Assembly (NCBI GenBank): GCA_038049695.1
Contig: CP142451.1
Coordinates: 41,427,001-41,491,000 of the forward strand
Direction: 5' to 3'
DNA from: Cinnamomum chago
Lineage: Eukaryota > Streptophyta > Magnoliopsida > Laurales > Lauraceae
Length of the DNA stretch: 64,000 nt
Position numbers and translations under genes: made by a program. Every line of letters begins with the position of its first letter. Positions within the stretch are counted from its first letter, which is position 1. Below, piece by piece: positions 1 to 64,000 of this stretch. The notes under the pieces are model-generated. The model worked only from the letters and a program-made list of their open reading frames with translations, was not told the DNA's origin and searched no databases.

Positions 1-486
1 GGACCTTGCAAAGATTGTGGATCTTGAGCTTGAGAGGTGATTAGGAGCTTGATTTGCTAGATTGGAACCCAAGGCAAGTGGATGAATGGATTGTTTTGAT
101 TATTAACATGTTTTGTGAGAAAATTCTGGTTTCATTAAGGGTTTTGGTGATTTTAGTAGTTGTCTTTACTATGATTAATATTGATTTCAAAATGTGCTTA
201 TTGATGAGTTATTTCCCTCTTGTTCATGCTTGGAAAATGTATGCATCATATTGTGAAGGTTTCAAATGGTTTCACATGAATGAGTTTTCTCCACCTTGAG
301 ATTTATTGTGAATGGAAAGAATGGAAAAGGAGAAACTTGAAATGAGGAGCTCTTTAGCTCATTTTAATGTCTTGGAAACATATATTTAAACCATCTTGTT
401 TATAGTTCTATGTGATTGTGTAAGTGTTGGAAAGGAAAGGAAAAAGAGGAGGAAAAATCAGTGTCCCGGACCTGCTGCACGCCCAG

Positions 487-576
487 GTCCGATCGATCGG
501 ACCTACAGGCCGATCGATCGGCCTGTCTTTTAACAGTAAGGCTTTTTGGGCCGATCGATCGGCCGATCGATCGGAC
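487..576. repeat. Palindrome cluster, CGATCGATCG type
   Basis: Four perfect copies of the self-complementary 10-mer CGATCGATCG lie at 490-499, 511-520, 552-561 and 564-573, the last two almost back to back. Flanking GG/CC extends the symmetry. The LTR 3780-7760 has a GTCGAC cluster at the equivalent site instead. Confidence 0.9.
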
Positions 577-1984
577 CCTATGCATTTCTGGTACAGAAAT
601 TTCGGTGAAATTTGATATTGTGTTTTTTTTTGGAAACCTTTGGGCTTTCTATGAGTCCTAGGGGTATATACCTTAGTGTTAAGACCAATTATACCCTAAT
701 CTAAGGTCTCTAAGACTCGGGAACTAAAAGAAAAGAATGGTGTTGATTAGACACTAATTCTTGGTTTTAGGTGGGACCCTGACTACCCTTTTTGGACTGT
801 TTGGACCATGTGTGAGAATGTCTTGAGCCGACACGCCTCACGGTTGGTTCGGTGGCATCGAAGTTCAATCCATTTCAATCTTGAACGGGATGGAATGACG
901 CGATATCTTCTTTATATCTAAACACAAGTCTATTTCCTTGTTATCGCTAATTTTATTCCTTTCGATGACTGAATCGGTTGCTCGATGTTTCCGGATTAAT
1001 GTCATGCCTAGGACGGACCGTTTATAAGCTTGATTCTTGCTATTGTAACATCTAGTACTACCCATAAGCTCATTTTAAGTTTTGAAAGTAGTAAAAGTGC
1101 ATAAGGAGCCCGGAATGTCTTCAAACTCAAGGAGTACCAAGTAATTGTTATAATCGACATACGGGACCCCTATTCACTTAAATAGATCTTGAAACCGATA
1201 TTTTTACCCGAAATTGTTATAGTTCATTGTTTCACCTCTTTTCCCGAGATTTGCATTACATGACTTGTTTTCCCGAAAGCATTGGAGTTACTCTAGTAAC
1301 AGTCATTTGTCCCGAAGTGCATTGCATCACATGATATGACAGTGTGCCCTTGAGCACCCCGTTTTACCAGTTTATTTATTGTACTTGATTTACTTGTTTC
1401 CCGAAAGCATTGAAGTTACACTAGTAACAGTTATTTGTCCCGAAATGTATTGCCCGATATGAAGTGACAGTGTGCCCTTGAGCACCCCCGTTTTACCCGT
1501 TTATTTACTGTACTCGAATTACTTGCATATGTCTCGATTGGTTTTTGACCTATGAGTCGGCATCACTAAGCTTGGATACCTTGTCGGTTTGATCCACCGA
1601 CTTGGAAATCCCTCTCTCGTCCCGCCAGCTGCAGTTTGGATCCCGATACCCGGTTATTACCGTGGTCCCGTCCCGATACCCGGTTCGCTACCGTGGTCCC
1701 GTTCCCGTATATTTATATTGTATATATGATTTACGTTGAGTCTCCTCACCTTGTGTGACTGAGACCAACGTCCCGTTATACTCTTGTCACTTCGGTGATA
1801 GAGGACTTAGCTTCTTGTGATTGCCATCTTGTCAGTTCCCGATTCCTTGGATACCCGACCTGTTTTATATTGCTTACTTGCTTTCCGATAAATGATTCGT
1901 TTCCTTTATGAAAGTTGTTATTTAAACAAGTGTTAATATTCTCCAATGTAAATTCAGTTATTATTATATTGCCTTCTGTTCTTG

Positions 1985-2660
1985 GTACCCGCACATGTTT
2001 TAAATGAATGCCGGTTGGGCGAATACCCATGCTTTTACTTATGTTTCACACGATCGATGGTTTTACTAGATTTATGTGATTTCACATGTTTTTAATGATT
2101 ACCCGATTCGTTAAATACCCATGCTTTTACATATGTTTCAAACGATCAATGATTTTGCTAGATTTATATGATTACACATGTTTTAAAGGAATACCCGAAT
2201 TGTTAAATATCCGAGCTTGCTTTAAAGGACATTTGGTTTGTCAGATATCTATGTTTGTACCTATTTTTAAATGATACCCGATTTGTTAAATATCCATGCT
2301 TTGAAATATGTTTTAAATGACACTTGTTTACCAGATCCCTACGTTTATACCTGTTTTAAACGATATCCGGTTTGTTAAATATCCGCATTTCTACATAGGT
2401 TTCAAATGGACATTGGTTTTGCTAGACTACTATGAATACCTGGTTTGTTGTATACTTGTGTTTTTACTTAAGTTTTAAATGAACGTTGTTTTGCCATACC
2501 GCTATGTTCATACATGTTTTAGACGAACACCCGAATGTCAAATATCTATGATTATAGATGATGTAAACGAACACATGTTTTATTAGATATTCATGTTTTA
2601 CCCATGCTTGAAATGATTACAGATTTTTCCCCGAGATTCCCGACTTTGCACCCGTTTAAT
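1985..2660 (+). repeat. Degenerate 55-60 bp tandem array inside the LTR
   Basis: Repeated units contain ATGTTTTAAATGA, ACCCGATTTGTTAAATA and TCCATGCTT in the same order, with many substitutions. Between shared flanks the array spans about 680 bp here and about 535 bp in the LTR at 3780-7760, so copy number differs between the two LTRs. Confidence 0.75.
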
Positions 2661-3276
2661 TATATGCAGCATTTGATCGAATAGCATGATTTACCTTATG
2701 TTTTATTCTTCAGTATATTTGTTATCTTTTCATCCACCTGCCAGACCGTCGTGTCTGACCCACTACTTTTGGTACTCAGGTTCAGATTTCTTCGCCCCGA
2801 GTTGAGTGTTTTGTTGGCTGTGGAGCCATGCCTTGCAGGTTGGTTTGTCGGCTATGTCATGTAGACATTGAGCGTGACATCGGAGCTATGTCATATTTGG
2901 GGTAGTGTTTATAGCTTATTGTTGTATGGCTTCTATTAGCCTTTTTCTTGGGGATTCTTAATTAATGCATATGGATAATTGTAACTTGAACATATTTGGG
3001 AATGTAATATCCTGTTACTGTCAGCTCTGTAATTTATTGTGATGGTTACTCCAGTCTGATATGATTCTTGATATAATAGCTTAGTTCTAAAGGTTGAGTG
3101 CGACGCGGAATCCGATGGCCACGGACTTCGGGTCGCAATGCCACAAATGCTTCCGCAAAATATTCAGAATGTGTTGGAATGTGTTGTCTTCACACACGCG
3201 GATCCTGGGAGAAGTAAAATACATTTATGCTTAATCCCATTTCCCGCGCCCGAGGTTTCGGTTCGGGGGCGTGACA

Positions 3277-3779
3277 GGGATTGAATCAATTTAAGATTTA
3301 CATTTTCAAGAGCTGACGATAGTAAATCAATTTTGGAGAATTGGTGAAAATCTAGATAAGACTTGATTGTGGGGAAAATCTTGTGATTGTTGGATTCAAA
3401 ATTTGACTATATTGTGGTGGCTTTTGAAGAATGAAGGGACATAGACTGCATGACTATCGGCCAACTTATGAGATCCCTACAAGCTCATGAACGAGAAGTA
3501 TCACCAACAAGATTCATGATTTATTAGGGCTGTCCCTTAAAACAAACCTCTCCTTCAAAATCTAAAAGAAACTCTAAAAGCTATAATAGAGGTGAAATAA
3601 GCCGATGTTATGGTCATGGTGGAGGAAAAGGAGGAAGTGACAAAAGAATTTCTTTTTATTGATAATGGAGAAAGAGGCCAACCCCTATGAAAGATGGAAG
3701 GTTTGAATTTCAAGTTAATGTCACAACTATTAAGGTATGGCCATTTTTCTTTAAAATATAGAGAGCCTACTAGGCTACT
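3277..3779 (+). pseudogene. Ty1/copia gag remnant, part 1 (interrupted)
   Basis: Decayed gag of a Ty1/copia retrotransposon, with frame changes and stops. From about 3450 one frame reads MTIGQLMRSLQAHE, the copia gag UBN2-type signature. Another frame gives LKTNLSFK near 3540, and near 3580-3640 a third reads SYNRGEISRCYGHGGGKGG followed by SDKR, the glycine-rich basic stretch before the zinc knuckle. At 3779 it is cut by the solo LTR 3780-7760 and resumes after that LTR's TSD. The first about 140 bp (3277-3415) show no clear frame. The family assignment is recognition of motif order without a search. Confidence 0.65.
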
Positions 3780-5330
3780 TGTGAGAACCCGACCCCTAAT
3801 TTCCTGGTTTAGTGTTGTTTTATTGTGGATTAGTTTCTTTTAATGGGATTAGTATTTGTTGGGTTGAGTTTGTGAGCTAGAATGGTTTTTCTCTAGTTTT
3901 GGGGAATTTTGAGTGCCTTTGTAATTAGTGGGACCCTTTGGGGGTTCTTTTAGTGACTTTGCGCGTGATTGGGAGGTTATTCGAAATTCCCGATAATTCT
4001 TTTTTTAGTATCATTTGACTTATTTTGTTAACCTCTACAACTTTCGTGTTCACTCCGTACCCATTCGAAGCTCCGAAAATCAGTTTTTCCAGCCCTGAGG
4101 GCAAAATCGGTCTTTTCACATTAAATCTGGACCCAAATTTCGAGATCTCAGAACCATGCCAAAATTATACTTTTTGAAAACTAGATTTTATGAGAAGCAT
4201 TTTTCTCTTCTTCGTCGATCGCATCCGAGGCCCAAAAATAGATGTTTTACCCTTAGCAAGTTTTAAGTGTAGTAGGGCCCACACCCACCCATTATAAAAT
4301 ATGACTCCACCATCTCTTTCTCCCTCATTTTTCCACTCTCCATCTTTTCCACTCTCCAGCTACAGTACCAGCAGCCATCCTTCTTCTTTTCTTCCATTTC
4401 TCTTGCTCTAATGGAGCCTCCAAGCCACCAATCCGACGAGGGAACTCCGGCAACTTCTTCCCCTTCACCTCCTCTCTTGTTTGACATCATTTTCGTGGGA
4501 GGCCAAGGTGGGCAGCCCCTACTGCAAGCTTCTTCTTGTTGATTCATGACCCTAGAGGTAAAGACTCCTTCCCATTTTCCTTTGATGTGCAATGGCTTTC
4601 CCTTAGGTTCTATTCCCTAGTTTTGTTTGAGCTCATTCATTGTCTTTCATTGTTTAACCCATTTTAGGGTTTGTTTTGGGGTTTTTGTAGAGATTGTTGA
4701 TCTTGAGCTTGAGAGGTGTTTAGAGGCTAGGTTTGCTAGCTTGGAACCCAAGGCAAGTGGATGAATGGATGGTTTGAATGTTATCAAGTTTTATGAGAAA
4801 ATCCTAAATGTTTATTACTTGTTCTTGGTAATTTGATACATGTTTTCACATATGTTTCTTGCCACATTTCTAGTGATTTCGAAATGCATATTAATGGGCT
4901 TTCCTCTCTTGTTAAATCTCTTGGAAATGTATGCATTTCATTTGGTCAAAGTTTGTTCATATGGTTTTATAAGGAATGGGGTTGGTTTGGTCATTCATGT
5001 TTATGTTTATTAGTTGCATTGATTTGAAATAGATGCTCATTTAAAGAGTTTTGCTAAATCATCTATTGTTATGGAAATGTGATCAATAGTCTTTACTTAT
5101 CTCTAGATTTTGGCTCAAATGGACCTTTGAATAAGTTGGAGATTCTTCTCTTGTTTGGTGTTAAATGGGAAGAAGGAGGTGTTTAGATTTACTTTTCATT
5201 GGAGTTTTGATGAGTGTTTTAAGTGATTGTGGAAGAAATTTGTGTAGTTGTATACGTGTTGGAAGGAGGGAAAAAGAGGAGGACCAGGCCACTGCAGAAC
5301 AGAACCTGGGTTCTGTTCCGCAGTGTGCCG

Positions 5331-5478
5331 GGTCGACCTGGCAGGGGCCAGGTCGACCTGGGACACACTGACGAAATTTCTGGGACCAATTTAAGTTACA
5401 ACTCCCAGTCGACCTGGCCATGGCCGGTCGACCGGGCACATAGAGGCCAGGTCTACCGGGCCTAAGCCAGGTCGACCG
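5331..5478. repeat. Palindrome cluster, GTCGAC type
   Basis: Perfect GTCGAC hexamers at 5332-5337, 5352-5357, 5408-5413, 5427-5432 and 5471-5476, plus GTCTAC at 5451-5456. Most sit in the longer context CCRGGTCGACCKGG. A CCACTGCAG motif precedes the cluster at about 5289. This replaces the CGATCGATCG cluster of the sister LTR at 1-3276. Confidence 0.92.
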
Positions 5479-6629
5479 GCCTAACTGAGAAACCCCTGCT
5501 GGAATGCATTTTTAACCCTATTTTGGATGGGTTTAGGTGGGACCTTGGCTACCGTATTTGGACTCATTTGACTATATGTGAGGATGTCTTGAGCCGACGT
5601 TCTTCACGGTTAGTTCGGTCGCATCGGAATCCAATCCATTTCAATCTTGAACGGTGTGGGATAACGCGATATCCTTCCTATATCTATACGCGAGGTTTAT
5701 TTCCTTGGTTATCGCGAATCCTATCCCTTTCGGTGACTGAGTAGGTTGTACGATGCTTCCGGATTAACGTCATGCCTAGGATGGACTGTTTATAGTCTTG
5801 ACTTTTCTATCATAGTATCTAGTACTATCCATAAGCTCATTTTAAGTTTTGAAAATCATAAAGTGCATAAGGAGCCCGGAATGTCTTCAAATTCAAGGAG
5901 TACCAAGTAAATATAATAATCAACATACGGGACCCCTATTCACTTAAATAGATCTTGAAACCTATATTTTTCCCGAAATTGTAATAGTTCATTGTTTCAC
6001 CTCATTTCCAAGATTCGCATTTCATGACTTGTTTTCCCGAAAGCATTGAAGTTACACTAGTCACAGTTATTTGTCCCGAAATGTATTACCCGACATGAAA
6101 CGACAGTGTGCCCTTGCGCACCCCCGTCCTGCTCGTTTATTTATTGTACTTGATTTACTTGCATATGTCTTGATTTGTTATTTGACCTATGAGTCGGCAT
6201 CACTAAGCTTGGATAACCTTGTCGGTTTGATCCACCGACTTGGAGATTCCCCTCCCGTCCCACCAGCTGCAGTTTGGATCCCGATACCCGGTTTATTACC
6301 ATGGTCCCATCCCGATACCCGGTTAGCTACCGTGGTCCCGTCCCATATATTTATATTGTATATATGATTTGCGTTGAGTCTCCTCACCTTGTGTGACTGA
6401 GACCAACGTCCCGTTATACTCTTGTCACTTCGGTGATAGAGGACTTAGCTTTTTATGATTGCCATCTTGCCAGTTCCCGATTCCTTGGATACCCGACATG
6501 TTTATATTGCTTATTTGTTTTTCCGATAAATGATTCATTTCCTTTATGAAAGTTATTATTTAAACAAGTGTTAATGTTCTCCAAGGTAAATTCAGTTATT
6601 ATTATATTGTTTCTCGTTCTTTGTACACG

Positions 6630-7135
6630 CACATGTTTTAAATAAATGCCGGTTGGTTGAATACCCATGCTTTTACATATGTTTCAAACGAACAACGGTT
6701 TTGCTAGATTTATATGATTACTCATGTTTTAAATGAATACCCGAATTATTAAATATCCATGCTTTGAAATATGTTTTAAATGACACGTGTTTTGCCAGAT
6801 TCCTATGTTTATACCTGTTTTAAATGAATACCCGATTTGTTAAATATCCATGCTTGAAATATGTTTAAATGAACATTAGTTTTGCCAGATTTCTTTGGTC
6901 ACATATGTTTTAAATGAACACCCGGTTTGTTGAATACTTATGTTTTTACCTAAGTCTCAAATGAACGTTTGTTTTGTCAAACCTCTATATTTACACATGT
7001 TTTAGACGAACACCCGATTGTCAAATATCTATGCCTTTATAGATGATGTAAATGAACATATGTTTTGTTAGATCTTCATGTTTTACCCATGCTTGAAACG
7101 AATACATGTTTTGTCAGAGATTCACGATTTTGCAA
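6630..7135 (+). repeat. Degenerate 55-60 bp tandem array inside the LTR
   Basis: Same array as at 1985-2660 in the sister LTR, with fewer units. Recurrent words are ATGTTTTAAATGAA, ACCCGATTTGTTAAATA and TTTTGCCAGAT. Confidence 0.75.
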
Positions 7136-7760
7136 CCGTTTAATTATATGCAGCATTTGATCAAATAGCATGATTTATCATATGTTTTATTCTTTAGTAT
7201 ATTTGTTATCTTTTCATCCACCTGCCAGACCATCGTATCTGACCCACTACTTTTGGTACTCAGGTCCAGACTTCTTCGTCTCGAGATGAGTGCTTTTGTT
7301 GGCTGTGGAGCCATGTTTTGCAGGTTGTTTTGTCGGCTATGTCATGTAGACATTGAGCTTGACTTCGGAGCTACGTCATATCTGGGGTAGTGGTTAATAG
7401 CTTATTGTTGTATGACTTTTATTAGCCTTTTCTAGGGATTCTTAATTAATGTACATTGATAATTTGTAACTTGAATATATATGGGAATGTAATATCCTGT
7501 TACTGTCAGCTCTGTACTTTATTGTGATGGTTTACTCCAGTCTGATATGATTCTTGATATAATAGCTATATGCTAAAGGTTGAGTGCGACGCGGAATCCG
7601 ATGGCCACGGACTCCGGGTCACAACGCCACGAAAGCTTCCGCAAAATATTCAGAATGTGTTGGATCGTGTTGTCTTCACACACGCGGATCTTGGGAGAAA
7701 AATATATATTTATCCTTAATCCCATTCCCGCCCCCGAGGTCCTGGTTCGGGGGCGTGACA

Positions 7761-8015
7761 CTACTACTAATAATGTTGTGGAGGAAAGTTAATCATGCAG
7801 AAAACCAAATACAGAAATAGATCTGTGTTATTGGCATACAAAGGAAAGCCGAGCAAAATACGTGGTACCAGTCAAGTAAACACGTGTACAAAGGGGCGTG
7901 TTTGGTGAACTTGATGGATTGATAAGCAACCAAGTTTTATTTAGAGAATTTTCAATGGGTAATGGTTGTCCCATGATATTAGTGGCAATTGGATCTTTTT
8001 TTCTTTTCCTTTGCA
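7761..8015 (+). pseudogene. Ty1/copia gag-protease remnant, part 2
   Basis: Continues the fragment ending at 3779. In shifting frames it reads TTNNVVEE, then VNHAENQ, then SVLLAYKG, then NTWY. That is the order seen between the zinc knuckle and the protease active-site region (TWYLD..) of plant Ty1/copia polyproteins. The active-site segment itself is not intact (TWYQSSKHVY). Several frameshifts and stops make it non-functional. The split by a dated insertion shows the copia copy is older than the solo LTR. The end near 8015 is approximate. Confidence 0.6.
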
Positions 8016-9638
8016 CCCTGTTTAGTCCTTTTTTTTAAAATCCCTGTTTCACTGACCTGATGAGTGCTCACCTAATTTTCAAGTACATGGCAAGGCACAC
8101 ATACAGTACAGTTAAAATAGGTACACTTATCCATATAATGTAGGGGTGTGGATTGTGGAAAGGAGTGGTATATTAAATTAGCCATTCCACTAGTGTATCC
8201 TTTCATCAGTGAGCTTAATGTCATTGGGTTCTTTCCTAGCTATTGAAATATATCTGTCTTGATGTTTTTATCACATTGTGACGTCACTACTGTTTGATAG
8301 ACCACAGTGAAACCGAATCACACTTAGAATGAGGTTTTATTTAAAGTAGTTGCATATATAAAATTAGTTGTTTTCCTAAATCTCAGTGATTTAGGAAAAC
8401 AACTAAATCAACCATTATCCAGAACCAAACTAAATTCTAAAGCCTGACAGTTTGAAAATGACATCTGTTTCCAATAAGATTTGAGGATTCAAGTGGTGGC
8501 AGTCGGCAGGCAAATTTGTAGCATTGACTGCACCCAAAATGTGATCTAACACCAGGGGAAATGAGATGTGCTTCATAATGTTTTACAAGGTCTAGTCCAA
8601 ATTGATTTGAGTTTTCTTGGATTGATTTATTTGATGACATCTTAGACATGTCATCCAACCCCAGTAAAAGACATTCAAATATTCCCTAGGCAACTATGCA
8701 CTTAAATGCTGTCCATGTGGAAATATCATGATCATTGGTCTGAGAGGCTCATTTCAGCCAGTCTGGCTAAAGTCTTCTGCTCCACCTTGGAGGACTGGTG
8801 GGACTTTTACTATTACAGAACCTAATGCATTCTCATCAGGCCATTCCCTTCAAGTCTCCTGATTATCAAGTTCATGGTGATCAATTACAAAGCATCCTGG
8901 AAAGCAACCCATACTTTCATCCCATTGTAGGTATGGATGTACCCTCTGTGTCCCAGTCTAAAAGGAAAAAAGCTCAGTACTAAATCTTCCAGCTGCATAT
9001 ATTCCCACCCTTTTATCAAAGTTTGTGTTATTCCTCTTACCCTTTATAATCAGACAATTAAGACTCCACCTTCTGGAACGATTCTCTCTAAAAAGAAATG
9101 AAATGTGTACAGTTGTCATTGTATTAAATAATGAAGTGGGTGAGCAAAATTGATGCCATGGGGCCACCTTTCTGGTCAAGGTGAACTATGGTGAGGTTAT
9201 TCTTCACAAATTGAAGCTCATGTTGATAAGCATTTCTATGGCAGCTATGTTTCCTCTAAAAGTTTGTCTCACATGGAAAAGGAGTGAAAGTAGAAAGAGG
9301 ATCTGTAAAATAGTACATCCTGTGCCTTGCTCCTCGCTTTGTCAGACAGGTTTTTCCAAGTGAATCCCAGGATCTATTACTGGTTCCCCAAATTAGGATG
9401 AGGCCTTCATGATAGACAACTAGTAGTTTTATTTACGCTACCATGGATGTGGGACATATATTGCTCCGACGTTTGGAGGATGGTTTATGTTAGGCGAGTA
9501 GTTGGTCATAAAAACTTGTAAGACTAAGTTTAGAGTCCACTTTTACGAGTAGCACTTGGCTTACCTCACATTGTTGGAAAAATGTTATAGCTGATATGAT
9601 ATGTAGTCTTTTCCTTTTCCTTCCCAAGTTTAGTTTTC
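8016..9638. other. Unassigned low-repeat region
   Basis: No open frame with a recognisable product, no LTR termini and no obvious TIRs except the short hairpin at 8364-8406. The sequence is moderately AT-rich and looks intronic or intergenic. It may be intron of the topoisomerase-like gene whose exons start at 10085, but no upstream exon of that gene was found here. Confidence 0.5.
8364..8406. repeat. Perfect 19-bp inverted repeat with 5-nt loop
   Basis: Arms 8364-8382 and 8388-8406 are exact reverse complements (left arm starts TTAGTTGTTTTCC), separated by TCAGT. Pairing stops abruptly at both ends. It could be the core of an old foldback element or a cruciform; it is too short for a typical plant miRNA precursor. 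Confidence 0.85.
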
Positions 9639-9692
9639 TCATCATCATCATCAAAGTCTAGTCCTAACTATGTTAGTCTTAGTTACAAGAAT
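9639..9692 (-). mobile_element. RTE-like non-LTR retrotransposon 3' tail
   Basis: On the minus strand the segment reads AACATAGTTAGGACTAG and then CTTTGATGATGATGATGA. This resembles the 3' end at 22287-22330 (CCAACATAGGTGGGAC.. then CTTTGATGATGG..). A (TGA)n-like tail is typical of RTE-clade elements. Only the tail is visible, so the call is tentative. Confidence 0.35.
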
Positions 9693-9751
9693 TTTGTTTC
9701 TTCATTCCACTAGGCCCAAAATCCTCTGAGATCCACTAGGACACAAATATA

Positions 9752-9772
9752 ATATATATATATATATATATA
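9752..9772. repeat. (TA)n microsatellite
   Basis: Uninterrupted TA dinucleotides. Just downstream GTGTGAAATTCCACAC (about 9776-9791) is a short palindrome. Confidence 0.95.
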
Positions 9773-10084
9773 GATGTGTGAAATTCCACACATAACGTTA
9801 ACCACATTTCCAACATCACATTCTTTGTTTTCCCCCCTTTTTTCCTTTGTGCTTAAGGCTTATCTAGATGAACTGGGTTGATTAAGGCCATATGACCTTC
9901 AAAAGAAATGGAAAAACAAATTTCCTTTTCAGTTAATTCATCGTTCCTTCCCTTATTATCCAGTGTTTATATACAGTTTACCTCTTAAAACCTTTATTTA
10001 GTGCTAGCTGTGTGCCATTTGCCAAGAGCACTATGTTTTTTAGATTTTCTTTGGATCTTCCAACTAAGTTCCGGAATGTGGCAG

Positions 10085-10335
10085 TTGAACAAAGAAACGA
10101 AGGATGGAAATGTTGCAGAGAAGATTGTTGTTTATCAGCATGCCAACAAAGAGGTAACGATTCTGCTTGCATAACCATTTCAACTTCAATGATTGTTTTG
10201 GGTGGAACCTATATTCAGCTTTGTCGGGTTTCTTTTCGTTTGCAGGTTGCCATCATTTGCAATCATCAACGCAGTGTTTCCAAGTCCCACAGTGCGCAAA
10301 TGTCGAGGCTGGGTGAGAAAATGGATGAGCTGAAG
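10085..10335 (+). CDS. DNA topoisomerase I-like gene fragment, two exons
   Basis: Exon 10085-10153, preceded by a TTCCGGAATGTGGCAG acceptor, reads LNKETKDGNVAEKIVVYQ then HANKE, and is followed by a GTAACG donor. After a 92-bp intron with a TTTGCAG acceptor, exon 10246-10335 reads VAIICNHQRSVSKSHSAQ then MSRLGEKMDELK, with donor GTAGGA at 10336. This is the segment of eukaryotic type IB topoisomerase (nuclear swivelase that relaxes supercoils by transient single-strand nicking) between the catalytic core and the C-terminal domain that holds the active-site tyrosine. The reading frame is open across the junction. No catalytic residues fall in these exons. Neither the upstream core nor the downstream exons were found in the window; the gypsy element at 10561 lies 225 bp beyond the last donor. 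It is either part of a real gene with very long introns or a stranded gene fragment. Confidence 0.75.
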
Positions 10336-10879
10336 GTAGGATTCATTACATATCTCATAGTGTCACAGTGTACCACTCACACACATGTTGCATCTCACCC
10401 AAGCTCCCTGCAGAGCTCTCTCTACAAGAAGACCTCTCTCATCTCCTCTCCTCACTGCCAATCCAAAACCCCCTCTCTTTTCCCACCATAAATCCAGACT
10501 CTCCTCTTCCAACAACACCCCAAAGACCACTTTGAATTTGGTGTCCATCTCCATGCACCCTGTAACATCCCGAATTTCCAAGGATGTAATTAGCTCAGTT
10601 AATTGTGTTTTTAGCTAATTAAGCTCGTTATAAGCCAACCAGGTCCGATTAATCTTTAGGGTTGCGCGTGCGAAATTGGGTTGAGATCCGAGCCCGTTTG
10701 GGTACAGTAGGGGTGTGTGTCGTTATTTCCGGAAAGTTTCGAGGGCTTTTTAGTATTTTCCGCTTTTCGAGATTTTGGCACCATCGGGTAGATTACCTAA
10801 TTTCCCGGATTTTATTCTTCTGTTGCATCTCGATCCGGACCCTCGAACCCGACCCAAAACGTGACCGGGCCCAAACCCA

Positions 10880-11720
10880 TTACTTTCTCTCTCCTCATTT
10901 CTCTCTCTCTCTCTCTCCTCACTCATTTTCTCCTCTCCCCTCACTCCACGTGCATGGATAGCGGCCCCCCCTCTCTTTATTCTTTCCTTCCTTCTCCCTT
11001 ATCTTCATTTCCCTCCTCTTCTCATTCACTCCACACAGCAGCCCCCACCTCCATTTCTCTCATCTCTCGTTCTCCCTCCCCCTCTGTTTCTCTCTTCTCT
11101 CTCGTTCTCTCCATCTCACTCTCATCACCGCCGCCGGACGACGTCGCCACCGGCCACAATCACCAAGCTCTCTCCCTCCTCCACCCTCTCATCTCATCAC
11201 TCATTTCTCTCAATCATCTCTCCCTCACCCAGCCATGCTGCCCACTGTACCGGCACCATCACCGTCGCCGCCGGACCCACCTGCACCACCGGCGAGCTCC
11301 CCATCTCCGGCGAACCAGCCCACTCCATCTCTCTTTGTTTTCCCCTATTTTTCCCCTTCTCTGTTCATTCCTTTCATTCTCTGTTTCTCTCTTTCATTCT
11401 TTGTTTCCTTTTCTTTCTTTGTTTCTCTCTCTTACTTTGTTTCTCTCTCACTCCCTTGCTGCCAACGATTTTAGTCCACACCCATTTCATTCCCTCTCAT
11501 TTTCTCATCATCTCATTTCATTTTCTCTCATCTCATCTGATCTCATCTTCCATACCCATTCCACCCATCTCATTCTCTCACTCATTTCCTTTCTTTCTCT
11601 CTCTCACTTCCCTGCCAACGTGGAACACCCCCACCCACTTCCATTTTACTTTCTCTCTCTAATTCATTCTCTGTTTCCTTATCTCTCATTCTTTCTCCAC
11701 TCTTTATTTCTCTCTATCTT
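10880..11720 (+). repeat. C+T-rich low-complexity tract in the 5' LTR
   Basis: About 840 bp dominated by TCTC, TTTC and CACC words. It gives long apparent ORFs rich in Ser, Leu, Pro and His (for example 10861-11919), but three frames are open in parallel and the composition is skewed, so I do not call a protein. Position just inside the LTR suggests a promoter-proximal or leader pyrimidine tract. Confidence 0.8.
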
Positions 11721-12370
11721 CACTCTCCTCCTTGTCAATGGACCACCAAGAGCCATATCACCACTAATCAGTGGGCCACCGATCAAGTGGGCCCCACAAC
11801 CTCCGATGATCACTATCATCTCCGCGTGGACCCCGCAAGCTCAATCATCTCGAATTTGCAAGCCACCACTCCATTCCCATTTGTTTGGTAAGCTCTCATT
11901 CCCCTTAGGTTTGGGTTAACACACTTTGGGTGTAGAATTGTGTTTGGTAGCTTAGATCTTCCCCTTTTAGTAATGTTATATTTAATTTAGTTTTATTTTG
12001 TTGTTTATCCCTTAGGCTTGGTTTGTTGGACTATGGAGCTAGGATTTGTGGATTTGTGCACTTTCAACCAAAGGCAAGTAAATAGCTATATTAATACTGG
12101 ATATGTTTGCCCTCCTTGCTTTGTATGAGAAAATCATGTTCTAGATTGTAATGGCTCAATTGATACCTTAGATGATTGAAAACATGATAAAATGGTTTAT
12201 AGATTGAATGAAATGGATTTAGAGTTTGATGAGGTGATTAGTATGTTTTATGGATTGTAATTGAGGTATTTTCCTTCCTCCATATGTTGCTTATATTGTC
12301 CAAGAAACAAGAAATGGAAAGAGTTCCATTTCAGCCCAGAACAGGGCCTGTACCCAATTCCCGCAGGCCA

Positions 12371-12403
12371 GCCGGTCGACCGGGCAAGCAGGGGCAGATC
12401 GAC
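12371..12403. repeat. Palindrome module, GTCGAC type (reduced)
   Basis: One perfect GTCGAC (12375-12380, in GCCGGTCGACCGGGC) and one degenerate GATCGAC near 12397. A CTGCAG follows at about 12412. The module lies between CATTTCAGCCCAGAACAGGG and the CTTCTGTGAAGGG block. Confidence 0.85.
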
Positions 12404-13985
12404 CGGGCCTCCTGCAGATTTCCTTCTGTGAAGGGATTTTTACCCAATTGTGAAGTGGACTTTGATGGAACCTTGGTTACCCATTTGTGGACTCATTAGA
12501 CTTATTGTGAGGACGTCTTGAGCCGACGTTCATCACTGTTGATCCGGTTGTATCGGGATCCAACCTAGTTCAATCTTGAATGGTATGGGACAACGGGATA
12601 CTCTTCTTTAAATCTATGCACGAAGATTGTTCGTCCGAGTATCGCGAACCCTAACCCCTTCGTTGACTGAATAGGTTGTGCGATACTTTAGGGTTGACAC
12701 TTTACTTAGGATTGGATTGTTTATTCGCTTTGATTCCGAATGGTACCTTCGGGTACTATCTTCTACATGTGATGAGCATGTTCTTTAGTTCTATTTGCTT
12801 TGCTTTATTAGATGATCCCTTTGATGAACTTAGAAGATGAACATAGGATCCCTTTGATGTTCCGTTTGTTCCAAAGTATGATCGAAGTGTGTGGCTAGAC
12901 GGCTTTGATTATGAAAGCTTGTCGAGAACTACCTATGAAGTATGAAGAAGTTTGATATTGTTAAGTAAGATATGATGATGGAAGGTAGTTCCCTTTGACT
13001 GATGAATCTTGCTCACGCAGGAAAGTCTAGCCCCTCACTATTGTATGTTTAGGATTCTTGCGTCAGGCATCACTCAGCTGTTAACGCCCAACACTTTTGG
13101 GGCACCAATTGTGTGAGGACTTTGAAATGAACGTCTGCACAGTACGATTTTTTATATTTTAGATGGATGTACACCATCAGATACCCGTTCTGAAAGAAGT
13201 ATGATGTTTGATTTTGTTTATTTTGTTTTGAGGGTATCATATGACTGCTTGCCGGGTTTTCATCCCGAGCCTATTGCTTTACTCTACCACAGCTCTCATA
13301 TTGAGCTAGGAGGGTCAAGTGGAACTATCCCGTGGTGATTAGCAATGTGATTTGCCTATTTGATAGAAGTGTGTTAGTTGATTTTATGATTCTTATGCTA
13401 TGCGTTTACTACAGTTATAACGCTATGCATCTCTTACGATATGGTCTATTCGTATATTCTTTAGTACTGCATATTTATGGTGATTTATATATCTATCTTC
13501 TTGCCAGCCATTGTGTTGATGATGCTACTCTTGGTGCATAGGTACCGGGTACATCTACCTTTGGGAAAGTGGAGGAGTCGCTTCAGGCAGTTTAGCCTGA
13601 TGGTGAGTACGAGTTGTGTGTCGACGGTATTGTCGTCATGACCAGCACACGAGTGCCTTCATACTTTGGTTAGTTCGTATTTATTCGCTTTTGGCTTAGG
13701 TTTTGTTAGAGGCCATTAATTAATATACTTTTGTTATCTTTTGCTAAACTAAAACTATAGAAAAGAAAGATGTGCATACTCTGAAATGTTATATTGTACC
13801 ATCTGTTTAATTATGATGTTCCGCTGTGTTTCATGGTTATCGAGGAAACATTTATACCTCACCGCGGACTTACGATCCTATGGGACATGATTAGGGCAAG
13901 TTACATTTGATTAATGTTGGAAAAAGTTTTAATTGGCCCTAATCTCACGCATAACCCCGGTAACACTTTTGGGGGCGTGACAAGT

Positions 13986-13997
13986 TGGTATCAGAGC
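13986..13997 (+). other. Primer-binding site, initiator-Met tRNA
   Basis: TGGTATCAGAGC, complementary to the 3' end of plant initiator methionine tRNA, lies 3 nt after the 5' LTR. It primes minus-strand DNA synthesis in this element class. Confidence 0.93.
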
Positions 13998-14363
13998 AGG
14001 CACGTTTTTAGAAATAAAATCTACTAGAAACAAGAGGACGCGTGTGAGAAATTCGATTCGGTAGTTGGCATCTATACTATGTATGTATGGATCCTATAGT
14101 ATTGTTTGTTAGCACATTAGGTGTTTAGTAATTTCTCCTATAGAAATGAATTTGGGGACCAAATTCCTTCTTAGTGGGGAGAGAATGTAATGTCTCATTA
14201 CCCACTGTTTGTGGTTTCAGTATCGCAAATTGTGCTAGAATAAGAGTTTCTTAGAGTTAGTTAGTTTCTTTCTTAGTTTTGTTCGAGGAGTTGCAACGGT
14301 CTTGAGGCTTTTCCAGTTCGCTGAAGTGGACTTTGTAGCAGATCTCGTTGAAGGTAGAGTTGT

Positions 14364-14466
14364 TCTCGCTATTCAGTTCTACGTTAGTGTCAGAGATTCA
14401 GAGTTTTCTCTTAGAGTTTTTCTCGCTATTCAGTTCTACGTTAGTGTCAGAGATTCAGAGTTTTCT
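14364..14466 (+). repeat. 46-bp duplication in the internal region
   Basis: Units 14364-14409 and 14421-14466 are identical by eye, each starting TCTCGCTATTCAG, separated by 11 bp. They lie where gag would be expected; no gag frame remains. Confidence 0.92.
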
Positions 14467-14504
14467 CAAGTTGTAGACTTCAGTGGAAGATTTGTTCAGG
14501 GTTT

Positions 14505-14653
14505 TCCTTCGAGTGCAAATTCGTTGGCAGAGTTGATCAGGTAAGTTGTGCTTTTGTATGGTTAGACAAGTGTGAGATTTCCTTCGAGTGCAAATTCGTT
14601 GGCAGAGTTGATCAGGTAAGTTGTGCTTTTGTGTGGTAAGACATGTGCGAGAT
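14505..14653 (+). repeat. 74-75 bp direct tandem duplication
   Basis: Units 14505-14578 and 14579-14653 are adjacent, both starting TTCCTTCGAGTGCAAAT, with a few differences in the last third. Confidence 0.9.
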
Positions 14654-14797
14654 AAGTCTTGAGGAAGAAATTTGGCTTCAGATATTATCGACAGTTTTGT
14701 GATGTTTCAGGAGTTAGATTGAGATTGTATAGTTGCAAGTGGCAAATGTTGAAGTTTGTAAGACAAGAGAAGCCTATGTACTAGAGTTATTTCAGTT

Positions 14798-15778
14798 TTG
14801 AGATCAAACAGGTTGATTCGAAGTAGGTGTGAAGGTTATGATGTACCTATGATATGTGAATTCCCGGATGTCTTTCCGGAGGAGATACCTGGATTACCAC
14901 CGGTTAGGGAGAATGACTTCACGATTGAGCTCAAGCAAGGGACATCACCGATTTCGAAGGCTCCTTATCGTATGGCTCCAACAGAGCTAAGAGAATTGAA
15001 AGCTCAATTGCAAGATCTTTTGGATAGAGGATTTGTGAGACCCAGTGTATCACCGTGGGGTGCACCGGTTCTCTTTGTGAAGAAGAATGATGGATCAATG
15101 CGTATGTGCATAGACTACAGGCAGCTGAATAAGGTTACGATCAAGAACAAGTATCCCTTACCCAGGATAGACGAGTTGTTTGATCAGTTGCAGGGAGCAC
15201 AACATTTCTCCAAGATAGATTTGAGATCAGGTTATCACCAGATAAGAGTCAGGGATGAAGATGTGCAGAAAACAGCCTTCAGGACTAGATATGGACATTA
15301 TGAGTTCTTGGTTATGCCATTTGGGCTGACCAACGCGCCAAAAGTATTTATGGCCTTGATGAACAGAATCTTTACACCATGCTTAGATAAGTTCACAGTT
15401 GTATTCATAGACGATGTCCTAGTCTATTCGAAGTCCAGAGATGAACATGCAGAGCATTTGAGGAGTTCATTGCAGATTTTTAGGGAGAATCAGCTCTATG
15501 CTAAACTTAGTAAATGTGAGTTTTGGCTAGAGCAAGTGTCTTTGCTTGGACACATCATCTCTAAGGAGGGATTGACAGTAGATCCAGCGTCAGTGGAAGC
15601 AGTGGTCAGTTGGGAAAAGCTGAAGACAGTGTTAGAAATCAGAAGTTTCTTAAATGGACATGATATTACAAATAGTTGTGAAGGAATTTTCTACATTTGC
15701 AGCCAATTGATCAAGTTGACAAGGGAAGATGTTTGTTGGTATGGTCAGGGCAGTGTGAGATCAGTTTCAAGCAGTTGA
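14798..15778 (+). pseudogene. Ty3/gypsy reverse transcriptase remnant
   Basis: Open frame of 326 residues. Residues about 20-260 hold the retroelement RT fold: [15 protein letters not shown], then [19 protein letters not shown], then [40 protein letters not shown] and the catalytic box FIDDVLVYS (usually YIDD in this group). [13 protein letters not shown] marks the end of RT. After about residue 270 the frame no longer matches the RT-RNase H linker and ends, so it is truncated. The N-terminal [16 protein letters not shown] is the usual protease-RT junction of Tekay/Del chromoviruses; the protease itself is missing. RT normally copies element RNA into DNA in cytoplasmic particles. This copy has an intact DD pair but lacks RNase H, integrase and gag, so alone it could not support transposition. 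Confidence 0.92.
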
Positions 15779-15814
15779 AGTAGAGATTGATTATAGATTG
15801 TGTTGATTAGAAAG

Positions 15815-16070
15815 ACAGTTTTGTGAATTTTACTTGTGTTTTAGGAATTTTATCGAGATTGGTGCTGATGCAGAATGGGAAAAAGATAACGACCTATGGG
15901 TCCAAATAGTTGAAAGAGCACGAAAAGAGATACATTGACCATGACTTGGAGATTGCAGCAGTTGTCTTAGCTTTAGAGATGTGGATGCACTCATTGTATT
16001 GGGAGAAATTTGAACTCAGATCATAGAAACCTACAGTACTTGTTTTGCAGAAGGATTTAAACTTGAGACA
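15815..16070 (+). pseudogene. RNase H domain remnant of the gypsy element
   Basis: Discontinuous frames read VLMQNGKKITTYGSK, then LKEHEKRYIDHDLEIAAV followed by VLALEMWMHSLY and EKFELRS. These match the RNase H region that follows RT in Ty3/gypsy polyproteins. In-frame stops (after GSK and after LRS) disable it. The remaining 0.5 kb to the 3' LTR has no recognisable integrase; it contains a short repeat around 16355-16415 (TGTTATGTCAGACARAGTTT twice). Confidence 0.75.
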
Positions 16071-16570
16071 ACAGAGGCAGATGTATTGAGCAGAGATATC
16101 ATCTAGTGGGTGATTGATACTACGTCACGATGAGAGTAGATATTTTGGGCAGAATCAAGGATAGTCAGAGAAATGACCTAGAGTTGGTCCAATGATAGAG
16201 AAGATTGCAAACAGGTCCGAAGCAAACAGGCCAGAGTTCAGACTCGTGGAAGGTGTGTTATTTTGTCAGAGCATTTTGCGTGTCAGTTGTACACGAGGAA
16301 TCACTACTGACGAGATAGTATGAAGACAAAGATAGTAGGGTTTGTGTCAGATGTTTGTTATGTCAGACAAAGTTTCGAAGTTGTGGGGTTGTTATGTCAG
16401 ACAGAGTTTCGAAGTTGTGAGCAGATTGTGAGTCAGATTGCAAGCAGCTTGAGCACTATCCAGAATTTCACCGCAGCTTGCCACCTTCAGACTTTAGAGA
16501 TAGAGTTTTGTTAGAATAACCAAATCTTTTACCTGTGATAGATTTAGTCATTTGGAGGACCAAATGTTCT

Positions 16571-16583
16571 AAGGAGGGAAGGA
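16571..16583 (+). other. Polypurine tract
   Basis: AAGGAGGGAAGGA directly abuts the 3' LTR start at 16584, the expected priming site for plus-strand DNA. Confidence 0.88.
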
Positions 16584-16904
16584 TGTAACATCCCGAATTT
16601 CCAAGGATGTAATTAGCTCGGTTAATTGTGTTTTTAGCTAATTAAGCTCGTTATAAGCCAACCAGGTCCGATTAATCTTTAGGGTTGCGCGTGCGAAATT
16701 GGGTTGAGATCCGAGCCCGTTTGGGTACAATAGGGGTGTGTGTCGTTATTTCCAGAAAGTTTCGAGGGCTTTTTAATATTTTCCGCTTTTCGAGATTTTG
16801 GCACCATCGGATAGATTACCTAATTTCCCGGATTTTATTGTTCTGTTGCATCTCGATCCGGACCCTCGAACCCGACCCAAAACGTGACCGGGCCCAAACC
16901 CATT

Positions 16905-17750
16905 CCTTTCTCTCTCCTCATTTCTCTCTCTCTCTCTCTCTCCTCACTCATTTTCTCCTCTCCCCTCACTCCACGTACATGGACAGCCGCCCCCCCCCCT
17001 CTCTTTATTCTTTCCTTCCTTCTCCCTTATCTTCATTTCCCTCCTCTTCTCATTCACTCCACACAGCAGCCCCCACCTCCATTTCTCTCATCTCTCGTTC
17101 TCCCTCCCCCTCTGTTTCTCTCTTCTCTCTCGGTCTCTCCATCTCACTCTCATCACCGCCGCCGGACGACGTCACCACCGGCCACAATCACCAAGCTCTC
17201 TCCCTCCTCCACCCTCTCATCTCATCACTCATTTCTCTCAATCATCTCTCCCTCACCCAGCCATGCTGCCCACTGTACCGGCGCCATCACCGTCGCCGCC
17301 GGACCCACCTGCACCACCGGCGAGCTCCCCATCTCCGGCGAACCAGCCCACTCCATCTCTCTTTGTTTTCCCCTATTTTTCCCCTTCTCTGTTCATTCCT
17401 TTCATTCTCTGTTTCTCTCTTTCATTCTTTGTTTCCTTTTCTTTCTTTGTTTCTCTCTCTTACTTTCTTTCTCTCTCACTCCCTTGCTGCCAACAATTTT
17501 AGTCCACACCCATTTCATTCCCTCTCATTTTCTCATCATCTCATTTCATTTTCTCTCATCTCATCTGATCTCATCTTCCTTACCCATTCCACCCATCTCA
17601 TTCTCTCACTCATTTCCTTTCTTTCTCTCTCTCACTTCCCTGCCAACGTGGAACACCCCCACCCACTTCCATTTCACTTTCTCTCTCTAATTCATTCTCT
17701 GTTTCCTTATCTCTCATTCTTTCTCCACTCTTTATTTCTCTCTATCTTCA
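16905..17750 (+). repeat. C+T-rich low-complexity tract in the 3' LTR
   Basis: Copy of the tract at 10880-11720 with small length changes in TC and C runs. The long apparent ORFs across it (for example 16685-17947) are composition artefacts. Confidence 0.8.
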
Positions 17751-18402
17751 CTCTCCTCCTTGTCAATGGACCACCAAGAGCCATATCACCACTAATCAGT
17801 GGGCCACCAATCAAGTGGGCCCCACAACCTCCGATGATCCCTATCATCTCCGCGTGGACCCCGCAAGCTCAATCATCTCGAATTTGCAAGCCACCACTCC
17901 ATTCCCATTTGTTTGGTAAGCTCTCATTCCCCTTAGGTTTGGGTTAACACACTTTGGGTGTAGAATTGTGTTTGGTAGCTTAGAGCTTCCCCTTTTAGTA
18001 ATGTTATATTTAATTTAGTTTTATTTTGTTGTTTATCCCTTAGGCTTGGTTTGTTGGACTATGGAGCTAGGATTTGTGGATTTGTGCACTTTCAACCAAA
18101 GGCAAGTAAATAGCTATATTAATACTGGATATGTTTGCCCTCCTTGCTTTGTATGAGAAAATCATGTTCTAGATTGTAATGGCTCAATTGATACCTTAGA
18201 TGATTGAAAACATGATAAAATGGTTTATAGATTGAATGAAATGGATTTAGAGTTTGATGAGGTGATTAGTATATTTTATGGATTGTAATTGAGGTATTTT
18301 CCTTCCTCCATATGTTGCTTATCAGGTCCAAGAAACAAGAAATGGAAAGAGTTCCATTTCAGCCCAGAACAGGGCCTGTACCCAATTCCCGCAGGCCAGC
18401 CG

Positions 18403-18424
18403 GTCGACCGGGCAAGCAGAGGCA
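18403..18424. repeat. Palindrome module, GTCGAC type (reduced), 3' LTR copy
   Basis: GTCGAC at 18403-18408 and a degenerate ATCGAC nearby, matching the 5' LTR module. Confidence 0.85.
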
Positions 18425-20015
18425 GATCGACCGGGCCTCCTGCAGATTTCCTTCTGTGAAGGGATTTTTACCCAATTGTGAAGTGGACTTTGATGGAACC
18501 TTGGTTACCCATTTGTGGACTCATTAGACTTATTGTGAGGACGTCTTGAGCCGACGTTCATCACTGTTGATCCGGTTGTATCGGGATCCAACCTAGTTCA
18601 ATCTTGAATGGTATGGGACAACGAGATACTCTTCTTTAAATCTATGCACGAAGATTGTTCGTTCGAGTATCGCGAACCCTAACCCCTTCGTTGACTGAAT
18701 AGGTTGTGCGATACTTTAGGGTTGACACTTTACTTAGGATTGGATTGTTTATTCGCTTTGATTCCGAATGGTACCTTCGGGTACTATCTTCTACATGTGA
18801 TGAGCATGTTCTTTAGTTCTATTTGCTTTGCTTTATTAGATGATCCCTTTGATGAACTTAGAAGATGAACTTAGGATCCCTTTGATGTTCCGTTTGTTCC
18901 GAAGTATGATCGAAGTGTGTGGCTAGATGGCTTTGATTATGAAAGCTTGTCGAGAACTACCTATGAAGTATGAAGAAGTTTGATATTGTTAAGTAAGATA
19001 TGATGATGGAAGGTAGTTCCCTTTGACTGATGAATCTTGCTCACGCAGGAAAGTCTAGCCCCTCACTATTGTATGTTTAGGATTCTTGTGTTAGGCATCA
19101 CTCAGCTGTTAACGCCCAACACTTTTGGGGCACCAATTGTGTGAGGACTTTGAAATGAACGTCTGCACAGTACGATTTTTTATATTTTAGATGGATGTAC
19201 ACCATCAGATACCCGTTCTGAAAGAAGTATGATGTTTGATTTTGTTTATTTTGTTTTGAGGGTATCATATGACTGCTTGCCGGGTTTTCATCCCGAGCCT
19301 ATTGCTTTACTCTACCACAGCTCTCATGTTGAGCCAGGAGGGTCAAGTGGAACTATCCCGTGGTGATTAGCAATGTGATTTGCCTATTTGATAGAAGTGT
19401 GTTAGTTGATTTTATGATTCTTATGCTATGCGTTTACTACAGTCATAACGCTATGCATCTCTTACGATATGGTCTATTCGTATATTCTTTAGTACTGCAT
19501 ATTTATGGTGATTTATATATCTATCTACTTGCCAGCCATTGTGTTGATGATGCTACTCTTGGTGCATAGGTACCGGGTACATCTACCTTTGGAAAAGTGG
19601 AGGAGTCGCTTCAGGCAGTTTAGCCTGATGGTGAGTACGAGTTGTGTGTCGACGGTATTGTCGTCATGACCAGCACACGAGTGCCTTCATACTTTGGTTA
19701 GTTCGTATTTATTCGCTTTTGGCTTAGGTTTTGTTAGAGGCCATTAATTAATATACTTTTGTTATCTTTTGCTAAACTAAAACTATAGAAAAGAAAGATG
19801 TGCATACTCTGAAATGTTATATTGTACCATCTGTTTAATTATGATGTTCCGCTGTGTTTCATGGTTATCGAGGAAACATTTATACCTCACCGCGGACTTA
19901 CGATCCTATGGGACATGATTAGGGCAAGTTACATTTGATTAATGTTGGAAAAAGTTTTAATTGGCCCTAATCTCACGCATAACCCCGGTAACACTTTTGG
20001 GGGCGTGGCACACCC

Positions 20016-22185
20016 ACCCTTTGATTAATGAGTTGAAATACAATGAAATTTTCAATGGACAGCAAGGTGGATTATGTTGAAGGATTCATGGTGTTAAATG
20101 AACAGTCTCTACATGGTTCCTCAGTTGCCTTCCCTTCCTACATGGGTTTCATTGAGCAACTCCATGCACCCAGTTCAGATGCCTATTACTGCATTGAATT
20201 TGCAGTCCATTATGAACTAGAGAAGGAATCTAATACAGACCAAGTAAGCCACAACTCACAACCCATCTTTGTTCCCCCACCATTCATTATTTCCAATTGT
20301 ATAAAGCATCCATTAGCAGGATTGCCACATCTTTTTCTCCAATATGTAGAGGTAAGGAGAAAAGGCAAGAGACAAGGAAAAAAAAAACAAAAACACTATC
20401 AGGAGAGTGGCAAGGAGTTTGCTGAAATTATGGCTATAGGACATCACAAAATTTCTGTAACCAAACAGCCCTTCTTGTAAATTCTGTTTCTCTTGGAATG
20501 AACGGTCTTTTATCATGAGAGAAAAAGTAACAGTGTGCATCATAAATCAGACTTAGCAGAAACACAACTGGGCTTATCTTTTATAGGAAGTTGATTGACG
20601 GGGAGTTCTTGTGAGAGTTGAGACCTGTCCATATGGTGGTGTTATCAGCAGGGCTTGCAAGGTAGCCCACACCAAGTGCCAAAGTGAAATGTCTGGTCAT
20701 AGAGCTTTAGGATTGTTCAGGAGGCAAAATGTGCTTTGCCATTGAATAAAATTAGTAAACCGCTTCTCACCCCATTCCTGATCAAGATGTCAGGATCTGG
20801 TTACGAAGCAAAGTACATGTGCCTCTCCCAATCCGTTTATGACACCTAAAGTTCTTCCAAATTTCTTGTTTCAAAACATTCAAAAGATTTTTATAGGGAC
20901 TTTCCACTTAAGCATGAGAACAACAGATTTAAGCACAGATTCCTTTCTATCACAAAGTTACTTGGTCAAGGGACCACCATAGAATCAGCATCGAGGTTCA
21001 AACAACATACCAAGTTTAGAAATAGGGTCACTCTTTCCATTGAACTATTCTCTTCAAAATCACGTTTGAAGAACTGGGCTGTCTCCATGTTTACTCCCAT
21101 TGTTGCAAATACAATGGCAAAATTGTCCTCTGTTTCATCCTGTAGGTTAATTAATGAAAAGGGTTAACAAAGTTCACATCCTTGAACTTAAAAACACCAT
21201 GTTAAAAGGTGAGAAAAGAAATTATGAGTTGCAGCATTGCTTAAAACTCACTAAATGCTCAAAAGAAAATTGTGAAATCCAACTAGAAAATAAATTGCAT
21301 TGTGTACATTTTACTATAGAGCAGGGGATAAGGAACATATGTTGTTATTATAAATTAACTTGTCTTTGAATCCATTTTCATATCTTCTATTCCCACACTA
21401 AATCAAGGGACTAGCTTCTCACTTGTGCGTCCATAATATTTAGTTATTTAGTTTCCTTGACAGTTAATTCTATACTTGTGAGATCATGGTAAATTTGATG
21501 CTTCTAAGAGAAATGAAATAAAAAAAATACAAAGTTGTTAACTTCACCATTTTAGGCTTTGTTACTTATCTAACCCATTCAAAACATGGGTCTCACTTCA
21601 GATGACACATAGCCAAAAGATTCTACCTAATTTTGAATAAAACCCGGTGAGGAGTCATCAAATAGATGGTTAAAAAAAAAAAAATACAACCATCTAACTT
21701 CAATGAAGGATGGGATGGTAAAAATTTGTGCAGAAGTTTTTTTCCCATAATCTCCATGCTCTTGAGGTCGTAATGGTGAATGCTTTGTGTCGGAACTTGG
21801 AACTAGTAATTAATTGGCATCAGCTTCGATATATATAAGACTTTTGCTTTATCAATCATATGTTAGAAGATCATACCACTATAATACCTTATCAATCATA
21901 TGTTAGAAAATCCTATTATTTTTTGCTGTGAGAGTTTTTATTTTTATTTTTGGGTAAAAATGTGTGGAAAAAAGACTCTACGACAGTTGCCTTTTATCTT
22001 CTTAGTTCACCATGTTCTCATATAAGTTGAATAGGAGAAATGGTTGAGTGAATTTAGGTACAGTACAAGTACTCGTGAGAAATCTCTGTTGTGGTTGTTT
22101 ACTTCTTCACAATCAAATGATGCTTATTGGAATAGATACTAGTCACATTGTTGTTTTAATTGTATTTTCTTTTTCAAAATTTCAG
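20016..22185. other. Unassigned region, possibly intronic
   Basis: No recognisable protein. A 145-codon open frame at 20043-20480 has no motif I know and is not preferred over chance. Short direct repeats occur (TATCAATCATATGTTAGAA at about 21850 and 21891). A run of A with inverted flanks (GATGGTT ... AACCATC) lies near 21665. This would be downstream intron if the topoisomerase-like exons belong to a live gene. Confidence 0.45.
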
Positions 22186-22345
22186 GTACTCAAGAGGTAG
22201 TAAAATTAGATCAAAGACGTGCAACTTAATTATCCAAGGATTTGACTCAAGATAGATCGGAATGGAGAAACAAAATTCATGTAGCCGACCCCAACATAGG
22301 TGGGACAAGTCTTTGATGATGGTGATGATGAAATAACTCTGAGGA
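22186..22345 (+). mobile_element. RTE-like non-LTR retrotransposon 3' end
   Basis: One frame reads LSKDLTQDRSEWRNKIHVAD then PNIGGTSL and a stop, the familiar C-terminus of plant RTE-type reverse transcriptases. It is followed by TGATGATGGTGATGATGA, a tail typical of that clade. An upstream in-frame stop and the missing RT mark it as a truncated, dead copy. Confidence 0.6.
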
Positions 22346-22740
22346 AGTAGATCGTAGCCGCGTCATTGTAGCGTGTAAAAGATTATGGGCATAATTTTGG
22401 AACTATTATTATTGTTTTTATATTTTTAATTTGAATGGAATTTTGAAGTGAAGATTTTATAGTTTTCCTCTTAGCGATTACCTTGTTTATTTCGATCACA
22501 GACATTTGTGGATGTTAAAGATTTTTGGAAATGATCAAATAATAATATTTGTGTATTTTAGAGATTTGTGGGTTTATTTTGGTTTATGGATGTAGGATAT
22601 TTGGTTGTGGATATTATTTTGGAATTGTTGGTGAACCTATTTTAATTTGGGCTGTGCATCAAGTTTTTGTTTGAACATGTATTCAGATTCTTATTTGTGA
22701 TATACAGGGAGAAATGAAAATTTAATTTAAAAATAATAAT

Positions 22741-23673
22741 ATGTATAACCGGCAATGTGTATGCGTCGTCAAATTTGTACACCGACGCTAGTATGTGCGT
22801 TGACAACTGTATAACCGACGTTATTATGCATCGCAGTGAGGTAAATCTATTTCCCGACGCACTCACTGCATCGCCAAACGTAATTTTCCTGCATCGTTGA
22901 ATACATTTCCCGACGCTTCAACACATCGGGATATGTATTACCGGCGTTGTATATGCGTCGTCAAATATATATATCCCAACGTTAGTACGTGCGTTGGCAA
23001 ATGTATAACCAATGTTATTATGCGTCGGCAGTGGGTCAAATCTATTTCCCGACGCACTCTCTGACGTCGCCAAAAGTGATTTTCCTGCATCATTGAAGAC
23101 ATTTCCCGACGCTTCAACACATCGGGATATGTATTACCGGCGTTGTATATGCGTCGTCAAATATGTATTTCGACGTTAGTATGTGCCAACTGTATAACCG
23201 ACGTTATTATGCGTCGGCAGTGAGGTAAATTTATTTCCCGACGCACTCTCTGCGTCGCCAAAAGTAATTTTCCTGCGTCGTTAAAGACATTTCCCGACAC
23301 TTCAACACGTCGGAATATGTATTACTGGCGTTGTATATGCGTCGTCAAATATGTATTCTGTCGTTATTATGTGCGTTGACAAATGTATAACCGACTTTGT
23401 TATGCGTCGACAGTGAGGTGAGGTTGACCACTAAGTTTGATTTTTTCCCGACGCAGTTGACATTGCCGACGTTTGGGACGACGCATCATTGCGTCGGTGA
23501 ATGACCCTTTTTAGTCGACGCTAAACATTAGTACGTCGGGAATGGTTTTCCAGGCATTAGGTTGCCGACGTGGTGCCAACGCATTGTACTACGTCGGTAA
23601 AGCCTGTCCCGACGCAATTCTGATTTTTCAAGACACGGTGACTACGTTGGCAAAACTGTATTTTGTTGTAGTG
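22741..23673 (+). mobile_element. CACTA-type transposon 3' end with subterminal tandem repeats
   Basis: Three complete units start at 22741, 22933 and 23129 (192, 196 and 188 bp) and a partial fourth starts at 23317. Each is built from direct and inverted words TTTCCCGACGC, GCGTCGTCAAATA and ATAACCGACGTTATTATGCG. The array is followed by a diverged GACG-rich stretch and ends at 23673 with TTTTGTTGTAGTG, the complement of CACTACAACAAAA. Subterminal arrays of this kind bind the transposase in En/Spm-like elements. No matching 5' terminus was found upstream, so this is a fragment. The 22346-22740 segment is AT-rich and could be element interior. The right end lies next to the LINE remnant. Confidence 0.75.
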
Positions 23674-23675
23674 TG

Positions 23676-24765
23676 TCTTGCCTCCATCTATCACTTACAC
23701 TGAGGCTTTTGGCATTTCCCTCTAAATCTGCCTTCTAACGTTCAAGAATTGCTCTCCTCTGCCACATCTCTTCTCTCTCCCACCTCTTCTGTAAGAGACC
23801 TCCTTACCTGGAAGGCTTCCACCAATGGTCAGTTCTCCCAAAGCAGTGCTTGGAATGCAATCAGATCCAGAGGCATCACCCTCCAGTGCCCTCCCCTGAT
23901 CTGGAATGGAATCTCCCTCCCCAGAGTCAGTTGTTTTGGCTGGCGTCTGATACTCAACCAAACCCCAACAAAAACTTATCTTCAGCACCTCGGGTTCTCC
24001 TTAGCCTCAAGATGCAACCTCTGCTTTAATGGTATTGACTCAGTCTGTCACATCTTCTTCTCCTGCACTATAGCTCAGTCACTTTGGAGTTGGACACTCC
24101 ATTCTGCTAGTGCCCAGCAACCCTCCTCCTGCTCTGCTTCTTCAATTTGGAACTCACTTTCAAGAGGAAATGACTCAACTGGCAGGTCCTTCATGGCGTC
24201 AACCTTCTTATCTGTCACTACACCAAAAATCGGAAATTGGAACGGAAAAGCGTTCCTAATCCTTCCGTTCCTAATCCGTTAAAGTGTTCCAATTTCCGTT
24301 CCAATTTGGATTAGGAACGGTTGGTACCAAATTGGAACGGAAATTGGAACACTTTAACGGATTAGGAACGGAAGGATTAGGAACGCTTTTCCGTTCCAAT
24401 TTCCGATTTTTGGTGTAGTGTGTCCTCTATTCCCTATGGAAGACCAGGAATGCAGCTATCTTCAACAATCAACACTTTCCTCTAAACCAGATCTTAGGCA
24501 ATCTGCAAGATGATCTCAGCTCCTCTCTAAGGAAGATCTCCAAACCATTTGTTAGCCAGCAACTCAGCTCCCTTCTCAGATCCATGAACATTTCAGGTCA
24601 CAGATCTTAGAATCCTCCTCTGGCAGCTTGTTGTAGCTCGTTACAGCTCTGGCTCTGTTGTTTTTTGCTTCTCTTTTTGTATCCTCCTCCTCCTCTGGAG
24701 GCTTTATTCTTTGTATTCTTTCTCCTTTCTCTTAATACAATTACCTCTTTATCATAAAAAGATAG
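23676..24765 (+). pseudogene. LINE (L1-like) ORF2 C-terminal remnant, split by a MITE
   Basis: The frame reads LSSATSLLSPTSSVRDLLTW and further on WNGISLPRVSCFGWRLILN, CNLCFNGIDSVCHIFFSC and SLWSWTLHS. This is the zinc-binding region found after the reverse transcriptase in plant LINEs (W..PPK..F.W pattern with a C..C....H....C set). At 24216 a 205-bp MITE interrupts it. Removing the MITE and one TGT restores the frame, which continues LYSLWKTRNAAIFNNQHF to a stop at 24608-24610. A 3' UTR follows with TTAATACAATTACC and a short A-rich end near 24765. The endonuclease and RT core are missing, so the copy was 5'-truncated or cut by the CACTA fragment to its left. Plus orientation. Confidence 0.8.
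24216..24420. mobile_element. 205-bp foldback MITE with CACTA-type ends (copy 1)
   Basis: A perfect 92-bp inverted repeat with a 21-nt loop (24308-24328). Termini are CACTACACCAAAAATCGG and its complement. Flanking 3-bp TSD TGT (24213-24215, 24421-24423) fits CACTA transposition. It lies in the LINE remnant. Its loop is the reverse complement of the loop in copy 2 at 37009-37213. Confidence 0.95.
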
Positions 24766-24769
24766 ACAA

Positions 24770-26032
24770 CATTCATTGTTTAAAATGGACTGTGTTTCAT
24801 GAATTGGGAACTTGAAAAGGTATGAGTTTTTGGCGGAAAACTATAGAATCCTCCAAAAAAAAAATTACATAGTAATTTACAATAACCTATTTATAAACTT
24901 TTATGAAAATATTGAAATAATAACCTTGGCCAACATTTACAAAAAACTTTTAGGTGGTTGACTAACTGTTGAAAAATATTTTTTAGTTTTTAAATACTAC
25001 TTGATATCTAATAATTAAAAGCATGAGAAAAACGAATACTATCAAGAATTAGGAGTTTGGCAATGGAAGATTGGAACACTGTTTCTTTTTTAAAGGCTTT
25101 TTCAGATGGATTTTGGTCTAGTTTCATTTTTTCTTCATTCTTTTTATGATTCTGGTTATTGGTTCCCACTGTGCAGAGTGCATTGACATATGGTTGCACA
25201 TGACCAAACATGCCTAATCTGACCAATCTGGGGCTGAGCCCAAAGTCTTGAAAGAGAACGAGGAGTTTTCTCTACGTTTCTTTTTACATTTAGGTATTTG
25301 TTGTATATACATATCACTATCTTCTAAAAAAAAATACCAAATGCATTTAGCCCTAAAATAATTTGAAGCTATCAATTTAGTTGAGGTGGAACATAAGACC
25401 GACAATAGAAGTGATAAATGTAAGGATGTTAAATGCTGTTTTGGGCTCACTAATCTTGTGAGTTGAGAAACTCTTACACAAAATCAAATATTCAATATTG
25501 CTGATCATGGAGCATGTTTTATGAATTTGAAACTTGAAAACGGCATAAAAATAGACACCTATTTGATGTTTTTTTTTTGGGGATTTAGCTATAGGTGTAA
25601 TTCGGCCATACACTAACGATAAAATAAAAAAAATTAAAATAATTTATAAGAGCCTAAATATAGATTCCCAAGTAAATTGTGAAACAACATCTTTTTTAAT
25701 GAAACATTAATCCTGTTACTATCCATCACATGCCTCCATTACAGCCAAAATATTTGCAAGAACTTTTTTAGGTGGCTGAAAAGATTTTTAAATTCTTTAA
25801 ATATTACTTAATTTTTATTGTTTAAAAGCGAGAAGAATGAATGCTACTGTTATTGGTGTTGAAGGAGTATGATCAATTGTGCAGGTTAAGGAATTATTGC
25901 ATGCAAGGATTAGATAGAAAATTACATGAGCACACTTCTAATCTACCTTTCATGAATGGATAAAACTGATCGAAGTTTGCTGTTAATGTTAGCACAAATC
26001 TGCAGGAGGCTTGCTTCTACTCCTTTTTTATA
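24770..26032. repeat. AT-rich region with two diverged copies of a 250-340 bp segment
   Basis: The segment at about 24797-25050 (GAATTGGGAACTTGAAAA ... TTTAGGTGGTTGA ... TAAAAGCATGAGAAAAACG) recurs in diverged form at about 25515-25855 (GAATTTGAAACTTGAAAA ... TTTAGGTGGCTGA ... TAAAAGCGAGAAGAATG). No protein or terminal repeat was recognised. It may be a local duplication or two copies of an unnamed element. Confidence 0.5.
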
Positions 26033-26040
26033 TTTATTTC

Positions 26041-27036
26041 AATGGTTTAAAATCGTAGTATCGATCTCCGTATTGGCCGGGACAAAAATTGATATGATAT
26101 CGGCATTGGTCGTGGTTATCGGTCTGTCACGGTCGTCGTGATGTGAATTTTTTTAATCTAAAAAATTCGCAAAAATATCCAAAAAATCCAGAATATTAGA
26201 AAATGCTGGAAAACAATGTTTTCTTTTCTATTAGTGACAACAATAAATCAAAATATCGGTCACCTTAAGTTATGAGTCATGTTTGTGTCGCAGTTCGCTA
26301 TCTTCTCTAGTATTTCATATAATGCAACTATTATTTTGGCTCGTGGTCAATTTATTAGTGTAAAATCTAAGAAAGTAAAAATAACATAGCAATTATCTAT
26401 ACATTATTAATAAGCTATTAGTATTTACTATTTAGTATCATAAATACTCTAATAATTTTTTTTTAAAGTAGAAGATTTAAAAAAAACCATTTTTCTACAC
26501 CCAAAATCATGTTTATAAGTAGATCTAGCATGAAAATGTATAGATCTAAGTGAAGAACACAACACAAACCCAAAAATGACATGCCAAAGATCTTTTCATT
26601 CATTTCTATGCTTTATCTAAAAATAAAAAATGAAAAACACATAACAGTAAAAATAAGGGAGTTAAGTTGATTTTCTCTTACTAAATAGAATGATTTCTTC
26701 AAGAAATAGTATTGGAATTTGGAAATATGTAAGAGAATGAGCTATGGAGACATGGTTGCTCTAAGGAGATGAGGGGAGAGGAGAAGAAAATGAGAAAATA
26801 GGGAAAAAGTTACAAAAAATAGGGTTTTTGACCATTACTCCATCTCGGACGATATTTTGAAAATATCTCCCGAAATATCGATTAAACCGATATTTTGACA
26901 ATATCGTCCTAGATTGGCCGATATTTTGGGGATATTTTGTTGACTCGGTATCGCGGCAAAATATCGTCGCGGTATGGGTCGATACCGGTTCATATGGGCC
27001 GATATGAACCTATATCGGCCGAGATTTTAAACCATG
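26041..27036. mobile_element. 996-bp non-autonomous TIR transposon, possibly Mutator-like
   Basis: Termini AATGGTTTAAAATC and, on the other strand, CATGGTTTAAAATC form 14-bp TIRs. Flanks TTTATTTC (26033-26040) and TTTATCTC (27037-27044) match at 7 of 8 positions, suggesting an 8-bp TSD. Subterminal DNA is full of CGATATTTTG/ATATCG words and related GGCCGATA motifs, while the centre is AT-rich. No transposase frame exists. The superfamily is uncertain; 8-9 bp TSDs fit MULE or hAT. Confidence 0.65.
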
Positions 27037-27044
27037 TTTATCTC

Positions 27045-27813
27045 CATTTTGATATTCTCGTTTTTGTTTCTCACATCAGTCACCATCTATTTTAGGTGGA
27101 TGAAGCTTGATTTATCTTTTTCTTATTGTGAAGTTAATAAATAACTCATTTGTTTCTTGACTAGAGATACATTCTAGACTACTTCTGACGATTTATTATT
27201 TTATGCATTTGAATTAAAAATTACCACAATTTATTAATTTTCTATAAATTTTATAATAATACTTTTATAAATACTTAACATTTTAAATTCACGGGCTTTT
27301 TTAGCTAGTATGATATTAGAGCCAACTGGTTGTGAGTTCGGATCCTAAGAGAAATGATTTAATGCTAAACTTTGCGTGTCATGAAAAGTGCACCGACTAG
27401 GGTCCACTTATCAACACATAATCTAATACTCATGAATCAAAACCATGATTTATGGGTAAGAAATTAAAAGGCTAAGAAATTCTCATTATGTGGAGGCATA
27501 TATATCATTTATTATATGTAGTTTAACCAAAAGAATCGTGCCTCAACAAATTATAGGAGTTCGAAATTGAAAAATAATAACAAAGACTAGATGAACTTTT
27601 TAGATAATTAAGGCCAAAAGAAGGGTCTATATATGGAGAAACTTCCCTAATTATCACATATAAAAAAATAAATATGATCAAAGGAAAAGACTCAACAATA
27701 AAAGACAACTAAAGAGATCAAAGAAAGTAGTAATCAAATATTGAAAATATATATATGATAAATGATCAAGTGCAAATGTCTCGTGCTTTGTGAGATATCC
27801 CATGAGGTCCATT
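27045..27813. other. Unassigned AT-rich region
   Basis: No open frame with a known product and no element termini recognised. It forms the left flank of the copia element inserted at 27819. Confidence 0.5.
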
Positions 27814-28082
27814 GTAGATGAAAGTCATGGATCCTAACCCTAGAGGGGGGAGGAGGGGGGGGGGGGTGTGAATAGGGTGAGCTACACGAAGTGACCAATA
27901 ATGAAAAATTTTAACTTCTTTAAAATAAACTAGTCACAAGTGATGATTTATCAAACAAGATGCAGAAGCTAATAAAAACAATCACCACAAGCATAATGGT
28001 TCGGCCTCAATGCCTACATCCACTACCGGCTTGTGATCCAATCACCCCATCGGATTTCCACTATATTTATGATTTTCAATTG

Positions 28083-28250
28083 GCTAAGCAATAACCTTTA
28101 CAATGTGCTTTTCTACGCTAAGCAATAACCTATCAATGTGCTTTTCTAGGCTAAGCAATAACCTTTACAAGATGCTTTTCCAAGGCTAAGCAATAACCTT
28201 TACAATGTGTTTTTCTTAGGCTAAGCAATAACCTTTACAATAAAAAAATT
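28083..28250 (-). repeat. About 40-bp tandem array in the copia LTR
   Basis: Five units of GGCTAAGCAATAACCTTTAC with an AATGTGCTTTTCT spacer. The same array occurs in the 5' LTR (34960-35004 and 43459-43535) and, inverted, at about 37480-37615. The gypsy solo LTR at 35005 landed in one of these units, duplicating AGGCT. Confidence 0.9.
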
Positions 28251-29071
28251 TCTCTTAAAGAAGTGTCTACACAAACACTCAAAGAGATACAATTAAAGCT
28301 CAATTACAATGCCTCTTAATTAGGCGGATATGAAAGTGAAAAACTAACTCACACAAACATTAAATGAATGCAAAGGTGTATGCTCATGATGTGTGTGTGT
28401 GTGATTACTTCAATCAAGTTAGAAACAAAGCTCAATTAATATATGTTCAAAGCATTTAAAAGTTTAAGGCACATAAAAGATTTTGATTGAAGTGAAATGG
28501 AAATCACATGTATGGATACAAACTTGTTAATGATATGAAAATCAAAGGCTCACAAGTTGTATGAAATTAATTAGCTCTAAACATGTGATGCATGTGCAAT
28601 GTTGTTTTCAAAACTAAACAAATTTAACTAAAGTTCAAATGAATGAAAACAACAAATGAAGATTCAACCAAGTAAAAGAATTATGCTATAAAAGAAAACA
28701 AAGATTTTGTCTAAGCATGATTAAGGAAGATTTTAAAACAACTTGGATTGAAATCAAAGTGAAGAATCCAATCTAACTTAGATCAAAGATTAAAAGAAGA
28801 ATGGATTCAATACATCATAGTTATAATGCTAAAATTCATTTACCAATAATTTAAACAAAGCATATAACATATGATTAAGAAAAGTAAAGCTTACTTAGAG
28901 ATTTAACTTCATTAATCCAAGCTTTAGCTCTCCAAATGACCCCTTGGTCCCTCTTAGTTCATCCCCTTTGTCTTGTCTCCATACACTTCAAGGATGGCTT
29001 AAAAATCTCTACATTTGGTAAAGGAATGAACTTCATTTTATAGCCAAAAACTGCCCAACGGGTAGTCCCCG

Positions 29072-29225
29072 GTCGACCTGGAACAGGGCCCGGTCGACCT
29101 GGCCTTCAACGGTCATAAAACTGACCGTTTGAAAAGAGCACAACGGCTGTTTACCCAGTCGACCCGCAGTGGGCTCGGTTGACCGGGTCCCTTGGGCTGG
29201 TCGACCAACCACACTGCAGGTTGAC
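29072..29225. repeat. Palindrome cluster, GTCGAC type, in copia LTR
   Basis: Perfect GTCGAC at 29072-29077, 29093-29098, 29158-29163 and 29200-29205, with GTTGAC variants at 29178 and about 29220. Between the second and third copies sits an inverted repeat AACGGTCA ... TGACCGTT (29108-29129), conserved in the other two LTRs of this family. CACTGCAG is near 29212. The layout resembles the cluster in the gypsy LTR at 5331. Confidence 0.92.
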
Positions 29226-29604
29226 CCGGGCCTGGGACCAAATTCCCCTAAAATTGCATATTATAAAGTGATTTCTTGAGGAAACTTTTGGGACCACTGA
29301 ATCAAGGTTGGAATCATGTTTTAAATCAAGCTAAGAGGTTTAAAAACATGAAACATAAAAAGCCTAAAAGGATTTGAAAGATTTAAAACATAGGCTAGCT
29401 TGATTTCTAAAACTTCTTTTCAAATTAAATTGCATCCAAGTATAAAATCAAAACATGCATAAATCAACATTTTTACAAGTCTTAAAAACAATGCATGTAT
29501 AAATCAAGATTTGAAGATTTTTTAAATCAATGCATGTGTGAAAATTCAAATGATGCTAAAATGATAATGCATCCATCAAATTGCAATACACAAAATCCCT
29601 AACA

Positions 29605-30125
29605 ATCTCTCCCTTTGCAATTTGATGGCAACTTACTCAACACAGAATTTACACACTAAGTCTTCAGCTCCCCCTAAGCTGGACAAGCCTTGAAATCGCT
29701 TGGAGCTTGATCATTCTTCAAGCTTTCTTTTCATCTTTCTTTTATTAGCCAAGCATCTTCTTTAACTCTCCCTCTTTGACCATGCACTCTCTCCCTTTGG
29801 CAAGATATGCATTCTCTCCCCCTGTAGAAGATCATATAATATCTCCCCTTAGGAAGTATGGACATACTCTCCCCCTTTAGACAACTTGATTGCTCTCTCC
29901 CCCTTTGACATTAAATTGTAAAGGTACCTACACATGAAATAAGGATAATACCTTTTAGTAGCACCTGTTAACAAAAGAAATAAAAAATGAAATACATAAC
30001 AGGGTATCATGTATGGTTAGTAGTCTGTAAGGGTTCAAAGCCAATACAAAGGTCAATTTGATCAAAACTAATACTTCCTATGAAGGTTTACACTCCCCCT
30101 CAATCCATTCTCTCCTTTTGTCAAA
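29605..30125 (-). other. Multiple polypurine-tract array upstream of the 3' LTR
   Basis: Plus-strand pyrimidine blocks (CTCTCCCCCTTTGAC, CTCTCCCTTTGGC, TCTCCCCTTAGG and variants) recur about nine times, the first touching the LTR at 29605. On the minus strand these are GGGGGAGAG purine tracts. Several PPTs ahead of the 3' LTR are established for Sireviruses. Here they identify the lineage in the absence of coding sequence. Confidence 0.85.
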
Positions 30126-33100
30126 CTTTTGACAAATATTTAACTATTTGGAGCAAGAAGAAGATGGTTTTACCAATTGAGGGTAAACTTCAAGGAAAGA
30201 ATTAGGCACATATAACTATAGAGCTCAATATGATCAAATTACCAATATAAAGAGCAAGGTCAAGGAGAAAAGCGATCATGGATACCAATTGGAAAAACAA
30301 AGAATATCAATTGAGATTCAAAGATAAGTCTATTAAAACAATCACTCCAAAATGGAGTTATAAAGAATATAACTATTAAGATAAATCCGAAATAGATTTA
30401 ACTATGATAGAATTAAACATAAATCCGAAATAGGTTTACTTAAACATAGCATTAAATAATTTAACTATGAAAATCATATGCTATGAAAGTTTTGAAATCA
30501 TTTCATTCAATCAATAAATATGACTATTAAGTGCAAGATGAGTGAAATGAAATTCAAACATGAAGCCAACCTCAACTAATAACCAATCAAGATTATGAAT
30601 ACATAAACATGGTGGTCATGAGATATACCTATATGAGCAAGAGAGGTGACAAACATGAAAATTATGATGCTAATGGAGTGTGACATGGAACAAATACATT
30701 ACTATCAAGTTCAATCCAATGTACATAAGGTCATCACATACTCAAGATAAGACATCAAATCAATCGATACTAATTGAAACCAATTGAATTTGAAAACATG
30801 ATTAAGAGCAAGAATGTGACAAACACAAAATTCCATCAAGCATCATAAATGGATATTCATCACTTTTAAAGATATAACTAATGAGCATAGTGATGAATAA
30901 GATAAATTGCAATGCTTAGGATATAACTTGGTAATGTATGCAATTTTCAAAGTGACAAAATCATATGAATTCAACAACTAAAATATCCATCAAACATATA
31001 GATATACGAGGGATGGATTTCAAAGAGTTTCATATGATCAAGATCACTACTATGATGTTGAAACATGTATAAGGATGACATCACTTAGAGAATATACATG
31101 AATCAACATCATAACCATCCAAAAAGAAATGACTAGAAGGCGTAGAGGATGGATTTGAGTTCTAGTAAGGTTTCTACAAATATAATAAATATCACAACCA
31201 TACATGGAACAATTTGACATTTGCATAGAGAGGATCAATCAACACTCAAGATCTAAATCATACATATCATCAATAAAGAATATAACTATGTATGTACAAG
31301 AAGGTATGGAGTTAGAGGGATATCATGGATCGCATATAGATGAAAAATGGATCTCATAAATGGGTATACCTATTAAGAACGATGAATTAATCCAATTCAT
31401 CTAAAATGATCCATTAACCTATCATGCAACATCTCCACTCTAGCAAATGTACTAAGCTTACAATGCAATGTGAAATGGATATGAGGATTATACCAAATGA
31501 GCTTAGCACACTAAATCACATATGTACTTATTAGGCTCAAATGATAATAAAACAAAAGATTTTACTATAAAGTACATAAATAATCATCAATTGCATTAAT
31601 GAAAATATATACCAAGTTAGGCACAAACATGCAAATCAATGAAACCATATCCAACCACGCAACGTAAGACATCAAAATCAATTTGCATAAAAAGAATGTA
31701 ACTAAATGAGAAAAGATGCAAAATCTTTGTAAAAATTATTTCCTTCCAAATGATATAATCATAATTAAGCACAAGGAAATAAATTCAAGGAAAATGCATC
31801 TATAAATACAACCAATAAAGCTTAGAACATTTTCCAAAGTTTTTCAAATCACTTCAATATTTAAAATTCCAACAATGAATCATTTATAGAATTATGAGCA
31901 AGCGATTTTGAAAATCAAGAAGTGTACTACTATAAATTTTCAATTTGTATTCTAAAAATGACAATAGACACTCATACAAATTGAACACATATTTTCCATA
32001 CCAAGAGATATAACTTGAAAAATCAATGGAAAACTTAAATTGCTTCAAATCATTTGATTTACAATAAAGATCTAATTATGACATTCATCAAATGATTTTC
32101 CAACATCAATTGATCATGAAAAATCTAGCTATGAAAGCTTTTGTAATCACAATCAATTGATCATCAATAGATATGCACTACAAGAGATATAACTATATGA
32201 ACAAAATGCAAATCCATCAAGAAAATATTGCAATGAAGGGATTTTGAAAACCAAGAGATATAACTTAAAAGTTCATGAAGACAAAATCAAATGATCACAA
32301 AGAAACAGTGCATTTTAAGAGATGTGACTATAAAGAAGCAAAATGCATATGTAACATGACCAACAATTAGATATAACTAAAAGGAATAGGTTGGTCTAGA
32401 GAGTTTCAAGGCATTAAGGTGTTGGGTTTTGTGTATGCCCTAAAGCCCACTGACAGCATCCACATCTCTGTTACTGGATATTTACTGGTTATTTATTAGA
32501 ATTATTCTTTTCTCTTACTGCAGGTATATATGTATGTTTGTGTAAGGTCCATTATTTCTAGTAAATGACTTGGGTGTGTAGTGGCTACACACAGACAGGT
32601 ATGAGTCATGGACACTTGAAACAATAAACTGGTTCATAACTGAGAGATGGAGTTGGGCACTTCATCTTGGTATAAGTTAGAGTGAGATACTCTCCTGTAT
32701 TCAGGGTGACTTACCTTAGTCACAGGAGGCTTTTCTAGATTTATCTCATTAGTGCATGTGTCATGCATTGAACATGACCATTTGTAGGTATGATCTCTAA
32801 AATAGGACTATCACTGAGAGAGATCAAGTCACCTTATGCTACTGAGTGACCAGTGCTCTTAATCTTGAGCATATGTGGATGAACTGACGAAGTTGAGTTC
32901 TTGTACTTTAATTCACTATGGGTGAGATCCTGTTCATGGGTCAATAGCTCTATGTTTTGGGTACTTAAGCTTGATTAGTTGGGACGTACAGATGCAATAA
33001 AGAATCTATGCCATCTTGTGATGGAGTGATCGTTCCCTTAGAATTATCCGATTAATCATCAAAATCTAAGATCTTAGTATATGGATATTCCATATGGATA

Positions 33101-34676
33101 TTGAACTTGTGGGTCGCTCCCTGGGCCAAGCGAATGATATCCGCATGATGATTAAGTCAAGGATATGAAGTTCTAAGGTTGAGATATAATCAAGAAGGTT
33201 GATAGTACATCGGATAACTTGACTTGATTATGGATGTTACATAGAGGGGCATTTCGGTCATTTCACTTAGTAGGTCAAAGACGAATGTCATTTCCTGACG
33301 AGCTTATTTCATATTTAATATTTGTCCCTGGAGTGCAGCCATAACTCTTTAGTGGAATGAGTTAGGGTTAAAATGATCTTAATGTTGCTATGGGGGTTAG
33401 CATGGACATTTTGGTCATTTTGGGAGCCAAGGGCAAATATGTCTTTTGGTCCCTCTTCTAGCCATTTTCCTATATTGGCATGGTTTCCTAATTTAATTAG
33501 ATGATATGTGGTTGAATTATTTTTTGTGGAAAAATAATTTTTAGTTTAAATTCAAATAGGCCTTTGATGGCATACATGAATTTAACTCTAGCTAAATTAT
33601 TAACTTGTGGGCCATGGTGTGTTTATCTGTCCTGTGGGTCAGCCATAAAGGGAGACCCTTGTGTGATGTTTCAAATTTTGGAAAGGTATCTTTACTTGGA
33701 AGGTTGAATTCCTCATTGGGTAAGAATTCCTATGGCTGATGTTTTCTAATTATTTTAGAATATATAATTAGAAGGTGTTGCACTCCTAAGGTGGCTGGTT
33801 GTTAATTTTATGGGATGGTCATTCCTATTAGAGAGAACTAAAAAGGAATATAAAAGATATACATAGATCTCTCTACCCTAGGGGTGTAACAAGAGGAAGT
33901 GAATAAAAACCCTAGGCATGCAACAATAAGGATACCATTTTGGCTGCCCAAAAGAGTGAGATACACACGCCCATGGTTTTCTTCTTCTTCCTTCATTGAA
34001 GAGAGGAAATCAGGTCTGGGTTTTTTCCACAAAGTATAGTTCAGAAAACCCCTCAAGGAATCCATAGTTTGATCCCACAATCAAAGCCAATCAGATTGGG
34101 TTGTGGAATAGAAGAGAAGATCAAAAGAAAAGTTACTGCAGAAAATTCTTGCAACCTATATTACTGATTGCAGGCTTGTGATCAGTCCTTTGGAAGTTTA
34201 GTTTCAGAGATTTGAAGTCTTCATATCATCAAGGTATCAGTCCTCACTCATCTCCTTTTATTATACACTTGTTGATCATGATTTCATGGAGTTTATATGT
34301 GTATTTCATGGCTGATTTGCGCTGCCAGATCAGATCTATTTTAGACGATCCAAAGAAATATCAGCCATGGACGTCCCTAACATGTGATTTAAGATCTGTA
34401 TCGCATATACTTTCATAAGGTTAGTCTATTAGTCTACCTTTGAAGATTCACCTAAGGTCTTGATTAGGTTGTCCTTGAGAGTTCACTTTGAGGACTCACC
34501 AACTCTTGGAGATATAACTCGAAAATGTCTTAGAGTGGTGAAATGATACTTTGGGAAATTTCATTTTCGATCATAATGGAAATCATTACAAATATATACA
34601 ATAAAACACAACACTAGGGTTCTAATCTAGAAATGATCAACTCCGGGTTGTTAAGCCCTAAAATGGAGTAACCTCT
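30126..34676 (-). repeat. Non-coding internal region with recurrent GATATAACTA motif
   Basis: AT-rich DNA with no gag or pol frame. The word RATATAACTA or close variants recur at about 30210, 30368, 30861, 30922, 31281, 32011, 32186, 32264, 32364 and 34513, each in a similar A-rich context. It looks like a strongly diverged array of 60-150 bp units. It is interrupted by the solo LTR 32420-34415. Confidence 0.65.
32420..34415 (+). mobile_element. Ty1/copia-like solo LTR, 1996 bp
   Basis: Starts TGTTGGGTTTTGTG and ends CATATACTTTCA, with a perfect TSD TAAGG (32415-32419 and 34416-34420). A TATA-like AATATAAAAG at about 33847 lies 1.4 kb into the LTR, giving the plus orientation. Its layout (long U3, leader after TATA) resembles the LTR at 51982. 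There is no internal sequence. It is inserted in the internal region of the Sirevirus-like element. Confidence 0.92.
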
Positions 34677-34687
34677 CTCTGATACCA
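34677..34687 (-). other. Primer-binding site of the Sirevirus-like element
   Basis: The minus strand reads TGGTATCAGAG two bases after the 5' LTR end at 34690, complementary to initiator-Met tRNA. Confidence 0.92.
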
Positions 34688-34689
34688 AT

Positions 34690-35004
34690 TGAAAGTCCTG
34701 GATCCTAACCTAGAAGGGGGAGGGGGGGGGGGTGTGAATAGGGTGACCTACAAGAAGTGACCAAGAATGACAAATTTTAACTTCTTTAAAATAAATTAGT
34801 CACAAGTGATGATTTATCAAACATGATGCGGAAGCTAATAAAAACAATCACCACAAGCATTCACCATCACACAATGATTTATAGTGGTTCGGCCTCAATG
34901 CCTACATCCACTACCGGCTTGTGATCCAATCACCCCACCGGATTTCCACTATTTATGCTTTCAATTGGTTAAACAATAACCTTTACAATGTGCTTTTCTA
35001 GGCT
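34690..35004 (-). mobile_element. 5' LTR of the Sirevirus-like element, PBS-proximal part
   Basis: The 315 bp match the left end of LTR 27819-29604. It is interrupted at 35005 by a gypsy solo LTR and continues at 43464. TSD AGGCT (35000-35004) marks the break. Confidence 0.92.
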
Positions 35005-35849
35005 TGTCGCGACCCCGGACCGGGCTACCGAGGTCCTAATCCGGGATCGAGACATTAATGATGATGATGATGGTGCAGTGATTGAATGGTTAATATGTAT
35101 AGTGTGTCAACAAGGTGCACACACTTATTTAATTTCCCACAGGTGTCTGCGGTGAGGATATCACAACCATATATGAACATTTCTATTAATTGCAGAAGCG
35201 TGTAGCAAATCAAATATTCAATCCATCTCCAATCATAAAGATGATAACACAAGTATAGTACCGTATCAGAATGAGCAATGATCATTAACATGTTACCCAA
35301 AAGTAAGGTTAAAGTTTAAACAAAAGATCATTTAGTTACATTCCCAAAAATAGAGGCCAACAAGGCCAATATGAACAAAATACCAATCCCCAAAAGAATG
35401 GTTAAAAGTTCTCCCAAAATGTTATCTCTCTAGCAATCTAATGTCTACATGACATCATCAGCACGCTGTTAGGAATTTTCTAGATTGCAATTTGATGGAT
35501 GCATTTCATTCTAGCATCATTTGATTCACACACACTTGCATTGCTTTAGTTAATCTTGAAATCTTGATTTACTCATGCATTACTTTTAAGAGTTGTAAAA
35601 GTTTTGATTTATGCATGATTTGTTTTTAATCTTGGATGCATTTGTCTTAGAAAAGAGTTTTATCAAATCAAGCTAGCCTATGAGTTTTAAATCTTTCAAA
35701 ATGTTTTAGGCTTTTTATGTTCCATGTTTTAAAACCCTTAGAATGATTTAAAACATGTTTTAAAGCTTGATTTTATGGCCCAATTAATTCCACAAAGAAA
35801 AACTTTGAATTTGCAAAAAATGGATTTTGGGGCCACTGCAGTGTCTCCG

Positions 35850-35975
35850 GTCGACCGGCGCAGAGGTCCCGGTCGACCGGGAACACTGCAAGGCAGAAAG
35901 TTGTCCTGGCGCCCCAACGGTCAGAAATTTGACCGTTGTGTGGTCCCGGTCGACCGAGACCTCTTTGCCGGTCGA
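35850..35975. repeat. Palindrome cluster, GTCGAC type, in copia solo LTR
   Basis: GTCGAC at 35850-35855, 35872-35877 and 35949-35954, each inside CCGGTCGACCG, plus GTCGAT at 35971. The hairpin CAACGGTCA ... TGACCGTTG (35915-35938) lies between the second and third, as in the sister LTRs. CACTGCAG at 35834 precedes it. Confidence 0.92.
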
Positions 35976-37008
35976 TCGAGGACTAGCCGTTGGGCACTTT
36001 TTGCTATAAATATGAGTTCTTTCCCTTGCCAAAAGTTGGGAATTTTTAACCCCTCCTTGAGAGGATTTGAGGCATATCAAAAGGGAAAAGAACCAAGGGA
36101 TGTAGGGGAAGTTTAGGAAAGCTAAAGCTTGGATTAATGAAGTTAAACCACCAAGTAGGCTCTTCCTTTCTTAATCATATGTTTTCATGCTTTGTTTTAT
36201 TTTTGGTAAATCATTTCTAGCATGATAAACTATGTTTGTGTTGTGTCCTTAACATGTGTTATGTTTTGAGTTGATTTATTGTTTTGGATACAACACCATA
36301 TGATTCAATTCAAGTAGTACTTAACTTTGGTAAATCTAAGTAGATCATGTTAATGTAAAAACCTTTGAAATCATATGTAACATGATCCATATACTTGGTT
36401 GAATCTTTGGTTGTTGTTTTCCATCATAAGAAAATCACTTTCAAAACTATCTTATGTTTTGGACTCAACCTCTTTACAAATCATATGTTTTCATGTTTTG
36501 TTTTATCATTGGTAAATCTTTGTAACATGCTAATATATGATATGTTGTATCCTTAGCATATTCTATATTTTGAATAGATCTATTGTTTTGGATACATCAC
36601 CATTGATTCATCAAAGTAGTACTTTATTGGTAAATCTAAGTAGATCATGTTAATGAAAGATGTAACATGATTCATATACTTTGTTGAATCTTTGGGTGTT
36701 GTTTTTCCATCATAAGAAAATCTCCTTCAAATGTATCTTATGTTTTGGATTCAACATCATTACAAATCATATGTGTATTATTGTTTTAATGTTTCACAAC
36801 TTGCCTTACTTTGATTGGTAAATCTTTTTCAAGTTGTCCTTATAATTACATATGATTTGTCCCCTCTTTTCAATCAAATCTATTTTTATGTTTTGAGCTT
36901 CTTTGATGATTTGATTGACATCCCTATGCATCACATGTTTAGAGCTAATCCATTTCATACAACTTGTGTAACTTTGATATCATTAACAAGTTGTTACTTT
37001 TAACATGT

Positions 37009-37213
37009 CACTACACCAAAAATCGAAAATTGGAACGGAAAAGCGTTCCTAATCCTCCCGTTCCTAATTCGTTAAACCGTTCCAATTTCCGTTCCAATTT
37101 GGTACCAACCGTTCCTAATCCAAATTGGAACGGAAATTGGAACGGTTTAACGGATTAGGAACGGGAGGATTAGGAACGCTTTTCCGTTCCAATTTCCGAT
37201 TTTTGGTGTAGTG
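37009..37213. mobile_element. 205-bp foldback MITE with CACTA-type ends (copy 2)
   Basis: 92-bp arms with two mismatches and a 21-nt loop (37101-37121). TSD TGT at 37006-37008 and 37214-37216. Compared with copy 1 it differs at three arm positions, each difference present in both arms so pairing is kept. The loop is inverted relative to copy 1. The two unpaired differences are of the G-to-A/C-to-T type. Confidence 0.95.
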
Positions 37214-38879
37214 TGTGATTGCATCACATCCTCAATCATAAATGTTTTATAAGCTAAAACTTTCAAAAGCCTTAGGCATACATTTATGAGCTTTCATTTT
37301 CAAAATGATTGAGGACCACACACACACACTTCATGTGTTTTCATCTTTGCATCCATAGTGTGAGTGTGTATTAGTTTTTCACTTCCATATCCGCCTATTT
37401 AAGAGGCATTGTAATGAGCTTAATAGAATCTCCATCAAGTGTATGTAAGACACTAACTTAGTGAGATAACCAACCTTGTGGTTGAAGAGGTTATTGCTTA
37501 GCCTATAAAAGCATAATGTATAGGTTGATGTTAAGCCTTGAAAAACATCAATGTAAGGTTATTGCTAAGCCTTGGAAAGCATATTGTAAAGGTTATTGCT
37601 TAGCCTATTGAAAAGCATAAATAGTGGAAATCCGGTGGGGTGTTGGTTCACAAGCCGGTAGTGGATGTAGGCATTGAGGCCGAACCACTATAAATACTTG
37701 TGTGATGGTGATTGCTTTGTGGTGATTATTTTGTTAGCTTCCGCATCTTGTATGATAAATCATCACATGTGACTAGTTTGTTTTAAAGAAGTTAAAATTG
37801 TTAAAATTGGTCATAAAAGGAGCTCACCCTATTCACCCCCCCTCTAGGGTTTGGATCCCCATGGACTTACACACGCCACTCAACTAACTGTTGCGGTTCA
37901 CCGACCGCCTCCTCGTGCTCCTCCTCGGGATAACCAACGACGGGACTTGAGTACCAAAGAGTGGGTCAAAAGCGACGGTTTGGCAAATGGTAAAATACAA
38001 TGACAATATGATAATAAATGAATTTACCTTCAAAAGCATTTAAACATGTTTAAATAACAATTTCTATAAACGAGATAAAACATTTATTCAAATACGAGTG
38101 TGCATTATAAAACATGTAAGGTAACCAAGGAAACGGGAAACAAGCAAGATGTCAACCACACGAAGCTAAATCCTCTGTCACTAAAGTGACAGAGCAATAA
38201 CTAGGCACTGATCTCAGTCACTCGAGGTGAGGAGAAACAATGGATCTTATAAATACATATACATATACTATACATGACCACGGTAGCGAGCCGGGCATCG
38301 GGAACCACAGTAGCAATCTGCGGCATCGGGACAAGACCACGGTAATAACCGGGTAGCGGGATCCAAACTGCAGCTGGCGGGACAAGAGGGGATCTCCAAG
38401 TCGGTGGATCAGACCAACAGGGTTATCCAAGCTTAGTGGTGCCGACTAATAGGTCAATTAACAAATCGAGACATATGCAAGTAAATCAAGTACAATAAAT
38501 AAACGGGCAAGACGGGAGTGCTCAAGGGCACACTGTCATTTCATGTGGTGCAATGCACTTCAAGACATGTAACTATTTCAAGTGTAATTCAATACTTTCG
38601 GGAAAACAAGGCATGTAGTATAAATCTCGGGAACAAAGAAATACTATAGAGCTTTTGAAATCTCAAGACAAGTATCGGGGTTCAAAACTAGTTCAAGGTG
38701 AATAGGGATCCCGTATGTCAATATATGTAAAACTTGGTACTCCTTGAGTTTGGGGACACTCCGGGCTCCTTATACACTTCGAATTTTCAAAACTTTGAAT
38801 GACATCTTCGTAATATGGTTTCTTCCTCGAATGGCCTCATACAATGCCTAGTGAATCTCCTTTGACCGACAAAGCTCAG

Positions 38880-39360
38880 CGCTCGAGCGAACTGGAGAGT
38901 TCGCTCGAGCGAGGAGCTCTCCGGAATGGTTGTCTGGGTAATTACGGTTACCTTGCGGTCAGATGGCGGTTAGCCGCCGGCTGACCGCGGGGCTGACCGC
39001 GGTTGGCCTGACAGAAAGACAGGTTACTGGAATTGTAACCGAAATGGTTCGGTTGGCTGGCGGTTAGCCGCCGATGGGTTCGGCGGTTAGCTGCTTGCTA
39101 ACCGTGAGGCTGACCATGTTTTCAGGAGAAAATGTTGCTCTATGGAAAAGCAACTGAATGGGTTGGTTGGCTAGCGGTTAGCCGCCGATGGGTTCGGCGG
39201 TTAGCCGCTGGCTAACCGTGAGGATAACTGTGTTTTCAGGTGGAAAATGGTGCTCTCTAGAAAAGTAATCGCGACTGTTCGGCTATCTGGCGGTTAGCCG
39301 CCAGTCACCAGACGGCTAGCCGATAGGTGACCGCTGGCTGACCGCCAGGTGCGGGAAACA
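38880..39360. repeat. Palindrome cluster, CTCGAG plus GGTTAGCC/GGCTAGCC types
   Basis: Two CTCGAG cores (38882-38887, 38904-38909) in CGCTCGAGCG are followed by about three 100-130 bp units rich in GGCGGTTAGCCGCC, GCTGACCGCGG and GGTTCGGTTGGCT. GGCTAGCCG occurs near 39343. The cluster lies about 110 bp from the GAGCCCGGAGTG block of the minus-strand LTR. Confidence 0.88.
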
Positions 39361-39912
39361 CCCACTGTGTTCAGATTTGAGTCCATTTCCCTCCTCAAAA
39401 CCACTCTCCTCACTTCCACTTAATCCTTGCCATAAAACTGAGCTAAAAGCTCCTCCAATGCAACTATCTACATTTCTCCACAACTCCAATATGGATTCAT
39501 TCCATCACCTCCTCCGTTAACATCAAATCCAATACAAATAAAGAAAGAAGGAAACCATTTCACAATAGAGTACATTCAGTACAAACAAGAAGAAATTAAA
39601 TGCCATTCACCAATACACTTATAAGTCATAAATGCACTACCAAACTCTATCATGAATATTTATTTCCAAACCAATGCAATAAATAGACATGAGTGAAAAA
39701 TACCAAAATCATTGAAAGCTTATAAAAATGAAATCATCCACTTGCCTTTTGGTCTTCTAATAAGCAAATCAAGCTCTTATACTCTTCCAAGCCAAAGATT
39801 CAAATTGTAAGGTCCTCTAATGGCAAGAGTAAGCTCAACGAAGATCTTGGAATGGAAGGTTTCCTTCACCAATGGTATCAATAGAGAGCTATGGTGATGA
39901 GGAAGAGAATGA

Positions 39913-42810
39913 TTGTCGCGACCCCGGAACGGATCCCCGGGCCCGCGACGTCAGTTTGGTGATGATTACTACTATTGAAGATTTTGTTTTCCCACAGGTT
40001 CCCGTGGTGAGGATTCCCAAAGACACGCGGAATCTGACTCACACGTACACGATTGCGGAAGCGTGTAGCAAAACACATCACGATAAGCACAATCAAATAT
40101 TTAAGTGCTATCCCAATAATAAACAAGACATAGCATCAAAGAAAAGAGTTAACATGGCATTCCCAAACATGGTTCAAGTTATAAGTTTAACACAAAAGTA
40201 AGTTAAGTTTAGTACAACCCATAAGAGACCAATAAAGGTCAATACAATCTCAAAATAGCTAAAAGAAACCCCAAGACTAAGGTGACGAAACTCGAGAACC
40301 AGACCGACATCTAAATGACATCGTCGGGCTGCCACTCTCTCACGGGAGTTGGCTCACAAGCCTCCTCCTGACGCTCCTCCTCAAAGGCAACGTCTCCTGC
40401 ACCTGGGCACCAATAAACAAGGGTCAAACACGACGGTTTGGCAGGAAATCAATGTAGGCACGAACATGAACAATAGCACTTAGAGAAAACATGTAAGCAA
40501 ATCTTTGGTATGAAGTACTATCAAAGCTGAGATACATTTTTAAGAATACGATCAAAGCTGAGATACAAAACAAACTAGCATGAGTACATAATATATCATG
40601 AATAGTTACAATCCACAAAGAGCCCATCCTTTCTCTATCATTTATATAATGAAAAGAGCAAGCACGCACGACAAGCACGATATACATAATATAAGCACGA
40701 CACGATTTCCCACAAAGACGGGAATTCCGGCCGCGGAACCGGACACGCACGATGTGTAATAAATACACGACCAGTCTGCAGACAGTCCACATGTTTAAAG
40801 ACCCCCAGGCAGTGGATCAGACTGAAAGGGCAGTCTAAGCTCAGTGGTGTTTACTTAATTCATGAATGCACAAAACACGCGAAACACGTTCTAAACACGT
40901 CGAGATAAGAAAAAGGGGGAAATCACTTATTGAAACACGATGAACACGACTAGCACGGGCATAATTAATATGCATAACACGCTTAAGAAGTGATCCCCTT
41001 CTTCTTGGAACACATTTTCAAAACTAGCTTGTACTAAACTTCAAAACGAGTACACGATGATATTCATTATATCAAACTAAGGTACGAACACAAAGCCTAT
41101 CAAGCACATGTGAGGACCCTTGATTGATCTTTGTGTATTCGAAGCCCAAATGTTGGAATTTGGAATAGAGTTGGTGTCCCGGAAGTTCAAGACATCTCGA
41201 GTTTCGAGTACACAATATCAAGCTAAAGGTCACTTAACATGTTCTAGTTTTCACTCTTGCAAAACTTCTTCAAAACTAGGAATTGGTCAATTTCGGTCAG
41301 CTTGCGGTCAGCTGGCGGCTAGCCGAAATAGAAACTGGCGGCTAGCCGTAAGCTGACCGTAGGGCTGACCGCTGAAAACCCAGGTCTGATGTTGCTCTCT
41401 GGAAAAGGAACCGTAATAATTTCGGTTGGCTTACGGTTAGCCGCAAGGGAACTGGCGGCTAGCCGTGAGCTAACCGCAGGGTTGACCGCAGGACCCTGAA
41501 GCAAAAATCAGCTACTGGAAAAGGAACCACTGATTTCGGTTGGCTCGCGGTTAGCCGAAATGGGAATTACGGCTAGCCGCCAGCTGACCGAAACTGCACG
41601 GGAAGTACAGTTCAGTGCAGATTTTCCATATTTCCTTCTTCTCTTCTTCTTGTTTTTCATTCCACCTGCACTCCCTGAGCCTCCATGCTCTCCAAGGGAT
41701 AAAATACACATTTCTCACAATCCCAAACATCCAATCCAAGGAAAACATGATCATGAAGCTTATAAACATTTTCATATGCAAAATTTCCAAAAACAACAAT
41801 GTAACTTAAAATACACATGCACGATGGTCCTATAGAGATTACTTGCCTTGACCAAAGCTAACAATACTCTTCTTCAAGCACTTCCTCAAGCTAATCCCAC
41901 ACTATAAGAAAAACCAAGAAAACACACAAAACTCACTCAAAATGGAAACAAGGAACCCATTTTCCAAATAGGGTTTGAAAACATGAAAAACATACTCTCA
42001 AGGAACCAAAATGACTCAATGGAGAGTAGGAGTGGAAACCCTTACCTAGAAATGGCCAAGCAAGAGGGAGGGAAAGAAATGGAGCTCTTGACCAACTTGA
42101 AAACTCAAGAAACTTGTATCAATAGGAAGCTTGCAAGGAGATGAAGAAAATGGTAGTCTTAGAATCTTCTTTGGAGCTCTCTAGCTAGATCAAACAAGAT
42201 GGGGAAGATGGAGAGAAAAGAAGCTCTTCCTTGCCCTAGGTCAAGAAATTGCAGAGATTTGGGTTTTAGAATGAAAAGAGCAAAGAGGGGAAAGAGATGA
42301 GTTACTTAAGGCATTAGCAAGTGGGGCCCAACTGACTTGACTTTGAAATGGTCAGAACATGATCTTGTGGGCCTCGGATGACTTCGACGAAGAAGGATAA
42401 AACGATCGTCGAAATATCTACTTTCCAAAAAGTATATTTTTGCCATGGTTTTGAGATCTCGAAAATTGTGTCCAGATTTATGCAAGAAAGACAATTTTAC
42501 CCTCTTTGGGCCAAAACATGGGTTTTTGGGCTTCAAACATGAATGGGCTTAAAACGAAAGTTGTAACACATAAAAAGATCATTCAAATGAAATCAAAACC
42601 ACACTCACACGGAACACGACACGACTTTCCAAGCTTACACGTGCACTCAGGCCTTCCTGAGTGTGTCTGACTAATACTAAACGTTCTCAAAATTCCCAAG
42701 CTATGACCAAGACTAACTAATCATTTCTAACTCACCAACACTACACCCACTTAGTACTAAACACATACTAACCGCACACTAATCGAACTGGTCTTGGTCG
42801 GGGTCTAACA
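39913..42810 (-). mobile_element. Ty3/gypsy solo LTR, 2898 bp, nested
   Basis: Plus-strand ends TGTCGCGACCCCGG and GTCGGGGTCTAACA; perfect TSD ATGAT (39908-39912 and 42811-42815). Its termini match those of the LTR it is inserted in, so the same lineage inserted into itself. Contains a GCTAGCC module at 41290-41600. Confidence 0.94.
41290..41600. repeat. Palindrome cluster, GCTAGC type, about 115-bp units
   Basis: Three units share GGAAAAGGAACC, ATTTCGGTTGGCT, CGGTTAGCCG and GGCGGCTAGCCGTGAGC in that order (starts about 41290, 41400 and 41515). GCTAGC hexamers are at about 41328, 41341, 41458 and 41572. TTTCGGTYGGC and GCTGACCG words are also repeated. Confidence 0.88.
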
Positions 42811-43463
42811 ATGATGACCTCCAATATGATGATGGTGCAAGATTAGTAGGAGGTTGAGATGGAGAGAGCAAGAAGAAGAAGAAAAGTTGCTAACAAACCC
42901 TAGACTCTCTTCTTGTGCTGGAAAAAGGAAAATTGAGGAAGATGAGTCTCCTTATATAAGCAAATGGAGATGGGTCCCACTACTTAAGACATTCAAGGGC
43001 TGAAATCTTGGCTTTTGGGGCTTCTAATGAATTTGACGAAGAAGAGAAAAGTACTCGTCAAAATATCTAGTTTCCAAGTATATGTTTCACGGGTTTCGGG
43101 AATATCAAGTTTTGGGTACAGATTTAGTGTACAATGACTGTTTTGCCCTCAAGGCTATCAAATCACGTTTCGGGGTCTCGAACGGGCACGGGATCAACAT
43201 GAAAGTTGTAGGGATTATCAATACAAATAAAACAGGATTAAAACAATGAATTCAAAAACTACGATAGATCCTCAAGCGCATGCAAGGTCATAAAGAAGGA
43301 ACCCCCAAAGGGCCCCACTAAGCACAGACAATCAAAATTCCCCGAAACTATATCAAAAGTTATTCCAAACCCAACTTAGCCAAAATCACTAATCAAGCTT
43401 AGAACTAACACACGACTTAATTAGTACTAATTGAGTTCACTCGGGTCGGGGTCTTACAAGGCT

Positions 43464-44901
43464 AAGCAATAACCTTTACAAGGCTAAGCAATAACCTTTA
43501 CAATGTGCTTTTCTTAGGCTAAGCAATAACATTTACAATAAAAAGATTTCTCTTAAAGAAGTGTCTACACAAACACTCAAAGAGATACAATTAAAGCTCA
43601 ATTACAATGCCTCTTAATTAGGCGGACATGAAAGTGAAAAACTAACTCACACAAACACTAAATGAATGCAAAGGTGTATGCTCATGATGTGTGTGTGTGA
43701 TTACTTCAATCAAGTAAAAAACAAAGCTCAATTAATATATGCTCAAAGCATTTAAAAGTTGAAGGCACATAAAAGATTTTGATTGAAGTGAAATGCAAAT
43801 CACATGTATGGATACAAACTTGTTAATGATATGAAAATCAAAGGCTCACAAGTTGTATGAAATTAATTAGCTCTAAACATGTGATGCATGTGCAATGTTG
43901 ATTTCAAAACTAAACAAATTTAACTAAAGTTCAAATGAATGAAAACAACAAATGAAGATTCAACGAAGTAAAAGAATCATGCTATAAAAGAAAACAAAGA
44001 TTTTGTCTAAGCATGATTAAGGACGATTTTAAAACAACTTAGATTGAAATCAAAAGTGAAGAATCCAATCTAACTTAGATCAAAGATTAAAAGAAGAATG
44101 GATTCAATACATCATAGTTACAATGCTAAAATTCATTTACCAATAATTTAAACAAAGCATATAGCATATGATTAAGAAAGGTAAAGCTTACTTAGAGATT
44201 TAACTTTATTAATCCAAGCTTTAGCTCTCCAAATGACCCTTTGGTCCCTCGGAGTTCATCCCCTCTATCTTGTCTCCATACACCTCAAGGATGGCTTAAA
44301 AATCTCTACATTTGGCAAAGGAATGAACTTCATTTTATAGCAAAAAACTGCCCAACGGCTAGATCCCGATCGACCTGGAACAGGGCCCGGTCGACCTAGC
44401 CTTCAACGGTCATAAAACTGACCGTTTGAAAAGAGCACAATGGCTCTTTACCCAGTCGACCCGCAGTGGGCTCGGTCGACCGGGTCCCTTGGGCCGGTCG
44501 ATCGACCACACTGCGGGTTGACCGAGGCCTGGGACCAAATTCCCCTAAAATTGCATATTATAAAGAGATTTCTTGAGGAAACTTTTGGGACCACTGAATC
44601 AAGCTTGGAATCATGTTTTAAATGAAACTAAGAGGTTTAAAAACATGAAACATAAAAAGCCTAAAAGGATTTGAAAGATTTAAAACATACGCTAGCTTTA
44701 TTTCTAAAACTTCTTTTCAAATTAAATTGCATCCAAGTATAAAATCAAAACATGCATAAATCAACATTTTTACAAGTCTTAAAAACAATGCATGTATAAA
44801 TCAAGATTTGAAGATTTTCTAAATTAATGCATGTGTGAAAATTCAACTGATGATAAAATGATAATGCATCCATCAAATTGCAATACACAAAATCCCTAAG
44901 A
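43464..44901 (-). mobile_element. 5' LTR of the Sirevirus-like element, distal part with GTCGAC module
   Basis: Continues the LTR broken at 35004. It aligns base for base with most of 28200-29604. It ends CCCTAAGA where the sister LTR has CCCTAACA, a terminal mutation, and is followed by TSD GTAGA (44902-44906). The module at 44370-44510 has GTCGAC at 44390-44395, 44455-44460 and 44475-44480 plus ATCGACC variants. The conserved AACGGTCA/TGACCGTT hairpin is at about 44405-44426. Confidence 0.92.
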
Positions 44902-44906
44902 GTAGA

Positions 44907-45510
44907 CACCTCATCTAGAACTCTATGTAGGACCAGAATAACCAGGCATCATATATAGTGATGTACCCATTTTACCCCAATTAAGTGTTTCCAACATCAT
45001 CTACAACAATTTAAAAGACCTTAATTCTTAAAGTAGTTGAAATGAGATCATAGAAGCTACATCTTGCGTCATAGAACCTAGGCCATCCATCTTACTTTAA
45101 AGAATGCATATAAATAAATAATAAAAAAAGAAGAAAAATTATCAACATAAATACCCACACTATCTTAAGAACATCGTAACACTAGTGGCTATGATGGCTA
45201 TGCTCAATTTATCCAAAATAACTAAAAACCCAAGGTCTATAGTAAAATAGTGGTCAGCTCCATTAATTCAATTTTGGTATATGCCCCTCCACAAACAAGG
45301 AGGGTTGCGAATAGAGCAAACCTATTTATATCTATTTATTGAGTATCTGCTAGTTTCTCAGTCTTCCTTTGCCATGGAAAATCTTGGCACGTTCTTCTAT
45401 GAGAGAGATAGAGAGAGTGCACATCTGGATTGAACCCCCCTGAATTTCACCGTACCTCATTGAGGCACCAATGTGTAGTGCACAACGGTCCCCCTCTTCC
45501 ATTCGCCTTT
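44907..45510. other. Unassigned region
   Basis: Right flank of the copia element. No recognisable gene; a GAGAGAGATAGAGAGAG run lies near 45402. Confidence 0.5.
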
Positions 45511-45518
45511 GTGTTCAT

Positions 45519-46054
45519 CAGTGGCGGATCCAAGATTCAAAATCATTGGGGGCACGATTAAGTAGTAGGGGGTCCGGGGTTATTTATATGATTGCAAATG
45601 ATTTTTTCTTCTTTTTTTCTTCATGCTTGAGAAAAAAAAATACACAAAAAAATAGTGAACCTTTTACATACACTATCAGTAACTAATACATAGAAAGGTG
45701 CATTCAAAGGCAAATAGTTTGTAGATTTCCACTGCATTGCAAATCATGCCTAGCAAGGACAAATAGTGTGCAGATTTACCCCAAACCTTTTATATGGAAC
45801 AAATATAATATAATAATTTCAAGCAGTAAAACAAGACATATTTATTTATCACAATTGTTCTCTACGAGTTTTCATTGGGGGCCTGGTTCAATGTCACTGG
45901 GGGCCTAATTGATTTGGGCCTAACTTAGTATACATAATTTTTTTTCCCAAAATTCACTGGGGGCCTTATGGAAAAAATTAATGGGCCCCACCAAAATTAG
46001 AATTGAAACTTAGAAATCCACTGGGGGCCTGGTTCTACACTCCATCCGCCTCTG
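45519..46054. mobile_element. 536-bp hAT-type MITE
   Basis: TIRs CAGTGGCGGATCCA and, from the right end, CAGAGGCGGATGGA match at 11 of 14 positions. A perfect 8-bp TSD GTGTTCAT flanks it (45511-45518 and 46055-46062), as expected for hAT transposition. Internal ACTGGGGGCCT motifs recur at about 45897, 45957 and 46020. There is no transposase frame. Confidence 0.93.
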
Positions 46055-46062
46055 GTGTTCAT

Positions 46063-46421
46063 AGAAGTTGGGGAAATGTGGAAAAATGAAGTAAAATTTC
46101 CCTTGATATATTTTAGTGATCAGTCATCTACTTTGTCGGTCTTCCTTTTACATTCGTTTCCAATTACATTTTTAGATTGAAATAGTGCATGCAGAACTTC
46201 CCTAATGCCAGGCATTTAGCGTATTCCAGTCCTTTTCTTACCCCATCTGATCTGCGTCTTCCTCTTGGTCTGACTCCCTCCACCCCCCTCTTCCTCAAGT
46301 CTGCTATCTCTTTCTCTTATTTGAAAGAAGAAGATGGATGTGATATGGAATGGGAGTTTGGTTTCTTGGAGATTGAGGACTAGGGTATATGGAAAGCACC
46401 TTTCTTAGTTACTTTGAAAGA
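46063..46421. other. Unassigned region
   Basis: A 64-codon open frame (46189-46383) has no recognisable domain. Otherwise nothing identified. Confidence 0.45.
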
Positions 46422-46426
46422 AGTTT

Positions 46427-48868
46427 TGTCACTTCCCCAAAATAAGAATTGGGTAAAAAGGTGAAAATTTTAATCATTTAATACAACACAAGCTTCCAAA
46501 GGTGGACCCACAAACTTTCACAACCCATGGTGAGTCAAACTAAATTTCATTAAATGCAACAGAAGCTTTATTCAATTGGTATTCAAAGTTCATAAATGTA
46601 ACCCAACATAATCATCAGATGAAGGAATAATAGTTAAAGTTGCAAAATAAATCAAACAATTACTAAAAAAAAGTTTATCATTCACGAAAGTTCATCTAAA
46701 GAAGTTCTAAGATGACGTTCTCTCTCATGCAGGCTCAGTCGGCTCCAAAGTCATCATCGGCATTCCACTCGGGTTCGTCAGTTGGCTCAGACGTTTAAAA
46801 CGTTTGATCCTCCTCTGTCTCCTCGGTAAAGTAGGGTTCGGTACCTGTGCACCAAATATTACAAAGTAAATAGCAAGAACATGATCATAATTCGAAATTA
46901 AATACAATAACAAGATGAATATAGACAAGTGAGATAATATAGAAATAATGACAATGATAATGACAAGAAAGAACATATAACATAATCCAAATAAAACAAA
47001 AGGAGAAAAATGATTCACACAAAGACATGTGCCCTCGTTGTAGGTGGTTAGCCCTAAATAAATTAGGAGAGCCCGTCCATAATGTCAGTGGTCATAAATT
47101 GATCAAATTAAAAATCAGGATAACCTGTTCACATTAAAAGCGGATTATAAGTGATCCGGTCACATCGGTAGTCAACCGTCCATATATCGATCTGCAGTCG
47201 TCCATAAATGACCCACATAAACATATAAGCATAATAGACCCGAATAATAAAGCTCTGACACAAGAGTCCTAAGTCAAAGTGAAGTGCTGGCCATTCCACA
47301 TTACATATCATAATCAAATCATCATATATAATTTGCGAAGCCACTTCATAGTCCATAACACACAATTGGGTATGCATCTATAGGAATACATATCCTAAAC
47401 CAACATATATATGCATGCGAAGGTCAAGACATTGATACGGATCGATCCTAAGGTTAGACATACATTCATATACATGTTAGCACACAATAGTAACCAATAG
47501 TGAGCTAAGGACGTTACATCTTTCGAGATTCATGGTGCATAGATCCAATGAAGGATTCCAATAGAGATGTATTGACCCTTTCTTACTAGAGTTCATTAAA
47601 ATCATAACAGGTATTTGAATCCTACGTCCATAAGATACCGTATGCCCAAATACAGTTCTTATGTCAGGTCCAAGTAGATATTTAAGGTTATTCAATCCCA
47701 CACATGATACCATAATTCCCCAAGCGATACTGAGCCAAAACAGTGCAAAAGGATCATAAGTGGCCCAAGTGCACCGAATGTTCGAACTTTCAAGGTCTCA
47801 GACTTTTGGCTCAGAAACAAAGAATCCCAAACATTTGAACCTTCATGAGGCACTTTGAACGTTTGGTTTCTCTGCCTTTTGGCCTAGAAATCTTAGACTC
47901 GCGCTTTCAAACGTTCAATGACAACGTTCGAACGTGCGGCATCAGAATATTGGTCGAGTTCGTACAGACACAAAAATTTGGGGTTTTTCCTCTTTTCATC
48001 CATTTTCTTCCCTTTACCAAAAGGGAGTTCCAATCTAACCATAATCTGTACCAATCACATTCCATTAGAAAAATGATGGAATTTGCATTTTCATTACCCA
48101 AATACCAATAACCCAAATATCCATTTCAAATCCCTAATCTACCATTATCATTTAGAAAAGGGCAATTAAACAAATCTATATGCATTAGATAGGAATCAAA
48201 GATCAAAACACATATTTAATATCAAATCATGATAATGTACTTGCCTTTCATCGAGGTTTGAAGAAAAGTGCAACAGATCCTAACCAATACCCAAACTGAG
48301 ATTACCACGGCGCTCGATCACAAACCTAACACCAATCTGACATAGAAGATGGAATAAGGATGTTTAGATGAACAGATCTATGGTATTCATTTCCAAAACC
48401 TAACATTAGAAAGATTAAGAAATATAACCTAAGAGTACAGATCTACTCTTAGTGGTTTGAGGAGAGAGTTACATGTGATAAGAAAGTTAAACTAAGAATG
48501 ATGGTATCTTTAGATCTTGATTCTGATGGCTGGATCCTAAAGTTGCAAAGACCTGGCAAGTTGAAAGATGAAGAAGACGAAAAAGAAACGGGAGGAGTTG
48601 CAGAGATAACTGGGGAGAGATAAGGACGTGCGGTTATTAAAACTAGGGATTCGGTTAAAAGGGAATATTCCTTGAGCTTAAGTTATTGGGTCAAATTACT
48701 GGTCAAATCACCTACCCATTAACCCAACTCACCAAACCACGCATCTAATCTAACGTGTGCGTCACTTAATCCTAACCACTTAAATAACTAAAATACATTT
48801 AATTAAAATAATAGTAATATTCTGACTAAAATATAATAATTAAATAGTAATGGGACTGGGATCTTACA
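46427..48868 (-). mobile_element. Ty3/gypsy solo LTR, 2442 bp
   Basis: Plus-strand ends TGTCACTTCCCC and GGACTGGGATCTTACA. Flanks AGTTT (46422-46426) and AATTT (48869-48873) form a TSD with one mismatch. Structure and termini follow the other minus-strand gypsy LTRs. Contains an AACGTT/TTCGAA module. Confidence 0.85.
47781..47932. repeat. Palindrome cluster, AACGTT/TTCGAA type
   Basis: TTCGAA at 47781-47786 and 47927-47932; AACGTT at 47858-47863, 47910-47915 and 47923-47928. Degenerate AACATTTGAAC and CTTTGAACGTTTGG occur between. It sits where the sister LTRs have GCTAGC or CTCGAG clusters. Confidence 0.85.
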
Positions 48869-48873
48869 AATTT

Positions 48874-50162
48874 TGTTTTCCTATACTAGTTAGTCCTTTG
48901 GTTTCATGAGACTCCTCTCTTTCCTTCTCTACCCTTATTATTGTTGGTTGGTATCTTGTTGCGTGCCTCCTTTCAGATATCTAAGGTGTTTTCTTCCCTT
49001 GAAATGTTTCTTTTAATGGGTTCTTTTATTTTTTTGTGTAAACATGTTGTCTGTTTGGATCTTGATTTATTTTTGAACAAATAAAAGCATGGATATGACA
49101 ATCTTCTATTGATTTTGACTTTGATCTGCTATATTATTTTGAGATGGGGATTTCTATTTAGGCTTTTCTTTTCACTGTGTCATGTAAATATGGTTAGCTT
49201 TTGTTCTGGAATTTGTATCAGTGTTTTGGTGCATCCTCTTCTATAAAGGTTTTGAAAACATATATCGTTTTCTTATCGTTTAAATGCCAAATATATATAC
49301 TTTTAATGGACTTTCACCTAATATCAAGTTGCGTATCTCAGATTAGATAAGGAGGAATTCAGGGGTGGGAACAAGGGGTTGTTCATCCTTTTGGGAATGA
49401 AATAGGCCCCAATGTCCTTTTCTGATCATGAAGGATATTTTGATGTTGGTGGCTATGAATATTTGTTTATTTTAATCCAATGATTTGGGGTCAATCCACC
49501 TTTTGAGAAATGTTAGCAAAGTTTTAACTTTTTAATCAAACCAGATCAAATCGTTTGATCAAAATTGGTAGTTGTTAGTATATTTAATGGCTTGCCCTTA
49601 ATCATTAATTTTAGTGCACTCAAATTATTTGTCTTTTTGTATATTGATTTTAGACTCAAAACTATAGTTTATTGAAGGTTTGTTTGGTATTGAATTTTTG
49701 AGATTTTTAAACAATCTGACCCTTTTTTTTTACTGGGATTAAAGGTGAAGATCTATAAAGAATTTATTCTGTGTAAATTAGAATTCTGTGGTCTTCGAAA
49801 TATACGAACTTGACCTTTGTGCATCAAATTCTCTCTTACTAGAAATTATTATCCACGCATCAAGTTCAAATTACTTAATTAAATCATATTAATTCTAACC
49901 AATCCATTCGTATGAGGGAGGTGAAAACTTAGAAATAAAGTGTTAGGATACCAGTTGAATACTCCTTGTGCAAGCACATAATTTTTGGGGTAAATAATAT
50001 TGATATCCTTTTCATTAATCAATCAGCGCTAAATGGATGTTGCTAATTACATTGATAGAAACTATGGAATTGGATCCCTGCAATCAAGGATCGTCCACTC
50101 CTACTTAAGAGGAAAGAAGAAAGAAAGTTGAACACCTACTATTATCTACCACCTAATAGATA
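48874..50162. other. Unassigned AT-rich region
   Basis: No gene, TIR or LTR signal recognised. T-runs and long AT stretches look like intergenic or intronic DNA. Confidence 0.5.
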
Positions 50163-51686
50163 AGAATTGTCACATTCCAGACCCGAAATTACCTGGCCAA
50201 AGGTAATTCCCGAGGTGTGCCACGCGTACTCCGGTGCTCATCACACCTGTTTCGGGTCAAGTGTGAGGCACGAAGGAGAAAATCCACTTTGCATGTGTGA
50301 GACATGCTCACAGACACTTGTTTCTGTACATTTATCAGTGGAAGCATTAATCACAACATATAAGCGTATCAAATCATGAGCCATCTAAACATTCAAGAGT
50401 ATTAAACAAAAGCTAATTTCATTTCTATTAAGAAGTAGAGAATTAAAACTTACTCTACCTCAATAATACAAAAGTATTTATATACATCAAATACCAAAAG
50501 TAAGTTTAGTTTGTTTCTATACACTGATAATCCATTAACCAAAAGTATACTATTTGCAAAAGATGTTGTGTAACGCTCTCGGGAAACACGAGCTAGACAG
50601 CTCCCTCGGCCGTCCATTCTTCTATCCCTAGAGGTACCTCAACAGCCTCCTCCTCTCCCTCCGTGGTCTCCTCAAGACCGAGATTGGGATCTGCGTCTGT
50701 AACACCAAGAATAACTAGTGAATACAACGATTCAGCTGAGTATTAGCAGTAATTCTTTTACAGATGTTATATCAATTCAAAATTAACGACAATAGATTGA
50801 AATAGATCATATGATAGTATACTAGGCAATTGTGCAGTTGAATTCGTCACCCCTGACGAATCAATAATAATTGAACCATGTACAATCTAGTTGGCAACCA
50901 CATTAGCTAAATCCCCTCATTGAGGGCTCACATTGTGGGATGTCACTAGTGACCTGGCCAAAGGTTTAACTGGCCACCCGGTTCTGGAGTTCTGGTGCTC
51001 CAGACAGTCTACTGCGCAGAGACGTTCACAATTTAAACCAAGAGTCAACCCCATCGGGTATTGTCCGGTCGAAGCTAAGTAGTGCTGACTCATTTAAATC
51101 AATAACACACTGAACTTGAGTAGACACACTAATCACTTCACACTATACAAATTCACTCCTTTAAAGTAAATCTACTCAAGACTTTCAAGTTAATAATAAT
51201 ATGACAATTTGAGCTGAAATACAAGATAAATACAAGCTAGACTTAGGAACACTAATTTAGTGTATGAAATCATGAATATAATAGCAAGATGCTCATGCAT
51301 TGAAGTTGAAGAGTCAATGATTCTTACTAACCAAAACTAATCCAAAATCAATAGTCATCCCTTATCTCATCCGGTGTAGGTTTAGGAAATTTAATGTTTT
51401 GTTATTCATCTCAGGTGTTACTGTAATGCAGGTACATTATACTTCCTAAATCCACACCCAGGAATAACATTTGTGAGCTATATTCATCCATTGGACATAT
51501 AAGGAATTAGTTAAGGTTCATTTCTATGGTCCTACATGGTCCACCAAAACTTAGAACCCTATTAGATTCCCTGGTGTACCATGATTATCTTCGAATGATA
51601 GTCATGGAGGTCCCACATTGGTGTTAGGATAGATTTATCCTTTAATTCTAGGTGGTAAAGTGTCCATGACATAGCAATCAGGTTCA

Positions 51687-51837
51687 CTCGAGAGGACGAC
51701 CAACCGCTCGAGCGCATGCTTCACAGAGGCCAATCCTCTCAAGCGAGGGACTATGCGCTCGAGCAGAGGGTTTAGAATGCAATTTTATCAGAATTCCAGA
51801 GAGTTGTTCGCTCGAGCGATGGTCCACTTCGCTCGAG
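51687..51837. repeat. Palindrome cluster, CTCGAG type
   Basis: CTCGAG at 51687-51692, 51707-51712, 51758-51763, 51811-51816 and 51832-51837. Most are extended to GCTCGAGC or TTCGCTCGAGCGA. Confidence 0.93.
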
Positions 51838-51981
51838 CGAACACTCAATTTTTTACATTTCGAACACCTGAATCTTCTCAGTTTATTTGAGATTTCTGAA
51901 TTACTTTACATCCTTCACTAGCCTCCAAACTCTTACTTTCAAACACCTACAGACTCATACACATTACCCACTCCAATGTAA

Positions 51982-53659
51982 TGTTGGAAATAGGTGGGCC
52001 TCGTGGATAAGTTTAAAAAACTTTTGACCCACTTGACTCAGGGATCAAGTATCCAGAAGGCTATCAAACCCGATCCAGGATCCATGTCCTTAATCTCAGC
52101 CATCATGATCAGTAAATAAACCTATCTAGAAGGTAGAACAGCACCCAACAAGCATCCATATAATCTACAACATGCAAGGAAGTAGATTATACCTTAGGAG
52201 CTCGGTTGTGCTCTAATGGAGAAGTTGTGTCTTTCTTTGATGATGAAACTCTTTCATGTATCAAACAAGAATCTCCAAGACCTATTGATCTTCCACGCTA
52301 TGATCCATTTATCAGATCTCTTTTCTCAAGAAGATAGGTGGGATCTCCAAGAGAAAACTCTTAAGGAAACTAGAAGAGAACTAGAGGAGGGAAGAGAGGA
52401 GAAGGAGCATGTGCAACTTTTGCACAAAAAGGCCTTGGGCGTGAATCCCTGGGTGGGAATTCATGGGACGTCCAGCCCTATATTCTCATATATTTATAGC
52501 CTACAAACCTCCTTTTATGACTCTCTTACTAATTGCATTAGAAGTCACACTTCCACACAAATTAGTAACTTACAATTACCACTATTAGAAGTCCCACTTC
52601 AAATAGAAATAGTAACTTTCTAATTCCTTCCTTTTAGAGTTCAAGTAAGATTAGTAACTTTCTAATATCTTGGGCTAGCGTGGGGACCACTAGGGATTCC
52701 TTAGAAAGCTGGCTCTAATTGAGACTTGCGACCCCACATCTCATTTGCAATCTGGGCCCACAGTTAATTGCAAATAATACCACTATATAAATGCAATTGC
52801 ACTCCAATCTTAGGAATAAATTACAATGAAGACCCTAAACTTCCACATTACCACAAGTAGGCCCATCTATCAATATCCATGGATCAATTGGATTAAATCT
52901 GTCACATCCAATCGTGGACCCACATCTTATTATCCTTGAGCCCCAATTAATCACAGTGATCATTAGTACCATCCAATTAACTCTTAATTGAGATGGGTGC
53001 GCACTTACTAATGATAAATCCATTAATTGGCACAAGGGGATAATATAGATAGATTCCATCTTGATCATTGTATGTTCCCACAGTCCTACTACCACGTACC
53101 CAAGACACCGAGGTGTTGACCTACAGTTGGCCTCACTCATTGGTGACTCAAAGCAAATGAATAGACAGAAACTTGAGTTCATCAATGTCTCAGGATTGAG
53201 AGCTTATTGTTAGGGAATTATGAGAGCAGTCCTTAAATCAAGACAGTGTTCATGAGGTGCTTCTCATAGTCCTTCAATACATCCAATGTACCAGCACCAT
53301 GATCAAGAATCTTCCATTCTGATGATCGAGACAAATCACACTATCTCATAGTGATCAAAGTGCTGCAACCTTATCAGATGAGATGCTCAGTCTCATCGTT
53401 GGTTGTGAAGATATTTTAAAGTATAAAATTTGTGACACATGTCTCCTGTATATGGATCTCATCCATATACATATATCATATCTAATATACTGATGGGACC
53501 CGGTTCATCTCATGAACCATTATGTCATATATATTGGTCATGTACATTAAGTAATAAAACACCATTCATCTCATGAAAGGAAAGCATGATTTTATTGATA
53601 AATAAAGAAATTAATCATTTATTATATCAACTGATGGATTGAGACCATACAATCTAACA
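51982..53659 (-). mobile_element. Ty1/copia-like solo LTR, 1678 bp
   Basis: Plus-strand ends TGTTGGAAATAGG and ACAATCTAACA; perfect TSD TGTAA (51977-51981 and 53660-53664). A TATA-like CTATAAATAT on the minus strand near 52490-52500, followed by a leader-like purine/pyrimidine region, sets the orientation. The 135-codon plus-strand frame at 52216-52623 is antisense to that leader. Confidence 0.92.
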
Positions 53660-54159
53660 TGTAACACCACTATGAAGAACCCTTTTACATTATAGGTTTC
53701 ATTTAACACAAGGAGATCTCCATTTACAAGAGTATTGAATATGAAATTGAAATCCAAGGTAATATTACACCTGCATAAAGAGGTTAAAGCTTATACTTGC
53801 CTTTACCAAGCTTTTCACACACTCAAACTTCCTCTTGAGTCAAAACAAGTAAAACCCCCCAATTCCACAAACCTTATTAAAAAGATGATACCAAGAGAAT
53901 TATCAAAATGCATGCATGTACAATGGGTGTCTTTTGACATCAATTATTAATTGAAAGTGAAGAAGAAAAAAAGTTTCTCACCTGATCTTGCAACTAGAAG
54001 AGATAGGAAGAGGGTTCTTCAGGTTTTATGGAGATGAACAACTAGTAATTGGAATGAGGAAGATAAAACCCTGTTGACACTAAAAATGTCACTTTGCCTT
54101 TTCAACATAAAAAAACCACATGAAGCCGCATCCTACTACAAACGGGCAATGCCGCTTCA

Positions 54160-54890
54160 AGCACCAGATCTTGTCAGAATCACTTGAAAACTAATAGATC
54201 CTCCAACACGGCCAAAAGAGGAGTTCACATGAAGTTTCGGGCCATTTCAACATCATTTTGGCCGAACTTCACTCCTCTGGCAGCCAAACAGGCGCTCCTG
54301 GCGGCGGCGGAGTCGAAGACATCAAAACTTCGATCAGAGCCTACGGATGGTCTCAAAATACCTCCAAAAGGCTCCACGTCAAATTTCTGGTCATTCTGAC
54401 AATGTTTGACCCGGCTTTGACGTTCCGAAAGAAAATCAAGCCTCTCGGCGGCGAAAACCACCAGGACCATTACTCATCAAACGGGGCACATGGGTGGCTT
54501 CAACATGCTTCAAAAGGGCTGCACGTCAAATTTCAGGTCATTCCGACAACGTTTGACCCGACTTTGATGCTCCGAAAGAAAATCAAGGCTACCGGCGGTG
54601 GGGCACCTCAGAACCATGACATCCAAATCGGAGCTAATGGATCATCTCAAAATGACTCCAATAGGCTCGATGTCAAATTTTAGGTCAATCGGACATCGGT
54701 TGACCACACATCAAAACGCGACATCTTCCTCGCGGCGAAATCAAGCCTAGTAGCGATGGGACCCCAAACGGCTTCAAAACTCAAACCAAAGCCCATGGTT
54801 GGTCCTATCGACTGCTCAGGAGGCTTCACGTCAAATTTCAGGTCATTCCGACATTGTTTGACCTAGTTTCGACCCTTGACAAAAAATGAC
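54160..54890. repeat. About 146-bp tandem array, five degenerate units
   Basis: The block CACGTCAAATTTCAGGTCAT then TCCGACA..GTTTGACC recurs at about 54229 (diverged), 54377, 54523, 54669 and 54829. Spacing is 148, 146, 146 and 160 bp. The intervening sequence is also shared in part (GAAAGAAAATCAAG, GGCGGCG). The 54258-54683 open frame across it is a by-product of the repeat. Confidence 0.85.
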
Positions 54891-56935
54891 AACTCTGCAC
54901 GGCAAAGTCTTCGGCTTTTCCAAAAAATAGGAAACTTTACGCTCCAATTTGCACAGCTTCTCGTCAGGCTTTTGTTGGATGTGAATCTTGATCCCCCCCG
55001 GGAAGGGAAATCACCATTCATCTATATGTGCTATTTAAATTTTACATCGAAAAGGAGGATTCCGACTACCCTCAAAATCGACGGATCACGATCGCCAGCT
55101 ACGGTAACGGCCGTAACACCGTTCTTCAACAAAAGCCGAAGAAAAATGGGAGAAAATAAATGGGTGGGTTCTTCCTCTCGTCTAATGTCCTGCCGGCAAC
55201 ACACAACGGTTTTCCTGTCATATTAATTTGGGTCTCTTCGGGTTTGTTTAATATAGGGTCAATTCAGGGTTATGAGTTAGAGTTCAAATAAGGTTAATCC
55301 TCACATACCAAAATCATAGTATATCCAAGTAAAATAAAATAATTAAAATAGAGAAAATAAAAAAGGGGGGAGGTGCCAAATATTTAAGAAGAGGATCGGC
55401 CCCGTTCCCGGGTACCCCCTTCCAATCCCTTGGTAAAATAGGGTTTAAAGGTTGACTTTTCAAATCAAAATGATGATGCAAATGAGACTTTGACTTGTGA
55501 CTTATGTGTTTGTCGTGTGCGATACACGAGTGATAAAGTGAAAACCCGATGGGCTGTGATTGATTGGAGGTGGCCGATGGGCCAGTGTTTGTTTTTAAAG
55601 AGGGCCAATGGGCCATGATTGATTTAGAGGTGGCCGATGGGCCGAAATAAAAGTATGCAAAGTGTGTGAAATCACTCATCTCATCTTATTATTCTCATTT
55701 ATTCAATTTTAGAAATCAGTTCTTTATTCCATTTTATCATTAAGTTCGATTAAATATCTGGCACCTGAGGTGGAGGACGAAATAAAAGGAAAATCTTTTT
55801 GGATTTATTTTGAAGGTTTTATAGTTTTTAGGGATTTTTAATATTGGGACTAGAAGTGCCTAACTACGGGATTTTACTTGGATTTATGTGATTAGTGCTT
55901 TAATACTGATCATCGGATTAATCCTAACCTAAGGTCTTAGACCGCCCACATCAGCTTTTCCGGTCCCTTAATGGGGGCTGTAGAGAGAGTGGGACCTAAC
56001 TTATTTAAATGAAAAAAAAAATTAAAAGTAGTCTAACCTGACTTGGGGGAGATCTAGATCTAGGTCTGGGGTTTGACCTGGTGAGCCACTATTTAATTTC
56101 TAATTCTAGTTTATTAATATTTTTTATTTTTTAATATCTTTTACTTTGTGTTTGGACTTTTTGCGTTTTATTATTTTTATTCTGTTTTTGGTTTTATTTA
56201 TAGAGTCTAAAATCTCCTAAACTAATTTGTCTAAATCCTAATGAAAGGGGAGGAGGACCAAAGGGGATAAATTACTAATTTTTATTTATTAAAATCAACC
56301 TAACTAACTTAGAATTTTCTAAATAAATTCCCCAATCCTAATGAAAGGGGAGGAGGAAAAGGAGGTTTATCACACCTAACTTAATTGCTCTAATTAATCT
56401 AACTAATGTCTAGGATTCTATTTTTTATTCTCCTGATTTTTATTTTTGTTTTTTTATGAATTATGCAATTCTAAATTTTATAAAGAAAATAAGATGAACA
56501 GATAAGTAAAAGGAGTCCTAATTTTCATGGAATAAAGTATAAATGTGCAAAAATGAAGGAAATGCGGCTACTTATATGATGCATGGGCATGTTTGAATGC
56601 ATGGACAGGTCTAAACAAGGTAGGAATAAATTCAAATAAATAATGAATATGAGAGCTTACCTAGATCTGTGGCCTGCCTGAACAAATTAGAAATAAATTG
56701 AATTAAACATATAAAATAAAATATTTGCCTAAATGCATGGCATGTTAGGTGCATGGACAGATTTGATGCTGGCTGGGAATAATTTAAAATAAACAATAAA
56801 ACTAAAAATTTACTAGGTGCATGGGCTTGATAGGCATAGCGATCTGAGCCTGATGGGTTATGGGCCTTTTCCCTGCAGTTCGGCTTGGTCAAGTGAATGG
56901 GCTAGTGTAGGTGGGTGTGGAGACGTGGGTGCGTG
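54891..56935. repeat. Non-coding region with short direct repeats
   Basis: GTGGCCGATGGGCC recurs at about 55570 and 55632. AATCCTAATGAAAGGGGAGG recurs exactly 100 bp apart (56234 and 56334). Imperfect units around TGCATGGACAGRT and AATAAATT recur at 56580-56815. No gene recognised; it may be the untranslated part of a large retroelement. Confidence 0.55.
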
Positions 56936-57440
56936 TTTGTGCAGTGAGTGTAGGAGTGAAGGAGGAAGAAGAGAGAAGAGGAGGGAAGAAACAAAGAGAG
57001 AACGGGCAGAGAGAGAGAGGGTGCGGGCTGAGAGAAAGGAGCGAGTGAGGGTGAAAGAGAGAGAGAGAGGGAGAGTAGAAGAGAGAGAGTGGCAGAGAGA
57101 GAGATGGGTGCGCAGGTGAGGAGAAAGAGAGAAGAAACAGGAAGAGAGCAAGGAAAGTGAGGTGAGGAGAAGAAAAAAAAAAGAAGGGGAAAAAGGAAGA
57201 GAAGGAAGAAGTGGAAAGGAAAAGAAAGGGAAAGAAAACAGTGAAGGGGTGTGTGTACTGGTGAGTGGGGGGAAAGAGAAGGGAAGAGAGGAGAGAGAAG
57301 GAAGAAGATGAGGCAGTGTGTGCGCAGGGGGAAGAGATGTAGGGAGGAAGAAAGTGGGGAGAGAGAGAGGAGAGGGCAGAGAGGGTGAGGAATGAGAACA
57401 AGAGATAGATGGGAAGCGAGAGAGATGAGAGCAGAGAGGA
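56936..57440. repeat. GA-rich low-complexity tract, left half
   Basis: Almost pure purine on the plus strand (GAGAGAGA, GGAAGAAG words). It is continuous with 60235-60725 once the solo LTR 57441-60229 and one TSD copy are removed. Apparent Ser/Leu-rich and Arg/Glu-rich ORFs on both strands are composition artefacts. Confidence 0.85.
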
Positions 57441-60229
57441 TGTAACACCCCGCCCCCTAATGGGCTATTAATTACAATTAATTGTGTGATTAGTTAGTAA
57501 GCTTGATTAGCGTCTAAGTAGTTAGGGTTAACGACGAATCGCGAGTGCAAAGTCTCGCACTATTCGGAGCGCGTTTGGGTAGGATAGAGAGTCGTTTAGT
57601 TATTTGGGTAGGGTTTCAGGGAATTTATGAGATTATGAGTTTTGGTGAGTTGGGTGCATTGGGTAGGTTTCGTCATTTCATGAACTTTAGCCTTCGGTCG
57701 CGTTTTGATTCGACGCGTCGAAGAGACCCGAAATCCATTAATTGAACATATAGGCCGACCCGGAACTTGACCCATCAACCAAAGCCCAAAGCCCAAGCCC
57801 ATGATCCATTACTTAAAGTATCTTACCAACCCACCCAACACTTATCTTCATTTCATTCAATTCCATTCACTCAACTACAACCACCATAGAACAGTAACCG
57901 ACTCTTCTTCTCCTCCTCTCTTCCTTTCATTCCTTTTTCTCCGTTGACGAGCACCGGAGCTCCGGCGAAGGAAACCAAGCCAACCATCATCTTCCTCAAG
58001 CCTTCAAGAGTCCAACCATACACTTTTCTAAGTGTTTCACCCACAACCCATTTAAAGGTAAGCTTTCAAAGCTTGGAAACCTAGTCATCATCTTCTTCCT
58101 TGGTTAGAAATGGTTTAGGGAGATCCACCTTGACCTTTGGCATGCACTTGTAGGAGCATATTGGGTTTGGAGAGTTGTCTCAACCTTTGGAGCTTCTTAG
58201 AGTTGTGTTTCTCCAAGTTTCTTCTTGATTTGAGTCTAGCACATCATAAAGGCAAGTCAATAGCTATATTATTGCTTGATATGTTTGTTTACCTTGATTT
58301 GGATGCTTAAATCATGTGTTAGATCATCTTGGTTCAATTGATACATTAATAGATTGAAAACATGATAAAATGGGTTATAGATTGAATGGAATGGATTTAG
58401 AGATTAATGGCTTGATTAGTAGTTTTATAGATTGTAATTAAGTTATTTTTCTTCCTACATATACTGCTTATCAGGTCCAAGAAGAAAGAAATGGAAAGAG
58501 TTCCATTTCAGCCCAGAACAGGGCCTGCACTCAGTTCCCGCAGGCCAGCCGGTCGACCGGGCAAGCAGGGACAGGTCGACCTGGCAGCAGGGGCGGGTCG
58601 ACCGGGCCTTCTGCAGAATCTTGCTGAATTCCTTCTGTGAAGGGATTTTTACCCCATTGTTGGGTGGACCTTGGTGGAACCTTGGATACCCTTTTGTGGA
58701 CTCATTTGACTTATCGTGAGGACGTCTTGAGCCGACGTTCGTCACTGTTGATTCGGTTGCATCGGGATTCAACCTAGTCCAATCTTGAATAGTATGGGAC
58801 AACGGGATACTCTTCTTTAAATCTATGCACGAAGATTGTTCGTCCAAGTATCGCGAATCCTAACCCCTTCGTTGACTGAATAGGTTGTGTGATGCTTCAG
58901 GGTTGACACTTTACTTAGGATTGGATTGTTTATTCGCTTTGATTCCGAATGGTACCCTCGAGTACTATCTTCTACATGTGAAGAGCATGTTCTTTAGTTC
59001 TGTTGGTTTTGCCTTATTAGAGGATTTCTTTGAGAACTTAGAGGTTGGATTTAGGATCCCTTTGTGGTTTCGTTTGTTTCGATATTCGTTTGAAGTGTTG
59101 AGGCTAGGGAGCTTTGATTGTCAGGCTTAAAGAGGACTACTATTGATATTTGTTTGGGATTTGATTTGATTTGGAATAAAGTAGTTCTCTATTGTTATTG
59201 AATCTTGTTCGCGCAAGAAGCCTAGCCCTTCACCGATGTTTTAGGACTCTTTGTGTCAGACACCACTCAGCTGTTAACGTTCAACACAGTTGGGGCACCG
59301 ACTGTGGGAGAACCCGATACTACCTCGAAGCAAGATAGAGCCAGAGCTCACGGAGCCCGAGCTACTTGAGCTAAGAGTTATTTATTCCTCGAGATGTTTG
59401 TTTTGTTTTGAAGCAAGATAGAGCCAGAGCTCACGGAGCCCGAGCTACTTGAGCTAATTCGTCCTCGAGCAAGACAGTGCCAGAGCTCTCGGCGCCGGAG
59501 TACTTGAGCTACGAGTTGTTTGGATATTGGATATTGGGTTTTATCCCACTTGATGATATATATTAGCATATGTGGATCGCCTACTTTGATACTTGTTTAT
59601 GATTCGAATGCACTGCATCTCTTCCGATCAGAGTGTTATGCATACCTTATGATTATGGTTATCGTTCATTCTCTTTAGTACTGCATATCTATGTGATTTA
59701 TATACCTATTGCTTTTCCATCCGTTGTGTTGATGATGCTACTCTTGGTGCATAGGTACCGAGCTCTACTACCCCGAGGCGGAGGAGACGACGAAAGAAGT
59801 TTAGGCAGATCAGCCTGATGACTTCCTAGAGTATAGTACGGACGACATTGTATAGCCGTGATGACCCCGTACACGAGAGCTTCACGATTATCCTCCTAGC
59901 TCCATCTTTTGGTTTCTTAATACTTTTGTTTAGGCCTAGTTTTAGTTTGGCCTTTTTACATGTAATTAATATGTTGTGTACAGTCTTAAACTTTAACCCT
60001 AACTTTGATATTCAGTATATTGCTCATAAACTATACATCTATAAGATACCTCTTGTTTTATGAAGCTTCCGCTATTGTTTAAATATTTGAGGAAATGTTT
60101 ATACCTCACAGCGGTCTTTGATCCAAATGGGACACGATTAGGGTAAGTGATATGTTATTATCATTGGAAAAGTTTTAAATTGGCCCTAATCTCACGCATA
60201 ACCCCGGTTTCACTTTTGGGGGCGTGACA
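57441..60229 (+). mobile_element. Ty3/gypsy Tekay-like solo LTR, 2789 bp
   Basis: Starts TGTAACACCCCGCC and ends GGGGGCGTGACA; perfect TSD GAGGA (57436-57440 and 60230-60234). It shares long blocks with LTR 10561-13982 (for example CATTTCAGCCCAGAACAGGG and CGTCTTGAGCCGACG) but lacks that LTR's C+T-rich tract and is 0.6 kb shorter. Three copies of an about 50-bp unit (GCAAGATAGAGCCAGAGCTC) start near 59330, 59411 and 59469. Confidence 0.94.
58552..58602. repeat. Palindrome cluster, GTCGAC type
   Basis: GTCGAC at 58552-58557, 58575-58580 and 58597-58602, spaced 23 and 22 bp, followed by CTGCAG at about 58612. The related LTRs at 10561 and 16584 have only one perfect copy at this site. Confidence 0.92.
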
Positions 60230-60725
60230 GAGGAGAAGGAGAGAAGAGAAGAGAGGGGAGAGGGAGGAAGAATGTGGGTAGAAAATAAAGGAGGGAGGGA
60301 GAAGGTGGAGAGAGAGAGAGGAGAGGGAGAGAGAATGGGCAGAGAGAGAGGGAGAGAGAGTGTGGGCCGAGAGAGAGGAGAGGCAGAAAGAGAGAGAGAA
60401 CTGGCAGAGAGAGAGGGAGAGTGCAGGCTGACTGAGAGTGGGGCGAAGCGCGCAAAGAGAGAGAGAGAGAGAGAGAAGAGGAAGAGAAAGAAGGAAAAAG
60501 AGTTCCAGCGAGGGGAGAGAAGAAAGGGAGAGAGAGAGACAGAGATGAATGGAGTGCGCAGAGAGAGAACGGGAGAGCAGAGGAAGAGAGGAGGGGACGC
60601 GAGAGAGAGAGAGAAGGAGATGGAAGAAGGAGACAGAGAGAGGGAGAAGACAGAGAAATAAAGAGTGAGAGATGGGTGCGCAAGTGGAGAAAGGGGAAGG
60701 AAAGAAAGGAAAGAGACCGCGAGGA
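60230..60725. repeat. GA-rich low-complexity tract, right half
   Basis: Continues the purine tract broken by the solo LTR. No protein is inferred from its ORFs. Confidence 0.85.
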
Positions 60726-61140
60726 AGCGACGCTCAGTCGATACTCCCAAAACCCAAAAATCGGAAGGATGCGAACCCCATTCGATACTTTCAAATTTTA
60801 AAAATCGCAAGGAAACGACACTTTGTCGATACTTGCAAAATTTCAAAAATCGTGGAGATGCAACATTCCAGTTGATATCCACAAACCCAAAATTCAAACA
60901 AAAAATCGAGGTAAAACAAAAAACAAAAACCTCAAATTTCAAAAATTGTGGGGAACGAAATTCCATCGATAACCAAAATTTTTGAAAAAAGCAAGAAAGC
61001 GACGCTTAGTCGATACTTGCGCCCAAATTCGCGAGGAGGCGACATTCCATCGATACTCGCAATCGAATGAGCAAGGAGGCGACATTCCGTCGATACTTGC
61101 AAGACCATTCAGCAGGGAGGCAACCTCTAGTCGATACTTG
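60726..61140. repeat. Tandem array of GCGACATTCCRTCGATACTTGC
   Basis: About nine copies of a core resembling GCGACRYTYNRTCGATACT occur at roughly 40-60 bp spacing (60729, 60777, 60814, 60859, 60957, 60999, 61040, 61079, 61119). The spacers are A-rich, often containing TTTCAAAAATCG. Units after 60990 are the most regular. Confidence 0.8.
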
Positions 61141-61142
61141 CA

Positions 61143-61830
61143 TTTTTTAAAACAAAAACACTCGGCTATAAATGCCACAAAAATCGGCTATAAACGCCAA
61201 AAACTCGGCTATAAATGCCACAAAAATCTCCTATAAATGCCAACAACCCGGCTCTCACGCCAAAAATAGGCTATAAATGCCACAAAACCTGGCTTTCATG
61301 CCAACAAAAATAAAACTTGGTTTTCAAATTGGCTCTCATGCCAAAAATCGGCTATAAATGCCACAAAATCGGCTATAAACGCCACAAATTCGGCTATAAA
61401 CGCCACAAAAAAAATCGGCTATAAATGCCACAAAATTTTGGCTTCCATGCCAAAAACAAAACCGGCTTCTATGCCATCCCAAACTTCGGCTCCTACGCCA
61501 CAAAATTCGGCTCTCATGCCATTTCAAAATTGGCCTTCACGCCATCTCAAGATTTTGGCTCCCATGCCACAAACAAAACCTGGCTCTCATGCCATTTCAA
61601 AAACCTGGCTTTCCTGCGATCTCAAAATTTTGGCTCCCATGCCATAAACAAAACATGGCTCTCATGCCGTTTCAAAATTTTGGCTCCCATGCCACAAACA
61701 AAATTCGGCTTCCATGCCATCTCAAATTTTGGCTTTTACGCCTCAAAATTCCGGCTTCTATGCCGACCCAAATTTTGGTTTCCATGCCATCTCAAAATTC
61801 GGCTTTAACGCCAAAACAACCATTTGACAA
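61143..61830. repeat. Minisatellite, GGCTATAAATGCC and GGCTCCCATGCC subtypes
   Basis: Every 20-33 bp a GGCT ... GCC box recurs, separated by ACAAAAATC or ATCTCAAAATTTT spacers. The left half (to about 61435) is mainly GGCTATAAAYGCC, the right half mainly GGCTYYYATGCC. Many boxes are near-palindromic (GGC...GCC). Open frames on both strands reflect the repeat. Confidence 0.88.
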
Positions 61831-62207
61831 AAGGTTTTTCACAAAATGACAAACTTTTGATCAAATTTCCAAACAAACATTTCTATTGCATGAATTTATC
61901 ACAAAAGAATTTGAGTGAAAAGAGGGAATACAAAAAAGAGAAGTGCTAAAAAAATGTCCACAAGCACTACAAAAGAAAGAGTACCAAAAAATATGTGTGT
62001 GTATACACCGGTACCAAAAAAAAAAAAACAAGAAGAAAAAAGTTTGTTACAAGAATCAGGAGCTCAGTCTCACATGGTCTTTAACCAAAGGCTCAATTCC
62101 TCAAGCAGACTCTTGGCCTTAGCCTCTAGAGCTTCCAGGCCATGCTTCTTCAAGATCTTCCCATAGAATGCGGTAGAACGTCGTGATCCGTCTGCAGCAC
62201 GGGGAAG
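61831..62207. other. A-rich spacer
   Basis: A-rich DNA between the minisatellite and the gag-like pseudogene; nothing recognised. Confidence 0.5.
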
Positions 62208-64000
62208 TTATTCCCAAAGAATCTGGCATTGCTCATACTCTTGAGTCTTCCTCCGGAGATTACTTTCAGCCTCCTCGACTTGGCGAATCAGAGACCCTTC
62301 TTTGGCACAAGCTTCAACAATGGCAGCCCATTTTGCAGTAGCTTGCTCCTCCAATAGCTCAAGACGCTGCCTGGTCTCAACGACCTCTCTATCAACACGG
62401 CGCAGATCTTCTGTTAGCCCAATGATAGCCAACTCGGTAACGTTCCTCTCCCGAACGAACTGCTTCTGAGTCTGCTAAATTTCGTCCAGCTCAGACCTGA
62501 CCTCGCCAGAAGGCTTCAAAAACATCTCATTGAAGAAGTCACCACTTGGGAAGCTCTTGGTTTCATTCCACTTGCTCCCTAAAGCTATGACTTCATCAAC
62601 AAAAGCCTTCGCATTTGCAATGTCCAGGACGGCTTCTTCGCTATCAGTAATGATGTCATGTACATGCTTAACCATGCTAAAACCAGCTTCCAAATGGCCA
62701 GAAGAAAGATTTCGATCCATGAGCTCAAAACGCTCTTTAGCACTTTCTTCGCATACTCAAGAGATGGCCCCGACGAAGGCTCGCCCCTCTCCATTGGTCG
62801 ACTGCCCATGTCATGTCCTGCTGGAGGAGTGATCATTAAGCTCTTTCTAACCGGAGACACTGGCGAAGGAACCCACTCAGACGATTTCGTCTCTGCTCAT
62901 TAAAACTAGAAGAAGAAGTCCCTACTTCTGGTTCAACTGCAGGCATCCCCTGCTCTGGCACTGAGATGGACTGAGGAACTTCTTCTGTCGCCTCATAATC
63001 TGCCAGCAAAACAAAACAAAAGAGGTATGAATATGATCCTGTTGAAAAAAACAATATCATCAGGATTATTACTACAAATACCTTCTTCGATGGTCGGCAG
63101 AATGCTTTCTGCCTCCATGAGTTCCTCCGAAGTGTCGTCAAAGGCCGCATCCATGGATGGCTCGAAATCGTCGAAATCCTGTGGCAAGTCAGCTGACAAG
63201 AAAACAAGCAACATGTTAGCAAATGACAGCACAGACAAAAATAAAAGAAGGAAAATACAAAGAAGTTATACCAGGTGAAGATTCTGGAATCATTCCAGAG
63301 TCCCTCGGTTCTTCTTCAAATGCCGCAATTGGATCCGTCACTGCCTCATCGGCTGGAGCCTCAGGCATCATCAAGTTCTCATCTTCCACTGAAAAAAAGG
63401 AAAGAAGGCAAATCAAAACAAAAAAAAATCTCAAAGAAAGAAATGGAAAAAGAAAGAGGAGGAATCATACCTTCATCAACGGTTTCTTCCTCTCGGCTCC
63501 TCTTTTCCGAAGGCTCATCAACATCCCCTGACATTTCTTCAGCAGTGGTAAGAGGGACTTCCAAATTAGGAGAGTCATCGTGTCGCCTCTTATTGCGGCA
63601 CTGCCCTCTCTTCCTCTTGCTTCTATGGGTGGATTTACTTGAAGTACCCACCCCATTGTCAAAGTCAGGATCTCCGCTTGATTCCTCACCGGATGGTCTA
63701 CTCTTTCCAGTGGACTCCATGGAAGTCTTCTTCTGTTCCGCTTGCATCCAAGAGTCGATCTTGGCTTCCTCCTCTTTGAGCTGTTCCAAGACCTCACTAG
63801 GTATATCTTATACAACTCCTAGTCTGATGATGTCCTGCTCATTGAGAAAGCTGATCTTGTGTTTCTCTCCAGAAAGGAAAGCCAAGACTTCCTCCCGACA
63901 GAGTCCATCCGATCTACCAAGACCCTTCCCAGGAGAATGCTTGACATCAAGCTCCTTCTTGGAGAGCCCCCGGTACACAAAAAAGCTTTCCACGAACCAT
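62208..64000 (-). pseudogene. Gag-like retroelement gene with introns, broken, 5' end outside window
   Basis: Minus-strand exons 63471-64000, 63272-63388, 63082-63192 and up to 62999 are joined by three GT-AG introns of 82, 79 and 82 bp with pyrimidine-rich acceptors. The first exon begins inside the protein (WFVESFFVYRGLSKKELDV), which resembles the plant putative gypsy-type transposon family (Pfam PF04195). It is followed by Lys/Arg-rich (RSKRKRGQCRNKRR) and acidic Ser/Glu-rich low-complexity sequence. The last exon carries a heptad-rich coiled coil (about 62220-62430, LEEQATAKWAAIVEAC within it) and stops at 62208-62210. Damage: an in-frame TAA at 63808-63810 before IPSEVLEQLKEEE, frame changes near 62890 and 62745, and a TAG near 62478. 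The family name is from motif memory; host gene of unknown function is the alternative. Confidence 0.6.

Follow-up and report, generated by a model that had tools for sequence, protein, structure and literature searches.

Palindrome arrays and the LTRs that carry them

The stretch of DNA analyzed here (the window) comprises 64,000 nt of Cinnamomum chago (Lauraceae), namely positions 41,427,001-41,491,000 of contig CP142451.1 in assembly GCA_038049695.1, forward strand; all counts refer to this single window of a single genome. A preliminary description had placed clusters of short palindromes in at least ten long terminal repeats (LTRs); all the stretches that it listed were read, the palindromes were indeed found in each, and 12 arrays were counted:

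486-575, plus strand: array A, four perfect CGA-TCGA-TCG units at 490, 511, 552 and 564
5326-5484, plus: array B, six CGG-TCGA-CCG-type units at 5330-5469, one perfect
12372-12420, plus: array C5, two CGG-TCGA-CCG-type units, one perfect
18400-18448, plus: array C3, twin of C5
29069-29232, minus: array cop1, five CGG-TCGA-CCG-type units, none perfect
35847-35980, plus: array cop3, four CGG-TCGA-CCG-type units at 35848, 35870, 35947 and 35969, three perfect
38878-39350, minus: array E, two CGC-TCGA-GCG units (38880 and 38902) together with units of the CGG-TTAG/CTAG-CCG type
41290-41600, minus: array F, CGG-CTAG/TTAG-CCG units
44366-44530, minus: array cop2, twin of cop1
47779-47935, minus (strand assigned on weak LTR similarity): array G, weak, with CGT-TCGA-ACG at 47925 and a further two units that are imperfect
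51685-51842, minus (tentative): array H, six CGC-TCGA-GCG-type units, three perfect
58548-58606, plus: array D, three CGG-TCGA-CCG-type units at 58550, 58573 and 58595, one perfect

Array E mixes two motif types (CTCGAG and CTAG/TTAG). Array G is weak in that it has one perfect unit, two units with two mismatches, and a best fold z of only -2.5. All 12 arrays lie in LTR sequence, which is least sure for G and H. The LTRs and elements are as follows:

Ending at 3276, plus: Del/Tekay-type LTR with array A
Ending at 7760, plus: sister LTR with array B
10561-13982, plus: left LTR of element C, gypsy, TGTAACATCC...GGGGGCGTGACA
13983-16583, plus: internal region of element C (2.6 kb), Met-tRNA-type primer site TGGTATCAGAGC at 13986
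16584-20010, plus: right LTR of element C, 98.7% identical to the left LTR
27819-29604, minus: Sirevirus-type LTR cop1, polyC signal near the LTR end
34690-35004, minus: distal piece of LTR cop2, ending in CA, then primer site ATTGG-TATCAGAG
35005-43458, minus: Del/Tekay-type insertion, starting TGTAAGACCC and ending GGGGTCGCGACA, TSD AGGCT
35467-37871, plus: Sirevirus-type LTR cop3, polyC signal, CACGC flanking both sides (end and flanks placed by eye)
43459-44901, minus: proximal piece of LTR cop2, split off by the 35005-43458 insertion
57441-60229, plus: LTR D, Del, solo-LTR-like, starting TGTAACACCC and ending GGGGGCGTGACA, TSD GAGGA

Element C is flanked by the TSD CACCC (10556-10560 and 20011-20015), and its 14762-15775 frame matches RVT_1 (E 1.7e-37); this reverse transcriptase match was seen in element C only, and Pfam RVT_1 is uninformative on lineage. 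The 35005-43458 insertion contains arrays E and F as well as the cop3 LTR. No autonomous copy was recognised in the 64-kb window.

Judged by their LTR ends, the gypsy copies appear to fit Del/Tekay. The Del U3 att sequence TGTAACACCC stands at the LTR start exactly in D, and at 9 of 10 bases in C and the 35005-43458 insertion, in a test that covered these three. The U5 att of type A (GGG at -8 to -10; A, C, A and G at -1, -2, -3 and -6) was found in A, B, C5 and D, with C3 off at -3 and T at -8 in the ends at 39914 and 35005. LTR ends of G and H were not found; with pieces of A-E as nhmmer queries, F was matched at E 5e-19, G weakly at 3.8e-5, and H only at E = 4. The Del/Tekay-type arrays sit in the middle of the LTR, with TATA-like words 90-367 nt after arrays A, B and G and none within 450 nt after C, D, E, F and H.

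In the copia LTRs, a TATA box lies 26 bp past the last unit in all three Sirevirus-type copies (TATAAAA in cop1, there on the minus strand, and in cop2; TATAAAT in cop3), i.e., the cluster is upstream of TATA in 3/3 LTRs, as is the Sirevirus repeated motif (RM). The sole 5' junction present, that of cop2, reads CA-ATTGG-TATCAGAGA, differing in its last base from the Sirevirus CA-ATTGG-TATCAGAGC, and C-runs resembling the polyC-rich integrase signal lie near the LTR 3' end in 3/3. Multiple PPTs are represented by five non-identical ARGGGRGA tracts in the final 301 nt of the internal region, the pattern having been picked after the tracts were viewed; on the opposite strand it occurs once in all 5.1 kb of that region. 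Each copia LTR holds four to six non-overlapping units (at most 2 mismatches), the published Sirevirus criterion being at least eight RM per element. No motif units at this threshold occur in the decayed copia internal region (29605-34689), and Pfam matches were 0/6 for the copia open pieces tested, out of nine of at least 55 aa. Of the published Sirevirus landmarks tested, the copia copies carry most.

A main motif in excess over chance

Palindromes were compared with first-order Markov simulations in 500-nt blocks (100 simulations) or 250-nt blocks, in counts that take in the LTR twins C5/C3 and cop1/cop2. With 500-nt blocks, CG-containing palindromes numbered 34 against an expected 9.5 +/- 3.0 at 10 nt or longer, and 20 against 2.6 +/- 1.5 at 12 nt or longer. 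With 250-nt blocks, the excess of TCGA-centred palindromes was clear, with 23 of at least 10 nt against 2.7 (maximum 7 in 100 simulations) and 16 of at least 12 nt against 0.74; other centres were less marked, the next being GATC (12 vs 5.0) and CTAG (7 vs 2.6).

A different hexamer had been assigned to each subfamily. It was found instead that four of the five hexamer types are mostly one 10-mer, CGN-TCGA-N'CG, in which one base pair does vary by array (N = A, G, C or T); the remaining type reads CGG-CTAG/TTAG-CCG. Perfect CGN-TCGA-N'CG (CGNTCGAN'CG) units number 18, whereas simulations gave 0.0 on average (maximum 1 in 60). N and N' are complementary in 18 of the 20 matches to CGNTCGANCG, and symmetry of the variable pair is 0.94 within units vs 0.28 when arms are paired across arrays. 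The identity of N:N' is homogeneous within arrays and differs between A and B, which lie in sister gypsy LTRs that are 85% identical downstream. The exact CGG-TCGA-CCG word occurs in both of the unrelated gypsy and copia groups, for which a common use of GTCGAC had first been described. The GCTAGC clusters reported in E and F are present, but most of their units are CGGTTAGCCG-like and not perfect GCTAGC palindromes. CTGCAG does occur within or next to B, C5, C3, D, cop1 and cop3, a proximity that may be down to chance, with 18 CTGCAG in the whole window.

Spacing of the units

Of the 27 gaps between neighboring TCGA units, 18 measure 19-24 bp (the null gives a mean of 4.1 and a maximum of 12 in 20,000), and the best period is 10.65 bp for units with at most 2 mismatches (26 gaps; as high in 0/3000 simulations) and 10.75 bp for those with at most 1 (14 gaps, P 0.0007). 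In B, D and E, which are in part tandemly duplicated, some of the gaps depend on one another. This spacing fits sites that share a single face of the DNA, about two helical turns apart. CTAG-type units show gaps of 10-12 or 22-23 bp in 17/22 cases, and array F alone shows gaps of 11 or 22-23 bp in 7/9; the CTAG-type gaps best fit 11.6 bp, and their five long gaps misfit 10.5 and 11.

Proposed interpretation as protein-binding sites

The reading that we favor, with confidence just short of even, is that the arrays are clusters of binding sites for a sequence-specific, probably dimeric plant DNA-binding protein, with one switchable base pair. A dimeric host factor, first listed as an alternative, fits best with the fixed center, the symmetric variable pair and the ~21-bp spacing. 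Each unit, CGN-TCGA-N'CG or CGG-CTAG-CCG, would be an inverted-repeat site bound by a protein dimer, and the ~21 bp (two helical turns) between units would bring adjacent dimers to the same DNA face. Which member or variant of the protein family is recruited, presumably in an activating role, may depend on the motif's third base pair, which element families would change in every unit of an array together. Host factors on plant LTRs are known, e.g., HSFA2 on ONSEN and WRKY on EVADE (PMC12786077), and the part of Bousios et al. 2010 available to us (PMC2829016) lists CGGTCGACCG as the RM of a Vitis element; recurrence of the exact word in unrelated LTR groups and in this Vitis Sirevirus would favor the protein-site reading. 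Also in its favor are the excess of perfect units, the helical spacing, the symmetry of the variable pair, the TATA box 26 bp past the copia arrays and the high CpG observed/expected of those arrays; the absent or more distant TATA-like words after the gypsy arrays, the 11.6-bp fit of the CTAG-type gaps, the partial duplication in B, D and E and the borderline covariation of arm pairs 4-5 tell against it.

Covariation at the level of single units was absent in arm pairs 6-12 (pairs 6-8: 59/102 vs 58.6 permuted) and borderline in pairs 4-5 (P 0.06). The outer arms follow the array consensus without covarying unit by unit, as expected of a protein site.

RNA folding, copy divergence and CpG content

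In a fold scan of the plus strand, array windows had a mean z of -3.56 relative to shuffles, vs -0.64 elsewhere; for 8 of the 12 arrays, the best window was one of the 17 lowest of 1277. This strong predicted structure would equally suit a rather unlikely alternative, that the arrays act as RNA, LTR transcripts folding unit-on-unit into hairpins that feed small-RNA silencing. Palindromes of maize Sireviruses are indeed siRNA hotspots in the published text that we could consult (PMC5311732, PMC10760457); the hairpin reading published for these elements has fast turnover driven by host-element conflict. However, hairpins need neither helical phasing nor a fixed TCGA center, the outer arms lack covariation at the unit level, and the folds of C5, C3, G and D stand out less (ranks 187, 170, 163 and 65). 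Hairpins would also account for the cost of the motif, but not for its retention by the elements.

Between cop1 and cop2, 11/164 sites differ in the array and 42/1262 outside (P 0.045, array faster); the figures are 1/49 and 37/3373 for C5 vs C3, and 7/49 and 161/984 for C5 vs D. On these figures the array does not evolve more slowly than the sequence around it. It is not protected in the pairs compared, which counts against the protein-site reading. The preliminary description had named drift at the flanking rate with no excess of palindromes as its refutation; in these few pairs the drift is no slower than in the flanks, which goes against that description, while the excess of palindromes does not.

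The same lack of protection supports an unlikely explanation, that the arrays are a functionless mutational by-product of template switching and slippage, growing by tandem duplication in steps of ~21 bp. Arrays B and D are in fact picked up as tandem repeats with a period of 19-22, and D holds one unit more than C. Nonetheless, other tandem repeats of the window are scattered in period, the 10-bp word with its CG ends recurs across unrelated LTR groups and in the Vitis Sirevirus, and CpGs are retained in the copia arrays and lost around them.

G+C is higher than in the flanks in 12/12 arrays, and CpG observed/expected in 11/12 (B is equal, at 0.73). The copia arrays score 0.82-1.19 vs 0.06-0.28 in their flanks, a contrast that is partly circular because the arrays were selected by a CG-bearing word. 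A CpG-island or methylation device, in which it is the dense CGs, whatever the precise word, that set or escape silencing, would be modelled on the proposal for the 5' CpG island of Del LTRs, variable in length and sequence in the text at hand (PMC4029996). The CG-rich methylation or silencing target suggested at the outset is partly supported, in that the arrays are CpG-rich within CpG-poor LTRs and maize Sirevirus palindromes have been described as siRNA hotspots; 9 of the 11 cop1-cop2 array differences are transitions, the pattern expected of methylated CpGs. CG content alone, however, leaves the TCGA center, the symmetric N:N' pair and the periodic spacing unexplained, and we regard such a device as quite improbable.

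RNA dimerization through 6-nt palindromic loops, the retrovirus-like kissing signal first put forward, is hardly tenable: palindromes exist and vary between families, and the 3' U3 copy lies within the transcript of an LTR element, which speaks for it, but in the predicted sense-strand RNA only 1 of 42 TCGA centers (array F has none) falls in its own hairpin loop (probability >0.5), where a retroviral-type signal would be exposed, the kissing-loop idea being unsupported because 40/42 have a mean pairing probability >0.5 and so lie in stems; moreover, each LTR has several units at DNA-helix spacing, and the copia array is upstream of TATA and therefore probably outside the 5' leader.

An extension of the protein-site reading, which we hold to be rather unlikely, is a shared address code, in which paralogous dimeric plant proteins would recognise CGN-TCGA-N'CG along a single face of the DNA and both superfamilies would have adopted it. 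Under such a code, Sirevirus and Del/Tekay elements may gain a new address or escape repression when a single base pair is exchanged in every unit at once. By analogy with VANC, a bolder form would have an element-encoded reader, the base pair defining self.

Comparison with known systems

The VANC target arrays of VANDAL elements (Hosaka et al. 2017) are likewise short tandem motifs that differ between related elements, but the VANC motif YAGTATTAY is bound by an element-encoded protein and, in the part of that source available, is not described as a palindrome (PMC5735166). The plastic 5' CpG island of Del (Tekay) elements (Cruz et al. 2014) is a CG-rich variable stretch in a gypsy lineage that matches ours by LTR ends; however, 'palindrom' is absent from the main text, and eudicot Del elements are given there as without island (PMC4029996). 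The palindromic cis-region of maize Sireviruses (Bousios et al. 2016) likewise consists of fast-evolving regulatory clusters in LTRs with strong predicted structure, but is described, in the portions available, for copia only and with a CACCGGACNNNGTCCGGTG-type motif, whereas the present arrays are in gypsy LTRs too (PMC5311732, PMC10760457). No earlier report of the palindrome module in gypsy LTRs was found in the literature searched.

The closest likeness is to the Sirevirus RM, likewise made of palindromic LTR repeats with a CGG-CCG core and CpG islands upstream of TATA, and the Citrus RM CCGGCTWRCCGG resembles arrays E and F (both in the part of PMC2829016 available). The phasing of ~10.7 bp and an N pair that differs between sisters were not found described in that part of the source, and in the portion of the literature available we found no identified reader for the Sirevirus palindromes, although they were described in 2010. 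The RM is called Sirevirus-specific among copia (PMC2829016, same part); here, the word and its N variants are also in gypsy LTRs. Gypsy LTRs with the Sirevirus word, helical phasing and a switchable pair would point to a DNA-binding protein and offer a direct route to finding the reader, which would help to explain both the common host control of unrelated elements and the divergence of families in that control.

A shared TCGA-centred unit

The palindromes were found where the preliminary description had placed them, in 12 arrays: A, B, C5, C3, D, E, F, G and, tentatively, H on the gypsy side, and cop1, cop2 and cop3 in copia LTRs; C5 and C3 lie in the left and right LTRs of gypsy element C, and cop1 and cop2 are LTR twins. 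The palindromic excess over controls was also borne out, since 34 CG-containing palindromes of at least 10 nt were counted, against 9.5 +/- 3.0 expected from local Markov controls. Most of this excess had a TCGA centre (23 vs 2.7 at 10 nt or longer, and 16 vs 0.74 at 12 nt or longer). The proposal that each subfamily uses a different hexamer held only in part: NTCGAN' describes GTCGAC, CTCGAG, TTCGAA and ATCGAT (the CGATCGATCG type) alike, although arrays E and F carry a CTAG/TTAG type, CGG-CTAG/TTAG-CCG. When flanks were included, the hexamers extended to a unit CGN-TCGA-N'CG, in which N:N' is a variable base pair. Array A has N = A and array G has N = T; in H and some units of E, N is C, and the copia arrays share N = G with B, C and D. 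With LTR twins included, 18 perfect units were found against a mean of 0.0 in 60 simulations, and 28 against 1.9 when at most one mismatch was allowed.

LTRs that carry the arrays

On the gypsy side, arrays C, D and F occupy a mid-LTR position in LTRs resembling those of the Del/Tekay lineage. LTR D begins with TGTAACACCC, the commonest Del U3 att of sorghum and maize in the accessible portion of PMC4029996. In element C, a reverse transcriptase and a Met-tRNA-type PBS were identified, together with a TSD (CACCC). An nhmmer search favored kinship with A-E for F and G, but gave no support for H. Judged by published definitions of Sirevirus landmarks, the copia-array LTRs bear the junction CA-ATTGG-TATCAGAGA (read at cop2) and are accompanied by several PPT-like tracts; all three have the C-run signal and a TATA box 26 bp past the last unit. 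No copia domain turned up in the six pieces (of nine) of the decayed Sirevirus-type interior that were tried. Other features of the window were as follows.

9937-10488: topoisomerase I fragment (Pfam E 4.8e-07), flanking element C
20037-20477: cytokinin dehydrogenase fragment (E 5.8e-09), flanking element C on the other side
22739-23419: 188-bp unit repeated in tandem about 3.5 times
23704-24279: zf-RVT (zinc-binding reverse-transcriptase domain) frame, E 2.6e-18
24213-24423 and 37006-37216: MITE-like palindromic pair, 92% or 96% similar depending on the orientation compared, with the window's lowest fold z-scores (-22.7, -20.4)
28082-28241 and 37488-37620: 34-35-bp tandem repeats within Sirevirus-type LTRs, downstream of palindrome arrays
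35005-43458: a nest of insertions, in which Sirevirus LTR cop2 is interrupted by an insertion of Del type (TSD AGGCT) that has Sirevirus LTR cop3 (flanks CACGC) inside it; two ends resembling those of Del LTRs lie at 35005 and 39914

Spacing of the units

Spacing of TCGA units was analyzed without LTR twins C3 and cop2, array F, and overlapping units. Gaps of 19-24 bp separated neighbors in 18 of 27 cases, against a mean of 4.1 and a maximum of 12 in 20,000 simulations. The best period was 10.65 bp over 26 gaps, the unit at 38978 being also omitted here (0/3000 simulations as high); restricting the set to units with no more than one mismatch (14 gaps) gave 10.75 bp (P 0.0007). Tandem duplication accounts for some gaps of arrays B, D and E. 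Among CTAG-type units, 17 of 22 gaps were 10-12 or 22-23 bp; 11.6 fits best as their period, and neither 10.5 nor 11 accommodates their five longer gaps.

Action as DNA or as RNA

As RNA, the array windows fold well (mean z -3.56 vs -0.64). The RNA dimerisation through kissing loops favored earlier was nonetheless rejected, since the predicted structures place the TCGA centers in stems, and only 1 of 42 had its own hairpin loop. Arm tests, again without C3 and cop2, omitted units with centers other than TCGA, TTGA or TCAA for covariation; the outer arms revealed no unit-by-unit covariation under within-array permutation, which also removed the apparent signal of the outer pairs in array A, and arm pairs 4-5 were borderline (P 0.06). 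Rfam returned nothing at gathering scores. CpG observed/expected was 0.82-1.19 in the copia arrays and 0.06-0.28 in their depleted flanks, a contrast that is partly circular. The stem-placed centers, the lack of outer-arm covariation and the CpGs of the copia arrays together favor a protein site on DNA, and we tentatively regard the arrays as binding sites for a dimeric host protein, a reading with slightly less than an even chance of being correct; the protein, its dimer state and a regulatory effect of the arrays are what we infer. By analogy with maize, for which the accessible parts of PMC5311732 and PMC10760457 describe a hairpin and small-RNA role, such a role may exist alongside, although we favor the protein site.

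Turnover of the arrays

Sister LTRs A and B align on either side of the array (74% in the upstream block, 85% downstream). A 62% upstream match runs to about 30-45 nt from the array (score 75 vs shuffled maximum 57); downstream, LTR A has about 160 nt unmatched to B before the blocks resume. The variable pair differs between the sisters, N being A in all four units of A and G in B. Although D is the more distant LTR, its array could be aligned with that of B at a score of 66 (maximum of 36 in shuffles). Corresponding scores for the A array were 32 (27) with B, 31 (22) with C, and 28 (28) with D, a weak likeness for which the shared center alone might suffice. The simplest reading is that N switched in the lineage of A.

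Drift of the module at the rate of its flanks had been named as evidence against a self-recognition signal, and no protection of the array was seen in the copy pairs compared. C5 and C3 differed at 1/49 array sites and 37/3373 outside, and cop1 and cop2, compared over the LTR alone, at 11/164 and 42/1262, the array changing faster (P 0.045). The latter result fits arrays that arose as a mutational by-product of template switching or slippage, without function, and was counted against the protein-site reading too; we consider such an origin unlikely. It is to be noted that drift in these two pairs says little, because dead copies should drift in any case, and the more quickly where the DNA is CpG-rich. 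Between C5 and D, 7/49 array sites and 161/984 outside differed, which, over 49 sites, is a mark against strong constraint on the array.

Other explanations were set aside. Palindromes as insertion targets (PMC6911290) concern, in the accessible text of that work, weak symmetry at target sites and not arrays. The heat-shock element is GAAnnTTC; since TTC and GAA abut in the perfect unit of array G, this candidate was set aside. An unrelated satellite present by chance was rejected because the arrays sit within LTRs of several families.

Searches outside the window and known systems

The analysis covers one window of one genome. Motif scans gave 0, 39 or 6 stretches, among which no plant sequence with the motif was recognised; of the 39, the ten with the most clustered units were 53-69% G+C, and we take them for probable phage. 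Viral contig L009 (55% G+C) had four CGNTCGANCG matches inside 200 nt. A reverse-transcriptase search of viral contigs returned five stretches, none related, and none of eight candidates scored in a protein search with the LTR reading frame across array D.

Among the matches listed in the open literature, in the portions accessible, no report of the motif in gypsy LTRs or of its helical phasing was found. The CGG-CTAG/TTAG-CCG of arrays E and F closely resembles a motif that PMC2829016 (Table 3) gives for a Citrus Sirevirus.
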